Below, piece after piece: positions 1-64,000 of a stretch of 64,000 nt of DNA. How positions within the stretch are numbered: position 1 is the stretch's first letter; the number at the start of each line of letters is the position of its first letter. The stretch lies in the NCBI GenBank assembly GCA_913030825.1, contig CAJWCU010000006.1, forward strand, positions 1 to 64,000, given 5' to 3'. The notes under the pieces are model-generated. The model was not told where the DNA came from, made no database searches, and worked only from the letters and a program-made list of their open reading frames with translations. The stretch is from an uncultured Rhodospirillaceae bacterium (GTDB lineage Bacteria > Pseudomonadota > Alphaproteobacteria > Rhodospirillales > Casp-alpha2). Both the position numbers and the translations under genes were made by a program.

Positions 1-81
1 TCGGCCGGACGTTTAATGAAAGGCTAAAGAGCAGCGTTAATTTTTGCTGAATTCCCAATGTTCGGCGGATAGGGGCCGGAA

Positions 82-125
82 ACGGAAAAGGCCCCGGAAA
101 CCGCCGCTTATGGGGCTCCGGGACC
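82..125 (-). terminator. Probable rho-independent terminator after flgE
   Basis: On the minus strand, downstream of the flgE stop, GGTCCCGGA pairs with TCCGGGGCC around a long loop and is followed by TTTTCCG. A smaller perfect hairpin (GCTGAC...GTCAGC) lies immediately after the stop, near 138-155. The T-run is short, so efficiency is uncertain. Confidence 0.45.
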
Positions 126-158
126 TTTAAACCTGGTTGCTGACGCGGGAGTCAGCGA

Positions 159-2552
159 TTACCGAAGCCGGACCAGCTCATCGAGCATTTCATCCGCCGT
201 GGTAATGATCTTGGTCGCGGCGGAGAAGGCCCGCTGGACGACGATCATCTTGGTGAATTCCTCACCGATATCGACGGTTGAGGCTTCCAAGGCCGACTGC
301 GTGATGGCACCGGCAGGGCCGGAGTTCGCCGTACGAAGGGTCGGATCGCCCGAGGCCTGGGTCGAGTTGAACACGTTACCCGTGCGTGAGCCCAGTTCGT
401 TGACGTTGACGAAGGTCGCGATCGGGATTTTGAACACCGGGCGCGTTTCGCCGTTGTCGAACAGGGCCGTCATCAGACCGTCGTCCGACACCGTGATCCC
501 GGCGAAGGTACCGAATTGCGAGCCGTCCTGGCTGATGAACACAGGGGTGAATTCGTCACCGAACTGGGTCAGGCCGTCGGCGATGCCGATGGAACCGAAG
601 TCCAGGGTGATCTGATCCGTGTTGGCCGGGTCGTCGTCGAAGTTGGCCGAGCCGTTGGCGAACCCGAGCATTTCGATCTCGGCGATGTTGATCGTCGACG
701 GTAGGCCGGAGGAATCGAAGATTAGGGCCGAGGATTTGTCGATCTCGAACGGGTTCGTCCCCAACTGCGCGCCGGTGTAGTCGAGCACGGGGTTACCGTC
801 GGCCGCCGTCGGCAGGTTGTTGGACGCGAAACCCGAGCTGAAGGTCACGTCGTAGGTGCCGGAAGGCAGCACGTCGAGAACCAAGGTATCGACGGTGGTA
901 AAGCTGGCGCCTTCATCCGTGGCACTGGCCTTGCGGGTTCGCACCGTCGTTGCGCCGGACGCGAATTCAGGATCGTTCGCTTCGATCGCGTCTTCCAGGT
1001 TGCCGAGGAAGGTTGAAATGTCGGCGGCCGCGGTCGACCCGTCGATGCCGTTGATATCCACCCCGACCGCACCCGCGGTGGCCAGGTTGGCGCCGGCGGA
1101 CGTATCGAATTCATAGATGACACCGTTGATCGTGATGGTGTCGCCGTCGTCGGGCGTCTGGCCGAAGGTGAACTGGAAGGAATCTTGGTACTGGTTGTCG
1201 ATCTTCTTGACCGTGAAGCTGGTCCGCTGCTTGGTCGCGGCTTCGCCCGACGTGGTCAACAGCCCCGAGGGGTTGACCACGATGCTTCCGGTTCCGTCTT
1301 CGTCGAACCGGACAGTCGAGGCGTTGAACGGTGAAACGGAGATGCGATTGTTGGTGTAGCCGCCATGGTTCGCGAAGTCGGAGTCGGACGCCTTCACCTT
1401 GGATACCAGTGCCGAGACGAAGTTGGCCGTGGTCGTCGCGGACGACGTATCGACGATCTTCAGCGTGTTGGTGTCTTCCGGGGTAATCGTCGCACCTGTG
1501 TTCAGCGGGCCTTCGTTGGTCGGCGCCACCGTCGTGGTGATCGTCGTGCCGTCCGTCGAGACGGATTGGACGATGAAGGTGGCATTGTTGCTCGTCGTGC
1601 CGGCGACGGTGATTTCGTCGCCTGCGGCCAACTTGGAGAACGTATCCGGCGTGATCGCCGTGATCGTCGAGGCCGCGTTGTCGAAGGTCAGCGTGTTCGT
1701 GGTGTCCGCGGTGAAGGTGCCGAAGCTCTGGAACCGATACTGAATGCTGTCGATGGTGATCGACGAGCGGTTCGCGGGAATGGAGTCGAATTCCACCTGG
1801 CCGCGGCTGTCGAACACATTCGAGTTGGCGTCTTCCAGAGACAGAACGTCGTTGCCCGAGGGCGGATCGACGGAGACGTCCCACTGGTTGTCGCGGCCCG
1901 AGCGCGTGTACTGGAACGAAATCGTCCGCGCCGTGCCCAGGCTGTCGAAGAACTGAACGTCCGAGCGGTGGGTCTGGCCGGCCGTTGCGTTGGCGGGCAG
2001 GTTGGCGCCGACCGCGATTTCCGACGTCGCCGTCGCCGTGCCGCCGACCCGGTTCAGGTTCACCGTGGTCAGGAAGTCCGTCGAGATGACGTTGGTGTTG
2101 GCGATCAGGATGTCGGAGTTGTTCGGAATGATCTCGCCGTCCGGATTCACGGGGAAGGCCTGGAGGTAGAAGCCCGCCGTGTTGCGGAGGAAGCCGTTGT
2201 TGTCCTGGAAGAACTGACCGGCGCGGGTGAACAGGAACTCGTTCGACAGGGTCGGTACCGCGGCTTCGTTGACGACGAAGAAGCCCGAGCCGGAAATACC
2301 CAGGTCCGTCTGCGAGGTTGAGGATTGCAGCAGGCCCTGAATACCGGCGTCCGTCCGCGGACGGGACTGCACACCACCGGCCGAGAAGAACGTCGACGAG
2401 GTCTGCCGGGTCACCAGGGTCTGGAAGTTGACCTGTGTACCCTTGTAGCCGATCGTGTTCACGTTGGTGATGTTGTCGGCGATGGCGCCCATGGCGCTGG
2501 ACTGTGCGGTAAGGCCCGACACGCCCGAACTAAGTGCACCAAAAAGACCCAT
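159..2552 (-). CDS. flgE: Flagellar hook protein FlgE (long form)
   Basis: The 797-residue product polymerises into the hook, the universal joint between rod and filament. The N-terminus (MGLFGALSSGVSGL, then an ADNITNVNTIGYKG motif at about 25-38) is the rod/hook D0 signature. The C-terminus (SALEASTVDIGEEFTKMIVVQRAFSAATKIITTADEML) is the matching C-terminal D0/D1. FlgE is usually 400-600 residues, so the central surface region is enlarged. It contains a beta-rich module at about 286-343 (GDEITVAG...VSTDGTTI) that also occurs in the second FlgE-like protein and in FlgL. A strong ribosome site (AAGGAGG, 9 bases upstream) fixes the start. It is the last gene of fliK-flgD-flgE. Confidence 0.96.
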   Translation of the reverse strand: MGLFGALSSGVSGLTAQSSAMGAIADNITNVNTIGYKGTQVNFQTLVTRQTSSTFFSAGGVQSRPRTDAGIQGLLQSSTSQTDLGISGSGFFVVNEAAVPTLSNEFLFTRAGQFFQDNNGFLRNTAGFYLQAFPVNPDGEIIPNNSDILIANTNVISTDFLTTVNLNRVGGTATATSEIAVGANLPANATAGQTHRSDVQFFDSLGTARTISFQYTRSGRDNQWDVSVDPPSGNDVLSLEDANSNVFDSRGQVEFDSIPANRSSITIDSIQYRFQSFGTFTADTTNTLTFDNAASTITAITPDTFSKLAAGDEITVAGTTSNNATFIVQSVSTDGTTITTTVAPTNEGPLNTGATITPEDTNTLKIVDTSSATTTANFVSALVSKVKASDSDFANHGGYTNNRISVSPFNASTVRFDEDGTGSIVVNPSGLLTTSGEAATKQRTSFTVKKIDNQYQDSFQFTFGQTPDDGDTITINGVIYEFDTSAGANLATAGAVGVDINGIDGSTAAADISTFLGNLEDAIEANDPEFASGATTVRTRKASATDEGASFTTVDTLVLDVLPSGTYDVTFSSGFASNNLPTAADGNPVLDYTGAQLGTNPFEIDKSSALIFDSSGLPSTINIAEIEMLGFANGSANFDDDPANTDQITLDFGSIGIADGLTQFGDEFTPVFISQDGSQFGTFAGITVSDDGLMTALFDNGETRPVFKIPIATFVNVNELGSRTGNVFNSTQASGDPTLRTANSGPAGAITQSALEASTVDIGEEFTKMIVVQRAFSAATKIITTADEMLDELVRLR

Positions 2553-2629
2553 TTTACTTCCTCCTTAACAATGCCGTGGCGGAGATATTCCGGTTCCGGC
2601 GGTCGTCAAATCCTGTCAGTCGGTTCCAT

Positions 2630-2645
2630 GCCCCGGCGTCGGGGC
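2630..2645. repeat. Stem-loop between flgD and flgE
   Basis: Perfect 6-bp palindromic arms (GCCCCG / CGGGGC) around a four-base loop lie in the 107-base gap between flgD and flgE. There is no T-run on either strand, so it is more likely an mRNA processing or stabilising hairpin in the hook operon than a terminator. Confidence 0.4.
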
Positions 2646-2659
2646 GTTCAGAAAATTCC

Positions 2660-3442
<783 letters not shown>

Positions 3443-3485
3443 CTGACCGTTTCCTATTTTCTATGCGCTAGCCGAGGTTCCGCCC

Positions 3486-5309
3486 TTAAGCCCGGACATC
3501 GACGCGGCCGTTGTGGAGAATGCCCATCTCGTGGGCGGCCACGGCCGTGTCCATGACGTCGGATTCAAGGGTGTCGTCCTCGCCCGCTTCACCACCGGAG
3601 GATCCGGAGGCGGTCTGTTGCTGTTTGCCGTCTTCCTGACCCTTCAGGTTGTAGTTCAGGTCGCCGGACTTCATGTCCAGGCCGGCATCCTGCAGGGCTT
3701 TCGAAAGCTGATCGGAATCGCGCCGCAGCATATCCAGCGTTTCCGGCTTGTCGGCGGTCACCGTGGCGACCGTACGGCCGTCGTGGGCAACCTCCAACTT
3801 CACCTCGACGCGGCCGAGATGCTGCGGATACAGGCGGATGTTGATCTTGTCGGCACCGGCCTTGATGGCCTTGTTGATCTGCACGCTGACCTGATCGACG
3901 ACCTTGTTCTTGGCCGCCTGATTGGGCTGCTGATGGGGCGCGGCCTTCTGCCCCTGCTGTGCTTGATGCGAAGACTGGGTCTGGCCCGCGTTGGCGTTCG
4001 CCTGGGTCGCGTTGCCGTCGCCCGAGGTGTTGGCGCCATGGGTGCCCGCGTTGGACGCACCCGAGGAGGCCTGAACCGGGCCCTTGGCGTCGGCGGTGAG
4101 CTGCGCCGCGGTCTGCGCCTGAGCAGCCGGGCCGGTCGTGGCCTGACCCTGGGCGGCCGTGGCTTGCGCCGGGTTCTGGTGGCTCTGGACCATGGCGGCC
4201 TGAGCGAACGGGTTCTGGGTCTGGGCTTGCTGCGCATTCTGCGCCTGCTGCCCGGCTTGGGCCGACTGCTGCTGGCTGGCCGACAGGGTGGACGCCGCCG
4301 TCAGGGCCGAAAGCGACCGACCGTTGGTCAGGGCCGCTTCGTCCGTGACGTTGACGTTCACCACCATCTTGGCGTCACCACCCGAGGCTTCGGCAATTTT
4401 GCCGGCCTGGGCTTGCAGCAACGTCTCGGCCTGCTTAGCGCCGTCCCCGTTGGCTTGTCCGTTGGTCTGCATGTTGGCGATGTTGCGAATCTGCTGGGCC
4501 TGCTGGTTGGCGCGAACCAGGTCGTGGTTCAGCGCGCGGTTCTGCTGACCCGCATTGGGATCGGTCTTGACCTGTTCGACGACTTCGTCGGTGACGGTCT
4601 GGACGATCTGGGTGGCCTGCTTGGCCGTGTCCTGGCCGGAGGTCTGGCCGGCGACGGACGCGAGGATCGTATCTGTCTGGCTCCCGGCGAGCGAGGCCTG
4701 AACCAGGGTTGCGTTCTCGCTCTGGTTCTGGCTCTGGGCCTGGTTGCCCGCGTTGTTGCCGTCCCCGGCATTGTTGCCGGCGGCGGTGTCCTGGACGCCC
4801 GACTGGCCGTCCTGATTGGCATTGGCGTCGCTGCGGTCGGAATTACCGTCACGGTTCACCGCATCCTGGCGGCGGCCGTCGGAGGAGCCGCGGTCGTTGT
4901 CGGCCTGGCTGTTGCGCTCGGTCGCGGCCACATCGGACTGATCGGCGCGACGGTCGTCGCCATAGCCGCGCCCGGCGTCGTCGCTCTGGCCGACTTCATG
5001 GTCGTCGCCATACCGACCCTTACGTTCCTGATAGCGCGAAGTCTGTGCGACCTCGTCCCGGCCCGCATCGCGCGCCGCATAACGTTCGCGGTAGGAATCT
5101 TCCCGATTGCCGGAGGGGCGGTCGATGCGCGCGATATCGCGGCCGGCCGCCTGATGGGTTTTGGACGGATCCAGGATCTTGCCCTGCATATCCATGACCA
5201 GCGACTTGAAGGTGTCGAACAGCTCCGTATGCGTGGCGAAGCGCCCCGTTTGTTGCCGTACGGCGCCGACACCGGCAATGCCCGAATTTGTGGCCGTAAT
5301 GTGATCCAT
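3486..5309 (-). CDS. fliK: Flagellar hook-length control protein FliK
   Basis: The 607-residue product is the molecular ruler and export-specificity switch that stops hook growth at a set length. Residues from about 80 to 470 are low-complexity and rich in Gln, Ala, Asn and Asp, as expected of the extended ruler. The C-terminal FliK domain is clear: VDQVSVQINKAIKAGADKIN, then IRLYPQHLGRVEVKLEV and TADKPETLDMLRRDSDQLSKALQDAGL. FliK proteins vary widely in length; this one is on the long side. It is the first gene of fliK-flgD-flgE, 44 bases ahead of flgD, with a sigma-54-type site about 75 bases upstream of its ATG. Confidence 0.92.
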   Translation of the reverse strand: MDHITATNSGIAGVGAVRQQTGRFATHTELFDTFKSLVMDMQGKILDPSKTHQAAGRDIARIDRPSGNREDSYRERYAARDAGRDEVAQTSRYQERKGRYGDDHEVGQSDDAGRGYGDDRRADQSDVAATERNSQADNDRGSSDGRRQDAVNRDGNSDRSDANANQDGQSGVQDTAAGNNAGDGNNAGNQAQSQNQSENATLVQASLAGSQTDTILASVAGQTSGQDTAKQATQIVQTVTDEVVEQVKTDPNAGQQNRALNHDLVRANQQAQQIRNIANMQTNGQANGDGAKQAETLLQAQAGKIAEASGGDAKMVVNVNVTDEAALTNGRSLSALTAASTLSASQQQSAQAGQQAQNAQQAQTQNPFAQAAMVQSHQNPAQATAAQGQATTGPAAQAQTAAQLTADAKGPVQASSGASNAGTHGANTSGDGNATQANANAGQTQSSHQAQQGQKAAPHQQPNQAAKNKVVDQVSVQINKAIKAGADKINIRLYPQHLGRVEVKLEVAHDGRTVATVTADKPETLDMLRRDSDQLSKALQDAGLDMKSGDLNYNLKGQEDGKQQQTASGSSGGEAGEDDTLESDVMDTAVAAHEMGILHNGRVDVRA

Positions 5310-5383
5310 CGTGCTCGTTCCTTACGCTTCGTTTTGTGACGATCCAAAAAATACAAACGGGCGTTCTGCTCCGCCCAGATACG

Positions 5384-5399
5384 AGCAATCCCCGGGCCA
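5384..5399 (-). promoter_or_regulatory. Sigma-54 (RpoN) promoter of fliK-flgD-flgE
   Basis: The minus strand reads TGGCCC-N5-TTGCT, with the invariant GG and GC separated by exactly ten bases, close to consensus TGGCAC-N5-TTGCW. The predicted start site lies about 65 bases upstream of the fliK ATG. Sigma-54 control of hook genes is established in Caulobacter and relatives; the FlbD-type enhancer was not identified. Confidence 0.75.
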
Positions 5400-5486
5400 G
5401 TTGCCGGAAGGTCAATAAGTCATTGTTTTAATGAGAAGTTTTATTTTATGCGGGGGGGCGGGCTGGGCAAATCCGGTATAACCCGG

Positions 5487-5510
5487 CAAAAATGTCCCCC
5501 TTGGGGGGCA
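5487..5510 (-). terminator. Terminator at the end of the left sugar-biosynthesis operon
   Basis: Just after the stop of the PseG/GNAT-fusion gene the minus strand has CCCCC-CAA-GGGGG followed shortly by TTTTTG. The stem is short but entirely G:C, and it separates the sugar operon from the fliK promoter. Confidence 0.55.
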
Positions 5511-5514
5511 GAAT

Positions 5515-7197
5515 TTACTGCTTTCCGTGCCAGTCCGCGGCAAGGCGCCGGGCATAAACCGCGTCCATGGGTCGGCCGTCCACGGGGGTCGGGCCGACTT
5601 CGCGGCGAGTTTCGGTCATGCCGGATTTTTCCATGATCCGGAGCATGCCGGTATTGCCTTCCAGTGTCCCGGCGGTGACCTGGGCCAATCCCAAATCATC
5701 GAACAGATGTGCCATCACGGCTGACCAGGCTTCGGCGCCGATGCCGGTGCCCCAGGCCGCGCGCTCGCCGATCAGGATGCGGATGTCGCCCGTCGCCGCG
5801 ATGGGATCGACCTCGGTCGAGATGTTGCCGACATGACGGCCGTCCATTGCCTTTTCCCGGATCGCCCACAGTCCGTTGGGGGTTCCGGCGAAACTGGCGA
5901 CGAAATCCCGACAGCTTTCCACGGTATGGCTCGTGTGGCGTTGTTCGGAAAAGCGGACAATCTCGGGGTCGTTCAGCCAGCCGACATAGCGGTCGGTCAG
6001 TAATTCTTGCGGGAACGGCTCTAGGGTCAGGCGCGGGGTTTCCAGGACCGGCGGCGTATAGGGCAGGGTCCCGTCCGGTGCCGGGGGGCGGTTCCCGGAA
6101 ATCGCGGTCAGGGCGCGGGCGATGCGCCCAGCGGCACCCGGACGCGGTGCCCCCGCCGAGTGGGCGGACATAAAGCTGTCCGGATCGTCCAATGCCTCGG
6201 CCAAGGTTCGGCGCAGATCGTCCCGGGTGGTCACGAAGGGGACCAGACCGGGGCCGCCGGACAGCCAAGCCGCCTCGGCCGCGCGCGGCAGGACGGACAG
6301 CACAGGGCAGCCCATCAGCGCCGCTTCGGTCAACAGAGCGGTGGATAGGCCGACCACAAGGTCGGCAGCCAACAGGGCCGGATGGGGTATGGTGCCGCTG
6401 CTGATCGCGGCGATCTCGCCTTTGTAGCCGGCATAAAGGTCCGGCGGCGTTTTCGGATGCAGGCGCAGGGCGACTTTTGTTTTCGGAAGGCTGGCCGCCG
6501 CGTCCAACACTTCTTCCAAAACGATTTCCGTACGGCCGTCGGTGTCGCCCCGCCCGGTCAGACTGTATTCCGGGGTGCGGCGGAACTGCGCCGGGTCTAG
6601 GCCATCGGAAAGCTCGGTCAAAAACAGGATCAGGGCGTCGTCCGGCGGGACGTCGGGGAAAACGTCGTGCCGGAGTGCCGCGCGGTCCCGGCCGGTATCG
6701 GCGGCGGCATCCGCCCGCACCCGATCGAACGCCGGGTTGCCGACGATCCGGATGCGTCCGGCATCCACGCCGAGGGCCAGAAACGCGTCACGCGTTGCCG
6801 TGTCGGGCACCAGAAGCCAGTCCGTCAAATGTGTCAGCGGATCGGCCCCCCGGCCCCGAAGGCGGCGGTCCGCGTTCGCCGGGCCGTCGATCAGGCAGAC
6901 GGTCGTGGCCCCTGCGTCTTTCGCGGCCTGGGCCAGGGGAAAAGCGGGGGTGTCCGGGTCTTCCGACGTGCCGATGACGAAGACGTCGGGCGCCGCGCCC
7001 CGGATCAGGGAAGTCGGGCTCCAGGGAAAGGGCAGCGGGTCCGCATCGACGCCCCGCGCCTGCAGATAGTTTTCCGCTGAAGCCCCGGCCAATAATCGGG
7101 CTGAACCGCCCGCCGCCGTAAGGGCGGACGGAAGGTCCAGGACCATGTTGGCGGCCCCGGGGTCTTCGACGTAGATCAGGATTTTGGGCGCGGCCAC
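5515..7197 (-). CDS. PseG-like GT-B domain fused to PseH-like GNAT acetyltransferase
   Basis: A 560-residue two-domain protein. Residues 1 to about 370 resemble the GT-B fold of PseG/LegG nucleotide-sugar hydrolases and related transferases: an N-terminal Rossmann start (ILIYVEDPGAANMVLDL), then LRLHPKTPPDLY and ADLVVGLSTALLTEAALMGCP. Residues from about 388 to 560 are a GNAT of the PseH/RimJ type (TPRLTLEPF, then YVGWLNDPEIVRFSEQRH, then GTGIGAEAW). Such a pairing would release UDP and acylate an amino sugar in nonulosonate synthesis. Known PseG and PseH are usually separate; the fusion suggests coupled steps. It starts at GTG and is last in the left operon, followed by a hairpin. Substrate is not determinable. 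Confidence 0.72.
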   Translation of the reverse strand: MAAPKILIYVEDPGAANMVLDLPSALTAAGGSARLLAGASAENYLQARGVDADPLPFPWSPTSLIRGAAPDVFVIGTSEDPDTPAFPLAQAAKDAGATTVCLIDGPANADRRLRGRGADPLTHLTDWLLVPDTATRDAFLALGVDAGRIRIVGNPAFDRVRADAAADTGRDRAALRHDVFPDVPPDDALILFLTELSDGLDPAQFRRTPEYSLTGRGDTDGRTEIVLEEVLDAAASLPKTKVALRLHPKTPPDLYAGYKGEIAAISSGTIPHPALLAADLVVGLSTALLTEAALMGCPVLSVLPRAAEAAWLSGGPGLVPFVTTRDDLRRTLAEALDDPDSFMSAHSAGAPRPGAAGRIARALTAISGNRPPAPDGTLPYTPPVLETPRLTLEPFPQELLTDRYVGWLNDPEIVRFSEQRHTSHTVESCRDFVASFAGTPNGLWAIREKAMDGRHVGNISTEVDPIAATGDIRILIGERAAWGTGIGAEAWSAVMAHLFDDLGLAQVTAGTLEGNTGMLRIMEKSGMTETRREVGPTPVDGRPMDAVYARRLAADWHGKQ

Positions 7198-7201
7198 GGG
7201 A

Positions 7202-8233
7202 TCACACCAGCGATTGGCGGGCGCCGTCTTCGGCGGCGGAGCGCAGGATCGCTTCGATGATCCGCTCGTTGGTCAGGGCCGATTCCAAAGGCGACCAGGG
7301 CATGGCGGACCCCGCCGCCGTTTCGGCCAGATTGTCGTACATGCGATAGAGCGAGTCGGCGACCGTGCGCTCAAGCTCTATGCCCGCGTCCGAGGCGATC
7401 TCGTTTTCGTTGGTGACGCCCCGGTTCTCGGTCACCGGGAAGACGCGGGTGACGAGACCTTCCTGAAGGATCGACAGCCGCCCGCCGTCGCCCCAGATAT
7501 CCAAACCTACTTCACGGTAACGGCGAAAATCGAGGGGCTGCAATGTCGCCACGGGGCCGTCGGCGAAGGTCAGGGCGAAGGGAAGATGCCGGTCGCCGGT
7601 GATCGGCGCGCCCAGGGCCGTTTCGTCCGGGCCCACCGCCTGGGCTGCCACGACCTCGCCCAGCAACATGCGCAGGAAATCGATCAGATGCCCGCCGTTG
7701 TTGACGAGCCCGTTGCCGTAAAGTCCGAATACGGCCTGGGGACTGCCGACGTGTTCGGTCAGGCCGCCCGCCGCCAATGCCTGGAACAGGCGGTCGGCCC
7801 GCCGCCAATAATTCACCAGGACCGGCAGGTTCCGTTCGGCGCAGACCGCGCGCAGCGCCGCGCCGTCGCCGTTGCGCTCACCCGTGCCGGGGCTGTTCAG
7901 CGGCTTTTCGACCAAGACGGCCTTTAGGTCCGGCATGGCGGCGACGGCTTTCGCCCGGTCGCCCGGCGGAGCCGCCAGGATCGCAATCTCGGGCCGAACC
8001 TTGGCGATGATCTCGTCCAGGTCACCGCCGCAATGGGGCACGCCCCAGGTGTCGCGGGCATCGGCCTGAGCGGCGCCATTGGGATCGACAACCCCTTGCC
8101 AGTCGAAGGCCGGATGGCCAGCCAGCACGGCGGCGTGGGAGGCATAATCGAAATATTGCGCCATGCGCACGTCGCGGGTCAGGCCCGAGGCGACCTGTCC
8201 GAACCCGACGATGATGGTGCGCAGGCCGGTCAT
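7202..8233 (-). CDS. Gfo/Idh/MocA family sugar oxidoreductase (first copy)
   Basis: A 343-residue NAD(P)-dependent oxidoreductase, probably oxidising or reducing a sugar or nucleotide-sugar in the island pathway. The N-terminal Rossmann motif is IIVGFGQVASGL, the family EKP motif appears as VLVEKPLNS at about 120, and the C-terminal alpha/beta domain includes NNGGHLIDFLRMLLGE, where the family has its catalytic His. The start at 8233 is chosen because its ATG overlaps the previous gene's TGA as ATGA; an upstream in-frame start would only add residues encoded inside that gene. It is translationally coupled to the cytidylyltransferase before it. Confidence 0.8.
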   Translation of the reverse strand: MTGLRTIIVGFGQVASGLTRDVRMAQYFDYASHAAVLAGHPAFDWQGVVDPNGAAQADARDTWGVPHCGGDLDEIIAKVRPEIAILAAPPGDRAKAVAAMPDLKAVLVEKPLNSPGTGERNGDGAALRAVCAERNLPVLVNYWRRADRLFQALAAGGLTEHVGSPQAVFGLYGNGLVNNGGHLIDFLRMLLGEVVAAQAVGPDETALGAPITGDRHLPFALTFADGPVATLQPLDFRRYREVGLDIWGDGGRLSILQEGLVTRVFPVTENRGVTNENEIASDAGIELERTVADSLYRMYDNLAETAAGSAMPWSPLESALTNERIIEAILRSAAEDGARQSLV

Positions 8234-8982
8234 CGCGCCGCCTTTTCTTCGCAATGGGCGTTCAAGGCCGCGATCTCCGGTTGCCGGGCGATCAGGTCAA
8301 GCACCTCGCGGACGCCGAAGCCGTCGCCGTATTTCGGCTCCAACCCCGCGTAGACGGCGCGGATCAATTCCAGGTCTTCTGCGTAATCCAGTTGCAGGCG
8401 CAGATCGGGGCGGGTTTCGGCCTCGGGTGCGGTCATGTGGTGGATGCGGTAGATCTCGGGATGTTCATAGAAATAGAGCGAGACATGTTCACGCACGGCG
8501 GGATCGGATTGCGTCCGCGCAACCTTGTCCAGTGCGTCGAAGGCGAAGACTTGGGCGTCGACGCCTTGCGGCCAGGTCAGTGTCGCGGTGTTGGAGACGA
8601 CATCGACGCCGCCTTCCAGGTAACGACTGACGGCCGCGTCGATGACGCGCGGGTCGAGCAAGGGCGTATCGCCGCAGACCTCGACGACGATTTCCGAGCC
8701 CATCATGCGCTGGGCCTCGACGACTCGGTCGAGCACGTCGTCCTCCGACCCGCGGTAGCAGGGAAGCCGGCGAGCCTCGGCCCAATCGGCGAGCGGATCG
8801 TCCGCCGGATTGGTCGTGGTCGCGAGAACGATGGCGTCCAGCCGGTGGGCCCGGTCGAGCCGCCGCACCAGGCGTTCCAGGGCCGGTGCACCCGCGACAT
8901 CCATCAGCACCTTGCCGGGTAGGCGCGATGCCGACATGCGGGCCTCGACGCTGGCGACGACACGGGGTGCGGCCGGGGCCAT
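8230..8982 (-). CDS. SpsF/NeuA-like cytidylyltransferase (first of three)
   Basis: A 250-residue nucleotidyltransferase of the CMP-sugar synthetase type. The nucleotide-binding start is slightly atypical (ASVEARMSASRLPGKVL), but the SxRLPGK pocket motif is intact. VVEVCGDTPLLDPRVID at about 100-117 carries the metal-binding GDxPLxD, and VREHVSLYFYEHPEIYRI is typical of the SpsF branch. It would activate a sugar acid with CTP. The neighbours are an aminotransferase (3-base gap) and a Gfo/Idh oxidoreductase (4-base overlap). The sugar it accepts cannot be told from sequence; two more paralogues are in the window. Confidence 0.78.
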   Translation of the reverse strand: MAPAAPRVVASVEARMSASRLPGKVLMDVAGAPALERLVRRLDRAHRLDAIVLATTTNPADDPLADWAEARRLPCYRGSEDDVLDRVVEAQRMMGSEIVVEVCGDTPLLDPRVIDAAVSRYLEGGVDVVSNTATLTWPQGVDAQVFAFDALDKVARTQSDPAVREHVSLYFYEHPEIYRIHHMTAPEAETRPDLRLQLDYAEDLELIRAVYAGLEPKYGDGFGVREVLDLIARQPEIAALNAHCEEKAAR

Positions 8983-8985
8983 GGC

Positions 8986-10266
8986 TCAGCCCGCTTCCGC
9001 GTGAGCGTTCAGATCGGCCCGATGGGCGTGAACCTTGCGGATCGCGGCGATCATCTTGTCGGCCAGGGCGTCGTCGACGTCATAGGCGCAGGGCTCGAAC
9101 AGGATCGCCTCGCGTTCGTGCAGGCGTTCGGTCACCGGGCATTGGCCGTCTTCATAGGTGCGGTCCGTCAGGGTGAAGGGCCAGCCTTCGCGGCCGATGG
9201 CCGTGCGCGACTTGAACAGGGGCAGGCGGTAAAGCGGCGGAAGGTAAGCTGGGAAGTTGGGGAAGCCTTCGGCATTCAATGCCTTGCAGAACAATTCTCG
9301 GCTGACGCCGACCTGGGCCTCGTCGTATTTCACCAGCCAGACGTAATAGTTGTGGCGGCAGCCGTCGCGGACCGCCGGCACGGTCCAACCGGCGAGATCG
9401 CGCGTGCCCTCGGACAGCCGTTCGGCCAGCTTTTCCCGGACGGCGACGTGGCGTTCAATATCGGTCAATTGGACCAGGCCGACGGCGGCGGAAAGTTCGG
9501 TCATGCGAAAGTTGAAGCCGACCATGTTGACCAGGTCCGTGACGCCTTCATGCATCGCCGCGTTTTCCGCGTGGTTCCGGATCAACTGCAGGCGCGTCGC
9601 CAGATCGTCGTCGTCGGTGACGCAAACGCCGCCTTCACCGGTATGGATGTGCTTGTGAAAATTCAGGCTGGCGATGCCGATATGGCCGATGGTGCCTGTG
9701 GGCTTGCCGTGCTCCATGCCGAGCGGCGCCTGGGCATTGTCCTCGATCAGGTAGACGCCATGTGCGTCGGCGAGGGCGCGCAACTCCGCCATGCGCGCCG
9801 GATGGCCGAACAGGTTCACGGCGACGATGGCGCGGGTCTTATCGGTGATCTGGGCCGCGACCTTTTCCGGATCGATACAGAAGGTTTCGTCCTCGATATC
9901 CGCAAACACGGGAATGCCGCCATAGATTAGCGGCGAAACGACGGTCGCCGACATGGTCCAGGGCGGCACGATGACCTCGTCACCCGGCGACAGGCCGATG
10001 GCGCCCATGGCGGCGAACAAGCCCGAGGTGTTGGAATTGACGCTGACCGCATGCTTGGCGCCAAAGCGGGCGGCCCAAGCGGCTTCGAACTCCCGGACCT
10101 TGGGGCCGCCCAGAAATTCCGGGCCCGGCGAGCCGAAAAACCCGGACAGGCAACCCGATTGGACGACCGCGCGCACGGCTTCTTCCTCTGGCTTGCCCAT
10201 GGAGGGGTAAGGGGGGAGGTCACCGCCGATGACCGGCGTGCCGCCGAGGAGCGCCAAATCGCTCAT
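8986..10266 (-). CDS. DegT/DnrJ/EryC1/StrS family PLP aminotransferase (first copy)
   Basis: A 426-residue sugar aminotransferase. The PLP lysine is K205 in LNFHKHIHTGEGG, the cofactor-ring aspartate is D176 in IEDNAQA, and the N-terminal VNSNTSGLFAAM forms the phosphate-binding turn. The FHKHIHTGEGG form resembles cyclitol or inosose aminotransferases as much as 4-amino-sugar enzymes, so the substrate may be a keto-sugar other than a UDP-4-keto-hexose. It overlaps the preceding cytidylyltransferase stop by four bases and is almost abutted by the next. It probably supplies one amino group of the final glycan. Confidence 0.85.
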   Translation of the reverse strand: MSDLALLGGTPVIGGDLPPYPSMGKPEEEAVRAVVQSGCLSGFFGSPGPEFLGGPKVREFEAAWAARFGAKHAVSVNSNTSGLFAAMGAIGLSPGDEVIVPPWTMSATVVSPLIYGGIPVFADIEDETFCIDPEKVAAQITDKTRAIVAVNLFGHPARMAELRALADAHGVYLIEDNAQAPLGMEHGKPTGTIGHIGIASLNFHKHIHTGEGGVCVTDDDDLATRLQLIRNHAENAAMHEGVTDLVNMVGFNFRMTELSAAVGLVQLTDIERHVAVREKLAERLSEGTRDLAGWTVPAVRDGCRHNYYVWLVKYDEAQVGVSRELFCKALNAEGFPNFPAYLPPLYRLPLFKSRTAIGREGWPFTLTDRTYEDGQCPVTERLHEREAILFEPCAYDVDDALADKMIAAIRKVHAHRADLNAHAEAG

Positions 10267-10985
10267 GTCAGGCTCCCTTCGTTCATTGAAATCTTCATAT
10301 CATGTTCGCGAGCCAGACGCGCGATCTCGCCGAGACCGGCATCGCGCGACGACAGGTGCGCGGCGATCCATTCGGCGCGGGCGAAATCCTCGGGCCGGTC
10401 CACGGCCAGATGCAGGGCGGCATGGCCGTCCTCCGCATAGTCCGGGCCGTTTGCCGCGACGTTGACGATCCGGTAGGCGTCCGGGTTTTCGTAGGCGTGC
10501 AGCGTGACGTGTTCGCGCTTGGCAATGTCTGAGACCTCGGCGTCCAGGCGCTCCAGGGTCGCCAGCGGGACGGCTTCGGCGCTGATGCCCGGCGGGAAAC
10601 TGCGGGGGAAGACGTTGGTCGTCAGGTCCGGCTTCTCGCGGTCGTGGACCCGCGCCACGGCGGTAATCAGCGCCGGGTCAATGAAGGGACTGTCGGCGGA
10701 AATCCGGATCAGGGTGTCGAGGGCAAAGGTGCGCGCGGCGGCCAGCGCTCGGCCGAGCACGTCGGCCCCGTCGCCGCGAAACAGGTCGAGCCGGGCGGCC
10801 TCGGCGAATTCGGCAATGGGATCGTCGACGGCCCGGTCGGAGGTCGCCAGCATGACCGGCAGGCCGGCTGCGCGGCTGCGCTGCAGCGTCCAATCGAGCA
10901 TCGGCGTACCGGCCAGCGGTTTCAGCACCTTGGCAGGCAGGCGCGATGAATCCAGACGCGCGAAGATCACGATACCGGCGGTCAT
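10263..10985 (-). CDS. SpsF-like cytidylyltransferase (second of three)
   Basis: A 240-residue member of the cytidylyltransferase (SpsF) family: IVIFARLDSSRLPAKVL at the N-terminus, LIRISADSPFIDPALI for the metal-binding region and IAKREHVTLHAYENPDAYRIV in the acceptor lobe. Two positions differ from the first copy (PAKVL for PGKVL, ADSPFID for GDTPLLD), so it may have a different substrate or weaker activity. The ATG at 10985 overlaps the TGA of the GNAT gene before it (ATGA), which decides the start over an in-frame codon eight residues upstream. Confidence 0.75.
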   Translation of the reverse strand: MTAGIVIFARLDSSRLPAKVLKPLAGTPMLDWTLQRSRAAGLPVMLATSDRAVDDPIAEFAEAARLDLFRGDGADVLGRALAAARTFALDTLIRISADSPFIDPALITAVARVHDREKPDLTTNVFPRSFPPGISAEAVPLATLERLDAEVSDIAKREHVTLHAYENPDAYRIVNVAANGPDYAEDGHAALHLAVDRPEDFARAEWIAAHLSSRDAGLGEIARLAREHDMKISMNEGSLT

Positions 10986-11740
10986 GGCGCCACCTTGGGG
11001 TTTACCCAATGCAGGGTCACGTCGCGCCGTTCGACCGCAAACCCGGCTCGTTCATAGAGCCGCATGGAAGCCAGGTTGTCTTCCTGGGTGCCGACGCGAA
11101 TGCCGTCGATGGTGTCGCCGAAATGGTCGAAGGCGGCTTCGATCATCTGCCCGGCGATGCCCTGGCGGCGGAAAGGGGCTGCGACGGCGATCAGGTCGAT
11201 GATCGCGGTGCGGCCTGTCAGAAGGCAGAGGTTGAAGCCCGCGACCTGTCCGTCGATCCGGGCGACCAGCGGGGCGGCGGCGCGCCCGGCCATGTCGTTA
11301 CGCACCCAGGCGGCGCGGATCGCGTCGGCGACGGTGTCGGGGACATAGGGGTCGCGATGCAGTCGGTCGAAGGTGAAGGCGCTTAGCGCCAGATCGACGC
11401 AGGTATCGGTCTCATCGGCGCGTGCTGGTCCCGTTTCGATGCGCAGGTCCCGCGCCGGACGGGAGGTCTGATAAAATGTCACCAGGGTCTCGATGGGGTG
11501 AAACCCGGCGGCTTCAAGGGCGTTGATCTGGTCCGCCCGCTCGGCGGGGACGCGGCAGGAGACCAACCAGGTCCCACCGTCGTGCCAGGCAGTTACCATA
11601 TCCATTAACTGGGCGGAGAGGTCCCGATCGGCCTCGGCCGGGACTGTCAATTTGGCCACGGGCACGCCCGCGATGCCGGTTTCGAACGTCTGTTCCCGGC
11701 AATCTAGGGCAGCGGCATATGCGGCCCCGGCGGCGGTCAT
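10982..11740 (-). CDS. GNAT family N-acetyltransferase (WecD-like)
   Basis: A 252-residue protein starting MTAAGAAYAAALDCREQTF. The C-terminal half is a GNAT fold: VARIDGQVAGFNLCLLTG, then IIDLIAVAAPFRRQGIAGQMIEAAF (acetyl-CoA pyrophosphate loop, R/Q-x-x-G-x-G/A) and VGTQEDNLASMRLYERAGFAV. The N-terminal half (about 1-125) resembles WecD-type dTDP-amino-sugar acetyltransferases. The start at 11740 forms ATGA with the upstream methyltransferase stop; the longer frame reaching back to 12115 runs out of frame through that gene and is not real. It probably N-acylates an amino sugar of the pathway. Confidence 0.8.
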   Translation of the reverse strand: MTAAGAAYAAALDCREQTFETGIAGVPVAKLTVPAEADRDLSAQLMDMVTAWHDGGTWLVSCRVPAERADQINALEAAGFHPIETLVTFYQTSRPARDLRIETGPARADETDTCVDLALSAFTFDRLHRDPYVPDTVADAIRAAWVRNDMAGRAAAPLVARIDGQVAGFNLCLLTGRTAIIDLIAVAAPFRRQGIAGQMIEAAFDHFGDTIDGIRVGTQEDNLASMRLYERAGFAVERRDVTLHWVNPKVAP

Positions 11741-12636
11741 GGCGTCGGGCCGTCCGCCATATAGAAGCCCTGCGTTTCCTTGTCCCAGCGTTCGAAGAAG
11801 CCGAGTACGGCGGTCGCGTTGTCGCCTTCCCAGGAAATCGGAGCGGTGCGGTCGGTCTTCTCGCCGACCATGACCAGATAGTCGCTGTCGATGAAGCGAT
11901 TGACGTCGGTCATGCGGAACCCGGCCTGTGCCATATGCCCGGCCAGCGTCTTGGCCGAGAAGTGATGCGGGTGCACGTCGGCGTTGGGGCCGATGTAGTA
12001 CTGCAGCGGTTTCTTGAACGGCACCAGAATACGCGAGCCCGTGGCCACGGCGACACGGCCGCCCGGTTTGCATAGCCGCCAGGCGGCGTCCATCACGTCG
12101 CTCGCCGAATGACAATTTTCCAAGGTCCAGATGATCGTGACGACGTCGAAGGTCCCCAAACGGTCCTGGGCCTGATCGACGTATTCCTCGGCTATGCCCA
12201 GGAAGTTGGGAATGTTCCGTTCGTCCAGCATCCGGCAGTTGGCGGCAGAGGGTTCGACCGCGAAGACCTCGCCCGCACCGTAGTCATCGCCGCGAAGGAC
12301 CTCCAGGAAGTCGCCTTCACCGGCGCCCAGGTCGCAAACGCTTTTGCCGCGAAAGGAGACGGCTTCGTCGATGAAATCCATGGCGAAGGTCTGGCGGGCA
12401 TGCACGGCGGGCATGCGGGCCGTGTAGGTGGCATCGGACAGGCGGGTCTTTTCATCGACCCGGTACATTTCATCGGCCCAGGCGGTTTTGACCTCTTCCG
12501 GCGTTTTTCGGAAGGCGACCTGAACCATCCCGCAGGAATTGCAGACGTGCAGGGGACGGCCCGCCATATAGGTCGGCGCGCAGGCGATCTCCGCCAAGTC
12601 GTCGCTGCCGCAAAGGTCGCAGGGATAAAGTTCCAT
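11737..12636 (-). CDS. Class I SAM-dependent methyltransferase with N-terminal zinc-binding domain
   Basis: The 299-residue product begins with a four-cysteine zinc site (C6, C9, C32, C35; CDLCGS...CNSCGMVQ) of the kind found on nucleotide-sugar and small-molecule C-methyltransferases. The SAM site is VCDLGAGEGDF at about 100-110, followed by acidic loop FAVEPS and TFDVVTIIWTLENCHS. In this position it is probably a sugar C- or N-methyltransferase adding a methyl group to the flagellar glycan. It lies 41 bases after the amidotransferase and overlaps the GNAT by four bases. Confidence 0.82.
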   Translation of the reverse strand: MELYPCDLCGSDDLAEIACAPTYMAGRPLHVCNSCGMVQVAFRKTPEEVKTAWADEMYRVDEKTRLSDATYTARMPAVHARQTFAMDFIDEAVSFRGKSVCDLGAGEGDFLEVLRGDDYGAGEVFAVEPSAANCRMLDERNIPNFLGIAEEYVDQAQDRLGTFDVVTIIWTLENCHSASDVMDAAWRLCKPGGRVAVATGSRILVPFKKPLQYYIGPNADVHPHHFSAKTLAGHMAQAGFRMTDVNRFIDSDYLVMVGEKTDRTAPISWEGDNATAVLGFFERWDKETQGFYMADGPTP

Positions 12637-12677
12637 GTCCGGTGGTCCTTACCTTGAGCGCTGTTCGGTGACGCGGG

Positions 12678-13787
12678 TTACTGAACAGGGTGTTTTAAAA
12701 TCCATTCGTTGCCCCGGTTTTCCCAGATCTGCGGGTCGCGGTGCTTGTTGATGGTTTCCTGGAATTCGGCTTCGGTCAGAGACAGGTATTCCAGATGTTC
12801 GTCGTGATAGGTCGCGGGGAACTCGGCATCGTACTTGCGGGCGAGTTCCAGGCCTTCCTCGCGGGTCATCTGCTTGTTCTGAATCATCCGGCAGGCGTCG
12901 CGCACGGCGCGCCCGAAACCGAACTTGATGAACTGCATGTGGTAGTAGAGGTTGTCGATCTTGTCGTCCAAGCTGTCGAAATTGGTGAAGGTGCCGTCGG
13001 TGCGGTCGTTCTCGGCCAGCCGGAAATCGATCTTGTCCTTGATGTAGTCGTAGTTTTCCTTCATCGACCAGCGGAAGAAATAGGCGAAGTACAGCGCCTT
13101 CACGCCCAGTTCCTCGACCCGGCCCAGGTCCGGGTAAAGGTAGGGCGCCAATTCTTTTTCATCGACGACGTCGTCCATCCAGTTGTAGGGGTCGTCGCCG
13201 ATCTGGTGTTCCAGGACTTCGGCAAAATCGCGGACCTTGCGGTGCTCTTCCGACAGCACCCGCCCGCCATATTCGCTTTCGCCGTGTTCGGCATAGAACA
13301 GCAACGGGATACCGTAGTTGACGGCGGCCTGTACGGGCACGGTATTGACGCCGGCGTTCCAATGGATTTTGGGGTCGCCCCGTTCGATGAAAAACCGCCG
13401 GGAAAGGTGGCGCGAGACCTTTTGGTTGGCGCGGATCATCACGTGGTCGAACCCGGCCTTGAGCATTTCCTCGCGGTTATGGACGGCGATGTCGTTCGGC
13501 ATGAGCGGCGAGAAGGTGACGAGCAGCGGATTGAGCCCGAATTCGAACTTCAGCTTCCAGGCGATGGCGCTGGAATCCTTGCCGCCGGACCAGGGCACGA
13601 TGCAGTCGTAGGGGCCGTCTTCCGGGCGGAACCGTTCGACATAATCCAGGAATTCGGCGCGCCGGGCGTCCCAGTCGATGTCGTCCTTGGCAGCCGCAGT
13701 ATGGCAGGCGTTGCACACGCCGTCGGCGTCGAACACGATCCGCGGCCGGGTGTCCGGCATCAGGCAGGTTTTGCAGTATTTGACCAT
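12678..13787 (-). CDS. N-acetyl sugar amidotransferase (PseA/WbpG family)
   Basis: A 369-residue ATP-dependent amidotransferase. The N-terminus has a zinc-type four-cysteine cluster (C5, C8, C25, C28), followed by the PP-loop SGGKDS at 67-72 that adenylates the acetamido carbonyl. Family members WbpG (Pseudomonas) and PseA (Campylobacter) turn an N-acetyl group into an acetamidino group, using ammonia from HisH/HisF-like partners. Here hisH and hisF homologues lie immediately upstream, so the three-protein set is complete. This is the clearest clue that the glycan carries an amidino substituent. Confidence 0.88.
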   Translation of the reverse strand: MVKYCKTCLMPDTRPRIVFDADGVCNACHTAAAKDDIDWDARRAEFLDYVERFRPEDGPYDCIVPWSGGKDSSAIAWKLKFEFGLNPLLVTFSPLMPNDIAVHNREEMLKAGFDHVMIRANQKVSRHLSRRFFIERGDPKIHWNAGVNTVPVQAAVNYGIPLLFYAEHGESEYGGRVLSEEHRKVRDFAEVLEHQIGDDPYNWMDDVVDEKELAPYLYPDLGRVEELGVKALYFAYFFRWSMKENYDYIKDKIDFRLAENDRTDGTFTNFDSLDDKIDNLYYHMQFIKFGFGRAVRDACRMIQNKQMTREEGLELARKYDAEFPATYHDEHLEYLSLTEAEFQETINKHRDPQIWENRGNEWILKHPVQ

Positions 13788-13826
13788 GGCTCCCCGTACC
13801 CAGGAATTCTCTCTGGTTATTAAGCC

Positions 13827-14579
13827 TTACAGCCTGACCGGAATACCTTTCTTTTCCATGAATTTCTTGGCGCTGGCGATGGAGGTTTCCGTGAAATGGT
13901 AGATGTTCTGGGTGCAGACGGCGCTGAGCCCGCCTTGTTCCACGCCTTCGACGAAGTGCTTCCAGTTGCCGGCCCCGGCCATGCCCAGGACGGGCAGTGT
14001 GACGGCGTCGGAAACCTGGCGGCAAAGCGGGATGTCGTAGCCCTGCAGCGAGCCGTCGCGTTCGACCGAAGTGATCATGATCTCGCCGGCACCCAGCGTT
14101 TCTCCTTCGGCGGCCCATTCGGCGGGTGTTTTGCCGGTCGGTTGGGTGGCGAAATGGGAGAACACTTCGTATCCGCCGTCCAGGGTCTCGGACTTGCGGG
14201 CATCGACCGAAAGGACGACGCATTGCCGACCGTAAGCTGCGGCGATCTCGGAGATGAATTCAGGGCGTTCGACGGCGCCGGAATTGACGACGACCTTGTC
14301 GCCGCCCGCCGCCATCATGGCGCGAACGTCGTCCATGTTCCGGATGCCGCCGCCGACAGCCAAGGGCACGAAGCATTCCTTGGCGAACTGGGTGACGACG
14401 TCATAGAAGGCCGATTTGTCGGCGCCTGGATCACGGGTCACGTCCAGCATGACGATTTCATCAACTGACCAGCTATCGACGAAATTATGGGTATATCGGT
14501 AATCCGGTTCGAACAGCTTGGTCCGGAACAGGGTGCCGCCGTTGAAGGTCAGGACGGTGATCAGGCGGTTGCGCAGCAT
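13827..14579 (-). CDS. hisF: HisF-like cyclase subunit paired with the sugar amidotransferase
   Basis: A 250-residue TIM barrel of the HisF family (LAVGGGIRNMDDVRAMMAAGGDKVVVNS, VVLSVDARKS, VLGMAGAGNWKHFVEG). In histidine biosynthesis HisF uses two catalytic aspartates, D11 and D130. Here the first is T11 (ITVLTF replaces PCLDV) while the second is kept as D126. Amidotransferase-linked HisF paralogues also lack the first Asp, so this protein probably channels ammonia to the PseA/WbpG-like enzyme rather than making imidazole glycerol phosphate. The start at 14579 overlaps the hisH stop by one base; the longer frame toward 14960 is antisense-frame noise within hisH. Confidence 0.85.
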   Translation of the reverse strand: MLRNRLITVLTFNGGTLFRTKLFEPDYRYTHNFVDSWSVDEIVMLDVTRDPGADKSAFYDVVTQFAKECFVPLAVGGGIRNMDDVRAMMAAGGDKVVVNSGAVERPEFISEIAAAYGRQCVVLSVDARKSETLDGGYEVFSHFATQPTGKTPAEWAAEGETLGAGEIMITSVERDGSLQGYDIPLCRQVSDAVTLPVLGMAGAGNWKHFVEGVEQGGLSAVCTQNIYHFTETSIASAKKFMEKKGIPVRL

Positions 14580-15196
14580 CACGCCTTCTCCAGGTAGTTC
14601 TGCAACAGGGTCAATCCCGCCTGTTGGCTTTTTTCCGGATGGAACTGCGTGCCGAAGACATTGCCTTTCTGCACGGCGGCCGTGAACGCACCGCCGTAGT
14701 CGCAGGTGCCGACCTGCGATCCATCGGGCGGTGTTTCCATGCGGTAGGAATGGACGAAGTAGAATAAGGCGCCGTCGTCGATCCCGTCCAACAGGACACA
14801 ATCGGGCGCGGTCTGGCTCAGGTCGTTCCAGCCGACATGGGGGACGCGAAGGGATTGGTCTTCGGGTTGCAGGCGCGTCACCGGGGCATCGATCCAGCCC
14901 AGGCCCGCCGTGTCGCCGAATTCGGCGCTGCTCAAGCCCAGCAACTGGAAGCCCAGGCAAATGCCCAGGATCGGTTTCCGGCGTTTGATCACCAGATCGT
15001 CTAGAATGTCGATCAGGCCGCGTTCGGCCAAATTGGCCATCCCATCGGGGAACGCGCCGACGCCAGGTAGGATCAGCTTATCGGCAGCCTCAAGCCGGGC
15101 GCCGTCAGAGGTGACGACCGGCTCGAAACCCGATTTAGCGACGGCCCCGGCAACCGAGGTCAGGTTGCCGAGGCCGTAATCAACAATTCCGATCAT
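14579..15196 (-). CDS. hisH: HisH-like glutamine amidotransferase subunit
   Basis: A 205-residue class I glutamine amidotransferase. The triad is intact: C80 in GICLGFQLL, H186 and E188 in QFHPEKS. It hydrolyses glutamine and delivers ammonia to its HisF partner. The order hisH-hisF-amidotransferase, with no other his genes in the window, marks it as the nitrogen donor for sugar amidination rather than the housekeeping histidine enzyme. It begins MIGIVDYGLGN, 43 bases after the epimerase stop. Confidence 0.88.
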   Translation of the reverse strand: MIGIVDYGLGNLTSVAGAVAKSGFEPVVTSDGARLEAADKLILPGVGAFPDGMANLAERGLIDILDDLVIKRRKPILGICLGFQLLGLSSAEFGDTAGLGWIDAPVTRLQPEDQSLRVPHVGWNDLSQTAPDCVLLDGIDDGALFYFVHSYRMETPPDGSQVGTCDYGGAFTAAVQKGNVFGTQFHPEKSQQAGLTLLQNYLEKA

Positions 15197-15239
15197 ATCG
15201 AGGTCGGTCCACTGGGGCGCGGGCGCCCGAGTAGGTGGA

Positions 15240-16328
15240 TCACATCAAGTTGGCGCCGACCTTGGCCTGCACCCGCTCCCATTGTTCCACATACCATTCG
15301 CAATAGCGGCGGTATCCGGTTTCAAGCGGCCACTGAGCCTTGAAGTTCAGCTGTTCCTCGGCCCGCTGGGTCGACAGGGTGCCGCGGATCGGCTTGATCT
15401 TGTCGCGGGGAACTTCCTGCAGTTCCGCCGTCGGCACCACGTCCTTCACGATGTTGGCGAGTTCCAGAATGGTTCGGGCGTTGCCGTAGGTGATGTTGAA
15501 GGTATGCGAAGCGCCAGGCACGCTTTCCACGGCCATGGAGCGGATGATGCCATCGACCAGGTCGAGGATATAAGTGAAGTCCAACCGGCCGTCGCCGCCG
15601 CCTTCGAGCATCAGGGGCTTGCCCATCAGGGCGTTTTCGATGAAGGCCTGGCTGACGCGGCGCGAGATACAGCGTTCGCCGTATAGTGCGGAGGGGCGGA
15701 TGATCGAGACGTTCAGGCCGTACTGATCGTTGTAGGTGCGGACCAGGCGTTCGCCCATGAACTTGGTGTTGGCATAAATGCCGTAGGGCTGCGGGCGGAC
15801 GTTCTCATCGACGGTCTGGGTCTTGAAGTCGCCATAAACGGTGGACGACGACATGAACACGACCTGGTTCACTTCATCCGGGCGCAGCTGGGTGTATTCC
15901 AGAACGTTACGCAGAGTGATGAGCTGTAGGTCGAAGCAATGACCCGGAACCTGTTTGGCCTCTACGGCGCTGGAGATTGCCGCAAGGTGCACGATTTTGG
16001 TCGGCGAGAAGTCGCGCAGCGCGTTTTCCAGATCGATCATGGAGCGGGCGTCGGCGTTCGCGATATCGACGCCGGCGTCGCGCAGCATTTCGAAACGCTG
16101 GCGCAGGAAATTAAAATTCAGCTCCCGGCGAAACGGATCGATATCCGCGTTCGAGACGTTGGCGAGCAGGTTGTTCTGCATCAGGTTGTCGATGAGCAGA
16201 ACCTTGGCGCCGTATTCGCGAAGGCCGAGGGCGAGATTGTGACCGATGAAGCCCGCGCCGCCGACGAGCGCGACACGCTCTCCGGACAAAGCGGATTTAA
16301 TCGCTTTCGGGGTTAGGATTGCAGACAT
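15240..16328 (-). CDS. NAD-dependent sugar epimerase/dehydratase (extended SDR)
   Basis: A 362-residue nucleotide-sugar enzyme. The NAD-binding motif is GGAGFIG at 23-29; the catalytic triad is Ser in MSSSTVYG (about 160-166), Y185 and K189 (YANTK). RPSALYGERCISRRV binds the nucleotide sugar. The family includes 4-epimerases, 4,6-dehydratases and UDP-glucuronate enzymes; the exact reaction is not clear. It heads the left operon. The start is set by an excellent ribosome site (GAGGAGA) 7 bases before ATG 16328; an upstream in-frame start would add 32 unrelated residues. Confidence 0.82.
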   Translation of the reverse strand: MSAILTPKAIKSALSGERVALVGGAGFIGHNLALGLREYGAKVLLIDNLMQNNLLANVSNADIDPFRRELNFNFLRQRFEMLRDAGVDIANADARSMIDLENALRDFSPTKIVHLAAISSAVEAKQVPGHCFDLQLITLRNVLEYTQLRPDEVNQVVFMSSSTVYGDFKTQTVDENVRPQPYGIYANTKFMGERLVRTYNDQYGLNVSIIRPSALYGERCISRRVSQAFIENALMGKPLMLEGGGDGRLDFTYILDLVDGIIRSMAVESVPGASHTFNITYGNARTILELANIVKDVVPTAELQEVPRDKIKPIRGTLSTQRAEEQLNFKAQWPLETGYRRYCEWYVEQWERVQAKVGANLM

Positions 16329-16438
16329 GATAGTCTCCTCTTTCTGAGCCGTTCCCGCCGTTTCTGGGCGGTACTGTGAATGCAGGGAACACGGGATTTT
16401 CCAGGCACTAATCCCAGCTTTCACTATCAGGCTCTAAT

Positions 16439-16459
16439 ATTAGCACGGTAGATGCTAAT
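16439..16459. promoter_or_regulatory. Operator-like inverted repeat ATTAGCA-N7-TGCTAAT
   Basis: Perfect 7-bp arms separated by seven bases, overlapping the spacer of a candidate minus-strand promoter for the left sugar operon. An embedded palindrome CTAATATTAG sits at its edge. No regulator is encoded nearby, so the ligand protein is unknown. Confidence 0.45.
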
Positions 16460-16503
16460 TCTTAAAGCCACATTAAACTTGGGCGCTTTGCGCCGTCTCT
16501 GTC

Positions 16504-16519
16504 TGTGATTTCCATCACG
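16504..16519. promoter_or_regulatory. CRP/FNR-family-like binding site
   Basis: TGTGA-TTTCCA-TCACG differs from the CRP consensus TGTGA-N6-TCACA at one base. It lies between the divergent genes, about 140 bases upstream of the rightward gene start and 180 upstream of the left operon. A chance match is possible. Confidence 0.4.
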
Positions 16520-16643
16520 TTGCGGGTATGCGGGATCCTGAGGATTTTCCGGTTAACAATGGAATGTATTGACAAATTTCATCCGGCCCGGATTCTCTGC
16601 CGAGAATTTTATCGCGTGGGTTCGACCTGGGCCGGTAATCATC

Positions 16644-17771
16644 ATGCAAATTTCAGAATTCCCCGATCTGCCGCAGGTCCTTAGACAGGCGACGATGCGG
16701 GCGTTGACCGCGCAGCACGAAGGCCGGTTGTTCGAAGCCGACCGCCTGTTCCATCAGATCGCGGTGAAACGGCCGCTGCATCCGTTGCTGGCCCATACGG
16801 CGTCCGGTTTCAGGCTGCTGAAAGGAGACTATGCCGGGGCCTGGGCGCTGGCCGAGCGGCGGTTGGAATTGCCCTATTACACCCATCGTCCGTTCGCCCA
16901 TATGGATGCGCCGATGTGGGACGGCTCGCCGATGCCCGATGGGCGGCTTCTGATCTTTTGCGATTTGGGGTTGGGGGACACCATTCTCTTGGCGCGTTTC
17001 CTGCCTTGGGTTCAGGCGCGGGTCGGCGGCCTTGCCATGCAGGTCAACACGGGCACGGCGGCGTTCTGGCACCACCGGTTGCCCGATGCCGAAATCTCCG
17101 GGATCAATGATCCCCCGCCGGCTTGTACCGCCCGGATCAACATGTTCTGCCTGCCGCGGCTGTTCGGCGCGACGGCGGAGAACATGCCGCCCCCCGGATA
17201 CATTCACTCCCGCGCCGATGAACGGGCGCATTGGCGGGCGCGTCTGAGCGGGGACATCAAGGTCGGATTGTCGTGGCAGGGTAATCCCGACCATGTGCGC
17301 GATTTCGAACGGTCCATTCCGTTCGACCGGCTGCGCGTGATTTTGGACGACCCGGTTCTTCGGGATGCGGGAGTCCGTTTCTTTTCCCTGCAATTGCATC
17401 AGGGTCGGACCGACGCGGCGGATGCCATCGCGGCGGGCGAGATCGAAGACCTGACCCCGGGGATCATGGCGCGGGACCCGCTGGAGGCATCGGCGGCCTT
17501 GATCGATGAACTGGACCTGGTGATTGCGGTTGACAGTGCGCTCGCCAATCTCGCGGGTGCCATGAATCGCCCGTTTTGGCTGCCGACCTACAAGGTGCCG
17601 GATTGGCGGTGGCGGAATTATCCGAGCCTCGATTTCGCAGCGCCGCTACCTTCGCCTTGGTACGGATCGGCGCGGGTGTTTGCCTGCTGCGAACGGCAGG
17701 TCTGGGAGCCTGTCGTCGCCGATATGCACAAAAACTTGCGGGATGTCGCTACCCGGCCCGGAGCGGTCTGA
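16644..17771 (+). CDS. GT9-like glycosyltransferase with short TPR-like N-terminus
   Basis: A 375-residue protein. Residues 1 to about 90 look like a TPR hairpin (MRALTAQHEGRLFEADRLFHQIAVKRP). The rest has the heptosyltransferase (GT9)-like layout: LLIFCDLGLGDTILLARFLPW near 105-125, IKVGLSWQGNPDH near 205 and LVIAVDSALANLAGAMNRPFWLP near 290. The C-terminal half is clearly related to the gene at 34080-35516 (shared YKVPDWRW/SKVPDWRW). It may transfer sugar to flagellin or to a glycan precursor. A TTG start at 16569 is possible but has no better ribosome site; ATG 16644 begins where the recognisable domain begins. It converges on the next gene with a 15-base gap. Confidence 0.7.
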   Translation: MQISEFPDLPQVLRQATMRALTAQHEGRLFEADRLFHQIAVKRPLHPLLAHTASGFRLLKGDYAGAWALAERRLELPYYTHRPFAHMDAPMWDGSPMPDGRLLIFCDLGLGDTILLARFLPWVQARVGGLAMQVNTGTAAFWHHRLPDAEISGINDPPPACTARINMFCLPRLFGATAENMPPPGYIHSRADERAHWRARLSGDIKVGLSWQGNPDHVRDFERSIPFDRLRVILDDPVLRDAGVRFFSLQLHQGRTDAADAIAAGEIEDLTPGIMARDPLEASAALIDELDLVIAVDSALANLAGAMNRPFWLPTYKVPDWRWRNYPSLDFAAPLPSPWYGSARVFACCERQVWEPVVADMHKNLRDVATRPGAV

Positions 17772-17786
17772 AACCGGCGTGCGGGC

Positions 17787-18761
17787 CTACAGATTGGCCC
17801 CAGGACCCCAATCGGGCGGCAGCATCGAAAACTGTCTGACCCACTGCGGCATGCGGTTGACCAGCCATTTCGGAAAATACCCGGCGAAGGGGTCGGTCGC
17901 GACGTTCAACAGGTGCTTGGTCAGATACATGCGGCTGAAATTATGTTGCAGCGTAAGGGCCCAAGGCATCGGCGCGGGAAGGGCAACGGCCAACACGGCG
18001 TCTCGAGCGCCTTCGATTGGTTGAACACCCCGATGAAGAACGCGGTTCGGTGTGAAAATCAGGGCATCGCCGGCTTTGGCTTCCACGCGCCGGGGGGCGT
18101 AGGCACATCCGGCTTTCTCGCATTCCGCGGTGAGGTCTGATTTCCGATCGGCGACGCCCGGAAAGTCGTATCCGGCCCCCGCGATCGCTTTCGTCTCCGG
18201 TATCGGCAAGATATCGGTCGTGCCGTGGCTGTCGGACAAATCCGTCAGGTACAGGATCACGTGAATCTGGTGGGGTACCTCGCTGTCGCGGTGCCATTGA
18301 TAGCTGACCGTCTGGCGTTTCGACGGAAACAGCCGGCCGCTCGTCACCGTGCGGATCAGGAAGTTGCTGCCCAGGTAGGACTGGATGATGTTCTCGACCG
18401 TGCCGCTGAACGCCTTGTGCAGAATTTTCGCGGCGTCGAGTTTGTCTTTTTCCCGCCAGTCGATATTGAACCCCGGGTCTTCCGAGGTCGGTTTGAACGG
18501 GGGAGATTCCCGGTCCAGCGCGGTATCGATCATCGCCCGCATTTTCGCGATGTCGTTTTGGTCGATCAGGTTGCGGGCAATGGTATAGCCGTCCGTGGCC
18601 AAAGGAGAATTCGCATCCGGCGGGGTGCCGCCTTGGGATTGGTAGAGTTGCTGACAGCACAACAGGAACAGGGCGTGCTGGGAAAAAGGCCCCATGCGAT
18701 CGACCGCCGCCTGGGTTTCTGGGGACAATTCAATCCAGTTGTTGTTCAACGAGAACTGCAT
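17787..18761 (-). CDS. Phytanoyl-CoA-dioxygenase-like Fe(II)/2OG oxygenase (first copy)
   Basis: A 324-residue protein with the 2-His-1-carboxylate facial triad of Fe(II)/2-oxoglutarate oxygenases: H157 and D159 in WHRDSE, distal H243 in VLHRG, and R253 in GARD, ten residues on, suited to binding 2-oxoglutarate. A second member (29303-30286) has the same arrangement and a similar N-terminal Phe/Cys/Gln-rich helix and Pro-Trp (PMPW/PVPW) C-terminal region, so the two are paralogues. It lies last in the right-hand sugar run, which suggests hydroxylation of a glycan precursor or acyl group; this is inference. The ATG 18761 follows AGGTGAG by eight bases. Confidence 0.68.
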   Translation of the reverse strand: MQFSLNNNWIELSPETQAAVDRMGPFSQHALFLLCCQQLYQSQGGTPPDANSPLATDGYTIARNLIDQNDIAKMRAMIDTALDRESPPFKPTSEDPGFNIDWREKDKLDAAKILHKAFSGTVENIIQSYLGSNFLIRTVTSGRLFPSKRQTVSYQWHRDSEVPHQIHVILYLTDLSDSHGTTDILPIPETKAIAGAGYDFPGVADRKSDLTAECEKAGCAYAPRRVEAKAGDALIFTPNRVLHRGVQPIEGARDAVLAVALPAPMPWALTLQHNFSRMYLTKHLLNVATDPFAGYFPKWLVNRMPQWVRQFSMLPPDWGPGANL

Positions 18762-18855
18762 GGCGTGCACTCACCTGAAGGCCATGGTGTGGGAAGCTTT
18801 TTCGACCGACGACAGGGTACCACTTCGCGATAAAGATTGGGTTAATCGGCCGTGA

Positions 18856-20010
18856 CTACATCGCGCCGACGATCTCGGCCATGCAGGCGGCGATATCCGC
18901 CATATCCTTCGTGCCCAGGTGCGGACCGCAGGGCAGGGCGATGGCGTTGTCCGCAAGGGCCGTCGCACCCCTGAACCCGTCGGCGTCGTACCCGAAACGA
19001 TCGCGGTAATAGGCGAGCCGCCCGATCGGATGCGGGTAATAGACGGACGTTCCGACCCCCTTGGCATTCAGCGCCAACGCGATATCGTTGCGCCGGGATG
19101 CAAGATCGCCGGTCAACAGGGCGATCCCGCAGTAGAAACTGGATTTTAGCCGGTCCTCGGCGCTGTCGAGGACATGAATGCCGTCGATGGCCGTCAGCCC
19201 GCTTTGCAGGGCCCGGAAGTTCTCTTCGCGCTTGCGCATGATCTCCGGCAGGCGCGTCAGCTGCACCCGGCCGAGTGCGGCCTGCATCTCCGACATCCGG
19301 TAGTTCATGCCCAGCCCCTTCACGTCGTAGAGGCCGGGGACCTTCGGGCCGTCGCCTGTGCGGTCGTAGTTGAAGGCGCGGAACTCGCCGATGCGCTTGA
19401 CTGTCTCTGCATTGTTGGAGACCAACATGCCACCCTCGCCGCAGGTGATGTGCTTGACCGGATAAAACGAATAACAGCCCGTGTGCCCGAACAGGCCGAC
19501 GTGCGTGCCGTCGACGCGGGCCTCGACGGCGAGCGCGCAGTCCTCGACCACCAACAGTCCGTGTTTGTCGGCCAGTGCCATGACGGCGACCATGTCCATG
19601 GGAATACCGACGTAGTGAACCACACCGATGGCTTTGGTCTTCGGCGTGATCTTCGCGGCCAAATCGTCCATGTCCATGTTGCCGGACGTCAGTTCGGCAT
19701 CGACGAAGATGGGGGTCGCGCCGGTCAAGGCGACCGCATGGGCCGTCGCGACATGGGTCATCGCCGGCAGAAGGACTTCGTCACCGGGGCCGACACCGGC
19801 GTCGATCCAACTGAGATGCAGGGACGCCATGCAGCTTGAGGTCGAGACGGCGAAGCCGCCACCCATCATCTCCGCGAAGCCTTCCTCGAACGCGTGGCAA
19901 TTGGGGCCGTGGGTCAGGATATGCCCGGACAGCACCTCCATCACCGCGTCGCGTTCCATGTCTTCGATCCAGGGGCGGCCGAAGGGGATATCCAGTTTCG
20001 CTTCAGTCAT
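18856..20010 (-). CDS. DegT/DnrJ/EryC1/StrS family PLP aminotransferase (second copy)
   Basis: A 384-residue sugar aminotransferase of the PseC/LegC-like type: K186 in SFYPVKHITCGEGG forms the PLP Schiff base, D157 in VEDCALA contacts the pyridine ring and VSTSSCMASLHLS binds phosphate. The YPVKHITCGEGG form is the classical UDP-4-keto-amino-sugar type and differs from the first copy's FHKHIHTGEGG, so two different amination steps are likely. It is coupled to the preceding Gfo/Idh gene by a 4-base overlap. No adjacent canonical 4,6-dehydratase is visible to supply a 4-keto substrate. Confidence 0.86.
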   Translation of the reverse strand: MTEAKLDIPFGRPWIEDMERDAVMEVLSGHILTHGPNCHAFEEGFAEMMGGGFAVSTSSCMASLHLSWIDAGVGPGDEVLLPAMTHVATAHAVALTGATPIFVDAELTSGNMDMDDLAAKITPKTKAIGVVHYVGIPMDMVAVMALADKHGLLVVEDCALAVEARVDGTHVGLFGHTGCYSFYPVKHITCGEGGMLVSNNAETVKRIGEFRAFNYDRTGDGPKVPGLYDVKGLGMNYRMSEMQAALGRVQLTRLPEIMRKREENFRALQSGLTAIDGIHVLDSAEDRLKSSFYCGIALLTGDLASRRNDIALALNAKGVGTSVYYPHPIGRLAYYRDRFGYDADGFRGATALADNAIALPCGPHLGTKDMADIAACMAEIVGAM

Positions 20011-21047
20011 GGCTGTTGTCCTGTCTTGTCGTTCGACGACGTGTAGGTGGTGGGCCGGATGTTTTGGGGGGCGCCGTCGGCATGAGCCTTGTCGGCGGCG
20101 GCCAGGACGCGGATCAGATCGAATTCCCGTTCCGCCTCTCGGGTCGGGTCGTCTCCGTTTCGGATTGCCTGGATGAAACCGGGGATCAATATGCCTTTAC
20201 CGTCGGGTAGGGGGGCGAGGTCCAGTGCCTCCGCCGTCGCGCCGTCCCGGCGGTCACGAAAAAGGCGGGGGCCCTGATCGTCGTAGATGAACGTTGCCTT
20301 GGTGCCGAAGACCCGTATCACATGATGGTGCGGATGGACGCAGCCGAAGTTCGCGGTGATCCGCCCGACCGCGCCCGATGCGAACGAAAACGTCGAGGCC
20401 ATGAAATCGTCATATCGAAAGCCGGTGTCCCGCGTCGCGATGTTGGTGCCCGTGCATGCGACCGAGTTCGGTGTTTCGCCCATCAGCCAGAGCATCAGGT
20501 CGATGATATGCACGCCGCCGCCTTCCATGACGGAATAATCGGGCACGTCCTTGCGCCATCCTTCGGTGATCTTTTCCAGGCGGCCGTACAGATAGTCGCC
20601 GTCGAAGGCATAGATGTCGCCGAATTCGCCGGCTGCGATGGCCTGCTTGAGCCAGACGTAGACGGCCGCCCCACGCAGCACCAGGTTGGAGCGAATATGC
20701 GGTTTCCCGGCCTTGATCCAACGGTCTGAGATCTCATCGACTTCCGACGCCGTGCGGCATAACGGCTTTTCGACGAATATGTGCTTGCCGTGGTCCAGCG
20801 CACGGCAAACTTCATCGAAATGCAGGTGGTCGTAGGTCGCGATGGATACGATATCCACGTCGGGTGCGGCGAGAATTTGCTCGTAGCTTTCGGCGGGTTT
20901 GCCTTGGCCCAATTCTTCGGCCAAGTGCTCCGCCTTGGCCATCTCGAGATCGTAGAGCCAGGTCACCTCGCTGTCCGGGTGCTGGGCGAAAGTGCGGGCG
21001 TGTTGTTCGCCGACCCCAAGTCCGATGATGGCGGCCCGAAAGGTCAC
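20007..21047 (-). CDS. Gfo/Idh/MocA family sugar oxidoreductase (second copy)
   Basis: A 346-residue NAD(P)-dependent oxidoreductase. Rossmann motif AAIIGLGVGEQHARTF at the N-terminus, FVEKPLCRTASEVDEI around 93-108 with the family EKP, and GGGVHIIDLMLWLMGE in the C-terminal substrate domain. It starts with GTG overlapping the previous stop (GTGA). Paired directly with an aminotransferase, it could make the keto-sugar that is then aminated, as seen in several amino-sugar pathways; this is inference. Confidence 0.82.
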   Translation of the reverse strand: MTFRAAIIGLGVGEQHARTFAQHPDSEVTWLYDLEMAKAEHLAEELGQGKPAESYEQILAAPDVDIVSIATYDHLHFDEVCRALDHGKHIFVEKPLCRTASEVDEISDRWIKAGKPHIRSNLVLRGAAVYVWLKQAIAAGEFGDIYAFDGDYLYGRLEKITEGWRKDVPDYSVMEGGGVHIIDLMLWLMGETPNSVACTGTNIATRDTGFRYDDFMASTFSFASGAVGRITANFGCVHPHHHVIRVFGTKATFIYDDQGPRLFRDRRDGATAEALDLAPLPDGKGILIPGFIQAIRNGDDPTREAEREFDLIRVLAAADKAHADGAPQNIRPTTYTSSNDKTGQQP

Positions 21048-21946
21048 AGGATTCCCCCCGGTTGGTAGAGACCGGCATCGTATTGCGGCATGAAACGCGC
21101 AAACAGCTCCCGATTGGAGTCTGACATGGAAGCCATGATGGCCGTCGACTGGGTTTCCGTCATCGGCGACTTCCCGGTCGCGTTGAAATGCGCGGCCTCG
21201 CCCTCAGGCACGGCGCCCTCTTCAAGTGATGAGGCCTCGCCCCGATTAAGGCGCAGTTGGGCGTCGAAAAATTCAGGGCGCAGACTGGGATTGACCAACG
21301 GCATGTCGCTCAGCGGAATCGGTGCCGAGACGTTCATTGATCGTTGAAACGCCTCCATGAAATCTTTCGGGGCCCCTTCCTTTGCGGGGTGAAGCTCTCT
21401 GTCGAAGGGGATGACGGTGACCGCATCTTCCCCGAATGCCGATGCGAAGGCTTCGGCCACGGCCAGCCAGTTCAACCGATGTACAGGGAAATCGGCGACA
21501 TAAGTGGCGAAATCTGTCGTTCCGCCGTTCTGCAAATGCAGTCCGTACATGGACACAACATACCGTGCCTGATGGCGGACCAGAAGAATGATCCGAACGT
21601 CGAACCCGTTCAGCAGGCGGGTGAGGAACGGTGCGCGGTCAAGGTATGGCAGCGGATGACCGGCCTGATCGTCGATGCCCGTCAAACCTTCGTCACTCGT
21701 GAAAAAGGCAGGGGAATCGTGATGATGCAGTGGCGAAATGTGATAGTCCCACAATAGGCTGAACTGGTCCTCGGTCCATTCCGCTAGGGCATAGGCACGC
21801 CGGAATTCCATGCAGAGGCGTTGCAGCGGAAGAATACCGTCGGAACGCAATTGCCGGTAGCCTTCGTGCTTGGGCGAAAAGAAAGCGTGCTCGATCAAGG
21901 TCGAGGCACAGCGCGGCAAGCCGACATGAAGGTAGAAGGGGTTCAA
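21044..21946 (-). CDS. Sulfotransferase-like P-loop protein
   Basis: A 300-residue protein with sulfotransferase hallmarks: the 5'-phosphosulfate loop appears as HVGLPRCASTLIE near residue 7, and the 3'-phosphate segment as VRIILLVRHQARYVVSMYG near 120. The Lys usual in the PSB loop is Arg here. It could sulfate a sugar or only resemble PAPS-binding proteins. The start is a TTG at 21946, eight bases after AGGAG; the longer frame to 22024 overlaps the upstream gene and lacks family similarity. It overlaps the Gfo/Idh gene by four bases. Confidence 0.66.
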   Translation of the reverse strand: MNPFYLHVGLPRCASTLIEHAFFSPKHEGYRQLRSDGILPLQRLCMEFRRAYALAEWTEDQFSLLWDYHISPLHHHDSPAFFTSDEGLTGIDDQAGHPLPYLDRAPFLTRLLNGFDVRIILLVRHQARYVVSMYGLHLQNGGTTDFATYVADFPVHRLNWLAVAEAFASAFGEDAVTVIPFDRELHPAKEGAPKDFMEAFQRSMNVSAPIPLSDMPLVNPSLRPEFFDAQLRLNRGEASSLEEGAVPEGEAAHFNATGKSPMTETQSTAIMASMSDSNRELFARFMPQYDAGLYQPGGIL

Positions 21947-21998
21947 CCTAGTCGCTCCTGATCGCCTCGCTGAGGTTCCATTTGGCGCCGACCGCGGC

Positions 21999-22733
21999 CT
22001 AACTCGCCGGCGCGGAGGATACACGGTAGGTCGGGTCGAACAATTCGGGGCGCCGCTCGGCCAGTCCCTCCAGTTCGGCGACTCCGAACGTCGGATTGTC
22101 GGGGTAGAGGATGTCGAAGATTTCCGTGATCCGCCGATAATCGTGTTGGGTATCCAGCAGGCATTTGAGATTCGTGCGGTCGGGTTGGCGGCGCAATTCG
22201 AGGATCGGAAACCGTTCGGGTTGACGGAGGAAGAACGGCATCAGGTTCTCGCGTTCGTACATGTCGTCGGTCTCTGCGTCCAAGGCGCGGAGGGCATCGA
22301 CGCGAAGGATGTGGCTTTCGACCCCTTCAGGATAGCCGGAATCATTCGGGTAATGGGCCCAGGCGGCGCCCGTCGCCAGGGCGGCCTGGAGCAGTCCGGT
22401 GGCGAGATCGGGGTCGGTCACCGGGCAGTCTCCCCACATGCGGACGATCACATCGGCGCCGGTCAGGTCCGCCGCCATCAGAAAGCGGGTGACGAGATCA
22501 TCGTCGGGGCCGCGCACGACGTTGATCTTCGGATAACCGGCGGCGGCTTCCTCAAGCGGATCGTTCGCTTCGCCCGTCGGGATCGCCAGCACCAAGTCGT
22601 CGACGCCGCGGATGCGTAGTGCGCGGTCGAACAGGTGGTGCATGACGGGCCGCCCGGCCAGCGGCAGGATCGCCTTTCGTGCCAGGCGGATCGAGGTCAA
22701 TCGCGCCTGAATGACGCCCGTAACCTTGGTCAT
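21999..22733 (-). CDS. SpsF/NeuA-like cytidylyltransferase (third of three)
   Basis: A 244-residue member of the SpsF/CMP-sugar synthetase family: GVIQARLTSIRLARKAILPLAGRPVMHHLFDR at the N-terminus (RLARK in place of RLPGK), VIVRMWGDCPVTDPDLATG in the metal site and TDDMYERENLMPFFLRQPERFPIL in the acceptor lobe. It lies close to the NeuB synthase, so it is the best candidate in the window for the CMP-nonulosonate step. ATG 22733 follows AAGGAG by ten bases and sets the start. Confidence 0.74.
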   Translation of the reverse strand: MTKVTGVIQARLTSIRLARKAILPLAGRPVMHHLFDRALRIRGVDDLVLAIPTGEANDPLEEAAAGYPKINVVRGPDDDLVTRFLMAADLTGADVIVRMWGDCPVTDPDLATGLLQAALATGAAWAHYPNDSGYPEGVESHILRVDALRALDAETDDMYERENLMPFFLRQPERFPILELRRQPDRTNLKCLLDTQHDYRRITEIFDILYPDNPTFGVAELEGLAERRPELFDPTYRVSSAPAS

Positions 22734-22767
22734 GATCGGATCGCTCCTTCGATGGAGGCTGAAAACA

Positions 22768-24624
22768 TCATTGGACTTCAACACCTTGTTGGTCGAGGAA
22801 AATGCGCGCGGAGATGAAGCTGAACAGGAACTTGGAAAAGCTGTTCGACGTCATGTCGTCGTCCAGGAAGGCCGTGAACTTGTCGCGGTCGATGAGGTCG
22901 AAGATCGGCCCGGGTGCGAGTAGCCGGTCGCGGGTTTCCGGGTTGCCGCGGTCGACGAGGGAATTGATCGAGGCATTGAAGCCGCGTTTGCGTTTGTCCA
23001 AACGGACCGCGTCCGGCACCAATCCTTCGCCCGATTGCCGCAGGAGCCATTTGGCGAAACCATGCCCCATCAGATATTCCGACGGCACATTGAAAAGAAA
23101 CTCGGTGAGGTGTCGGTCGAGGAACGGCGAACGGTTCTCGACCGACCAGCGCATGGAGTTGCAATCGTCCTCATGCAGCAGGACGGGGACGGCTTCGGCG
23201 AAAAGCTCGTTCATCATGCGGTTGCGCAGCAACTCCCGCGTGAATTCCGTTTCGTGGAAATCTTCATGAAACGGGCGGGCGAGCAGACTTTCGAAGACGT
23301 CCTGGTCCAACGTGATATGGCCGCGCTGATCCGGGTCGCGGACAAAGGTCATGGGATCCTGGAGCAGGGGGTTCTGTACATGCGCGCCGAACCCACCTTT
23401 CCAATCGGCGAGCAGGGTTTCGAAATCGACGGAGGGGTCGATCTGCGACCGCCGCCACATCTGCGCCAACCACATCGAGTAGTGATCGTAATACCCGGTA
23501 TAGATTTCGTCGGCACCGGAGCCGGATACGGCGACCTTGTACCCGGCGTCGTGGATCGCCTGCGACAGAAAGGAATGGACGTAGTAGCTGATCGTCGCGA
23601 CCGGCGCATCGTGGTATGCGATCAGGTCATCCATCCGTTCGAAAAACCCGTCCGGCGACGTATGGGTGACGTGATGGTCGCAGTTCAGGGCATCGACCAT
23701 GGTCTTGATGTTGGCGCTTTCGTCATAACGTTCGTCGCTGTCGATGATCGAAAAGCAATGGATGTCGGCGCCCAGTTTCTTGGCCGCGATCGCCGACAAG
23801 GTCGCGGAATCGACGCCTCCCGACAGGCAGAACGCGACCGGCACGTCCGCCCGCAGGCGCAATTCAACGGATCGGAACAATCGCTCGCGGGCTTCTTCCA
23901 ACGCGTCCGCCGCCGACATGGGGCGCGGAATGTGTTTCAGCTGCCAATAGAATTCGGGTTGATGCAGGGCCGGGGACGTGAGCGTCAAATAGGTCGACGG
24001 CGGTAATTCGAAGACACCGTCAAAGAAGGTGTCGCCGGACTTGTACAGCGATTTGTAACCGAGCGTCAGATAGCGCAACACCTGTGTCTCATTGACCGCG
24101 GGACGGGCGCCGGCCAAGGCAGCCAGGGTTTTGATCTCGGACGCGAAATACAGCGTTCCGTCTTTGGGCCAGAGATAAAGAGGTTTTTCCCCGAACCGGT
24201 CGCGGCACAGCGTCAGCGTCCCGGCCCGGGTATCGATCAGGGCGAAGGCCCACATGCCTTCCATCCGGTCGAGCGCCGCCGGGCCCCATTGCCGCCATGC
24301 GGCCAGCAGCACTTCCGTGTCCGAGGTCGTCTCGAACGCATGGCCCAGGGATTCCAGTTCGGCCTTCAACTCCAGGTAATTGTATATCTCGCCGTTGTAG
24401 GCGACGGTCAGTCCGTCGCGTTCCAACGGTTGATTGGCGCGCGGGTCCAAATCGATGATCGACAAGCGCGTATGCAGCAAGGCCGCCTGCTGACCGTCGG
24501 CGCCGAGCGCCAATACTTGGTGGCCCGAAGCATCGGGCCCGCGCCGATCCATGGTCCGCAGAGCGTTTTCGATGCGCCCTGCATCCGGCGCCACCTGGCC
24601 GAGAGTTCCTGCGATACCGCACAT
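22768..24624 (-). CDS. asnB: Asparagine synthase-like glutamine-dependent amidotransferase
   Basis: A 618-residue AsnB-type enzyme: C2 is the N-terminal nucleophile (MCGIAG), with the class II glutaminase domain to about 190 (RGPDASG, YNGEIYNYLEL, SDTEVLLAAW) and a synthetase domain with PP-loop SGGVDS at 268-273. Such enzymes in polysaccharide loci often amidate uronic or aldonic carboxyls rather than making free asparagine. With a NeuB-type sugar acid pathway next to it, amidation of a sugar carboxyl is plausible but unproven. It lies 10 bases after the formyltransferase-like gene. Confidence 0.83.
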   Translation of the reverse strand: MCGIAGTLGQVAPDAGRIENALRTMDRRGPDASGHQVLALGADGQQAALLHTRLSIIDLDPRANQPLERDGLTVAYNGEIYNYLELKAELESLGHAFETTSDTEVLLAAWRQWGPAALDRMEGMWAFALIDTRAGTLTLCRDRFGEKPLYLWPKDGTLYFASEIKTLAALAGARPAVNETQVLRYLTLGYKSLYKSGDTFFDGVFELPPSTYLTLTSPALHQPEFYWQLKHIPRPMSAADALEEARERLFRSVELRLRADVPVAFCLSGGVDSATLSAIAAKKLGADIHCFSIIDSDERYDESANIKTMVDALNCDHHVTHTSPDGFFERMDDLIAYHDAPVATISYYVHSFLSQAIHDAGYKVAVSGSGADEIYTGYYDHYSMWLAQMWRRSQIDPSVDFETLLADWKGGFGAHVQNPLLQDPMTFVRDPDQRGHITLDQDVFESLLARPFHEDFHETEFTRELLRNRMMNELFAEAVPVLLHEDDCNSMRWSVENRSPFLDRHLTEFLFNVPSEYLMGHGFAKWLLRQSGEGLVPDAVRLDKRKRGFNASINSLVDRGNPETRDRLLAPGPIFDLIDRDKFTAFLDDDMTSNSFSKFLFSFISARIFLDQQGVEVQ

Positions 24625-24634
24625 GACGAAGACC

Positions 24635-25348
24635 TCAAGAAGCGCCTTCGGCGCGTTGAGTGAAGCGGGAAATGCAATAGTCCTTCAGCGCCGCCGGCAT
24701 CGGGGAATAGAGTTTGCCTTGTCGGTGCAGCTGGTTAACCGAGAGCATCCCGCCGTTCGCGAAGTAGTGCAGGGCCTTCATCGCACCGGTGATACAAGTA
24801 TCGGTGGTCGCGCGGCGAAGTTCGCGGAGCGCCATGCCGGCCGGAATATCCGGCCGCGCCGCGAATAGAACAGGCCCGGTGTTGACCTCGGCGGCGGCTT
24901 GCTGGACGACGCATTCCAATCTGTTTTCCTCACCGTGATAGGTTGCCCAAAGGTGGACGTCCTCTCCCCGGTAATCCTGGGGGTCTGCCCCGTGCAATAC
25001 GATCATGCGGGTTCCCATGAGGTCCCGGGGCGCCGTACCGACCGGCCCACCGTCCAAAACGATTGCGACGTCGGTGCCAGATGCCCGAAGGGTCTCGGCA
25101 ACGCCGTCTTCGGTCATATCCAAGACCGGAGCAACGGAGGCGAAATCGCCAAGACCGGGGGATGTGCCCCCGAACCAGGTCTCCGATTCATATGCCGTTT
25201 GTTCGGCATCGAACGGGTGGGATGTTTCAAAAGGCAACGACGGAACCTTCGTTCGAACGATGATGGCGGCAAGGTCATAGGTCTCGGCTAACACCTGGGC
25301 GCACCGGCGGGCAGGGGGACCGTCTGTCGTGAGAAGTGCGACCCGCAT
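24635..25348 (-). CDS. Formyltransferase-like protein with altered catalytic residues
   Basis: A 237-residue protein of the formyl_trans_N fold: MRVALLTTDGPPARRCAQVL at the start and VLHGADPQDYRGEDVHLWA near 117-135, equivalent to the NxHxSLLPxxRG...WA signature. H119, R127 and G128 are kept. The catalytic Asn is V117, and the Asp of the later DTG motif is N156 (EVNTG). Sugar N-formyltransferases normally keep all three catalytic residues, so this may be inactive, have shifted chemistry or use another acyl donor. It sits 6 bases after neuB, so it belongs to the same transcript. Confidence 0.6.
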   Translation of the reverse strand: MRVALLTTDGPPARRCAQVLAETYDLAAIIVRTKVPSLPFETSHPFDAEQTAYESETWFGGTSPGLGDFASVAPVLDMTEDGVAETLRASGTDVAIVLDGGPVGTAPRDLMGTRMIVLHGADPQDYRGEDVHLWATYHGEENRLECVVQQAAAEVNTGPVLFAARPDIPAGMALRELRRATTDTCITGAMKALHYFANGGMLSVNQLHRQGKLYSPMPAALKDYCISRFTQRAEGAS

Positions 25349-25354
25349 GGCGCG

Positions 25355-26362
25355 TCACATCTCTTCCAGATGACCGAATTGGATCAGGTCACCTTGCGTC
25401 ACGTCCCTGTTCAGGCGGCGGTTCAGCACCTCGTTCTCGCGCCCGGGCGGAATGCCTTCTCCCGGGCGAACCCAGACGATGTCGTCGATGGCGAGGACAT
25501 GGCCCGCCGCAAGGTCTCGTCCGGCGGCGATCGATCGGCGGACCGGCGTCACCAGGTCCCGTTCACAGGCCATGGTACCCAGCTGCCCGTCGCCGGTCAT
25601 GTCCTCCACCGCGCGGATGCGGCGCACGAGTGTGGCCATGTCGTCCGGGTCGGCGGACAGTTGATGATCGCGGAAATCGGAATAGTCGTTGGCCAGGGTG
25701 AAATGCTTCTCGACGATACGGGCCCCCATGGCGACGGCCGCCACGGCGGCGTCGAGCCCCATGGTGTGGTCCGAATACCCGATCGTCTGATTCGGGAAGG
25801 CGGCTTTCAGAGACGCAATGGCGCCAAGGTTGGCTTGCTCCGGCGGCGCCGGATAGCTGACGATACAATGAAGCAGGGCAAGCTCGCCCGCGATATTTCC
25901 GGCGGCCCAACGGCCATTGACACGCGAGACGGCTTCCTGGATTTCGTCCTGTCCCGAAATCCCGGTCGAGATGATCATCGGTTTGCCGCTGTCCGCGCAG
26001 CACTCGATCAACGGCCAAAAGGTATTGTCGCCGGAGGCGATCTTGATCGCGTCGACGATGGTCGCAAGGAAACGGGCGCTCTCGAGGTCCAGGGGCGTGG
26101 AAAAGAACATCAAGCCCTTTGCCCGGGCGCGTTCGGCCAGTTCCGCGAAATCGTCGAACGAAAGTTGAAACTGTTTCAGGCGCGCGATCCGGGCGGGATC
26201 GACGGGGGATGTGAATTTCTCGGTGATGAAGGTTTGGAATTTGACGACGTCGACGCCGGTTTCCGCGGCGCGATCGACCATTTCCCGTGCGGCGCCCATG
26301 TCGCCTTCGTGATTGTTGCCGATCTCGGCAATGATCAAAGTTCGGTCACGGTTGGTGAACAC
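25355..26362 (-). CDS. neuB: N-acetylneuraminate synthase family protein (NeuB/PseI/LegI)
   Basis: A 335-residue aldolase-type synthase that condenses phosphoenolpyruvate with an N-acyl hexosamine to give a nine-carbon sugar acid. IIAEIGNNHEGD at the N-terminus, VVKFQTF, the metal/PEP region IGYSDHTMGL, and EKHFTL are diagnostic. A C-terminal SAF (antifreeze-like) domain, about 275-335, includes RRSIAAGRDLAAGHVLAIDDI and closes the active site of the partner subunit. The GTG at 26362 (GGAG seven bases upstream) precedes FTNRDRTLII; the longer frame is untranslated-like leader. It heads the right-hand operon. Neuraminic, legionaminic and pseudaminic types cannot be separated by eye. Confidence 0.9.
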   Translation of the reverse strand: MFTNRDRTLIIAEIGNNHEGDMGAAREMVDRAAETGVDVVKFQTFITEKFTSPVDPARIARLKQFQLSFDDFAELAERARAKGLMFFSTPLDLESARFLATIVDAIKIASGDNTFWPLIECCADSGKPMIISTGISGQDEIQEAVSRVNGRWAAGNIAGELALLHCIVSYPAPPEQANLGAIASLKAAFPNQTIGYSDHTMGLDAAVAAVAMGARIVEKHFTLANDYSDFRDHQLSADPDDMATLVRRIRAVEDMTGDGQLGTMACERDLVTPVRRSIAAGRDLAAGHVLAIDDIVWVRPGEGIPPGRENEVLNRRLNRDVTQGDLIQFGHLEEM

Positions 26363-26553
26363 GCTTTTGCTCCATCGTTTCCGCCTCTCCAGGGACTGGC
26401 GCGTAAGATGCCGTCCGGCGGTATCGCATCGTTTCAAGGTAGGGGCTAAACACTTAATGATCCATTTAGACCGCGCCAAGTGGCCCGGGTTGAATGCGGC
26501 CACTTCCGGGGGATGAGGTTGCTTCGTCCGAAGCGGCGTCTGCCCGTCATATA

Positions 26554-26565
26554 CTGAATATTCAG
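26554..26565. repeat. 12-bp perfect palindrome CTGAATATTCAG
   Basis: It lies in the gap between neuB and the first GSCFA gene, about 77 bases upstream of the latter. A second inverted repeat (AGTGGCC/GGCCACT, 26479-26504) and a CCTG-tcccgg-CAGG hairpin lie on either side. It may be an operator, but no regulator points to it. Confidence 0.35.
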
Positions 26566-26641
26566 ACTTCGCGCTTAGCCTGATGTTGATTGGCCTGTCC
26601 CGGCAGGCCCCGGCGATTCACAGGCGAGTGCAAGCAACGTC

Positions 26642-27946
26642 ATGCAGAAATTTACGGAACCCTTTGTCGTCAATACGATCGACGGCCTTAAGGCGCCGAA
26701 ATCCCAATCGCGCGATTTGTTGATCGATTGGATCTTCGAGGACGAGGACCTGCGCCGTTTCCTGCACCAACAAGGTGCCGAATGCGCCTGGATGCTGTCC
26801 GACCAGAACGCGTTTCTTCAGTTCTTGAAGGTGTCGCTCGACCGGTATTTTGAAAGCGGCGAGGCGACGATTGCCCCGGACGAGCAATATGCCCGCATCG
26901 GCGAATACGCATCGGAGTTCAACAGGATCAGCACTCGGTTCGCGCCCAGCACCAAGCCGAACCCGGAAGCCGTGTTCTGGCCGGACCCGACGCAAGGCGG
27001 GGCGAAGTTGCAGGACGTTCTGCCCGTTGCGGTGACCCACCCGTTCATCGATCACGGATCGCGCATCGGATCCGCCGGCAGTTGCTTCGCCATCGAAATC
27101 GCGCAGAACCTGATGTCGCGTGGGTTCAATTACATCTGCCAGGAAACGACCTACGACGCCGAGACGGAAACCATTGTCATGGGGACGTCCCCGGAGGATC
27201 CGGTCGTCCAGTATTCCTGCCGATGGGGAATTCTGTTCAACACGCCAAGTTTTACCCAGATTGTCGAGAATGCCTTCGGGGTTCGCCCCTTGCCACCGCT
27301 GCTGGTCCGATACGAGCTCGGAAACGAGATCGTCTATCTGGACCCGTATCGCGAAAACGTCATGTTCAAGTCGCCCGATGCCTACATGGTGGAGCGGGAG
27401 AAACATGCCGCCAATACCCGCGCGGTGTTCGAAAACGCCGATGTCTTCGTGATGACCCTGGGGTTGAACGAAGCCTGGCAGTACCTGCCGGACGGCACCT
27501 ATATCTCGCGCAATCCCCGCAATAAGAACCTCAACGGGCTGCTGACGCACCGGACGTTGTCGGTCGAGGAGAACATCGACTATCTGCAGCGCTTCGTCGA
27601 TGTGGTTCGCGCCCACAACCCAAATATCAAATTGGTCGTCACGGTCTCCCCCGTCCCGTTTCTGGCGACCGGGCGGGCGGACGAATACCATGTCATCACC
27701 GCGAACGGCCATTCCAAGGCGGTCCTACGGGTCGCCGCGCAGGAGATTGTCGAGCGCAACGAGAACGTGTTCTATTTCCCGAGCTACGAAGTCGTGACGG
27801 TCTGTTCGCCAGAGATTTGGACCGAAGATCAACGCCACGTACACCCGGATGCCATTCGCCGGGTCATGGCGACGTTCGACGAAATGTTCCTGACGGATGA
27901 AGCCAAGGCGAAAGTCCAAGCCGCGTCTGCGGCCGGGGAAGCCTAG
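26642..27946 (+). CDS. GSCFA-domain protein (first of tandem pair)
   Basis: A 434-residue protein named for the diagnostic GSCFA at 146-150 (SAGSCFAIEIA). GSCFA proteins belong to the SGNH-hydrolase-like superfamily, and the later blocks DVFVMTLGLNEAWQ and VTVSPVPFLATG fit that fold, with a C-terminal HVHPDAIRRVM region. No signal peptide is visible, so it acts in the cytoplasm. The neighbouring copy at 27991 is alike over the whole length. Function is unknown in general; esterase or acyltransferase action on sugars is a reasonable inference in a glycan island. The N-terminal about 100 residues are extra compared with the core domain. Confidence 0.82.
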   Translation: MQKFTEPFVVNTIDGLKAPKSQSRDLLIDWIFEDEDLRRFLHQQGAECAWMLSDQNAFLQFLKVSLDRYFESGEATIAPDEQYARIGEYASEFNRISTRFAPSTKPNPEAVFWPDPTQGGAKLQDVLPVAVTHPFIDHGSRIGSAGSCFAIEIAQNLMSRGFNYICQETTYDAETETIVMGTSPEDPVVQYSCRWGILFNTPSFTQIVENAFGVRPLPPLLVRYELGNEIVYLDPYRENVMFKSPDAYMVEREKHAANTRAVFENADVFVMTLGLNEAWQYLPDGTYISRNPRNKNLNGLLTHRTLSVEENIDYLQRFVDVVRAHNPNIKLVVTVSPVPFLATGRADEYHVITANGHSKAVLRVAAQEIVERNENVFYFPSYEVVTVCSPEIWTEDQRHVHPDAIRRVMATFDEMFLTDEAKAKVQAASAAGEA

Positions 27947-27990
27947 ACCACGCAAGGTCGCGCCACGCGAATTGACAGATTGGATGTGCG

Positions 27991-29277
27991 ATGACGGAAC
28001 TCAATAGACCGACTTCGATCAACACCGTAAACGGATTGGCGTCGCCGGTGTCTCCGTCGCGGGACCTGTTGATCGGAAGAATTTTCGCGGACGAGTCGCT
28101 GCGGGACTATATCTGCCAAGCCGCGGAACAGGCGCCGGAAGGGCTGGTCGACCAGACGGCTTTTCTCAGTTTCTGCAAACAGGCGGCCGACGCCTACGTT
28201 TCCGCGAATGGACGGGACGGCCTGACCCAGGATCCGGACGAAGCGATTTCGGCATACATCGAGGCGGGGCAGCGCATTGCCCAACGGTTCGAGGCGTCCG
28301 CCAAACCGAACCCCAAGGCGGTGTACTGGCCCGACCCGACCAAGGAAGGGGAGAACCTGGGCGATGTGCTGCCGGTCTCCAAAACCTACCCCTTTATCGA
28401 TCAATCGACGGTGATCGCGTCGGCGGGAAGCTGCTTCGCCGTCGAGATCGCCAAATACCTGGTCGCCCACAACTTCAACTATCTTTGTCTTGAGAAGACC
28501 TACGATCCGGAAACCGGGACAATCGTCTTGGAGACCTCGATGGATGACCCGCAGATCCAATATTCCTGCCGCTGGGGGAATTTGTTCAACACGCCCAGTT
28601 TCACCCAGGTGGTCGAGAATGCCTTCGGCGTGCGTCCGCTATCGCAGATTCTCACCCGACATGAACTCCCGGGCGGGAGCCTCTATCTCGACCCTTACCG
28701 TGAGGCGGTCGCCTTCATGTCCGAAGAAGGATACGCGGTCGAACGGGAAAAGCATCTCGCCAATACGCGCAAGGTGTTTGAAACGGCCGACGTGTTCATC
28801 ATGACCCTGGGGCTTAACGAGGCCTGGCAGTACATTCCGGACGGATCTTATATTTCCCGCAACCCGCGGGATCGTTCCCTCGCAGGGTTGCTCGATCATC
28901 GCACGCTGACGGTCCAGGAAAACATCGATTACCTGCAGCGGTTCGTCGATGTGGTTCGCGCCCATAACCCGGATATAAAGCTGATCGTGACCGTTTCACC
29001 CGTGCCGTTCCTTGCGACCGGTCGGGCCGACGAGCATCATGTGGTTACCGCCAATACCCATTCGAAAGCGGTCCTTCGCGTAACGGCCGAAGAAATCGTC
29101 GCACGAAACGAAAACGTGTTCTACTTCCCGAGCTACGAAGTGGTCACCGTCTGCTCGCCGCAAATTTGGAAACAGGACCAACGCCATATTCACGAAAGCG
29201 CGGTCGGCCGGGTGATGGCGACGTTTGAAAAAATGTTCCTGACCCGTGCGGCACAGGTCCAGCTTCAATTGTCGTGA
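27991..29277 (+). CDS. GSCFA-domain protein (second of tandem pair)
   Basis: A 428-residue paralogue of the preceding gene, with GSCFA again at 146-150, DVFIMTLGLNEAWQYIPDG and VTVSPVPFLATGRADEHH. The two share long identical runs in the C-terminal half (for instance NENVFYFPSYEVVTVCSP), so duplication is recent or under strong constraint. The first 100 residues diverge more than the rest, suggesting different partners. It is separated from the first copy by 44 bases and from the downstream oxygenase by 25, so all three are probably co-transcribed. Confidence 0.82.
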   Translation: MTELNRPTSINTVNGLASPVSPSRDLLIGRIFADESLRDYICQAAEQAPEGLVDQTAFLSFCKQAADAYVSANGRDGLTQDPDEAISAYIEAGQRIAQRFEASAKPNPKAVYWPDPTKEGENLGDVLPVSKTYPFIDQSTVIASAGSCFAVEIAKYLVAHNFNYLCLEKTYDPETGTIVLETSMDDPQIQYSCRWGNLFNTPSFTQVVENAFGVRPLSQILTRHELPGGSLYLDPYREAVAFMSEEGYAVEREKHLANTRKVFETADVFIMTLGLNEAWQYIPDGSYISRNPRDRSLAGLLDHRTLTVQENIDYLQRFVDVVRAHNPDIKLIVTVSPVPFLATGRADEHHVVTANTHSKAVLRVTAEEIVARNENVFYFPSYEVVTVCSPQIWKQDQRHIHESAVGRVMATFEKMFLTRAAQVQLQLS

Positions 29278-29302
29278 TGACGGCCGGCGGAACGGAGTAG
29301 GG

Positions 29303-30286
29303 ATGAGTTCTTTTCAGTACGCCATCGATCCGCAAGGAGACGTGCAGACGACCGAGGAATTGATCGCCTGGTCGGCCAATTCGTCATGGCAGCGGTACTG
29401 GCTTTTCCATCGGTTCTGTCAGGACCGCTACCAACAAGTGACCGGTGGCCCACCGGCGCCGTTGGCGGGCGGGAACGCGCTTGCCGAACGGGGCATCAGC
29501 CTTCATCCCGGGATGCTGAACCTGGGCGGCTGCAACGCGATGACCCAGGCGATCGACCAATACATGGCGGACGTGCTGCCGGAAAACGGTACGCCGGACC
29601 TGTCCTATACGGTGCCTTGGACCGGCCATCAGGCGCATTTGCTGAAACGCATTCTGCCGCAAATTCTGTCGCCGTCGGTCGAGGCCGAATTGGAAGAATA
29701 CTACGGCAGCTATTTCCAGGTCCTCGCGGTCAACCTGCGGCGGAATTTCCCGTCCGACGGGCGGGACGTTTCGTTCCTCTGGCATCGGGATCACGAGCCG
29801 AGCCAGCAGGTCCATCTGATCGTTTACTTGAGTGGGGCGTCGGATGAGGGGGGGCGGACCGAGGTTCTGGATTTCCAGGCGACGCGCGAAGCGGCGGAAG
29901 CGGGATACAGTTTTCCCAGCCTGGAGGACCGTAGCGACGACCTGAATGCCGTCTTCGGCCGTCAGGCGGACGATGTGACCATAACGTCACCGGAATTCGG
30001 CCCGGGCGGCGGATTGCTGTTCGCGGCACCCCGGGCCCTGCATCGCGGGCGCCTGCCGCGCACGAAATGGCGGGACACGTTGCTTTTCCTGTTCCTCCCG
30101 AGCCCGGTTCCCTGGCGGGACCGCCTTGCCCATACGTTCAACAGTGTTCTGATGAACGGCGCGAACGTCAGTTCCTGCATGGTCAATCCCCTGCGGAAGT
30201 TCGCGCGGTCGGAGATGGCGCATCATGGCGATGCACCGGATTGGGCAAAGCTGGGCGAACTCTATCCGCCGGACGGCAAGCCCTAA
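29303..30286 (+). CDS. Phytanoyl-CoA-dioxygenase-like Fe(II)/2OG oxygenase (second copy)
   Basis: A 327-residue paralogue of the gene at 17787-18761. H161 and D163 in WHRDHE and H247 in ALHRG make a plausible iron site; R257 follows ten residues after the distal His, as in the other copy. ATG 29303 has GGAG upstream; an in-frame start at 29246 would lie inside the preceding gene. It ends the GSCFA-GSCFA-oxygenase transcript and converges on flbT. Hydroxylation of a flagellar glycan or lipid-linked intermediate is inference from context only. Confidence 0.68.
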   Translation: MSSFQYAIDPQGDVQTTEELIAWSANSSWQRYWLFHRFCQDRYQQVTGGPPAPLAGGNALAERGISLHPGMLNLGGCNAMTQAIDQYMADVLPENGTPDLSYTVPWTGHQAHLLKRILPQILSPSVEAELEEYYGSYFQVLAVNLRRNFPSDGRDVSFLWHRDHEPSQQVHLIVYLSGASDEGGRTEVLDFQATREAAEAGYSFPSLEDRSDDLNAVFGRQADDVTITSPEFGPGGGLLFAAPRALHRGRLPRTKWRDTLLFLFLPSPVPWRDRLAHTFNSVLMNGANVSSCMVNPLRKFARSEMAHHGDAPDWAKLGELYPPDGKP

Positions 30287-30339
30287 GGCGCGCGCGCTGT
30301 CGCAACGCGCCGAACCGCCCTTGATTATGAGTCGAGGGC

Positions 30340-30786
30340 TTAGGCGTCCTGGTTGGCTTCTTCCATACGAGAGGCGATATCGGCGGTTTCCAATTCCTCC
30401 GCCAGATTGCTGAAGGTGTCCGCTTCGTGGCGGATCAACTTCTGCGTCGCCTTCAGCGCACGGTAGAGCTTCGCTTCGTCGGCGAATTTCAGAATCTCTT
30501 CGCCGATGTCCTTGGCGCTGGGGGCGGCCTTGATGTAATCGCCGAGAAATTCTCGGAACGTCGCCAGGTACTCTTCTTCATGGCGCGGGAACATATAGGC
30601 GCATTGAAGGGCGAAATAGACCCGGGCGGCCGGTGTGTTCGTCTCCGCCTGGGTGAGAATTTCCTTTTCCCGGATGATCGCCGATTCGTTGTGGACCAGC
30701 AATTTCGCGTTGCCGCCGACGTTTTCCACGACGGCGCCATTTATCACCAGTTTTTCACCGGCTTTGAAATCAAGTTTTAACGGCAT
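30340..30786 (-). CDS. flbT: Flagellin post-transcriptional regulator FlbT
   Basis: A 148-residue alphaproteobacterial regulator starting MPLKLDFKAGEKLVINGAVV, with FALQCAYMFPRHEEEYLATF in the middle. In Caulobacter FlbT binds the flagellin leader mRNA and lowers its stability until the hook is complete, with FlaF acting in the opposite sense. Here it is on the other strand, head-to-head with the flagellin genes it should regulate, while flaF is about 12 kb away. ATG 30786 is chosen over an upstream in-frame codon because the conserved protein begins at MPLKL. Confidence 0.92.
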   Translation of the reverse strand: MPLKLDFKAGEKLVINGAVVENVGGNAKLLVHNESAIIREKEILTQAETNTPAARVYFALQCAYMFPRHEEEYLATFREFLGDYIKAAPSAKDIGEEILKFADEAKLYRALKATQKLIRHEADTFSNLAEELETADIASRMEEANQDA

Positions 30787-31078
30787 TTTCCTACCACCCC
30801 TAGAGGTATCCTGACCCACTTATTACCATATGTGCGGCAAATTCCCTACAAACTCTATTGTCCGAAAAACAGGCGCGGCGGCGGTTCGCCGCCGGCCGGG
30901 GAAGCCGTCCCGCGGCACGGTGGCCAAAGGAGAATCTTGGTTAAGTACAGCGATGACAAGAGTTTGTTAACAATATGCAATTAGATTATCCTGTGCACTG
31001 TTGGCAGAAAGCGCAACACAACGCTGTCGCGGACGGGAACCAGTATGTTTCACCGCCGCACAGGTATGAGGCAATGAA

Positions 31079-32383
31079 ATGTCTGATGTGGCTCTTTCTG
31101 CTGCAGTACGCAGCTCGCTGCTTGCGTTGCAGCGCACGACCGATCTGATCGATCGCACGAACAACCGGCTTTCCACGGGGCTGCGCGTCAGCAGCCCGGT
31201 CGATGACCCGGTCTCCTTCTTTTCCTCGAAAGCCCTGATGGACCGCTCCTTCGACTTTACGGAGCGCAAGGATGGCATCGACCAGGGGATTTCGACGGTG
31301 ACGGCGGCTTTGGACGGCGTCGAAAGCATCGACACGGTGGTCCGGCAGCTAAAAGGGATCGCGACGTCGCTGAAATCAGCGACGGGCACGCAATTCACCG
31401 ACCTGATCACGCAGTTCAATTCGGTTCGCGCACAAATCGGCACGCTGGCCGACGATGCGCAGTATCAGGGCATCAACCTGATCGACAACACGACGGAATC
31501 GCTGACGGTCAGCTTCGCCAATAACACCACCAGCCTGCTGACCATTGATGCGGTCAACATGCGGCAATCGGGCTTGGCGGTCGATGGATTGGTTGTCCGC
31601 GCGGACAGCCAGATCAGCTTCACGGCCTTTGCCAACGACTCCGGTCTTTCGCTGAACAACACGGCCAACGTGGCCCTGACCGGCGGCCATTCGGCGCAGA
31701 CCTTGGTGTCGGATTTCGGCGGCGAACTGGTCGTTACCTATAACGGCACGGGCACGACCGTGACGGGGACGAGCGCGGGCATCACCTTCGCGATCAACAC
31801 CCAGTACAACATTACCGTCGTCGTGGGCTCCGCGGATTCGCAATCCATCACCCAGGGGCAGACCCTGACTCTGCAATTGGCGTCGTTCAATGCGGGTTGG
31901 CTCTCGGGCGTGTCAGGTCTCGGCAACACGGGTTCATTCTCGGCGGCCAACTCCGGCGCGGTCGAGGGCGTGTTCATCGGTGTGATCAGCGGCCTGACGC
32001 AATCGTTCATCTCCCCCACCGGTGCGGATATCCAGATCCTGAGCGTGAACACCGAAGGTGGTCTGCAAAGCGGTGTCGATTTCATCGCCGAAGGCTCCGC
32101 CGAAGATGTCGACAATATCGTGATCGACCTTGATGCGGCTCTGCAGACCTTGCGGTCGGAATCGCAGAAACTGGGCTCCAACGTCGCCCTTCTGCAGACC
32201 CGGCTCGACTTCACGGAAAGATACACCAACACCCTGGAAGAAGGGGCCGGCAAGTTGACGCTGGCCGACCTCAACGAGGAAGGCGCCAACCTGTTGGCGC
32301 TGCAGACCCGCCAGCAGCTGGGTATCTCGGCGCTGTCCTTCGCGGGGCAGTCCGAACAGGGCATTCTGGCGCTGTTCAACTGA
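31079..32383 (+). CDS. Flagellin (first of tandem pair)
   Basis: A 434-residue filament subunit. The N-terminal D0/D1 helices (MSDVALSAAVRSSLLALQRTTDLIDRTNNRLSTGLRV) and C-terminal D1/D0 (KLTLADLNEEGANLLALQTRQQLGISALSFAGQSEQGILALFN) are typical of alphaproteobacterial flagellins. The central D2/D3-like part is Ser/Thr/Asn-rich, which would suit O-glycosylation. It is followed by a good terminator, so it is a separate transcript from the second copy. The ribosome site is GAGG seven bases before ATG. Codon choice is ordinary, unlike the second flagellin. Confidence 0.95.
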   Translation: MSDVALSAAVRSSLLALQRTTDLIDRTNNRLSTGLRVSSPVDDPVSFFSSKALMDRSFDFTERKDGIDQGISTVTAALDGVESIDTVVRQLKGIATSLKSATGTQFTDLITQFNSVRAQIGTLADDAQYQGINLIDNTTESLTVSFANNTTSLLTIDAVNMRQSGLAVDGLVVRADSQISFTAFANDSGLSLNNTANVALTGGHSAQTLVSDFGGELVVTYNGTGTTVTGTSAGITFAINTQYNITVVVGSADSQSITQGQTLTLQLASFNAGWLSGVSGLGNTGSFSAANSGAVEGVFIGVISGLTQSFISPTGADIQILSVNTEGGLQSGVDFIAEGSAEDVDNIVIDLDAALQTLRSESQKLGSNVALLQTRLDFTERYTNTLEEGAGKLTLADLNEEGANLLALQTRQQLGISALSFAGQSEQGILALFN

Positions 32384-32420
32384 TTTCGGCGCGCTTTCCG
32401 CGCGCGGGTATGCCTATTGA

Positions 32421-32467
32421 TCAACCGCTGCATCCGACGATGGATGCGGCGGTTTTTCTTTGTTTTT
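32421..32467 (+). terminator. Rho-independent terminator after the first flagellin
   Basis: ACCGCTGCATCC pairs with GGATGCGGCGGT (one G:T pair) around a six-base loop, followed by TTTTTCTTTGTTTTT. Strong by eye; it isolates the two flagellin genes. Confidence 0.88.
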
Positions 32468-32518
32468 AATGGGTTGGTCGACAATGGCCGGGCCCTATAC
32501 CGTTCCTGTATTTTAGCG

Positions 32519-32547
32519 TTGACAAACATAGGGGGGCTCTTTAGCTT
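32519..32547 (+). promoter_or_regulatory. Candidate sigma-70 promoter of the second flagellin
   Basis: TTGACA-N17-TAGCTT, a perfect -35 with a poor -10, lies about 90 bases upstream of the ATG. No sigma-54 or clear sigma-28 element was found for either flagellin. A short perfect hairpin AGGAT-agtag-ATCCT (32596-32610) in the predicted leader could be a target for leader-binding FlbT. Confidence 0.35.
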
Positions 32548-32638
32548 CACGACTGACCGTATGGCATTTCGCCAGAAGCGCGTAACCTGCGGTTAAGGAT
32601 AGTAGATCCTGTAAAACACTCTAGAACGGAGTATTAAA

Positions 32639-33943
32639 ATGTCTGACGTTACCCTTTCAGCTGCTGTACGCAGCTCGCTCCTCTCTCTCCAAAGCACCAC
32701 TGATCTGATCGACCGTACCAACGGCCGCTTGTCTTCGGGCCTGCGCGTCGCCAGCGCGGTTGACGATCCCGTGTCCTTCTTCTCCGCGAAATCCCTGACC
32801 GACCGCGCGTTCGACTTTAACGATCGTAAGGACGGCATTGACCAGGGCATTTCGACGGTTACGGCGGCCCTGGACGGCGTTGAAAGCATCGACAGCCTTG
32901 TTCGCCAGCTCAAGGGTATTGCCAACTCCCTGAAGTCGGCCACCGGCACCCAGTTCACCGACCTGGTTACCCAGTTCTCCGACATTCGGAGCCAGATCGG
33001 CGACTTGGCCAACGATGCCGAATATCAGGGTGTTAACCTGATCGATAACACTTCGGAATCGCTGACGGTTAACTTCTCGAACAACACCACCAGCCTTCTG
33101 AACATTGATGCTGTTCAGCTTCAGGAAACCGGTCTCGGCATCGACGGCTTGGTCGTTCGTGCCGACAGCCAGGTCAGCTTCGCGGCGTTCAGCAACGACT
33201 CCGGTCTCGCCCTGAACAACTCGGCCAACATCGCCCTCACGGCTGGTCACTCGGCCCAGACCCTGGTCTCCGACTTCGGTGGTGAAATCGTCGTGACCTA
33301 CAACGGTACCGGCACCACGGTGACCAGCACCGGTGAAGAAATCACCTTCGCTCTGAACACCCAGTACAACATCTCGGTGCACGTCGGTACGTCTGACTCT
33401 CAGACGATCACCCAGGGTCAGACCCTGACCCTGCAGTTGGCCACGTTCAACGTCGGTCTGCTGTCTGCCGTTTCCGGTATCGGCAACACGGGCTCGTTCT
33501 CGGCCGCCAACTCCGGTACCGTCGAAGGCGTGTTCATCGGTGTCATCAGTGGCCTGACGCAGTCGTTCATCTCCGCCACCGGTGGCGACGTCCAGATCCT
33601 GGGCGTGAACACCGAAGGCGGCCTGCAGAGCGGCGTCGACTTCATCGCCGAAGGCCAGGGCGACGATGCCGATACGGTCATCACCGGCCTGGACGCGGCG
33701 TTGACCACGCTTCGGTCCGAGTCGCAGAAGCTGGGTTCCAACGTGGCCCTGCTGCAGACGCGTCTCGACTTCACCGAGCAGTACGTGAACACCCTGGAAG
33801 AAGGTGCCGGCAAGCTCACGCTGGCCGACCTCAACCAGGAAGGTGCCAACCTGCTGGCCCTGCAGACTCGTCAGCAGCTGGGTATCTCCTCGCTGGCCTT
33901 CGCCGGTCAGTCCGAGCAGGGTATCCTGGCGCTGTTCAACTAA
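32639..33943 (+). CDS. Flagellin (second of tandem pair; probably the major subunit)
   Basis: A 434-residue flagellin, equal in length to the first and very similar throughout, with the closest identity in the D0/D1 ends and the C-terminal 100 residues. Its codon usage shifts toward GGT, GTT, CGT, CTG and AAC, the pattern of highly expressed genes, so it is probably the major filament protein. The ribosome site GGAG is eight bases before ATG. The central region is rich in Ser, Thr and Asn and is the likely Maf substrate. A strong terminator follows. Differences between the copies are mainly conservative (Ser/Ala, Ile/Val, Asn/Ser). Confidence 0.96.
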   Translation: MSDVTLSAAVRSSLLSLQSTTDLIDRTNGRLSSGLRVASAVDDPVSFFSAKSLTDRAFDFNDRKDGIDQGISTVTAALDGVESIDSLVRQLKGIANSLKSATGTQFTDLVTQFSDIRSQIGDLANDAEYQGVNLIDNTSESLTVNFSNNTTSLLNIDAVQLQETGLGIDGLVVRADSQVSFAAFSNDSGLALNNSANIALTAGHSAQTLVSDFGGEIVVTYNGTGTTVTSTGEEITFALNTQYNISVHVGTSDSQTITQGQTLTLQLATFNVGLLSAVSGIGNTGSFSAANSGTVEGVFIGVISGLTQSFISATGGDVQILGVNTEGGLQSGVDFIAEGQGDDADTVITGLDAALTTLRSESQKLGSNVALLQTRLDFTEQYVNTLEEGAGKLTLADLNQEGANLLALQTRQQLGISSLAFAGQSEQGILALFN

Positions 33944-34001
33944 TCGCAAGGATGAGGAAGCCGGGTTTCCGGCCTCCCGCCAGGCAATTAGGCCAAAAAT
34001 T

Positions 34002-34036
34002 CCGTCACCACCTTCGGGTGGTGGCGGTTTTTTTTT
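34002..34036 (+). terminator. Rho-independent terminator after the second flagellin
   Basis: CCGTCACCACC-TTCG-GGTGGTGGCGG followed by nine T residues: an extra-stable UUCG tetraloop stem with a long U-run. This is the strongest terminator in the window, as suits a very highly expressed transcript. Confidence 0.95.
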
Positions 34037-34079
34037 GACCGCCCCGCGATTAGGATGATCGGACGGAACAGGCCGTTAC

Positions 34080-35516
34080 ATGCGGCGGTCTGTCCGCCTT
34101 GGTGGTTGTATGGCTCCTGACATGACGGACGAAGAAATTGCGGCGGCGCTTGCCCGGGTGGAAACCTGTTTGGGCGAGGAACGTCCGCTTGATGCCGTCC
34201 GGGATCTTCAGGGAATTCTAGCGGTCCGCCCCAATCATCCCATGGCCTTGTGCGGTGTCGGCCGGGTCGGGATTCAAGTCGGGGACAGTACCGCGGCGCT
34301 CGAGGCGCTCGACCTGGCAGTACGGCAGGCGCCCGATTTGTTGGAAGCACGCAACGCGCGCGGCGTCGCGCTGCAGAATCTGGGGCGACTCGACGAAGCA
34401 GAGACCGAATTCCAAACCGTTGTCGAGGCGGTGCCGGACAATCCGGGAGCCTTGCTCAATCTCGCCAGTCTGTTGGCGGCCAAAGGTGATTATTCGGGGG
34501 CGGAGCCTGTCTTCGCTAAAATTCTCGACCTAAATCCGGATGATCCGACTGCGGGATATAATCTGGGCCTGTTGAAGCTGGTTCTGGGTGATTTCCAGGC
34601 CGGATGGCGGAGGTTCGATCTGCGTCACCGGGCAAGCAATGTCGGCTTGGCGGCCGTGACCTCGCCGCAACCCCGTTGGACCGGGGAGTGCCGGCCCGAT
34701 GCGACCTTGTTGATCACCGCGGAGCAAGGGTTGGGAGACAATATTCAGTTCGTGCGCTATGCGACGGCGGCGGCGGCGCGGGTCGGACGCGTGATTCTCG
34801 AGGCACCTTCGCCCCTGATCGATCTATTCCGCGACCTGACGGGCCCGGCGGAGATCGTCGCCCGGGGCGCGCCACTGCCCGACCACGATCTGTATATCCC
34901 GATCATGAGTCTGCCCGGTGTGTTCGAAACGAGGGCCGACACCATTCCATGGGATGGGCCATATCTTCACGCGCCGGAGGATCGGCTGACCCATTGGCGA
35001 CGGCGATTGGATACGTCGGACGGGCGCTGGCATGTCGGGCTGGTATGGGCCGGAAATCCCGATCACAAACGGGACCGGGATCGCTCGATGAACCTGGCCG
35101 ACCTGGCTCCGCTGACGGAAACGGATGGGGTGCAGTTTCATGCCTTGCAGATCGGCCCGCCGGCGGACCAGTTGGCGAGTGTTGCGGTCAAACGGCCCAT
35201 TCGCCGCGTCTTCCATACGCAGCGGTCATTGCCCGACGTCGCGGCGGCGATCGGGAGCCTGGATTTATTGATCGGTGTCGATACAGCCTTGGTCCATCTC
35301 GCCGGTGCCATGGGTATGCCGGTGTGGACGATGATTTCCAAGGTGCCCGATTGGCGGTGGATGTTGGATCGCGCGGACACCCCTTGGTACCCGAGCATGC
35401 GATTGTTCCGTCAAAAACAAACTGGTGATTGGGGGCCGGTCATCGAAGACGTGAACGCGGCCTTGGCGGATTTCACGAAGTCCAAGAAGGTACGATCGGA
35501 ATCCGGCTCCACATAG
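34080..35516 (+). CDS. TPR protein with GT9-like glycosyltransferase domain
   Basis: A 478-residue protein. Residues about 15-180 form TPR repeats (GVGRVGIQVGDSTAALEALDLAVRQAPDLLEARNARGVALQNLGRLDEAETEFQ). The C-terminal domain is heptosyltransferase-like: AEQGLGDNIQFVRYA, VGLVWAGNPDHKRDRDRSM and DLLIGVDTALVHLAGAMGMP. Similar proteins often sit beside flagellins in alphaproteobacteria and are candidates for flagellin glycosylation. It is related to the gene at 16644 (SKVPDWRW, DTALVHLAGAM). ATG 34080 lies 44 bases past the terminator; ATG codons at 34110 and 34122 are alternatives with no clear ribosome site to decide between them. Confidence 0.8.
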   Translation: MRRSVRLGGCMAPDMTDEEIAAALARVETCLGEERPLDAVRDLQGILAVRPNHPMALCGVGRVGIQVGDSTAALEALDLAVRQAPDLLEARNARGVALQNLGRLDEAETEFQTVVEAVPDNPGALLNLASLLAAKGDYSGAEPVFAKILDLNPDDPTAGYNLGLLKLVLGDFQAGWRRFDLRHRASNVGLAAVTSPQPRWTGECRPDATLLITAEQGLGDNIQFVRYATAAAARVGRVILEAPSPLIDLFRDLTGPAEIVARGAPLPDHDLYIPIMSLPGVFETRADTIPWDGPYLHAPEDRLTHWRRRLDTSDGRWHVGLVWAGNPDHKRDRDRSMNLADLAPLTETDGVQFHALQIGPPADQLASVAVKRPIRRVFHTQRSLPDVAAAIGSLDLLIGVDTALVHLAGAMGMPVWTMISKVPDWRWMLDRADTPWYPSMRLFRQKQTGDWGPVIEDVNAALADFTKSKKVRSESGST

Positions 35517-35534
35517 CCGAAGAAAGGTACCGTG

Positions 35535-37643
35535 CTATTCGGCGGGGCTAAGGAGCATTTCCCGCTGGTCGTCCGTCAGGCCGTCTTCATTGTCGTCGCC
35601 GCGAAGGTATTCTTCACGCAGCTCCAGGCCCGCCGCCTGCGATCGGATGTGTTTGGTCACGACCTTTCGCAGGTGCTCCAACAGTTCGACGGATTCTTCG
35701 CGGATAATTGCGAGGCCCTTGTCTGCCAACTCTTCGTTCGTAATTCGCGCCAGGTAATAGTCGGCGGCAATCAGGACCTGGTTGACCGACCCACGCATGA
35801 CCAGGCTGGCGTAGGTCTGATAGATGTCTTCGCCGCTGGTGTAGAACATGCGGGCGGCATCGATCATGTGATCGGTCGAGTTGATCAAATCCTTGGTCTC
35901 GATGATGTCGATCAACTCGTCGATCAGCTTGTCGATTTGTTGAATCATCTTTTCCGGCTGCCAACGCTCGTTGAATTCCTCATTGGTCATCAACGGAAAG
36001 CTCTCAATGATGTCGCGGACCGCCTCGTCACGCGAAATCGCCGGTTCCGGAAGGTCCAGGGTACGAGACAGCTTCGGGATGGCCTTGTTGATCCGTACAC
36101 CGTTGCTGCAATTGTAATAGCGGCAGCGAGGGCCGGAATAGAGGATTGCCCGTTGGACGGTGTCGAGCGCCCAGAACAGACCGGAGCTGGTCATCGCCTT
36201 GCCACCGAAGTTGGCGGGGACCTCGATGTTGAAGACCTGAAGGACTTCGTTCTTGGCCTTGTCGGAATAGTGGAAGGACGATTTGGCGTGATGCTGTTCG
36301 CTGTCTTTCTGGCCCAGGTCCGTGCCGAAGAAATAAAATTCCTGGAACCCCATTTCCTGCGCGAAGCTGAGCCCCACGTTGACGACGGTGGGATCGGGAT
36401 GGGCGAGGCAGCTTTCCGGATTGTTGGAAAACACCGGGTAAGGACATAGCGCCGGGCGGAAATAGAACACCACGGTATCGAAGAAATCCTTGATCTCACG
36501 TTCCACGGTCGAGCTGCTGACCAGGCAGATGCCGGATAGATCGTGCCGTTCCGATGCGTATTGCATCACGCGCATCACCGCGATGTTTTCCAGCTCCATT
36601 TGAAAATCCGGGCGGATTCCGGCATCCATCAGCGGGCCGAGTGCCGAGCCGCAGGAGAAAATCACGGCCCGGTCGGAAATGCGGCGAATGTCTTCGATGT
36701 TTTTGTCCAGCGACGGGCCGCAGCCGACGATCACGGCGGGCACCTGTTTCGCGGCATCACGTTTATCGCGAATATACACCCGTGACCCGTCGTCCTTCAG
36801 GTTGTCGTAGGTGTTCCGCAGCATGATTTGCTCGTCGTAGAAAAACCCGAGCCCGGTCAGGAGAAGTTGGGATTCTTTGTTGAACTTGGTGGAAAACTCG
36901 ACGAAGGCGGGGTTGTTGTAATGGGCGTAGACGTAGGTGCCGTCCAACGAGTTTGTGTTCGTGTAGCGCGTTTGGAAACGCAGGCCGTCCATCCAGTTCT
37001 GCGACGTGCCGGTAATGTAGAAAAAGACGTCGCCGTTGCGCGCCTGCATCTCCATGACCAGGGCGGCCCAGTCGAGCAGCTCGAGGGAATGGTAAAGACC
37101 TTCGAAGTTGGGTTCCAACAGGAACAGGTTGCGGCATTCGGTCTTTTCAACGACTTCCGGCAGATGCCTGCCCAGGCCGATGCCCATGACGATCGTGTAG
37201 AACGCGGCGGGGCTCGAACGGCCGGTCGAAAAATCAATTCCTTCGTCGTTGCGCATGCGCATCAGCATGTGCCCCAATCGGCGGCCGACCTGCATGTCCA
37301 TGTGCTGCGGCATCGGCGGAAAAATCGTCAGACGATTGGGGGCCCGCCAATAAGACGCCAACTGGCGCTCGGTGAATTGGTCGATGTTGCCGTCATAAAA
37401 TTTGCGGCCGGAAAATATCATGTCCGGCCGGCCCTCGTCGTCGAAGACTAATTCCGATTTCGGCTCGAACTTGGCGAGGGTGTCATAGACGCTTTTGTAC
37501 TTCCTCTGGAAGACGGCCATGTTGCGGGCACGCAAGGCGTCCCGCTCTTCCTGGGTTTCAGGGACCAGCCACCATTTTTCCTGCAAGGAAGCGGGCGTTT
37601 CTTCCTGTTCGTCCTGGCTGTCCGTCGCGATATCGCTTTCCAT
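35535..37643 (-). CDS. Maf flagellin glycosyltransferase (6-hydroxymethylpterin pyrophosphokinase MptE-like domain)
   Basis: A 702-residue motility-associated factor (DUF115 family). The core motif VIVGCGPSLDKNIEDI at about 305-320 is the nucleotide-sugar-binding P-loop-like region, followed by VIFSCGSALGPLMDAGIRPDF and YFFGTDLGQKDSEQHHAKSSF. Maf proteins glycosylate flagellin with nonulosonic acids in Campylobacter, Helicobacter, Aeromonas and Magnetospirillum, and are needed for filament assembly. Its position two genes from the flagellins and downstream of a NeuB island matches this role. It has a charged N-terminal tail and a helical C-terminus (about 560-702), as in known members. Convergent with the TPR gene (18-base gap). 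Confidence 0.9.
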   Translation of the reverse strand: MESDIATDSQDEQEETPASLQEKWWLVPETQEERDALRARNMAVFQRKYKSVYDTLAKFEPKSELVFDDEGRPDMIFSGRKFYDGNIDQFTERQLASYWRAPNRLTIFPPMPQHMDMQVGRRLGHMLMRMRNDEGIDFSTGRSSPAAFYTIVMGIGLGRHLPEVVEKTECRNLFLLEPNFEGLYHSLELLDWAALVMEMQARNGDVFFYITGTSQNWMDGLRFQTRYTNTNSLDGTYVYAHYNNPAFVEFSTKFNKESQLLLTGLGFFYDEQIMLRNTYDNLKDDGSRVYIRDKRDAAKQVPAVIVGCGPSLDKNIEDIRRISDRAVIFSCGSALGPLMDAGIRPDFQMELENIAVMRVMQYASERHDLSGICLVSSSTVEREIKDFFDTVVFYFRPALCPYPVFSNNPESCLAHPDPTVVNVGLSFAQEMGFQEFYFFGTDLGQKDSEQHHAKSSFHYSDKAKNEVLQVFNIEVPANFGGKAMTSSGLFWALDTVQRAILYSGPRCRYYNCSNGVRINKAIPKLSRTLDLPEPAISRDEAVRDIIESFPLMTNEEFNERWQPEKMIQQIDKLIDELIDIIETKDLINSTDHMIDAARMFYTSGEDIYQTYASLVMRGSVNQVLIAADYYLARITNEELADKGLAIIREESVELLEHLRKVVTKHIRSQAAGLELREEYLRGDDNEDGLTDDQREMLLSPAE

Positions 37644-37794
37644 CGCTTGCTGTTCCTGATCTGGGAGGTGTCACGTCATGATTTGAGGGCACTGCAGATT
37701 ACATATCACCTGCTTTAAGATATTGTAAATCAAGGCGTCCGGTGGGGGCGGCTCGGGCCGGTGTGCCGCAACCGATTGCCGTATCGGCTGTGGG

Positions 37795-39981
37795 TCACGG
37801 CGTCAATTCTATGCTTCGAATAGAGCTGCGTCCGCGCGGGTTACTCAGACGGACGGATAGGGTATGCGCAGCTTCCGTCAAGTCCCGTACCGTAACATAT
37901 CGGTCGACCGGCGTGTTTTCCCAGCCCGCGCCGATTTCCCGCCACGTCCCCTCGTCCAACCGCCAGTGCAACACGGTCTCTAGTCCCAACGCATTGCAGC
38001 GGATTCGAATGATCGCCTTGTCGCCTTGCCGGGCGTGCAGCGATACGTCATGCAGTACAGGCGCGGGCGTGGGGGGCAATTCAATTGATCGGACCTCGCC
38101 GGCCTCGGTTCCCGTTGCATCGCGGCAGACCAGCCGATAGTGGATTTCCGAGCCCAGCGGAAGATCGAGGGCGTCGGCCGATACGGTCACGGGAACGGGG
38201 CTGGGCGGCGGCGCGAATTCGGGTGCGAACGCCTGGATTGCCGTCAAACCCAATCCTGCCTCGGTTTTTCCCGATAGGATTTCCAATGTCACGGTTTTGA
38301 CCGGTTGGGGGGCGTCGATGCGCCGGATTGCCAAGTCGTCGTCGGCCATGTCGATGTCGAGAACGGTCAATTCTTCGCCGTCGAGCCCCTTCAGGATCAC
38401 GCGGCACCGGTCCGTGGGCATGACCGGGTCCTGGTGCAGAACCAGAGTGGCGATGCCTGTGGGTTCTGCCAATTCCCAGACGATCTCCGGGGTAGGCGTG
38501 TCTTCCGCGACGCGGTACCAGCCCGCATTCGGGTCGCCATAAATCCCGTTGGTCAAGGCCGCGGGGTCGACGGGCCCGGTATTATCGGCGCGAACCAGTT
38601 GCGCGCCGGCATCCGGGTGAAGGACGCTCATGTCGCGAAAGGCCAACTCGGCCCCGGCAATGTCGAGTTCGCCGGTAGTGATGTCGCGCGGCTCGCCGAA
38701 CGGCGCGATCAAAACGATGTTGCCGGTATTCCGGGCGAGGCAATCGTGCAGCGGGCCGTAATAGTACCGGTCGTGATTTTTCTGTTCGACGGAGTTACTG
38801 CCGGCGAAGGTCCATGCCCCGGGGGCACCCGAGAGCCGAAAGGTTACGTCGCGGAATGCATCGGACTGTTCATCCGCCAGCGCAATTGCCTGACCAGACA
38901 GTATCCAATAGGACGTGACGGCGCCGACGCCCAGACAATGCAGGGCGTTGCCCGCATCTAAATTTCGCGTCCGCAGGCGCAGACGATACGTTGCGTCCCG
39001 AATATCCGAACATTCCCAAAGATTTGCCTTTTGATGTCCATCGAACTGGCAGCTGTTGTGCCAAGTTGCGTGGATCAGTTCCATGAAACCGATGCCGGAA
39101 ATATGATTGGGGTCCTGGCCGAACGGCCATTCCAGGTGAATATGCGGTTCCGGGTCTGCAGCCCAGGATATCTCGCCCGCATAGCGCCAATTTCTCCTTG
39201 GGGTCCACGTCGGTGTATTGACGAAGCGGGCATTCAGGCGACCGGGCAAGGGCTCCCAAGGTGTCGCGGAAGACAAGTCGTCCGGCGTGGTGCCGTATTC
39301 GAAGCGGAAATCAGCGGCGTGTCCGGGGGCGGCGACCCGGCCTGCCATGGTGGCACCGTTGCTGCCGATCTCGGAGGCGGCACCGGTTTCGGCAAACGGT
39401 TCGGTGACAGGGCGGGGCGGGGGCTCTTCAGCCGAAGCGCCGGTGTTGTATGATGGCGTATCGGGTTGGACATCCGCGCGCCGGGAGTCGAGGACCGTCT
39501 CGATCGCCGTTTCACGATGGGCACTCATCAGATCCCAGGCGGCCGCTTCCATGTGCAGAGGCACGATCAGGCCAGGTTGCCAGTTCATATGCTCGCCCTT
39601 GGGGATCAGATCCTTGCCTCGGCGCAATGCACGGCGGAGATCGACAGGGCGCCCCCCCGCGAAATAGGCCCAGCAGAGCCGGGAATGGGACGCCGTGTCG
39701 TCCGGCAAGGCTTCGGTGGCTTTTTCGAGATGACTGGTTGCGTCGACGAACCTTTGATCCGCGCAAAGAACGGCTGCCAAATGCTTATGCGCGCCGATAT
39801 TCGCAGGGTTTTCCTTCAATATCAGCCGCAACAGCGCCTCGGTGACGTCATTCAAGCCCCATTTGAACGACGCGACGGCCAGGCTTTCCAACGTTTCGCC
39901 GGGGTACTGGCGCAGGAATTCCTTTGCCGCCGCTTCCCCGTTACCGCTTCGGATGCGGGCTACCAGTTCATTGGGGTCCAT
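37795..39981 (-). CDS. Large TPR-containing protein of unknown function
   Basis: A 728-residue protein not assigned to a family. Residues about 1-150 are TPR-like (LASFKWGLNDVTEALLRLILKENPANIGAHKHLAAVL, then HLEKATEALPDDTASHSRLCWAYFAGG). About 200-450 contains a region resembling secreted carbohydrate-related or beta-sandwich folds (LEWPFGQDPNHISGIGFMELIHATWHNSCQF; DRYYYGPLHDCLARNTGNIVLIAPFG). The C-terminal 250 residues look like beta-sandwich segments (TLVLHQDPVMPTDRCRVILKG; PVLHDVSLHARQGDKAIIRIRC). No signal peptide. It is downstream of nothing on its strand until Maf 150 bases away, so it may feed that transcript. ATG 39981 fits the conserved start; an upstream in-frame codon adds 13 residues. 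Confidence 0.55.
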   Translation of the reverse strand: MDPNELVARIRSGNGEAAAKEFLRQYPGETLESLAVASFKWGLNDVTEALLRLILKENPANIGAHKHLAAVLCADQRFVDATSHLEKATEALPDDTASHSRLCWAYFAGGRPVDLRRALRRGKDLIPKGEHMNWQPGLIVPLHMEAAAWDLMSAHRETAIETVLDSRRADVQPDTPSYNTGASAEEPPPRPVTEPFAETGAASEIGSNGATMAGRVAAPGHAADFRFEYGTTPDDLSSATPWEPLPGRLNARFVNTPTWTPRRNWRYAGEISWAADPEPHIHLEWPFGQDPNHISGIGFMELIHATWHNSCQFDGHQKANLWECSDIRDATYRLRLRTRNLDAGNALHCLGVGAVTSYWILSGQAIALADEQSDAFRDVTFRLSGAPGAWTFAGSNSVEQKNHDRYYYGPLHDCLARNTGNIVLIAPFGEPRDITTGELDIAGAELAFRDMSVLHPDAGAQLVRADNTGPVDPAALTNGIYGDPNAGWYRVAEDTPTPEIVWELAEPTGIATLVLHQDPVMPTDRCRVILKGLDGEELTVLDIDMADDDLAIRRIDAPQPVKTVTLEILSGKTEAGLGLTAIQAFAPEFAPPPSPVPVTVSADALDLPLGSEIHYRLVCRDATGTEAGEVRSIELPPTPAPVLHDVSLHARQGDKAIIRIRCNALGLETVLHWRLDEGTWREIGAGWENTPVDRYVTVRDLTEAAHTLSVRLSNPRGRSSIRSIELTP

Positions 39982-40227
39982 TGGGAAATCTGCCTTTCTA
40001 CCGCACCGCTGCTGCCGCATAGGCTGCTAAATACCAGGCCGGATCGACGAATTCGGGTGCGTGATCGGAACGTGGCCGGGGGCGTCGAAATGGAAAACGT
40101 TTATCGCATTTTAGCGCGGATTATGGTATTGTCTAAGTCACGGATATTAGTAGGAAAAATTTGCCTAGCGGGGCCTCTGGAAAGAGGCTGGAAATGCCAA
40201 GGCAAGGTCCGGAAAGATTGATCGAAA

Positions 40228-41049
40228 ATGGCTTTGACGCCGTTCGCATATACCCTGGCCAGCACGAGCCTGAGGAACCAGAAAGCGGGTTTTGAACTGC
40301 AGTTCAACCTGTTGCAGAATTCGCTTATTCGCCGTTTCAATGAAAAGGTCGAAAAGGTTTCCGAAACGCCGATTACGGTCAGAAACAAGATCGAGGATTT
40401 GTCGGCGCGGCAGCAGAAACTGCTCGACTCCCTTCCGGCGATCCAGGAGTTCCGTCAAGGCAGCCTGAATACGGCCGGAACGCTGGAAATCATTTTCGAT
40501 GACATCACGGCGTTGTTCGAAACGTTCAATCAGGACGCGACGGTCGATGCCGCGGAAATCGAGGCGTTTGAGAAACAGCGCGACCTCGTCGCCGACAAGA
40601 TCAACAATCTCTACGATTTTTCCCATCCGGATATTTTCGACGGGAACACGGTCGATAACCTGAAGGACGATATCGAGACGATCCGTTCGCTGACCCTGAC
40701 CGCCGGCCCGCTGACGGACAACTCCGATGTCACCGACACATTGGCGTCCTTGCAGAATGAAGTCAGCGTCGGGATCACGGTGATCCGCCTGAATGCGAGC
40801 ACGGCGTTGGATTTAGAACAGCACGTGCAATCCAGATTCACGACGGCCGAGGCCGAACTGTTCGAATTGACGACGGTCGAACAAGACCGCCGTCAGGAAG
40901 AAATTTCCCAAGCGGAAGCCAATCTGGGCAACCTGCTGCGGGCGATTTCGCTGTCGTTCGAAACGAATTCCGGGTTGAGCGAGGCGCTCGCGTCGCGTTT
41001 GCGCCCGATGGTCCCGCCGCCGGGATCGGCCGTTAACATCATTTCCTGA
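40228..41049 (+). CDS. Small coiled-coil-rich hypothetical protein in flagellar locus
   Basis: A 273-residue, helix-rich, acidic protein with no signal peptide or obvious catalytic motif. The sequence alternates charged heptad-like stretches (LLQNSLIRRFNEKVEKVSET; TALFETFNQDATVDAAEIEAFEKQRDLVADKINNLYDF; FELTTVEQDRRQEEISQAEANLGNLLRAI), consistent with coiled coils. The pattern recalls flagellin/hook-associated or export-chaperone helices, but no family was recognised. It is the only plus-strand gene between two minus-strand blocks, with a ribosome site GGAAAG about 11 bases upstream of ATG 40228. Confidence 0.7.
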   Translation: MALTPFAYTLASTSLRNQKAGFELQFNLLQNSLIRRFNEKVEKVSETPITVRNKIEDLSARQQKLLDSLPAIQEFRQGSLNTAGTLEIIFDDITALFETFNQDATVDAAEIEAFEKQRDLVADKINNLYDFSHPDIFDGNTVDNLKDDIETIRSLTLTAGPLTDNSDVTDTLASLQNEVSVGITVIRLNASTALDLEQHVQSRFTTAEAELFELTTVEQDRRQEEISQAEANLGNLLRAISLSFETNSGLSEALASRLRPMVPPPGSAVNIIS

Positions 41050-41109
41050 TTTCACGAAATCGCGCGGGATGCGGTTGCTGTACCCTGGGAACAGGGCAGG
41101 GCAGATTTG

Positions 41110-43065
41110 TTATGACTCGACGCGTTCGTCGACCAGACGCGTGTAGATGCCTTCCAATTCCCGCACGTGGGCTACGGGATTGAACAGTGCCGTCGATCGG
41201 ACCGTGCCCCGCAGGGTTTCGCGCGTTTCGGCCAGAGCGTCCAGGTCGCCCGCGATGTCGGCGATCTTGGCCAGCCAGTCCTCGACGGACTTTTGCGACC
41301 ATTGCAGATGGGTCGAGGCGGCCAGAATACTGGTCGCGGCGCAGCTCGCAGGAGTCTCGCCAGGGATCGTCAGGACGGGAATGCCCATCCAGAGCGCATC
41401 GCTGGCACGTAACGGGGACGTCAGCGCGCCGGGCACCAAGAACATGTCGATCTCATGCCAATAGGCAGGATCGGGGACCCAGGGCTCGCCGATCGGGTTC
41501 TCGTCGAATACGGAGACCCGATCTCCCATCCCGGCGGCGGAAAACAACTCGTCAATCACGCGCCGGGGGTAGGTGTCGGTGTGGCCGGCTGCGCCAAAAA
41601 TGAGGCGGCTGCCGGGCACAGCCTCCAACGCCTTGACGAAGGCATCGACCGTTTCCGGGGTTAGGGCCTCGCAATCGCAGGCCGCACCAAAGGTGACGTG
41701 ACCGTTCGTCTTCGCCGGCGAAGGATTGATATCCAACAACATGAAGGACGGACGGGTCGACCAAAGGCCCGATCGCAGGATCGACATCTCCTGATTCTGA
41801 CCAAGCGCGGACTTGAGGGGTGTTTCGATCATGGCGTCGCCGATCACATGATCGATCCCGGGGATCTTAGAGCCGTAGTTCATGCCGGTCAGGGCGATCT
41901 GAATGGATGCGGGATGCATCGCGAACAGGCTGGCACGGTTGTTCAATTCCGGCTGGCTGCAGTTGACCAGAATGTCGATCTCGTCGCCGCTGATGACCAC
42001 GGCCGCCGTTTCGTCGTCCAATTCCCAAAGACGCCGCTCCGTGTCGACGGCATTGTTGAATTGCTGGATGAAGGCGCTGCGCCCCTGGGTCGTCTGATAC
42101 AGGAAGACGTCGAACTTTTCCCGGTCATGGTGTTCCAGGATCGGTCCCAGCAACGCGGCGGCATCGGCGTTCCAGGTGTCGTTGACGACGTAGCCGACGT
42201 GGATGCGTTCCTTGCGGTAGGCCGGCGAAGATGCCTCGGGCGGCAATTCCTCGGTGTCTCCGGCGCGGCGTTCCATTTCGCTTTGGATAAAGGCGAGTTC
42301 CTCGGCGTCGGGCTTGCCGAGGGCCCCGGCCAAGGCGTAACAGGCAGCCGCCATGCCCAGGGAGTCGGGCTCCAACTCCAGGGCGCGTTTCAGGTGAAAC
42401 AGGGCGGCGTCCTTGGCTCCGATCCGTTTGCTGATCTGGCCGGCCCGGAAATGACTCGTATCCTTATCTTCGGCGCTCTTGAGCGATTTCTGGATATCGG
42501 AAATGGCGCGTTCGAAATTGCCCAATTGCAAATGCGCACGGGCCGATTCACGCAAGGCATCCGCGTCGTCCGGCACCAAGATGACCTGGCGTTCGAATTC
42601 GCGAGCCGCATTGACGTACTCATGCTGCTGCATCTTCACGTAGCCATAGGCATAATGCCTTGGAATTGAAGCGTTATCCAAGGATTCGAAGAAGTTAGAA
42701 AGGTCGGCCGGGATCAGATTGTAAATGAACGGGTGAGGGTCGAGGATAGTCGACAGCTTGGCGAAATACACACCTTCGGCAAGGTTTCCGACCCGGACAT
42801 GCAGATTGGCCAGGACCTCTGCGTATTCGAAACATTCAGGGTCTTGTTGATGCGCCGCTTCCATGAACATCAAGGCGCGGCCGTATTCCCCCATGGTCAC
42901 GGCGGCCAGGCCGAGCGCGAATAAATTCTCCGGCGCGTTCGGGTGTTCGCGCTGCAATTCATCGATCAGCTCCAGCGCCTCTTGGGATTCGCGGTTGAGG
43001 AGCTTCTCGCACGCCTTGCGGATTTTCTCGTAGAACTCCGGCGAATTCTCAGATGTCGCTGTCAT
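41110..43065 (-). CDS. TPR-OGT-like (GT41/SPINDLY-type) glycosyltransferase
   Basis: A 651-residue protein. Residues to about 265 are TPR repeats (ALELIDELQREHPNAPENLFALGLAAVTMGEYGRAL; ARAHLQLGNFERAISDIQKSLK; ALFHLKRALELEPDSLGMA). From KERIHVGYVVNDTW onward it resembles bacterial O-GlcNAc-transferase homologues: VVISGDEIDILVNCSQPELNNRASLFAMHPASIQIALTGMNYGS, then FGAACDCEALTPETVDAFVKALEAVPGSRLIFGA and DALWMGIPVLTIPGETPASCAATSIL. Family members add sugars to Ser/Thr of proteins; flagellin is the evident local target. It follows flaF by 95 bases on the same strand and may be co-transcribed with it. Confidence 0.84.
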   Translation of the reverse strand: MTATSENSPEFYEKIRKACEKLLNRESQEALELIDELQREHPNAPENLFALGLAAVTMGEYGRALMFMEAAHQQDPECFEYAEVLANLHVRVGNLAEGVYFAKLSTILDPHPFIYNLIPADLSNFFESLDNASIPRHYAYGYVKMQQHEYVNAAREFERQVILVPDDADALRESARAHLQLGNFERAISDIQKSLKSAEDKDTSHFRAGQISKRIGAKDAALFHLKRALELEPDSLGMAAACYALAGALGKPDAEELAFIQSEMERRAGDTEELPPEASSPAYRKERIHVGYVVNDTWNADAAALLGPILEHHDREKFDVFLYQTTQGRSAFIQQFNNAVDTERRLWELDDETAAVVISGDEIDILVNCSQPELNNRASLFAMHPASIQIALTGMNYGSKIPGIDHVIGDAMIETPLKSALGQNQEMSILRSGLWSTRPSFMLLDINPSPAKTNGHVTFGAACDCEALTPETVDAFVKALEAVPGSRLIFGAAGHTDTYPRRVIDELFSAAGMGDRVSVFDENPIGEPWVPDPAYWHEIDMFLVPGALTSPLRASDALWMGIPVLTIPGETPASCAATSILAASTHLQWSQKSVEDWLAKIADIAGDLDALAETRETLRGTVRSTALFNPVAHVRELEGIYTRLVDERVES

Positions 43066-43160
43066 GGCTTGAATGCAATGCGATCTTTCGGGTCGATTTG
43101 ATGGGTGAACCGGGCCCCGTCATGGGCGGGCTTGATGCCGCGGGGATCGTGTAAAGCGGA

Positions 43161-43655
43161 TTAAATCTCGGTGTCGATGTTGATTCGCTCTTGCGGCGGC
43201 GCGTCCTGGGGCTGTTCCGGGGCGGACTGTTGGGGCGCCGGCGTTTCGGACTGCGGCGCGGCGTCACTGTCCTGAGGAATTTGTGCCAGGCCGGCGGCGA
43301 TGTTCCGATTGATGTCGATCAGCACGGTAATCGCCTCGGGCGACGGATTGACCAGCGCGCCGACCGTGTGTTTGTCGACGAATTTGCACAAGGTCAGCAT
43401 GTTGATACGAATTTCTTCGGGTACGTCCGACCGCTCGGTCGTCAATTCCGATTGAAAGATCGTCCAAAGCCGCCAGTTCAAGCGCAGCGCAGCCTTGCGC
43501 GCGTCCTTGGCGGCCTTCGGATCGGGATTTTCATCCATGATCGAGACGGCCATCCGCTTTGCGGCTTCTATCAGCGCCCAAGCCTCGGTCTGTGCGGGAT
43601 TACCGCCGACCGGTCGGCGCTCATACTTTTTGACTTGGTTCTCGTACGGAGGCAT
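43161..43655 (-). CDS. flaF: Flagellar biosynthesis regulator FlaF
   Basis: A 164-residue protein matching FlaF: ENQVKKYERRPVGGNPAQTEAWALIEAAKRM, then DARKAALRLNWRLWTIFQSEL and PEEIRINMLTLCKFVDKHT. In Caulobacter FlaF promotes flagellin translation/secretion and balances FlbT. The first 120 residues are the whole of the usual FlaF (about 110-130); the last 40 are a Pro/Gln/Ala-rich tail (APQSETPAPQQSAPEQPQDAPPQ) not seen in short family members. It lies downstream of flgL after a 159-base gap containing a hairpin, so a separate promoter is likely. Confidence 0.87.
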   Translation of the reverse strand: MPPYENQVKKYERRPVGGNPAQTEAWALIEAAKRMAVSIMDENPDPKAAKDARKAALRLNWRLWTIFQSELTTERSDVPEEIRINMLTLCKFVDKHTVGALVNPSPEAITVLIDINRNIAAGLAQIPQDSDAAPQSETPAPQQSAPEQPQDAPPQERINIDTEI

Positions 43656-43740
43656 CGCTTTCCATGCTGGCCCGGGTCATTAGATGGTCGCAACTTAGCA
43701 TGTGATCGTCGCGAAATTAAGTTGTCATAAAGTTAATTGC

Positions 43741-43766
43741 CAAGCGCCAAATTTTCATGCGCTTGG
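43741..43766 (-). terminator. Hairpin between flgL and flaF
   Basis: CAAGCGC and GCGCTTG form a perfect 7-bp stem around an 11-base loop, about 50 bases after the flgL stop. The bases downstream (GCAATTAAC) lack a proper T-run, so this may be a weak terminator or processing signal. Confidence 0.35.
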
Positions 43767-43814
43767 GGGATATAGCGGATTATCCGTAGAGTCGGCTGTG
43801 ACGGCGGTCAAGTT

Positions 43815-46208
43815 TTAGAGAAAGCTGGTCAGGCTCAGCTGGCGAACTCGGGAAAACGTCTGGAAGGACGCTTCGAGAACACGCTGACTATCCAGCAATC
43901 GCGCAATGGTGTCCAACTCGTTGATATTCTCAACTTCCGAAATGCTCGATTCCAGATAGGCGATGATCTGATCGTTCGAGGTCTCGATGTCGTTGAGCAA
44001 AACGGCCCGGAAGCCCAACTCAATTTCGAGTTCCTCTATGTTGCTGCCCAATTCCTCTCCGAACGGCGGGGGCGTTGAGTTGGTGCGGTCCAGAGCATCG
44101 TCCATCAAGAACAAGGCCTCGCCGATGCGATTCTGGTTCTGGTCCAGGCCGCCTTCGGACCCGAACTCACCTTGGAGGATGAGCATCATGCCGCGGATTG
44201 CCTTCTCAAACGCCGGATCGATCGCGTTGGTATTGAATTCGAAGTTGCGGGTGTCGCTGGCCCGGTGGGTCAGGGAGATGTTGTCGCCGTTGTAGTAGCT
44301 TTCGGCGGAAATCGTGCCCAGCGTGTTGACCGCGTTCATGGTACCGGCCGTCACGGTCGGCGTGGTGTCGTCGATCGTGTCGGTCGGGATCAACGTCGCG
44401 GTGCGGCCGTCGGTCGAGACCGAGGCGATCGTGAAGCTGGTGCCGTCGTTGGCTGTGCCGGTGCCGGCCAGGGAGAAAATCGTTCCCGCGGGCAGGTTGT
44501 TGCCTTCGGCATCGCGGAAAAACCCGCCGCCCAATGTGATCGAGTCGGCCGACGGATCGTTATCGGCGAAGGTGATCGATCCGGCGCCGTCGGCGACGGC
44601 GTTGGCGGCGGTCTCCGTGGTGACCGTATCGGTCGCGACCAGGGTCGCCGTGGCCCCGTCGGCGGAGATCGAGGCGATGGTATAGGTCGCGTTGTTGGCG
44701 CCCGTGCCCGTAAACGTCACCTGCATGCCGGCGGGCAGCAAATCGCCGTCCGCATCGGTGAAGGTGGCGCCGGTCAGGGTGATGGTGTCGGCGTTGGCGC
44801 CGTTGTCCGTGAACTGAACTTGATCGCCGCCGACGACGCTGGCGTCGAAATAGAAGTTCCGTTCGGCTGCGTTGAACGAAAACATCTCGGTGCGCAGCGA
44901 AACGATGCCCGTGGTCACGGTCGCGGTCGACACATCGACGTTTTCGTCCGACGCCAGGGTCAGGGTCGTGCCGTCGGCGGACACCGATTTCACGGTGAAA
45001 ATCTTGCCGTCGTTTTCGGTGTTGGTGTTGTTGATCTTGATCTTCTGGCCGTCTTCCAAAGAGCTGTAGGTGCCGGCCGTGCTGGCGATCAGTTGGTCTT
45101 CGCCGTTGGCGCCCGTGGCGTTGGAGAACGTCAATGTGTTGCCCGCGCCGACCGTATGGGCGGTGGAACCGGCGCCGCCGTCGGAAATCAAGCGTTTGGA
45201 TTTAACGACCAGATCCGTGCCGTCGTTGCTGTCCACCGTGTAGGTGCCGTCGTTGTCGACGGTTCCGGAGATGGTGATCTTGGTGCCTTCGGGAATGTCG
45301 TCCAGTTCACCGGCTGTCGATGCGGTAATCGTGCTGGTGCGGCGATCGAAGACGACGACGGTATTGGTCGTGGAGGTCGTCCGCGGATCGTCCGGGTTGG
45401 GGTAGGTGAAGGTCGCGAAGACGGGCGTCGTCTCGTCCGTCAGTTGTTCGGTGCGGACGTCAATCCACATACCGTTCGGATCGACGGAATCCACCGTGAA
45501 TACCCCGTCATTGACGCCCCCGACCGTGTCGGAAATCCGGATCGTGGTGCCGACCTCGATGTTGGAGAATTGGGCGACGCTCGAATTGATGCGGCTTTTG
45601 TCCGTGCCGGCGTCGGCCTGTTCAAAGGTCAGCCAGGCCGGGTTCAGGGTCGATGAATTCCGGCTGATGGAGAAGTTTTCCAGGTGGGCATCCCGCGTCG
45701 TCGGGATGGACACGCGGGCCCCGTCGAACGTCGATTGGAAATCGGCGACACTGGTGATACCAAAATTGACGGGTTCCTCGTTCACCTTGCCGCCGCCGAA
45801 AATGTAGCGGCCGTCGGCTTCGGTGTTCAAAAGGTTCTGAATGTTCAGCAGGCTGCGGTAGGCGTCGTCCTGGATCTGTTCGACCGCTTCCGAGTCCGTC
45901 GCATCCGCGTTGGAGAACTGGAACAGCAATTCCCGGAAATCCCGGACGGCATCCTTGATGCTGCTGACGGCGGTGGTTTGAATGTCGAGCCGAAGCTGCG
46001 CCTGGGTGTTGTTCGAATTGAATCGTTCCAGGTTGCTTTTCGTGTTCTCGATATTGACTAGGCGCTGGGACGACAGCGCGAGACCGCTATAGGTCTGTGC
46101 CCGTTTCTCCGTGCCGACCTGAGTCTGCAGGTCATGCAGCGTCCGCTGCGTTTGCAGGAAACGGCTGATCAGAATTGTATTAGCGGCGGAGCTCGTGATT
46201 CTTGTCAT
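43815..46208 (-). CDS. flgL: Flagellar hook-filament junction protein FlgL with large repeat insertion
   Basis: A 797-residue FlgL, roughly twice the usual 300-400. The ends are diagnostic: MTRITSSAANTILISRFLQTQRTLHDLQTQVGTEKRAQTYSGL..., DGRYIFGGGKVNEEPVNFG at about 132-150, and a C-terminal helical D0/D1 (LDSQRVLEASFQTFSRVRQLSLTSFL). Between about 205 and 615 lie about five beta-rich repeats of 45-55 residues sharing GTxxNDGTYTVxSVSxDGTTxTL. It forms the two-layer junction between hook and filament with FlgK. The gene directly follows flgK with a 13-base gap. The same module in FlgE and the second FlgE-like protein suggests a shared surface domain. Confidence 0.93.
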   Translation of the reverse strand: MTRITSSAANTILISRFLQTQRTLHDLQTQVGTEKRAQTYSGLALSSQRLVNIENTKSNLERFNSNNTQAQLRLDIQTTAVSSIKDAVRDFRELLFQFSNADATDSEAVEQIQDDAYRSLLNIQNLLNTEADGRYIFGGGKVNEEPVNFGITSVADFQSTFDGARVSIPTTRDAHLENFSISRNSSTLNPAWLTFEQADAGTDKSRINSSVAQFSNIEVGTTIRISDTVGGVNDGVFTVDSVDPNGMWIDVRTEQLTDETTPVFATFTYPNPDDPRTTSTTNTVVVFDRRTSTITASTAGELDDIPEGTKITISGTVDNDGTYTVDSNDGTDLVVKSKRLISDGGAGSTAHTVGAGNTLTFSNATGANGEDQLIASTAGTYSSLEDGQKIKINNTNTENDGKIFTVKSVSADGTTLTLASDENVDVSTATVTTGIVSLRTEMFSFNAAERNFYFDASVVGGDQVQFTDNGANADTITLTGATFTDADGDLLPAGMQVTFTGTGANNATYTIASISADGATATLVATDTVTTETAANAVADGAGSITFADNDPSADSITLGGGFFRDAEGNNLPAGTIFSLAGTGTANDGTSFTIASVSTDGRTATLIPTDTIDDTTPTVTAGTMNAVNTLGTISAESYYNGDNISLTHRASDTRNFEFNTNAIDPAFEKAIRGMMLILQGEFGSEGGLDQNQNRIGEALFLMDDALDRTNSTPPPFGEELGSNIEELEIELGFRAVLLNDIETSNDQIIAYLESSISEVENINELDTIARLLDSQRVLEASFQTFSRVRQLSLTSFL
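44373..45587 (-). repeat. About five beta-module repeats in flgL
   Basis: Encodes residues about 208-256, 292-340, 371-424, 474-528 and 556-612 of FlgL. Each ends with the pattern G-x-x-x-N-D/N-G/A-x-Y/F-T-I/V-x-S-V/I-S/D-x-D/N-G. Units 4 and 5 are the most alike. The DNA repeat is diverged, so this is protein-level repetition. Confidence 0.75.
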
Positions 46209-46221
46209 CGGTCACCCCTTA

Positions 46222-48519
46222 TTATGCCACGGCCTGTTCAAGCCGGTCGATCATTTCCTGAATGACGGAAATCACCCGCGCGGCGGCCGAAAATGCCTGT
46301 TCGAAAATGATCAAGTCGGCCAATTCTTCGTCCAGGTTGACCCCCCGAATACTATCCGACTTGAACTGCAGGCTGTCGGTGAGGGTCTGTTGACTGTCGA
46401 TCTGGCGCGAATTGGTGTCGGCCAGGGACGCGTTCCGGGACAGGATCGAGGCCGCGTATTCGGTAAAGCCGACGTTCAAGGCCGGGAGCCCTCCGGATAC
46501 GGAGAAAGAGTTGGGATCGGACAATACGGCGGCCAGTTCCTCGGCGACGCCGTTACTTCCGGTTGCGGTCAGGTATTCGCCCGCCTCGCCGCGGTCGGCA
46601 TCGAATTCCAGCCGCCCCGTCGACACCAGATTGGGCGCGGTGATGATATCGGCCCGCACGTTCAATGCCGTGGAAACCCGAACGTCGGCTTCGCTTAGCC
46701 CCAACTCGCCCAACAACGTGTTCCCGGCACCTTCGTCCTGGGTCACGATCAGCGATTGGCCGTCGTCGGTGGCGATACGCAGGCGATAGCCGGAGCCGTC
46801 CGAGATGACGGTCGCGGTGACGTTGGTGACGGAGGGGAAACTGGTGCCCGCGACCGGTGCGCCGACGGGGAAATGCGTGCCTTGGGTGTCAATGCCACCG
46901 TTGTTGATCAGGTCGGCGATCTCCTGCAGCGTCGACCCCGCGGGGACGACGATCTCGCCGAGGTATTCCGGGCCGGAGCCCGTATCCGGCGTGCTCGAGT
47001 CGCGGAAACTGAGGACGGCGCCCGTGCTGACAAAGCTCGAGCTGAGGACATTGGTGTCGTAGACGTTTTCCGCCAAGCCGTCGTCGAACAGATTGTTCAA
47101 GCCGAAGAAATTGGAGAACCCGGAGATCGTTTCATCGACGTCGCCGTCGGCGTTCTTATCGAACTGGATGGAAGCGTCCGTCGTGCTGCTGCCCTTGGTC
47201 GTGCCGCCTTCATCGCGAAATCCGAAGCCCAGCGACGTATTCGACAGATTGATCGCCAATTGGCTTTGGTCGTTCAGCGAGACGGATGCCGAAGGCGCGC
47301 CGTTGAGTTGGAAGAAATCTTCCAAACGGGCGGCCAGTTCGGTGATCGTGATGCCGCCGCTGTCGTCCGTCCCATCGCCGTAGGTCTGGCCGTAGGCGGT
47401 GCCGCTGAGGATCTGGGACAGGCGCACCGAAATGCTTTCGCTGCCGTCGGTTCCCATCAGTACGATGGCGACGTCGTCGGTCCCGCCCAGCTTGATGGTT
47501 TGTTCCTGGGGCAGGGGGAAAATCCGCGACCCGGTCAGTTCCTGGTGCCCGGGGAACGGCGTGCCGCGGTTGTGAACCAAGTTGACCTGGTCGCGCAATT
47601 GCGCCGCCAACTCGTCCAACTGAGACTGCAGATTCGGCAGGACATCGTCGCGCATGTCGATGAGACCCGCCAACTGGCCGCCGCGGGCCTGGGTCGTCAA
47701 ATCGTTGATGGCCAGCCGTTCGCCGACATAAATCCCGTCGATCTGGCCGCCGGCGACGGTCGAGGTCGAACTCATGCTCGATGCCGCGTCATGGGTCACC
47801 GTCGGCGGGATCGTATCGACCAGCGTCAAACCGGAGGACGTGAACACGACGATGTCGCCGTCGTTGCGGGAGAAGAACCGGATATCGACCAGTTCGGACA
47901 GCCTGTCGACTTTATTGTCGCGCTGATCCTCGAGGTCGGTGGTGTCGTTCCCGGTGGAGCCGAACCGGATGATGTCGTCGTTCAGTTGGTCGATGTCGGA
48001 GGTCAATTGATTGATCTCGGCGACAACGGATTCGATTTGTTGGTCTGCCTGAAGGCGCAGGTCCTGAATGGTGCGGCTCATGTCCGCGAATTTTTCGACG
48101 GCGGCCAAAGCTTGGCGCACGACTTCATTCTGTTCGAGCACGCGATCGGGCGAGACGGCGAGCAGTTCGGCGGCTTCCTTGAACTGCTCCAGAATATGCG
48201 CGATCGAGGTGTTGTCCCCCGGCGTGCCGAAGGTTTCCTGCATCCGTTCGTAGTAGCTTTCCTGGACGGTGTAGTTGTTCAACTCCGCGAGTTCCAGGCG
48301 GATGGATTTGAGCAGACCCTGATCGACGACGCGCGTGAAATCGGCGATGGACACACCGGCGCCTTGGCCGGCCAGAACCACCGATTGCTGTTGGATGATC
48401 TTGCGCGAATACCCTTCCGTATTCACGTTGGAGACGTTCTGGGAAACGATGTTGAGCGCCGTCTGGTTGGCCAGTAGGCCGCTCTGCGCCGCTCTTAGTG
48501 CTTGTGTGATATCGCCCAT
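46222..48519 (-). CDS. flgK: Flagellar hook-associated protein FlgK
   Basis: A 765-residue junction protein. The N-terminal start GDITQALRAAQSGLLANQTALNIVSQNVSNVNTEGYSRK carries the axial-protein signature, LINEL-type helices follow, and the C-terminus (NLDEELADLIIFEQAFSAAARVISVIQEMIDRLEQAV) is the FlgK D0 helix. It is longer than the E. coli protein (about 547), with the extra length in the central domains. It forms the first layer of the hook-filament junction. The FlgN-like chaperone gene just upstream and flgL downstream complete the usual flgN-flgK-flgL set. The ribosome site is moderate. Confidence 0.95.
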   Translation of the reverse strand: MGDITQALRAAQSGLLANQTALNIVSQNVSNVNTEGYSRKIIQQQSVVLAGQGAGVSIADFTRVVDQGLLKSIRLELAELNNYTVQESYYERMQETFGTPGDNTSIAHILEQFKEAAELLAVSPDRVLEQNEVVRQALAAVEKFADMSRTIQDLRLQADQQIESVVAEINQLTSDIDQLNDDIIRFGSTGNDTTDLEDQRDNKVDRLSELVDIRFFSRNDGDIVVFTSSGLTLVDTIPPTVTHDAASSMSSTSTVAGGQIDGIYVGERLAINDLTTQARGGQLAGLIDMRDDVLPNLQSQLDELAAQLRDQVNLVHNRGTPFPGHQELTGSRIFPLPQEQTIKLGGTDDVAIVLMGTDGSESISVRLSQILSGTAYGQTYGDGTDDSGGITITELAARLEDFFQLNGAPSASVSLNDQSQLAINLSNTSLGFGFRDEGGTTKGSSTTDASIQFDKNADGDVDETISGFSNFFGLNNLFDDGLAENVYDTNVLSSSFVSTGAVLSFRDSSTPDTGSGPEYLGEIVVPAGSTLQEIADLINNGGIDTQGTHFPVGAPVAGTSFPSVTNVTATVISDGSGYRLRIATDDGQSLIVTQDEGAGNTLLGELGLSEADVRVSTALNVRADIITAPNLVSTGRLEFDADRGEAGEYLTATGSNGVAEELAAVLSDPNSFSVSGGLPALNVGFTEYAASILSRNASLADTNSRQIDSQQTLTDSLQFKSDSIRGVNLDEELADLIIFEQAFSAAARVISVIQEMIDRLEQAVA

Positions 48520-48555
48520 CTGATTGATGTTCCCGAGAAGGTGTCCGTTGATTGA

Positions 48556-48999
48556 CTAGAGGTTTTCGTCCAGGGCCACGGCCAGGGAATTGGCCGATGC
48601 CTTGGTGCCTTCGCGGCCGGTGCGGCCGTTCTTCGCGTAGGTGCCGGCATGGGGGGCCGACTCGCGCACAGCCTGCGAAAACAGCTCTATCACCTGCTTG
48701 TTGGCCTCCATGCCGATCTCAAGACGCATGGTGTTTTCACCCATCGCATTGGCCAGCCGCGTGCCGGCTTCGGTCACCCGGTCATGCAATTCGCCCTCGA
48801 CCGTCGACCAATCCAATTTGGCCTCGTCCAGATCCCGCATGCTGTTTTCATACAGCCGCGCCAGCATCGCTTTTTCTTCCAGCATGCCTTCGACGACCTC
48901 GTACCGACGTTCGGCGAGCGCCAGGTTTTCGGTTTCCACCAGATCGCTCAGGCGGTCGGTCAGATCGACCATCCTCTCAAGACGTTCCAACGGTTCCAT
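48556..48999 (-). CDS. flgN: FlgN-like export chaperone
   Basis: A 147-residue, almost wholly helical acidic protein (LERLERMVDLTDRLSDLVETENLALAERRYEVVEGMLEEKAMLARLYENSM) with the FlgN shape, including the Glu-rich N-terminal helix and an unstructured Thr/Ser-rich end. FlgN binds the C-terminal ends of FlgK and FlgL to keep them unpolymerised before export. The location, 36 bases before flgK, supports the assignment strongly; sequence similarity alone is weak, as is usual for this family. Confidence 0.72.
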   Translation of the reverse strand: MEPLERLERMVDLTDRLSDLVETENLALAERRYEVVEGMLEEKAMLARLYENSMRDLDEAKLDWSTVEGELHDRVTEAGTRLANAMGENTMRLEIGMEANKQVIELFSQAVRESAPHAGTYAKNGRTGREGTKASANSLAVALDENL

Positions 49000-49026
49000 G
49001 GGTTCGGTCCTCCTAAATCCGCGGTC

Positions 49027-49362
49027 TCAGCGGGCTTCCTGCATACGGATCATCTGATCCAGCACGGCATCGGCGATGCCGACGCCGCCGGACTTGGCGA
49101 TTGCCTTGCCGTATTCATCGACTTGCATGTTGCGCCAGATTTCTTCGCCGGCACCGCCGCCGAAGGGCGCCTCGGCGCCGACGTTTTCGAACATCGGGCG
49201 GATCATTTCGGCGATGAAGACGGATTCGAAATCCTCGGCGACGTCGCGCATGCGCTGCGCCGTCATGCCGCCGTGAGTCTTGCCCGCGAGCATGGCCGGG
49301 GCTTTGGCGGTCGGGGCGGTCTGAAGACCGATCAGGGTGCTGTCGACGGGGCTGCTCATCAC
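49027..49362 (-). CDS. flgJ: Rod-binding protein FlgJ (N-terminal domain only)
   Basis: A 111-residue rod-capping protein: RMRDVAEDFESVFIAEMIRPMFENVG and FGGGAGEEIWRNMQVDEYGKAIAKSGGVGIADAV match the FlgJ N-terminal rod-binding domain. The C-terminal muramidase domain of enterobacterial FlgJ is absent, as in most alphaproteobacteria, so peptidoglycan must be opened by a separate enzyme. The gene overlaps flgI by four bases and is followed by the flgN-like gene after 27 bases. Confidence 0.9.
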   Translation of the reverse strand: MMSSPVDSTLIGLQTAPTAKAPAMLAGKTHGGMTAQRMRDVAEDFESVFIAEMIRPMFENVGAEAPFGGGAGEEIWRNMQVDEYGKAIAKSGGVGIADAVLDQMIRMQEAR

Positions 49363-50543
49363 ATCACCTGAATTTCAGCCTGCAGGGCGCCGGCTGCTTT
49401 GATGGCCTGCAGGATCGTGATCATATCACGCGGCCCGATCCCAAGGGCGTTCAATCCGTTGACCAGGTCCTGCAAGGTCACGCCGTCGTTGAACACGGTC
49501 AGGCGCTTGTCCTGGCCTTCATCAACGGCGATGTCCGTGCGATCGACGGTGGTCGTCTCGCCGACCTCGGCGAACGGGCCGGGTTGCGAGACCTGCTGGG
49601 TTTCCGTGATCCGGATGGTCAGGCTGCCCTGGGCGATGGCGACGGTGGAGATCCGCACGTTCTCGCCCATGACGATGGTGCCCGACTGTTCGTCGATCAG
49701 CACGCGGGCCATCTGGTCCGGCTCGACGCGGAGCTGTTCGACGTCGGTCAGCAGGTTGACCACGTTGTTGCGATAGGTGTCGGGCACATGAAGCTGCACC
49801 GTCTTCGGATCCGACGGGCGGGCGGCCAAGGTGCCCAGGAAGGCGTTGATCGCCTGTGAAATGCGCCGGGCCGTGGTGAAGTCTGGGTTCTTGAGGCTCA
49901 GCTTGACCACATCCATGTCGCCGATTTCAAAGGCGACTTCGCGTTCGACGATGGCGCCGTTGGCGATGCGGGCCGAGGTCGGCACGCCTTTGACCACCGT
50001 TTCGGCCGCACCCTGCGCGGCGAACCCGCCGACCGCCAACTGACCCTGGGCGACGGCGTAGACTTCGCCGTCGGCGCCCAGCATGGGGGTCACCAGGAGC
50101 GTGCCGCCCAGCAGGCTGTCGGAATCGCCGAGCGCGCTGACCGTGACATCGATGCGCGAGCCCTGGCGGGCGAACGGCGGCATGTTGGAAGTCACCATGA
50201 CGGCCGCGACGTTGTTGGAATCAAGCCCGGAATCGGTCGTCTGCACACCCAGGCGGTTTAGCATGGACTGCAGGCTTTCCTTGGTGAAATGGCCGGTGGA
50301 GAGCGAGTCCCCCGTGCCGTTCAAGCCGACCACCAGGCCGTAACCGACCAGCTGGTTTTCCCGGATGCCTTCGAAGTCCACGATGTCCTTGATGCGCGAG
50401 GCCGCGCCGGCGTTGCCCGGCAGGCTCAAGCCCATGGCCACGAAGACCACGGCCGCCGTAGCGGCGAGGCGCAACGCCATGCCCAGGCCGCGGCCCAGGT
50501 TTTTATGGCTGATCATTTTTCCCGTTTTCATCTTCATTTTCAT
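49359..50543 (-). CDS. flgI: Flagellar P-ring protein FlgI
   Basis: A 394-residue periplasmic P-ring subunit. A signal peptide (LRLAATAAVVFVAMGLSLPGNAGA) ends just before the mature start ASRIKDIVDFEGIRENQLVGYGLVVGLNGTGDSL, which is invariant in FlgI. TVDRTDIAVDEGQ and VNGLNALGIGPRDMITILQAIKAAGALQAEIQVM close the protein. Start choice: ATG 50543 (MKMKMKTGKMISHKN) or ATG 50516 (MISHKN) both precede the signal peptide; the longer frame to 50735 adds residues with no signal-peptide logic. The ribosome site is weak for each. It is the promoter-proximal member of the flgI-flgJ-flgN-flgK-flgL run. Confidence 0.93.
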   Translation of the reverse strand: MKMKMKTGKMISHKNLGRGLGMALRLAATAAVVFVAMGLSLPGNAGAASRIKDIVDFEGIRENQLVGYGLVVGLNGTGDSLSTGHFTKESLQSMLNRLGVQTTDSGLDSNNVAAVMVTSNMPPFARQGSRIDVTVSALGDSDSLLGGTLLVTPMLGADGEVYAVAQGQLAVGGFAAQGAAETVVKGVPTSARIANGAIVEREVAFEIGDMDVVKLSLKNPDFTTARRISQAINAFLGTLAARPSDPKTVQLHVPDTYRNNVVNLLTDVEQLRVEPDQMARVLIDEQSGTIVMGENVRISTVAIAQGSLTIRITETQQVSQPGPFAEVGETTTVDRTDIAVDEGQDKRLTVFNDGVTLQDLVNGLNALGIGPRDMITILQAIKAAGALQAEIQVM

Positions 50544-50757
50544 TTCTCGATGTCTCGAATGTTCGATCGACCGGTTCGGCCCTTTTTGGGCCATGGTTGT
50601 TGCCAATAGAATGTAAGCGAAAAGCATGCCATACCGGGTGAAGGTCCAACATATTGAAAAACAACGAAATAATAAGAGTTGTCGGGTTGCGTCGGGGCCT
50701 TGTCTGGGCAAGAGAGGCCGGGGCGTGGGCAACATTTGCCGGGGGTTGGAAATGTGG

Positions 50758-50783
50758 AAAGGGCGGCCACCGGGCCGCCCTTT
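50758..50783 (-). terminator. Terminator-like hairpin after the second flgE-like gene
   Basis: AAAGGGCGGCC pairs with GGCCGCCCTTT (11 bp) around a four-base loop, 40 bases after the stop codon. The downstream U-run is minimal, but the stem is strong. It separates the flgE-like gene from flgI. Confidence 0.6.
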
Positions 50784-50823
50784 CGCGATCGTTCGTTGCC
50801 CGCGGCGGTCATGCCGCCGGGCG

Positions 50824-52446
50824 TTAACGTTTCAATTCGGCTGCCTTTTGCAGCATTTCGTCGGCGGTCTTGAAGCTTGTCGCGGCGACGTTGTAGGACG
50901 CCTGCGCGGCGATCAGCCGACTCATTTCCGTGCCCAGATCCACGTTGGATCCTTCCAAGGCATTGCCCAGTAGGACGGCGAAGCCGGACTCGTCGGCGAA
51001 CACCGTGGTGGGTTCGCCGGATGCCTCGGTTTCCAGGAAGTTCTGACCGGTGAGCATCTGCATGCCGTCCGGGTTTGGGAAGATGGCGAGCGGTACTTTG
51101 TACAAAGCGCGGCGCGTATTATCGCTGAACTCGCCGAAAATTTCGCCACCGGCCCCGAAGGTGAGATTGGACAGGGCGGCCGCTTCGGCGCCGTTCTTGG
51201 TGTAGTTGCCCAACGAAAAATCACCGGCGAATTGCGTGAACGTCTCGGCGTTCAGTGTAAAGCTGACGGTCTCGCCACCGTCAAAGGTAATGTCGAATGT
51301 GTAATCGGTGTCCGACGCCAGGGCGCCGTCACTGCCGAATTCCAAACGCTGTGGGATCGAGGCCGTCGAGGAAAACGTGATCGCGCTGGTCGTGATCTCG
51401 TCCGACGCCAAGGGCACGGCGCTGTCCAGCGTAATCTCCGACTGACTGTCGTTGATCGTCGCGATGGTATAGGTCTGATCGTTCCCGGCGCTGCCGGCGA
51501 TGGTGATCGTGTCACCCGGTTTCAGGCCGGCAAAGGTACCCGCCAGTTGCGTTCCCAACTGGGCCGTCCCGCCGGGGTTCAGATTGCTGAAAGCGGTAAT
51601 GACCCCGCCGCCACCGGCGACCGTGGAGAACCGGACCGCGGTGTCGTTGAGTGTCGTGGTGACGGGCGTGAAAGTCGCGCCGGGGCTTGATGTGATCGAG
51701 GAGATGTTGTCGCCCAGCACCCGGAAATCCCACTGGTTCGTGGCGCCGAATGCCTTCGTAAAATCGATGCGCAGGTTTTCGGCCGCGTAGTCCGAGTTGA
51801 TGACTTCGATGCTGCCGGAGTGAACCGTCCCGGCCGGATCGTTGGCGGGTAGGTTGACGTCAAGGGAGGCGGCCGTCGTTTCGACCCCCTCTTCTTCGAA
51901 GGCAAACTGATCGATGCGCATGGGCGCCGGTGTGCCGAGCGTAAAGGAACCGTCCGCATTCGGTGCATAGCCGAGCAGGTAATTGCCGAACTGATCGGCA
52001 AGATAGCCCTGGTTCACGGTGTAGGTGTTGCCGTCGTCGAGGGTGATCGTATCCGTACGCTCGGTCACATTGATGTCGAACGCACCGCGCCGCGTGTACT
52101 GGACGTTGCCGTTCACGTTAATGTCCGGCGAAACCATGAAGAATCCGTCGCCGATGATCGCGACGTCCAGGCTGCGATCCGTCGCCCGAACCTGCCCCTG
52201 GTTGGAAATGCGTTGAAAATCGACCGGCGAAACGCCGCCCAAGTCCGAATTGATCGTACCGGCGGACGGATTGTCCGTCGTCGCCCCGATCGAGGTGAAC
52301 CCGCTGTTCATCAGCGTTCGGAACTCGGTATCGGTCCGCTTGTAACCGTCCGTGTTCATGTTCGCGATGTTCTGCGAAATGGTGCTCAGCTTATGCGACT
52401 GGCCCATCATCGCGAGGGTTGCCTGTTGGAATACGTTCAGACCCAT
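50824..52446 (-). CDS. Second FlgE-like flagellar hook-basal body protein
   Basis: A 540-residue FlgE/FlgF/FlgG-family axial protein distinct from FlgE at 159-2552. The N-terminus (MGLNVFQQATLAMMGQSHKLSTISQNIANMNTDGYKRTDTEF) differs from hook FlgE (MGLFGALSSG...NVNTIGYKG). The C-terminus (GNALEGSNVDLGTEMSRLIAAQASYNVAATSFKTADEML) is typical for the family. A beta module at about 300-345 (LKPGDTITIAGSAGNDQTYTIATI) is shared with FlgE and FlgL. It may be an alternative hook subunit or a rod-hook adaptor; which one is not decidable by eye. It is a stand-alone transcript with a near-perfect sigma-54 promoter and a following hairpin. Confidence 0.9.
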   Translation of the reverse strand: MGLNVFQQATLAMMGQSHKLSTISQNIANMNTDGYKRTDTEFRTLMNSGFTSIGATTDNPSAGTINSDLGGVSPVDFQRISNQGQVRATDRSLDVAIIGDGFFMVSPDINVNGNVQYTRRGAFDINVTERTDTITLDDGNTYTVNQGYLADQFGNYLLGYAPNADGSFTLGTPAPMRIDQFAFEEEGVETTAASLDVNLPANDPAGTVHSGSIEVINSDYAAENLRIDFTKAFGATNQWDFRVLGDNISSITSSPGATFTPVTTTLNDTAVRFSTVAGGGGVITAFSNLNPGGTAQLGTQLAGTFAGLKPGDTITIAGSAGNDQTYTIATINDSQSEITLDSAVPLASDEITTSAITFSSTASIPQRLEFGSDGALASDTDYTFDITFDGGETVSFTLNAETFTQFAGDFSLGNYTKNGAEAAALSNLTFGAGGEIFGEFSDNTRRALYKVPLAIFPNPDGMQMLTGQNFLETEASGEPTTVFADESGFAVLLGNALEGSNVDLGTEMSRLIAAQASYNVAATSFKTADEMLQKAAELKR

Positions 52447-52501
52447 TGTTCGATGCCCCGCGTCCGGAGGCCCCTTTGTCGGTTTTTCTCGCGTTTATTA
52501 T

Positions 52502-52517
52502 TGCAAGGGGAGTGCCA
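52502..52517 (-). promoter_or_regulatory. Sigma-54 promoter of the second flgE-like gene
   Basis: The minus strand reads TGGCAC-TCCCC-TTGCA, an exact match to the consensus TGGCAC-N5-TTGCW with GG and GC separated by ten bases. The predicted transcript begins about 45 bases upstream of the ATG at 52446. It is the best sigma-54 site in the window. Confidence 0.9.
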
Positions 52518-52683
52518 AACCGATTTGGCAGCAACATACTGATATTAAACAATAAAAAATAAGGCGCCCTGGGCAAGGGTTGCCGTGTTCCGGCCCTGCG
52601 GCGGGGAAGGGGGAAATTCTTGCCCGGCTGGCCCTGCATGGGCGGCGGATGTGGTGGCGGGATAAGGGGGCGGCCGTGAGGCT

Positions 52684-53802
52684 TTAGGCGCCGTCGACGG
52701 GGAACACCAACAGGTTTTCCGGGGCAACGCGGGCGGTTACCTGGGTGCCGATTTCCGGCTGGAAAACGCCCGGCATGCGGGCGTTCAGGACGGTGCCGCC
52801 GGCGCCGTCGTCGAGCCTTAGGGCGAGATGGGTCGACCGGCCGAGCGAGCGGGCCGACAACACGGTCAGCAAGCAGGCGTCACCGGGCGTGCCGCCCGTC
52901 GGCAGGGGGGCTAGATTCAGGGCTTCTGGCCGGATCAGCAATTCCATTGGAACACCGGCAGCGACACCCTCGGGCGCGGGGTGCCGACCCAGCGGCGAGA
53001 TCAAGGCATCGCCCTCGATCCGACATTCCAGGCGGTTCACGGGGCCGAACAGTTCGGCGACGAAGGCCGTTTCCGGATGGAAATAAATATCGACGGGTTG
53101 GCCCGATTGCACGATGCGGCCGTCCTGCATGACCAGGATGCGGTCGGCCATGAACATGGCCTCTTCCGGGTCGTGGGTGACCATCAACGTGGCGATGCCC
53201 AGATCAGTGAGGATTTGGAAGGTGTCCTGACGGATCTGCGCCCGGCGGTTGACGTCGAGGCCGGAAAACGGCTCGTCCAGCAAAAGCACCCGGGGCGCCG
53301 GCGCGAGGGCGCGAAGCAGGGCGACGCGTTGTTGCTGCCCGCCCGAAAGGACATGCGGAAAGGCGTCCGCGTATTCGGCCAGGCCCATGGTGCTGAGCGT
53401 CTCGCGGGCCCAGTCGCGGCGCGCCGTGTCGCGGTCGTTCAGGCCGAAAACGATGTTTTCGAATACCGTCAGATGGGGGAACAGGGCGAAGTCCTGGAAC
53501 ATCAGGCCGACATTGCGCTTTTCCGGCGGCAGTTGGGGTTTGCCCTGGCCGTCGGCGACCACTTCGTCGCCGATGGTGATGCGCCCGACCTGCAGATCTT
53601 CCAGCCCTGCCGCGAGGCGCAACAGGGTCGTCTTGCCACAGCCGGAGGGACCGAGCAGGCAGACCAACTCGCCCGGTTCGACAAAGACGGATACGCCCTT
53701 GACCACCTGGTGGGTGCCGAAGGCATGGGACACGTTGATCATGTGCAGGCCGTCGGCCCGCGCTTCGGCAACCGACTGCCGGGCGGCTTTTTGCTCGGTC
53801 AT
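52684..53802 (-). CDS. fbpC: Fe3+ ABC transporter ATP-binding protein (FbpC-like)
   Basis: A 372-residue ATPase: Walker A GPSGCGKTT at 51-59, signature LSGGQQQR at 152-159, Walker B LLLDEP at 173-178, and a C-terminal TOBE-type domain (MELLIRPEALNL...). The layout and neighbours mark it as the iron(III) importer ATPase rather than a sulfate or spermidine one. The start at 53802 overlaps the permease stop as ATGA; the longer open frame to 54912 runs antisense-frame through the permease and is spurious. Confidence 0.88.
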   Translation of the reverse strand: MTEQKAARQSVAEARADGLHMINVSHAFGTHQVVKGVSVFVEPGELVCLLGPSGCGKTTLLRLAAGLEDLQVGRITIGDEVVADGQGKPQLPPEKRNVGLMFQDFALFPHLTVFENIVFGLNDRDTARRDWARETLSTMGLAEYADAFPHVLSGGQQQRVALLRALAPAPRVLLLDEPFSGLDVNRRAQIRQDTFQILTDLGIATLMVTHDPEEAMFMADRILVMQDGRIVQSGQPVDIYFHPETAFVAELFGPVNRLECRIEGDALISPLGRHPAPEGVAAGVPMELLIRPEALNLAPLPTGGTPGDACLLTVLSARSLGRSTHLALRLDDGAGGTVLNARMPGVFQPEIGTQVTARVAPENLLVFPVDGA

Positions 53803-55508
53803 GCCCGGCCCCCCGGGTTGGCGTGGCCGGGCCGTGTCCGCAGGCTGGTCAGGGCCAGAATGACCACCGGGATCAGGCCGGCGGCGACGATGGTCAGGGC
53901 GCCCAGCGCCGATTCCTCGAACAACTCGTCCGAAGCGTATTGGAAAACGAACGTCGCCAGTGTGTCGTAGCCGAAGGGCCGCAGGATGATGGTGATGGGA
54001 AGCTCCTTCATGCAGTCGACGAAGACCAGCAGACCGGCGGTCAGCAGACTGGTCCGGATCAGCGGAAAATGAATGCGGCTCATGGCCCGCAAGGGCGATG
54101 CGCCGAGCGTCCGTGCAGCACCATCCATGTTGCGCGACACCTTGCCCAATCCGGCCTCGACCGTGCCGAAGGACAGCGCCAGGAAGCGGGTCAGATAGCC
54201 GTATAGAATGGCGACGACGGTGCCGCTCAACAGCAGGCCCGTGGAAATGCCGAAGACCCGTTCGCTGAAATGATCGATGGTGTTGTCGAGCGCCGCCATG
54301 GGCACGATGACGCCGATCGCCAGAACGGCGCCCGGCACGGCGTAGCCGATGGAGGCGAAACGCACGGCGGCGCGGGGCAGGGGGCCTTCGCCCATGCGCA
54401 GTCCGTAGGCCAGGATCAGGCCGATGGCGACCGCCGCGACGGCGGCCGAGGCAGACAGCAAGATACTGTTCAGCGTGATGGTCAGGTAGTTGGCGTTCAG
54501 CGTGACCTCGAAGAACACGACGGCGTAGGAGGTCAGGACCGAGGCCGGCAGCACGAAGCCGAGCAGGATCGGAAGGGCGCAGAACGCGATGGCCAGACCG
54601 GCGCGCCAGCCGCGCAACTGATAGCTCGGCAGGGCTTGAACCTTCGTCGAGGTATGGTGGTAGCGTTGGCCCCGCCGGGCCATCCGCTCCAACACGACCA
54701 GAACGACGACGAAGATCATCAGGACCGACGCAAGCTGCGCAGCACCCGAGATATTGTCCATGTTCAGCCAGACGTCGTAGATGCCAGCGGTGAAGGTCTT
54801 GACCCCGAAGAAGTCGACCGTGCCGAAATCGTTCAAGGCCTCCATCATGGCCAGCGTCATGCCGACGACGATGGCCGGACGGGCCAGCGGCAGGGCGACC
54901 TGCCAGAAACATTGCCAGGCACTTTTGCCCAAGGTGCGGCTGACCTCGAGGACGCAGACGGATTGTTCGAGGAAGGCCGCGCGGGCCAGCAGGTAGACAT
55001 AGGGGTAGAGGACCAAGGTCATCACCGTGATCGCCCCGCCCATGGAGCGGATCTCCGGGAACCAGTAATCCTGCCGGTCGCGCCAGCCGAAGATTTCGCG
55101 CAAGGCGACCTGCAGGTTGCCGGCGTATTCCAATTGGTCGGTGAAAACGAAGGCCAGGATATAGGTCGGCACGGCCAGCGGCAGAACCAACGCCCAGTTA
55201 AACAGGCCGCGCCCGGGGAACCGGCACATGGTAACCAGCCAGGCCGTGCCGGTGCCGAGAATGAAGGTTCCGAGCCCCAGCCCGGCGATCAGGATCAGGG
55301 TGCGCTCGATGTAGCCGAACAGGACCGTGTCGTAGAGATGGCGCCAGATGTCCGGCGCCGGGGTCAGGGCGATCGAGGCCACGGCGATCAGCGGCGTGGC
55401 GACGAACAAAGCGACCGCCAAAGTGGCGGCGCCCCAGCGATCGGGGGTCAGGCGAGCGATCAATTGCCGGACGGAAAACCGGCCGGAAACGGCGGCGGCG
55501 TGGCGCAA
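53799..55508 (-). CDS. fbpB: Fe3+ ABC transporter permease (FbpB-like, two-domain)
   Basis: A 569-residue inner-membrane permease with two BPD_transp_1-type halves, about 12 membrane spans in all (for example LILIAGLGLGTFILGTGTAWLV, LVLPLAVPTYILAFVF, ALCIGLILAYGL-type stretches). The EAA-like loops include VSRTLGKSAWQCFWQVALPLARPA and MDGAARTLGASPLRAMSRIHFPLI. The start is a TTG at 55508 with GGAG ten bases upstream; no ATG lies between it and the first membrane segment. It is 97 bases after fbpA, across a hairpin. Confidence 0.9.
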   Translation of the reverse strand: MRHAAAVSGRFSVRQLIARLTPDRWGAATLAVALFVATPLIAVASIALTPAPDIWRHLYDTVLFGYIERTLILIAGLGLGTFILGTGTAWLVTMCRFPGRGLFNWALVLPLAVPTYILAFVFTDQLEYAGNLQVALREIFGWRDRQDYWFPEIRSMGGAITVMTLVLYPYVYLLARAAFLEQSVCVLEVSRTLGKSAWQCFWQVALPLARPAIVVGMTLAMMEALNDFGTVDFFGVKTFTAGIYDVWLNMDNISGAAQLASVLMIFVVVLVVLERMARRGQRYHHTSTKVQALPSYQLRGWRAGLAIAFCALPILLGFVLPASVLTSYAVVFFEVTLNANYLTITLNSILLSASAAVAAVAIGLILAYGLRMGEGPLPRAAVRFASIGYAVPGAVLAIGVIVPMAALDNTIDHFSERVFGISTGLLLSGTVVAILYGYLTRFLALSFGTVEAGLGKVSRNMDGAARTLGASPLRAMSRIHFPLIRTSLLTAGLLVFVDCMKELPITIILRPFGYDTLATFVFQYASDELFEESALGALTIVAAGLIPVVILALTSLRTRPGHANPGGRA

Positions 55509-55535
55509 GGTTTGGGAACTCCCAGGTTCCGGGTC

Positions 55536-55582
55536 AAAAAAGCAGAAAACGCCGCGGGGGGAAACCCCCGCAGCGCTTCTGC
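55536..55582 (-). terminator. Hairpin with U-run between fbpA and fbpB (attenuator-like)
   Basis: Minus strand: GCAGAAG...GCGGGGG...CCCCCGCGG...TTTTCTGC followed by TTTTTT. The stem has an inner G:C-rich part and an outer GCAGAA/TTCTGC arm. A terminator here would let fbpA (binding protein) be made in excess over the membrane and ATPase parts, the usual arrangement in such operons. Confidence 0.8.
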
Positions 55583-55605
55583 CTGCTGGTTCGTTCGGTT
55601 ACGAA

Positions 55606-56679
55606 TCAGCTGCCGGGACCGTCGTCGAATCCAACCTTGTCCACCAGTCGGGAGGCGGCGGGCCGCAGCTTGGCGATTTTCTCCAGGGAGAGAGTGTCGG
55701 CTTTGAAGTCGCCCCAGGACTGGACGAGCTTCGAATAGGGAACGCCCGGCTTGACCGGATATTCGTGATTGTCTTCCGCGTAGATGCGCTGTGCCTCGTC
55801 GGAGGAGAGGAATTCCACGAGTTTGACCGCGGCGTCCTTATGCTTGGCGCTCTTGGTGACGGCGGCGCCCGAGATGTTCATGTGATTGCCGCGCCCGTCC
55901 TGGTTCATGTAGGTGAGATTGACCGCTGCAGCCCATTTCTTCTGCTCGGGCTTCTTCTCGTTGGTCATCATCTTGCCCATGTAATAGTTGTTCGACAGCG
56001 CGATGTCGCACACGCCTTCGAAGATGGCCTTGGCCTGGGCACGGTCGTTGCCCTGAGGCTTGCGGGCCAGATTGGCCTTAACGCCTTCCAGCCATTTCTG
56101 GGCACCCTCTTCGCCGTGGTGGGCGATCATCGAGGCGATCAAGGCGACATTGTACGGATGCTTGCCCGAGCGGGTGCAAATCTTGCCCTTGAACTCCGGC
56201 TTGGTCAGGTCTTCGTAGCTCTTGATGCTGCCCGGCTTGATCCGGTCCTTGGATAGCAGCAGCACACGGCCGCGCGCGGTCAGGCCGAACCACATGCCTT
56301 CCGGATCGCGGAAATGGGCGGGGATGTTCTTGTTCAGCACGTCGGACTTGATCGACTGGAGCACGCCGGCTTCCTTCAGCGCGTAAAGACGGCCGATATC
56401 GACGGTGAGAACGGCGTCGGCGGGGCTGTTGTCGCCCGCGGCCTTGATCTTTTCCAGCATGCCTTTCTTGGCGAAGACCACGTTCACCTTGATGCCGGAC
56501 TCCTTGGTGAAAGCGTCGAGCAGCGGCTTGATCAGGAACGGTTGCCGGTATGAATAAAGGTTCACTTCCGTGTCGGCCGCCTGCGCCCAGGTGGCGGAGC
56601 TCAGCGCCGCCGTTGCCGCCGCGACGGCGGCCAGGCCGGCCGTCAGCATGCGATGGATCTGCGGTTTCTTGGTTTCCAC
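55606..56679 (-). CDS. fbpA: Fe3+ ABC transporter periplasmic binding protein (FbpA/FutA-like)
   Basis: A 357-residue iron-binding protein. A signal peptide (RMLTAGLAAVAAATAALSSATWAQA) precedes the mature start DTEVNLYSYRQPFLIKPLLDAFTKESGI, diagnostic of the ferric-iron branch. CDIALSNNYYMGKMM has the paired tyrosines that bind iron in FbpA/FutA proteins. It binds Fe3+ in the periplasm and hands it to FbpB/FbpC. It is first in the operon behind a Fur-box-like element, so iron repression is likely. Confidence 0.9.
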   Translation of the reverse strand: METKKPQIHRMLTAGLAAVAAATAALSSATWAQAADTEVNLYSYRQPFLIKPLLDAFTKESGIKVNVVFAKKGMLEKIKAAGDNSPADAVLTVDIGRLYALKEAGVLQSIKSDVLNKNIPAHFRDPEGMWFGLTARGRVLLLSKDRIKPGSIKSYEDLTKPEFKGKICTRSGKHPYNVALIASMIAHHGEEGAQKWLEGVKANLARKPQGNDRAQAKAIFEGVCDIALSNNYYMGKMMTNEKKPEQKKWAAAVNLTYMNQDGRGNHMNISGAAVTKSAKHKDAAVKLVEFLSSDEAQRIYAEDNHEYPVKPGVPYSKLVQSWGDFKADTLSLEKIAKLRPAASRLVDKVGFDDGPGS

Positions 56680-57121
56680 GATGACGTATCCTTCGTTGGC
56701 TTGATTTGTAAAATTCCGTTGGGCCCGGTTTCATAGGCGCGGGCCCGCATTCAGTTCTTAATTTACGCAACTCTTTTGAAATTGCGAATTATTATCAACT
56801 GCGCGGCGCCAGTTATACCGGCGACGTTGTGAGATTGCAAGTCATTCTCGTGTGAAGGCGCGGGAGAGACAGCAGTGAAAAACGCCATATTCCCTGGGGT
56901 TATTCGGCTATGCCCTGGCGTTTTCGAGCACCATTTGCGACACTGAGGCCGATCGCATCGGATCGTGCCTTTCGCCGATCTATTAACTCTGCGGAAACCA
57001 TGGCACGGTGATAATGCGTGAACCGGCGGTCAGCGTCGGTTATCCGGGCCGGGCCTCCGGCCGGAACAGGAAATGGGGGCGGCGGCATGAGAGCGGCCAT
57101 CCTCGTATTAAGGAAGCGAAC
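56680..57121. other. Divergent intergenic region fbpA / fliX
   Basis: These 442 bases contain no gene. They hold the Fur-box-like palindrome at 56782-56798 serving fbpA, and, on the plus strand, a TGGCAC at 57001-57006 whose partner GC is twelve rather than ten bases away, so no valid sigma-54 promoter for fliX was assigned. A GGA-rich ribosome site (AAGGA) lies just ahead of the fliX ATG. Confidence 0.6.
56782..56798. promoter_or_regulatory. Fur-box-like palindrome upstream of fbpA
   Basis: TTGCGAAT-T-ATTATCAA forms an imperfect 17-bp palindrome (6 of 8 arm positions pair), about 105 bases before the fbpA start. It is A/T-rich in a GC-rich context and resembles the GATAAT-type half-sites bound by Fur-family repressors. 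Confidence 0.55.
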
Positions 57122-57550
57122 ATGAAGGTTTCCAACATCGGCCCCGCTAAAGGCGCCGAGCGGGCAAAGCGCAAATCGGGTGCCGGATCTTCGGACGCCT
57201 TCGCTGACGATCTGCGGGCAGCTACGGCCGACGCACCGGAACAGGCCGCCGGCACCGTTTCGGGCAGCGCCGTCGCCGGAATCGATGCCGTGCTTGCCAT
57301 GCAGGCGGCGGACGACGCGACGCAGGGCCGCTCGCGCGGTTTGTTGATGGACCGGGGCGATCGCTTGCTCGATCGCCTGGAAGACCTGCAATTGGCCCTG
57401 CTTTCGGGGAACCTGCCCAAGGAAAAGGTCATCGAACTGGCCCAGGCCCTGCGCGAGAAACGGCCCACCTCCGACGATGCAGGGTTGAACGCCTTGATCG
57501 ACGAGATCGAACTCCGCGCCGAGGTCGAATTGGCCAAACTGAGCCGCTGA
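57122..57550 (+). CDS. fliX: Flagellar assembly regulator FliX
   Basis: A 142-residue protein. MKVSNIGPAKGAERAKRKSG at the start and FADDLRAATADAPEQAA, then RGDRLLDRLEDLQLALLSGNLPKEKVIELAQALREKRPTSDDAGLNALIDEIELRAEVELAKL match FliX. In Caulobacter FliX links basal-body assembly to sigma-54 transcription by controlling FlbD. The start at ATG 57122 follows AAGGA by six bases; the upstream extension to 57008 has no conserved residues. Here it is not next to flgI as in Caulobacter but beside dksA. Confidence 0.9.
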   Translation: MKVSNIGPAKGAERAKRKSGAGSSDAFADDLRAATADAPEQAAGTVSGSAVAGIDAVLAMQAADDATQGRSRGLLMDRGDRLLDRLEDLQLALLSGNLPKEKVIELAQALREKRPTSDDAGLNALIDEIELRAEVELAKLSR

Positions 57551-57736
57551 ACCGGCGGTCCGTCAGGCGCGGGTTCCTGGGGATACCGGGGCTCTCTGTT
57601 TATTCGGCTGAAATCTAAGGATTTATCCCTGTTCATTCCGGGCAAATGATGGCTTGCCCTCAGGCCCGTCGGCCCGTATATTCCGCGCCCGTCAACCGAC
57701 GGCAACCTGGATATGAACCGGGGAGACCACCAAGAA

Positions 57737-58153
57737 ATGACCATCACCGTTCCGCCCGACTACAATCCCAAGAAAGACAAGGATTTCATGAATCCGGTCA
57801 TGCTGGAGTACTTCCGCCGGAAGCTCCTGACGTGGCGTGCCGAATTGCTTGAGGAATCCAATGAAACCCTGCAGTCCCTGCAGGAAGGTGGGATTGTCGA
57901 ACCCGACATTGCCGACCGTGCGTCCATCGAAACGGAACGTGCGCTCGAACTGCGCACCCGTGATCGCGCGCGCAAGCTGATCTCCAAGATCGACGAAGCG
58001 TTGAAGCGCGTCGAAGACGGCAGCTACGGCTATTGCGAGGAAACGGAAGAGCCGATCAGCGTCCAGCGTCTGGAAGCCCGGCCGATCGCGACCTTGTCGA
58101 TCGAGGCCCAGGAACGCCACGAGCGGATGGAACGCACCCACCGGGACGACTAG
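57737..58153 (+). CDS. dksA: DksA/TraR family transcription factor, cysteine-poor finger
   Basis: A 138-residue DksA. The coiled coil is clear (MLEYFRRKLLTWRAELLEESNETLQSL) with the tip motif PDIADRAS at about 56-63, which reaches into the RNA-polymerase secondary channel. The C-terminal globular part is YGYCEETEEPISVQRLEARPIATLSIEAQERHER. Of the four zinc-binding cysteines in the E. coli protein only C100 remains; T103, S121 and A124 replace the others, as in many alphaproteobacteria. It acts with ppGpp in the stringent response. An in-frame ATG at 57713 is an alternative; 57737 has GGGAG 11 bases upstream. Confidence 0.92.
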   Translation: MTITVPPDYNPKKDKDFMNPVMLEYFRRKLLTWRAELLEESNETLQSLQEGGIVEPDIADRASIETERALELRTRDRARKLISKIDEALKRVEDGSYGYCEETEEPISVQRLEARPIATLSIEAQERHERMERTHRDD

Positions 58154-58290
58154 TCGCATAACCCGAGCGGGCCCATACGGGCCGCGACCGTCGTTTTGCG
58201 CAAGAATAATGTGCTCGTCATTGCGAAAACGCGCGGCTTTGGGTTGGTGCGGTCGGCAAAGCCGCGCCGCCGGACCAAGCATTGAGATTC

Positions 58291-58329
58291 AAAAAAGGCC
58301 CGGTCGATTTGACCGGGCCTTTTGTTTTT
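58291..58329. terminator. Bidirectional terminator between dksA and the hydrolase gene
   Basis: AAAAGGCCCGGTC-GATTT-GACCGGGCCTTTT is a perfect palindrome with A-run on the left and T-run on the right, so it terminates both the plus-strand dksA transcript and the minus-strand hydrolase transcript. Confidence 0.9.
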
Positions 58330-58343
58330 CGAAACTCTCCTCG

Positions 58344-59264
58344 TTACGAACACATATCCGGAAAAAGCGCGGCGAAGCTCGGATCGACGCAGCCGTCGGG
58401 TTTGATCTTCGCTTTCCCTTTGCCTGTTACCTTCGGTTTCTTGCCGGGCGTTCCAAGGATCAGGGTGTTGCGAAGAAACTCCATGACATCCTTGCGGGAT
58501 TGCGCCGTGACATCCGCGTTCGGGACCAATTGGACGTGACGATTTCTGTGGTCATAGTGATCGGTCACATGATCGTCGTCCCAGCCGTGATAGGCGCCTT
58601 CGTAGACGATCAGACGCACATCCTTCCGGTCCCGCGAGATCGCTTTGTTGACCATGTCTTCGCATTGCCAAACCTTGGCGACATAGTCCTTGGTGCCCAG
58701 GAAAACGGCGATGGGATGATTGGGCCCGAAGCCAGGAACCGACGTCAACTCACACGGCGGGTAGAACACGACATGGGCCTTCAGCGTCAGGCCGCCACCC
58801 TTGTTCTCGTCGACGATGGCGGATTCCAGGGCGATTTCCGCGCCGTTCGACCATCCCATGACGCCGATTTTGTCCTTGTCGACTTTGGGGTGGGTCGCGA
58901 TCAGCTTCATCGCATCAACGACATCGTGATAATCCCCCGGCGGGGATCCACCCTCGTAGCCGCGCCCGGTGAAATAGTCGACGTTGATCGAGGCGATGCC
59001 GTTTTCGGCGAAAAAGTTCGCCCAACTGTATTGGCGGTGGCCGCGTCCGCCGGTGCCGTGCATCAAGACCATGGCCGGAAACGGCCCCGTTCCGGTCTCC
59101 GGGATCGTCACGTCCCCGTATAAGGTAACGCCGCCTTGTGATTCGAATGAGACATTCCCGGTTTCACCGTCCGACAGGCTGGTCGTCTTGCCCCAGAAAC
59201 CGGTCAGCACGACGGCACAAAATGCGCAGGCCGAAATCGTCGAAAAAATACGTTTCGTTTGCAT
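58344..59264 (-). CDS. Secreted dienelactone hydrolase-like alpha/beta hydrolase
   Basis: A 306-residue enzyme with an N-terminal signal-like segment (MQTKRIFSTISACAFCAVVLTGFWG). The oxyanion and nucleophile region is VMGWSNGAE, with Ser in GWSNG; the acid is in FLGTKDYVA and the base His in GAYHGWDD. The C-terminus has an extra Lys-rich tail (KKPKVTGKGKAKIKPDGCVDPSF). ATG 59264 follows GGGAG by nine bases; the longer frame to 59597 lies over flgH's terminator and is not supported. The substrate is unknown; it is not obviously linked to the flagellar genes around it. Confidence 0.82.
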   Translation of the reverse strand: MQTKRIFSTISACAFCAVVLTGFWGKTTSLSDGETGNVSFESQGGVTLYGDVTIPETGTGPFPAMVLMHGTGGRGHRQYSWANFFAENGIASINVDYFTGRGYEGGSPPGDYHDVVDAMKLIATHPKVDKDKIGVMGWSNGAEIALESAIVDENKGGGLTLKAHVVFYPPCELTSVPGFGPNHPIAVFLGTKDYVAKVWQCEDMVNKAISRDRKDVRLIVYEGAYHGWDDDHVTDHYDHRNRHVQLVPNADVTAQSRKDVMEFLRNTLILGTPGKKPKVTGKGKAKIKPDGCVDPSFAALFPDMCS

Positions 59265-59337
59265 CTTTTTTCGCTCCCCCCAAAACCTAGCTTCCATGGT
59301 CATGGGTTCCGCGAAATTAAGCAACAGCCTCAACCGC

Positions 59338-59370
59338 AAAAAAGAGGCCGGTGCTTGCGCACCGGCCTTT
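59338..59370 (-). terminator. Rho-independent terminator after flgH
   Basis: Minus strand: GGCCGGTGC-GCAA-GCACCGGCC, a perfect 9-bp stem with a four-base loop, followed by TCTTTTTT. It lies about 75 bases past the flgH stop and ends the flgF-flgG-flgA-flgH transcript. Confidence 0.92.
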
Positions 59371-59442
59371 GAAGTTGATCCAGGTTCTTTCGCGAACCTA
59401 GAACGGGAAACTGTTGTCCGTTCGGTTGAAGTGCAGCGCTTC

Positions 59443-60216
59443 TTAGAACGGGAAAAGGATGTCCCAGAGTTGCATGCCCCAGCGCGGCTGTTGCAGTTCG
59501 CTGAGGGTGCCGCGTCCGCCGTAGGCGACGCGCATTTCCGCGATTTTCTCATGCGAGATCTTGTTGTCGGAATCGATATCCGAGGGCCGCACCACACCGG
59601 TCACCATCAGCTCGCGCAGTTCCGAGTTCACCCGGAGTTCCTGGCGGCCCATGATCACCAGGTTGCCGTTGGGCAGAACCTGGGTGACGACGGCGGCGAA
59701 GGTCAGGCTGATCGATTCAGACCGCTCGATGGTGCCGTCGCCGGACGTGCTGTGGGTGTTGCCGAAGGTCGCGATGTCGGCCGGGTTGACGCCGTCGGGC
59801 AGGTAGCGGGTCAGTTCGCCTTCGAAGCCCAACAGGTTGGTCACGTTGGCGTCTTCGGAATCGACCCGGTCCCGTTCGGTCTTGTTGTCCAGCTTGGCGC
59901 TGTCGTCCAGCGTCATCTGCACCGTCACGATATCGCCGACCTGTTTCGCCCGCAGGTCCTTGAAGAAGGCCCGCGCCCCGGCCCGCCACAGCGAGTTCGG
60001 ATTGCGTTCGGCGATCTTCGGCGCCGGCATGGGCATGGAGACCGGCTTGTAGTCGGGGCGGGCGGTCGGGTTCTGAACGCCCGTCATCTTCGGCTCTTCG
60101 CCGATTTCCGACAGCTTGGTCAGTGTGTTGCACCCGGCGACCGAGCCCGCCAGCACCGTGACCAGGGCCGTGGTGCGAAGCAGGTTCCGCGAATGTTTGA
60201 TGATCGAGCCGTTCAT
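59443..60216 (-). CDS. flgH: Flagellar L-ring lipoprotein FlgH
   Basis: A 257-residue outer-membrane lipoprotein: the signal peptide ends with VAGC, making C29 the lipidated residue. SLWRAGARAFFKDLRAKQVGDIVTVQM and NLVIMGRQELRVNSELRELMVTGVVRPSDI are the conserved FlgH blocks, and it ends in GMQLWDILFPF. It forms the bushing through the outer membrane. It is the last gene of flgF-flgG-flgA-flgH. Confidence 0.95.
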   Translation of the reverse strand: MNGSIIKHSRNLLRTTALVTVLAGSVAGCNTLTKLSEIGEEPKMTGVQNPTARPDYKPVSMPMPAPKIAERNPNSLWRAGARAFFKDLRAKQVGDIVTVQMTLDDSAKLDNKTERDRVDSEDANVTNLLGFEGELTRYLPDGVNPADIATFGNTHSTSGDGTIERSESISLTFAAVVTQVLPNGNLVIMGRQELRVNSELRELMVTGVVRPSDIDSDNKISHEKIAEMRVAYGGRGTLSELQQPRWGMQLWDILFPF

Positions 60217-60267
60217 GGGTTTTCTCCTAAATCCCCCAAATGCGGGGATAGATGCCTTTCTCGACGG

Positions 60268-61293
60268 TTACCGGTTCTGGGCCAGTTCACGAATGGTGGT
60301 GATTTCCACCTTGGCCCGGCTGGGGCCCGTAACCTCGCCTTCGAATACTGTGTTGGAGCGGCGGTTGACGATCTGTACGACGTCGCCGAGCGCGCCGCGT
60401 TCAAGCGCCTTGCCCTGCGCCGACAGCGCCATCGGGCCGTGATGCAGGGTGATGGTGATCAACGAGCCACGTTCGACCAGGATCGGCCGTTCGATGTCCG
60501 ATTGACGGACGATTTCGTTCGGGCGCAGGCCGCGGCGCGACGACATGCCGACCAGGTCTTCCAGCTTGGTCACCGTATCGGGCATGACGCGGTCGGCGCG
60601 CAGGTTGATCCACTTCACGTCGCGTTTGCTGATGACTTCGTTGCGGGCGACGGTGCGGGATGCGACCGGCACCTTGACGACGCCGTAAAGCCGCCCGGTC
60701 AGGCGAAGCTTGTGCCCCGCCGGATCGCCTTTCGGGATCGACACGATGGCGGCGAAACGCTGCGAGCGGACGTCGTAGGTAATATCGTCGATGCCGACCG
60801 AAGGCTGGGCCGAGCCCGCGATATGGACCCGCGACAGATGGGTGGTGAGTTCGACTTCCGACGTCGGATCGGCGCCTTTTTCATAGAGGGCGGCCATGAT
60901 CGTGTCGACGATCTCGGCCTTTTCGATGATTTGGCTGACCCGTTCGACGACGACCTGCTGACGCGACGAGAGAGGCCGCCAGTTCAACCGGTAGGCCCGC
61001 GCCACGCGGTAGAGCCAGCGGGCGTCGAAGATCGCCCGTTCGCCGGGGGCGGGGGCGTAGGCGACGGCCGCATTGCCTTTGTCGCCGACGTTGATGAACA
61101 GATCGCCCAGGTAGATCACCTTGTTGTCGACGATAACGGCATCGCGCAGCAGCGGTGCGGTGATCTTCTCCGCATCCTGCTCGGCCGCGTCGGCGGGCGA
61201 CGTTTTCTTAGGCGCACCGGCGGCCGTGAACGATGCCAGGGGCATCAATACGGCGGCCATTGCGGCGGCGATGAACAGATTTCGGGCGGTCAT
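60268..61293 (-). CDS. flgA: Flagella basal body P-ring formation protein FlgA
   Basis: A 341-residue periplasmic chaperone for P-ring assembly, longer than enterobacterial FlgA (about 219). A signal peptide (LFIAAAMAAVLMPLASFTAAG) is followed by an N-terminal extension and a C-terminal SAF domain with VASRTVARNEVISKRDVKWINLRADRVMPDTVTKLEDLVGMSSRRGLRPNEIV. GSLITITLHHGPMALSAQGKALERGALGDVVQIVNRRSNTVFEG is the signature region. It acts with FlgI encoded elsewhere in the window. It lies between flgG and flgH. Confidence 0.93.
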   Translation of the reverse strand: MTARNLFIAAAMAAVLMPLASFTAAGAPKKTSPADAAEQDAEKITAPLLRDAVIVDNKVIYLGDLFINVGDKGNAAVAYAPAPGERAIFDARWLYRVARAYRLNWRPLSSRQQVVVERVSQIIEKAEIVDTIMAALYEKGADPTSEVELTTHLSRVHIAGSAQPSVGIDDITYDVRSQRFAAIVSIPKGDPAGHKLRLTGRLYGVVKVPVASRTVARNEVISKRDVKWINLRADRVMPDTVTKLEDLVGMSSRRGLRPNEIVRQSDIERPILVERGSLITITLHHGPMALSAQGKALERGALGDVVQIVNRRSNTVFEGEVTGPSRAKVEITTIRELAQNR

Positions 61294-61403
61294 GTCACTA
61301 TCCCTTTCGGCTTTTGGGCCAATGCGGCCTTGGGCCTTTTCGTCTTCGTCTTTCAGGCGCCCGGGCCTTTCGCGACCCGGGGCCTATTCAGTCGGTCCTG
61401 CGG

Positions 61404-62189
61404 TTACCGGAGCGAGGTCAGCGTCCCGAGCATTTCGTCCGAGGTCTGAATGACCTTGGAGTTCATCTCGTAGGCGCGCTGCGCCGAGATCAGGTTGGAG
61501 ATTTCCTCCACCGCGTTGACGTTCGAGGTTTCCAGGAAGCCCTGCAGGATGGTGCCGAAGCCCTCCGTGCCTGGGTTGCCGGCGGTCGCGTTGCCCGAGG
61601 CCGGGGTTTCCTTGTAGAGGTTGTTACCGATTGATTCCAAACCGGGTTCGTTCTGGAAGTTCACGGTCTGGATCTGGCCGACGTTGGAAAACTCCACCTG
61701 GCCTTCGATCTTCACCAGAACCTCGCCCGAGGCGTTGACCGTGACGTCGATGGCGTCTTCCGGCACAGTGATCGCCGGGTCCAGAAGGTAGCCGTCGTGG
61801 GTCACGACCTGGCCGTTCTCGTTCAACTGAAACGTGCCGTCGCGGGTATAGGCGGTCTCGCCCGTGGGCAGGGTGACTTGGAAGAAGCCCTTGCCCTGGA
61901 TGGCCATGTCGAAGGTGTTGTCGGTGGCCGACAGGTTGCCCTGTTCGTGGATGCGGTAAACGGCCGCCAGTTTCACGCCCAGGCCGAGCTGCACGCCCGT
62001 GGGCACCACGTCGCCGTTGTCGGACGAGGTCGAGCCGACCCGCCGCAAGTCCTGATAAATCAGGTCCTGGAATTCCGTCCGGCGGCGTTTGTAGGCCGTC
62101 GTGTTCATGTTGGCGAGGTTGTTGGAAATAACCTCGACGTTGCGCTGCTGGGCGATCATGCCCGTCGAGCCGATATCAAGCGATCTCAT
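61404..62189 (-). CDS. flgG: Flagellar distal rod protein FlgG
   Basis: A 261-residue rod protein: MRSLDIGSTGMIAQQRNVEVISNNLANMNTTAYKRRRTEFQDLIYQ and a C-terminus ending NAVEEISNLISAQRAYEMNSKVIQTSDEMLGTLTSLR. LRRVGSTSSDNGDVVPTGVQLGLGVKLAA is the FlgG-specific stretch. It is the longest rod segment and passes through the P and L rings. The ribosome site AAAGGACGGG lies close to the ATG. Confidence 0.97.
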   Translation of the reverse strand: MRSLDIGSTGMIAQQRNVEVISNNLANMNTTAYKRRRTEFQDLIYQDLRRVGSTSSDNGDVVPTGVQLGLGVKLAAVYRIHEQGNLSATDNTFDMAIQGKGFFQVTLPTGETAYTRDGTFQLNENGQVVTHDGYLLDPAITVPEDAIDVTVNASGEVLVKIEGQVEFSNVGQIQTVNFQNEPGLESIGNNLYKETPASGNATAGNPGTEGFGTILQGFLETSNVNAVEEISNLISAQRAYEMNSKVIQTSDEMLGTLTSLR

Positions 62190-62471
62190 TTTTCCCGTCC
62201 TTTCGCTTGCTGGTCCTGGTTCCGGTTATGCGGTCTTTTCCCGCTGCGCCTTCGTCGGCGCATTATTGGTGTCTCGTCATTCGCCGGCACTTCTGCCGTG
62301 CGCGTTCTGCTCCGGGCATAACCGCCCGGCCTTTCTCGTTCACGGGCCACCGGCCCGCTTCTCCGTCGCCTCGGGACGGTCCCCGGGGCTGGGTCTTCTC
62401 CTGTTCCGTCCGCGGATGATTCCGGTGACGGGCAGGGGGTGTTTCGGATCAACAGGACCGTCGCGCCGCCC
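62190..62471. other. Intergenic gap between flgF and flgG
   Basis: These 282 bases lie inside the flgF-flgG-flgA-flgH run with no gene on either strand that looks real. There is no clear terminator or sigma-54 site; a few GC-rich inverted repeats (GGGCCACCGGCCCG around 62343-62356) are present. It is unusually long for an intra-operon gap. Confidence 0.5.
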
Positions 62472-63209
62472 TTAGGCTTCGCGGACCAGGTCCCTGATCA
62501 TTGCGCGTTCGCGTTCGTCCTCGCGTTCGATGAAGGACTTGGCGCTTTCATAGCTGCGGTGCAGTTCGATCATCCGGGCCATTTCCATGATGGGCTCGAC
62601 GTTCGATCCTTCGAGCGCACCCTGAATGATGTCCGCGTTCTGGACCGGCTGCGGCGGCAACTGCGAGGTGAACAGGGCGCCGGAGGTCCGCTGCAGGTCC
62701 TGCGGATTGTCGAAGCGCACGATCTGCAGCTTGCCCAGTTGGCCGTTTTCCGTGGAGATCGTGCCGTCGCGGCCAACGTTGATTTCGGAGTCTTCGGGGC
62801 TGAGGGTGATCGGCTGACCGCCTTCGGCGATCAGCGCATAGCCCTGCTGGTTGACGATTTGGCCGGTCGTATCCAATCGGAACTGGCCGTTCCGGGTGTA
62901 GAACTCGTTGCCGCCCTGATCGCGGACCACGAAGAAGCCTTCGTTGCGGATCGCCATGTCGAGTGGGTTGCCCGTGGTCTCGATGGCGCCGTCGGTGACG
63001 TCGATCCGGGTTGCGATATCGCGGGTGTAGGTGAGTTTGGGGCTGATAAGCCGCTCGCCGCCTTTGCTTTTGACGACGTGCTCCACGAACATCATCTGGC
63101 TCGACTTGAAGCCGTTCGTGCTCATGTTCGCCAGGTTGTTGGCGACGACTTCAAGCTGTCGCTTGAGCCCACCTTGGCGCGAGGCGGCAATAACCGCTGT
63201 GGTTTCCAT
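62472..63209 (-). CDS. flgF: Flagellar proximal rod protein FlgF
   Basis: A 245-residue rod protein starting METTAVIAASRQGGLKRQLEVVANNLANMSTNGFKSSQMMFVEHV and ending NVEPIMEMARMIELHRSYESAKSFIEREDERERAMIRDLVREA. The NANNLANMSTNGFK motif matches rod proteins, and the divergence from FlgG in the middle fits FlgF. It is first in the operon, with a sigma-54 site 84 bases upstream. Confidence 0.93.
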   Translation of the reverse strand: METTAVIAASRQGGLKRQLEVVANNLANMSTNGFKSSQMMFVEHVVKSKGGERLISPKLTYTRDIATRIDVTDGAIETTGNPLDMAIRNEGFFVVRDQGGNEFYTRNGQFRLDTTGQIVNQQGYALIAEGGQPITLSPEDSEINVGRDGTISTENGQLGKLQIVRFDNPQDLQRTSGALFTSQLPPQPVQNADIIQGALEGSNVEPIMEMARMIELHRSYESAKSFIEREDERERAMIRDLVREA

Positions 63210-63291
63210 CTGATTTTTCCCGTTCTATTCGTTCTCTTCCGGTGTGGCCCCTTTTTGGGGCCTTCCATCCGAAAGGCAGTTCAAGTACGTC

Positions 63292-63307
63292 TGGCCAACC
63301 AGTTGCA
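63292..63307 (+). promoter_or_regulatory. Sigma-54-like promoter facing fliL
   Basis: TGGCCA-ACCAG-TTGCA: GG and GC are ten bases apart. The -12 GC is shared with the minus-strand promoter of flgF. The predicted start is about 63320, giving a leader of about 300 bases before the fliL ATG, which is long, so function is less certain than for the opposite site. Confidence 0.55.
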
Positions 63308-63319
63308 GCCGCCGTGCCA
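63304..63319 (-). promoter_or_regulatory. Sigma-54 promoter of flgF-flgG-flgA-flgH
   Basis: The minus strand reads TGGCAC-GGCGG-CTGCA: perfect -24, near-consensus -12, spacing of ten between GG and GC. The predicted transcript starts about 85 bases ahead of the flgF ATG. Confidence 0.82.
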
Positions 63320-63616
63320 GTTTGTAAAAAACAATAAAAACAATAAGTTAGGGTGTTCTTGATCGTGCCGAGGCCGGTAAAAACCGGTGCGCCGGGGAAG
63401 CCTTTGCCGGGTATTTCTTGCCTAGACCGGGGCTCGGCGCGGCGATTTATGCGGGGCGCCAGGCATGGTAAACTGCCTGTGGCAGCGCCTCGACGGAGGC
63501 GCGGGGGGGCGCGGAAAATCGGCCGCTGCCCCGGTTTTGCCTCAACGACTTGTTAACGACCTGAATCTAAAGTCTTGGGACTTGGGATAGGACGTTAGGA
63601 AACGGTAGCCCCGAAC

Positions 63617-64000
63617 ATGGCTGACGACGACGATCTGGAAAACGAAGAGGTCGGTGGCGCAGACGACGATGATATGGACGGCGAGGAAGGTGGATCTTCC
63701 GACGGCGCCTCAAAGAGCAAGAAAAAGAAGCTCATCATCATCGTCGCGATCTTGCTGCTGGTAGTGGGCGGCGCCGCGGCGGCGTTCTTCACCGGTTTGC
63801 TTGAACCCGTGCTGTCGATGATCACCGGCGAGGACGGCGCGCATAGTGCCGCCGAAGGCGACGCACCGGAAGGCGTCGGCCTGTTCCACGACCTGCCCGA
63901 GGTTCTGGTCAACCTGAACACGGCGGGCCGGAAATCCCAGTTCCTAAAGATGAAGGTCTCGTTGGAGGTCGCGTCGGAACAGGACAAGCTGATCATCGAT
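63617..64000 (+). CDS. fliL: Flagellar basal body-associated protein FliL (partial, 3' end beyond window)
   Basis: The first 128 codons of fliL run off the window edge. An acidic, Asp/Glu-rich cytoplasmic tail (MADDDDLENEEVGGADDDD) is followed by a Lys-rich KSKKKK and one membrane segment (LIIIVAILLLVVGGAAAAFFTG). The periplasmic part contains FHDLPEVLVNLNTAGRKSQFLKMKVSLEV, the FliL signature. FliL surrounds the stator units and supports torque. It faces flgF and probably leads into fliM and the rest of a switch/export operon beyond the window. Confidence 0.93.
   Translation, partial: MADDDDLENEEVGGADDDDMDGEEGGSSDGASKSKKKKLIIIVAILLLVVGGAAAAFFTGLLEPVLSMITGEDGAHSAAEGDAPEGVGLFHDLPEVLVNLNTAGRKSQFLKMKVSLEVASEQDKLIID

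What the first reader, a model, noticed from the sequence alone, without database searches (positions are those of the whole stretch)
5515..30286. A 25-kb sugar island lies between the hook operon and the flagellins, with a mixture of pathway parts not known together
It combines a NeuB synthase, three cytidylyltransferases, a PseG/GNAT fusion, a PseA/WbpG-HisH-HisF amidination set, two Gfo/Idh enzymes, two aminotransferases, an AsnB-like enzyme, a formyltransferase-like protein, a sulfotransferase-like protein, a methyltransferase, two Fe/2OG-type oxygenases and two GSCFA proteins. Known Pse and Leg loci hold subsets of these. The product is probably an amidinated nonulosonic acid with additional, possibly new, decorations or more than one sugar.
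Basis: partly seen in the sequence, partly recalled or inferred. Interest (0 to 1): 0.86.

Follow-up and report, generated by a model that had tools for sequence, protein, structure and literature searches.

The report
Modular flagellin sugar locus, third synthase
Between the hook genes and the flagellin genes this bacterium carries a conserved set of sixteen enzyme genes that probably build an unusual acidic nine-carbon sugar to coat its flagellum; the key synthase belongs to a lineage separate from those for the known sugars of this kind.

Summary
The island is real. Most labels were confirmed by profile searches. "PseG" fails (remote UDP-GlcNAc 2-epimerase/GT-B relative); "sulfotransferase" stays unproven; an SDR, a WecD-like acetyltransferase and a GT9-like protein were missed.

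It is not a random mixture. Sixteen of its genes keep their order in 8 genomes of two families, and in 10 of 10 loci with both ends visible flagellin lies on one side and FliK on the other. Parts are separable. Cassette A (CTP transferase, Gfo/Idh, DegT, SDR, GNAT, NeuB, AsnB, WbuX) recurs, whole or nearly, in Bacteroidota, Lentisphaerota and other Pseudomonadota. Cassette B (DegT, CTP transferase, Gfo/Idh, epimerase-like) keeps its order in 17 of 17 genomes, four with a Pse-type synthase instead. One congener keeps B but lacks NeuB.

The genome has Leg- and Pse-type synthases elsewhere; the island NeuB is a third lineage, below both curated cut-offs. No 4,6-dehydratase is recognisable in the locus.

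Best reading: a modular flagellin-glycosylation locus making an amidinated, probably N-methylated nonulosonic acid through a new synthase lineage, plus a second sugar or substituent. Chemistry is inferred. New variant of a known kind.

The parts
5518..7197 (-).
   Evidence: Acetyltransf_3 71.2 bits, Epimerase_2 21 bits under cut-off; 9-sequence profile finds WecB 3dzc at E 5.7e-6; fused in G000, G002, G004-G007, open frames of 365-372 aa without the GNAT in G030 and G038
7205..8254 (-). Cassette B: Gfo/Idh oxidoreductase (Gfo2)
   Evidence: PF01408 and PF02894
8233..8982 (-). Cassette B: cytidylyltransferase (CMP3)
   Evidence: PF02348 84.9 bits
8989..10266 (-). Cassette B: DegT aminotransferase (AT2)
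   Evidence: PF01041 269.9 bits; PseC model 198.8, cut-off 423.5
10266..11009 (-). Cytidylyltransferase (CMP2)
   Evidence: PF02348 78.4 bits; next to AT2 in 13 of the 17 genomes with cassette B
10985..11740 (-). Cassette A: WecD-like GNAT acetyltransferase
   Evidence: Acetyltransf_1; WecD model best, 62 bits, cut-off 219
11740..12636 (-). Methyltransferase, candidate amidine N-methyltransferase
   Evidence: Methyltransf_23 62.5 bits; next to WbuX; role inferred from PtmG/PtmH
12681..13787 (-). WbuX/PseA-type N-acetyl sugar amidotransferase
   Evidence: TIGR03573 326.7 bits, cut-off 203.2
13830..14600 (-). HisF-like partner of WbuX
   Evidence: WbuZ model 213.4 bits, cut-off 299.7
14582..15196 (-). 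HisH-like glutaminase partner
   Evidence: TIGR01855 228.6 bits, cut-off 105.4
15243..16424 (-). Cassette A: SDR, epimerase/reductase-like, without the dehydratase glutamate
   Evidence: PF01370 130.9 bits; SSS[T/M]VYG in 12 of 12 sequences against STSEVYG in own LegB; meaning of the motif recalled
16569..17768 (+). GT9-like protein, related to the TPR-glycosyltransferase at 34080 (variable part)
   Evidence: PF01075 22.3 bits, cut-off 22; 33% identical to 34080-35513 over 350 aa
17790..18770 (-). Fe/2OG-type (PhyH) oxygenase (variable part)
   Evidence: PF05721 23.3 bits, cut-off 22; metal ligands kept
18859..20010 (-). Cassette A: DegT aminotransferase (AT1)
   Evidence: PF01041 331.2 bits; best PDB sequence ArnB, 175.5 bits
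20010..21047 (-). Cassette A: Gfo/Idh oxidoreductase (Gfo1)
   Evidence: PF01408 78 bits
21047..22024 (-). Sulfotransferase-like protein, unproven (variable part)
   Evidence: No Pfam hit; homologue weakly Sulfotransfer_3; motifs by eye
22002..22784 (-). Cytidylyltransferase (CMP1), next to AsnB
   Evidence: PF02348 54 bits
22771..24624 (-). Cassette A: AsnB-type glutamine amidotransferase with N-terminal MCGIAG
   Evidence: TIGR01536 393.7 bits, cut-off 267.1; MCGIAG in 14 of 14
24638..25348 (-). Formyltransferase-family protein with altered catalytic triad
   Evidence: PF00551 19.7 bits, cut-off 26.1; alignment
25358..26503 (-). Cassette A: NeuB-family synthase, third lineage
   Evidence: PF03102 230.7 bits; 293.6 of 399.65 (NnaB) and 229.7 of 340.25 (PseI); trees. 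Start codon uncertain: relatives match from about residue 38-56 on
26642..27943 (+). GSCFA protein 1 (variable part)
   Evidence: PF08885 155.6 bits
27991..29274 (+). GSCFA protein 2 (variable part)
   Evidence: PF08885 154.5 bits
29246..30283 (+). Second Fe/2OG-type protein (variable part)
   Evidence: 30% identical to 17790-18770, E 9e-42; ligands; no Pfam hit
31079..32380 (+). Flagellin 1, presumed acceptor
   Evidence: Flagellin_N and Flagellin_C
32639..33940 (+). Flagellin 2, presumed acceptor
   Evidence: Flagellin_N and Flagellin_C
34080..35513 (+). TPR + GT9-like protein with FlmG-like architecture
   Evidence: TPR models, and PF01075 at 21.4 bits, cut-off 22
35538..37643 (-). Maf-type flagellin glycosyltransferase
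   Evidence: PF20157 148.9 bits and PF01973 104.5 bits, both over cut-off

Best explanation
The region is a modular flagellin O-glycosylation locus. Cassette A (CTP transferase, Gfo/Idh, DegT aminotransferase, SDR, GNAT, NeuB, AsnB, WbuX) makes and CMP-activates a nonulosonic acid through a NeuB lineage distinct from the Leg- and Pse-type synthases of the same genome. WbuX with HisH-HisF turns an N-acetyl group into an acetamidino group, which the neighbouring methyltransferase probably N-methylates, as PtmG and PtmH do. AsnB adds a further glutamine-derived nitrogen, as a carboxamide or an amidine. Cassette B (AT2, CMP3, Gfo2, epimerase-like protein with GNAT) makes a second sugar or an amino substituent. 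Maf, and perhaps TPR-type glycosyltransferases, next to the flagellin genes attach the product. Oxygenases, GSCFA proteins and the sulfotransferase-like protein are species-specific tailoring. Shown: families, gene order, linkage to flagellar genes, separability, synthase lineage. Inferred: every chemical step, the sugars and the acceptor.
For: Family assignments. Sixteen genes in one order (MTase and GNAT swapped in G024 and G030) in 8 genomes (G000, G002, G004, G005, G007, G024, G030, G038) of two families. Flagellin on the NeuB/AsnB side and FliK on the other in 10 of 10 loci with both ends visible, with Maf beyond the flagellin in 9; in G005 the contig ends there. Third NeuB lineage: below both cut-offs (also 4 of 4 relatives), module NeuBs one group at 99/89, split with a sister group from own Leg- and Pse-type synthases at 100/99. 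Leg- and Pse-type synthases on contig C3. Cassette A in other phyla; WbuX over its cut-off in L040, L041, L042. Cassette B order in 17 of 17. G006 as natural split. PtmG/PtmH precedent (PMC3766260, passages).
Against: No flagellin or sugar was analysed. A cassettes outside this order showed no flagellin match in the stretches fetched, so A is not flagellum-specific. The NeuB slot is loose: G078 and G017 carry a 39-41% identical NeuB among otherwise well-kept genes, and G006 has none, so the tie between NeuB and the rest is not strict. AsnB also lies beside a NeuB outside the group in L074. No own 4,6-dehydratase or clear NeuC/PseG was found in the locus, so the pathway may lean on the C3 clusters. 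Most relatives are metagenome-assembled.
Confidence: 0.62

Rival explanations
1. The product is an ordinary Leg- or Pse-type acid. The island borrows dehydratase, hydrolase/epimerase or even the synthase from the C3 clusters, adds amidine, methyl and acyl groups, and its divergent NeuB is only a fast-evolving synthase of a known acid.
For: Leg-type cluster (LegB, LegC, NeuC-NeuB fusion) and PseI in the same genome. G006 keeps B, AsnB and WbuX-HisH-HisF without a close relative of the island NeuB. Cassette B stands with a PseI-type NeuB in four f19 genomes. PtmG/PtmH-type set present.
Against: The NeuB lineage is old, shared across phyla and bound to its own partners, which is not what mere fast evolution predicts. 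The C3 Leg-type cluster has its own HisF, HisH and WbuX.
Confidence: 0.22
2. The locus makes two unrelated glycans: the A product for flagellin and the B product, or the reverse, for another surface structure.
For: A occurs without B (L040, L041, L042, L058, G276, G313, G609) and B without A's NeuB (G003 contig, G006, four f19 genomes).
Against: Where both ends are visible the two units share one interval between flagellin and FliK, mostly on one strand; they share WbuX-HisH-HisF between them.
Confidence: 0.1
3. The locus serves a capsule or lipopolysaccharide and sits beside flagellar genes by chance.
For: Cassette A relatives outside the order have no flagellin match in the stretches fetched.
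Against: The flagellin-to-FliK position holds in 10 of 10 loci, in four genera of two families, and Maf is next to the flagellin in 9 of them.
Confidence: 0.06

Closest known systems
Legionaminic acid pathway of Campylobacter and Legionella with PtmG/PtmH (Leg5AmNMe7Ac; PMC3766260, passages)
   Same: NeuB-family synthase, DegT aminotransferase, amidotransferase plus a methyltransferase, CMP activation
   Different: The island has no LegB or clear LegG, its SDR lacks the dehydratase glutamate, NeuB is below the curated cut-off, and AsnB, two Gfo/Idh and three CTP transferases are extra. Homology of the island methyltransferase to PtmH was not tested.
Tannerella forsythia O-glycan cluster with pse genes and an AsnB-like protein (PMC6120980, passages)
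   Same: A 605-aa AsnB-like protein in a nonulosonic acid cluster, proposed there for the acetamidino group of Pse
   Different: pseBCFHGI is complete there, the passages read describe an S-layer O-glycan, and WbuX or HisH/HisF are not mentioned in them
Bacillus subtilis sps legionaminic pathway (PMC7439481, passages)
   Same: SpsE (NeuB family), SpsC, SpsD and SpsF cytidylyltransferase; the island CTP transferases look SpsF-like (motif recalled)
   Different: SpsM starts it; spore crust, not flagellin; no amidination mentioned in the passages read
Shewanella oneidensis sfmABCDE flagellin cluster (PMC3765264, passages)
   Same: A NeuB-family flagellin-modification locus lacking some known Pse enzymes; a 274-Da putative nonulosonic acid with a methylated substituent
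   Different: Other gene content (oxoacyl reductase-like SfmC, ATP-grasp protein)
Maf and FlmG flagellin glycosyltransferases (PMC7591256, passages)
   Same: Maf domains over cut-off; TPR + GT-B-like architecture at 34080
   Different: Caulobacter uses FlmG without a Maf; here Maf and FlmG-like proteins are neighbours

Membership tests
Nonulosonic acid (NeuB-type) biosynthesis | NeuB-family synthase with SAF domain | tested here: met
   PF03102 230.7 bits and PF08666 32.5 bits, both over cut-off; aligned with SiaC/NeuB of solved structure
Nonulosonic acid (NeuB-type) biosynthesis | CTP transferase for activation | tested here: met
   Three PF02348 proteins over cut-off; substrate unknown
Legionaminic/neuraminic pathway | NnaB-type synthase over curated cut-off | tested here: not met
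   293.6 of 399.65 bits; the C3 copy reaches 442.9
Legionaminic pathway | LegB 4,6-dehydratase and LegC in the locus | tested here: not met
   SDR 67.9 of 475; AT1 189.1 and AT2 180.3 of 420; both are met by the C3 cluster
Pseudaminic pathway | PseI, PseC, PseG over cut-off, PseB present | tested here: not met
   NeuB 229.7 of 340.25; AT1 273.2 and AT2 198.8 of 423.5; no PseB or PseG model hit among the 20 proteins scanned
Acetamidino modification (PseA/PtmG/WbpG type) | N-acetyl sugar amidotransferase with HisH/HisF partners | tested here: met
   WbuX and HisH over cut-off, HisF-like WbuZ under it, adjacent genes
Acetamidino modification (PseA/PtmG/WbpG type) | Amidine on the product, methylated or not | not testable with these tools
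   Needs mass spectrometry or NMR
4,6-dehydratase (SDR at 15243) | Acidic residue of the active-site S-x-[DS]-E-V-Y-G motif (recalled) | tested here: not met
   T or M in 12 of 12 sequences; E in own LegB
Maf flagellin glycosylation | Maf glycosyltransferase near flagellin | tested here: met
   35538-37643 over cut-off; next to flagellin in 9 of 10 complete loci
FlmG-type glycosyltransferase | TPR N-terminus and GT-B C-terminus that bind and modify flagellin | tested here: inconclusive
   TPR over cut-off, GT9 at 21.4 of 22 bits; not compared with FlmG itself
Flagellin glycosylation system | Modified flagellin | not testable with these tools
   Needs protein mass data

The most novel reading that the evidence does not exclude
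Cassette A makes a further family of nonulosonic acid, distinct from Neu, Leg and Pse and spread over at least three phyla. Its amino group would come from direct oxidation (Gfo/Idh or SDR) and transamination rather than 4,6-dehydration, so that C9 keeps its hydroxyl. It would carry both an amidine (WbuX) and an AsnB-made carboxamide, which would remove the negative charge of the sugar. Alphaproteobacteria put it on flagellin and extend it with cassette B.
Probability: 0.33. Interest if true: 0.76.

Novelty: new variant of a known kind. Interest (0 to 1): 0.56.

Why it matters
Nonulosonic acid clusters are usually read from gene content as Neu, Leg or Pse. Here a synthase lineage below both curated models is bound to a recurring set of partners across phyla, and sits in the flagellar locus of a genome that also holds Leg- and Pse-type synthases. 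If the product is new, a sugar class has been missed by annotation; if it is not new, a second route to a known sugar exists. The reduced island of G006 and the different NeuB in G078 and G017 give ready comparisons for mass spectrometry.

Tried and rejected
PseG label: rejected for the domain at 6058-7197. A profile of 9 sequences finds WecB (3dzc) at whole-sequence E 5.7e-6, its two stretches being weak alone. A single-sequence AlphaFold2 model was useless (mean pLDDT 38.6), so no fold search was made.

Sulfotransferase label: motifs look right by eye, but the profile against PDB found only ribosomal L24 matches and Pfam only sub-threshold hits in one of three proteins scanned. Left open.

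Gfo1-AT1 as a GnnA/GnnB- or WbpB/WbpE-like C3-amination pair (recalled): set aside, because C3 of the hexose becomes C6 of the nonulosonic acid, whose oxygen closes the ring (own reasoning), and because AT1 scores better on ArnB (175.5 bits) than on WbpE (126.2). Not excluded if the pair acts elsewhere.

AsnB as a mark of the NeuB group: 18 of 67 NeuB rows had AsnB (36% identity or more) within 4.5 kb, and all lie in one group of 19; the 19th, G035, is untestable (contig ends 136 bases after the match). Exceptions: L074 (Nitrospirota) has AsnB at 35.7%, just under my cut, next to a NeuB outside the group; G078, in the sister group, has NeuB followed by AsnB. For the second tree I dropped 10 rows (long branches and second NeuB-like copies, L074 and G006 among them), added 5, counted G035 as a member and did not label G078 as one.

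Genome counts are lower bounds: the tool scored at most 4-6 candidates a genome, and E cut-offs were strict (G078's NeuB is missed).

Literature: nine searches listed no description that I recognised of this gene set in the held open-access library; listings and abstracts only, apart from passages of seven papers. Subscription papers are mostly missing from it.

Full report
WHAT IS THERE. The window is contig C6, bases 1-64000, of a 3.99-Mb draft genome. Its nearest named relatives are metagenome-assembled Rhodospirillaceae and Rhodospirillales. From left to right: flagellar hook genes (FlgE-like 162-2552, FlgD 2663-3442, FliK 3489-5309), the island (5518-30283), two flagellins, a TPR + GT9-like protein and a Maf glycosyltransferase. 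Nineteen island genes run on the minus strand, overlapping or within 90 bases of each other except around the GT9-like gene, and all were read without internal stops. The GT9-like gene, the GSCFA pair and the second oxygenase run on the plus strand.

LABELS. Corrections: the 'PseG' domain is not PseG but a remote relative of UDP-GlcNAc 2-epimerase and other GT-B proteins. The SDR, the WecD-like acetyltransferase and the GT9-like protein were missed. The sulfotransferase is unproven. The formyltransferase-family protein has lost the Asn and Asp of the N-H-D triad (triad recalled) in the window and in 5 of 5 congeners aligned, while G045 and G038 keep them.

IT IS CONSERVED AND FLAGELLAR. NeuB relatives at 76-81% identity occur in 5 of 7 other species of the genus. 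In the order, 15 of 317 genomes, the own one included, have a NeuB at E <= 1e-75; in a sample of the phylum 3 of 398, own included. Gene maps show sixteen genes, NeuB - AsnB - CMP1 - Gfo1 - AT1 - SDR - HisH - HisF - WbuX - MTase/GNAT - CMP2 - AT2 - CMP3 - Gfo2 - epimerase-like, in this order in 8 genomes: G000, G002, G004, G005, G007, G024, G030 and G038. MTase and GNAT are swapped in G024 and G030, FMT is missing there, and G038 has an insertion of about 13 kb between WbuX and MTase. G078 has the same order with a 39% identical NeuB and no GNAT match before CMP2. In 10 of 10 loci with both ends in view (those eight, G078 and the reduced G006) flagellin lies on the NeuB/AsnB side and FliK on the epimerase side, at distances up to about 15 kb. 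Maf lies beyond the flagellin in 9; in G005 the contig ends there and Maf is on another contig. These are four genera of two families. The oxygenases, GSCFA proteins, sulfotransferase-like and GT9-like proteins come and go.

A THIRD SYNTHASE LINEAGE. The genome has two more NeuB genes, on contig C3. One is a NeuC-NeuB fusion beside LegB and LegC, all over their cut-offs; the other is a PseI over its cut-off. The island NeuB reaches 293.6 of 399.65 bits (NnaB) and 229.7 of 340.25 (PseI), and L040, L041, L042 and L058 also fall short of both, 4 of 4 tested. In a tree of 62 rows the module NeuBs (19 rows, one of them, G035, at a contig end) form one group at 99/89. With a sister group of four (G017, G023, G034, G078) they are split from own Leg-type and own PseI by a 100/99 branch (midpoint root). 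The first tree, of 67 rows, gave the same group at 95/90, with two long rows placed nearby.

SEPARABLE UNITS. Cassette A is eight genes (CTP transferase, Gfo1, AT1, SDR, GNAT, NeuB, AsnB, WbuX). All eight have a match in L040 (Bacteroidota), L042 (Oceanospirillaceae; GNAT weak) and G276; in the last two AT1-SDR stands apart downstream. G609 has AT1 about 20 kb away, G313 lacks a GNAT match, L058 (Lentisphaerota) ends inside AsnB, and L041 (Bacteroidota) shows no Gfo1, CTP-transferase or GNAT match. In L040, L041 and L042 WbuX passes its cut-off with no HisH or HisF match in the stretch. Cassette B (AT2, CMP3, Gfo2, epimerase-like) has one order in 17 of 17 genomes that hold the epimerase-like gene. 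Four of these, family f19, carry a NeuB that groups with own PseI at 100/100, with their own WbuX-HisH-HisF. G006, a one-contig congener, keeps the epimerase-GNAT fusion, Gfo2, CMP3, AT2, CMP2 (42% identity), WbuX, HisF, HisH, CMP1, AsnB and FMT (38%) in place, while NeuB, Gfo1, AT1, SDR, GNAT and MTase have no match in that stretch. Only for NeuB was the whole G006 genome searched: no close relative, though a NeuB-like fragment lies beyond FliK. In their place stand acyl-group genes (AMP-ligase, FkbH-like, KASIII, MaoC-SDR) and a DUF2172/DUF4910 protein.

HOW IT PROBABLY WORKS. Shown: families, order, the MCGIAG start of AsnB (14 of 14), Fe/2OG ligands. Inferred: AT1 with SDR or Gfo1 introduces an amino group (AT1 is nearest to PseC among NCBIfam models, and to ArnB among solved structures) and GNAT acylates it (WecD model best, under cut-off). 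NeuB condenses the sugar with PEP, and a CTP transferase activates it. WbuX with HisH-HisF amidinates and the neighbouring methyltransferase methylates, as in the PtmG/PtmH step (PMC3766260, passages). AsnB adds another nitrogen; in Tannerella an AsnB-like protein was proposed for the acetamidino group (PMC6120980, passages), so amidine rather than carboxamide is possible. Because the SDR has T or M where own LegB has E, and no other dehydratase was recognised in the locus, the product may keep its 9-hydroxyl unless LegB on C3 helps out. Cassette B adds a second sugar or an amine. Maf, and possibly the FlmG-like TPR proteins, attach it.

VERDICT. The system is a new variant of a known kind, nonulosonic acid glycosylation of flagellin, built on a synthase lineage and partner set of which nine library searches listed no description.

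Noticed in passing
24638-25348: The formyltransferase-family protein keeps only His of the Asn-His-Asp triad in the window and 5 of 5 congeners aligned, whereas G045 and G038 keep all three and G038 passes the Pfam cut-off: decay or a new role.
   Followed up: partly
L129:15929-16882 (G078) and L101:223-1200 (G017): In these genomes the NeuB by the flagellin is only 39-41% identical, while SDR (75-76%) and AT1 (59-63%) are well kept; the two NeuBs sit in a sister group. The synthase may have been exchanged.
   Followed up: partly
L082 and L083 (G006:C1:2720000-2754999): A congener's reduced island has acyl-chain genes (KASIII, MaoC-SDR, AMP-ligase, FkbH-like) and a DUF2172/DUF4910 protein; Cj1295, which modifies the Campylobacter flagellin glycan (title and abstract in the listing), is recalled to hold DUF2172.
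   Followed up: partly
L081:13372-15845 (G006): A NeuB-family protein lacking the first 54 profile positions follows a GT2 + CTP_transf_3 fusion, beyond FliK. Similar second NeuB-like domains occur near flagellar genes in G034.
   Followed up: no
34080-43065: A Maf, a TPR + GT9-like protein, a TPR protein and a TPR + GT41 protein lie together beside the flagellins; Caulobacter uses FlmG and has no Maf (PMC7591256, passages). A second Maf domain is at G000:C6:126593.
   Followed up: partly
L004 (G000:C3:44000-63999) and L005 (G000:C3:98000-117999): A Leg-type cluster with a NeuC-NeuB fusion and its own HisF-HisH-WbuX, and a PseI cluster, lie on one other contig.
   Followed up: partly
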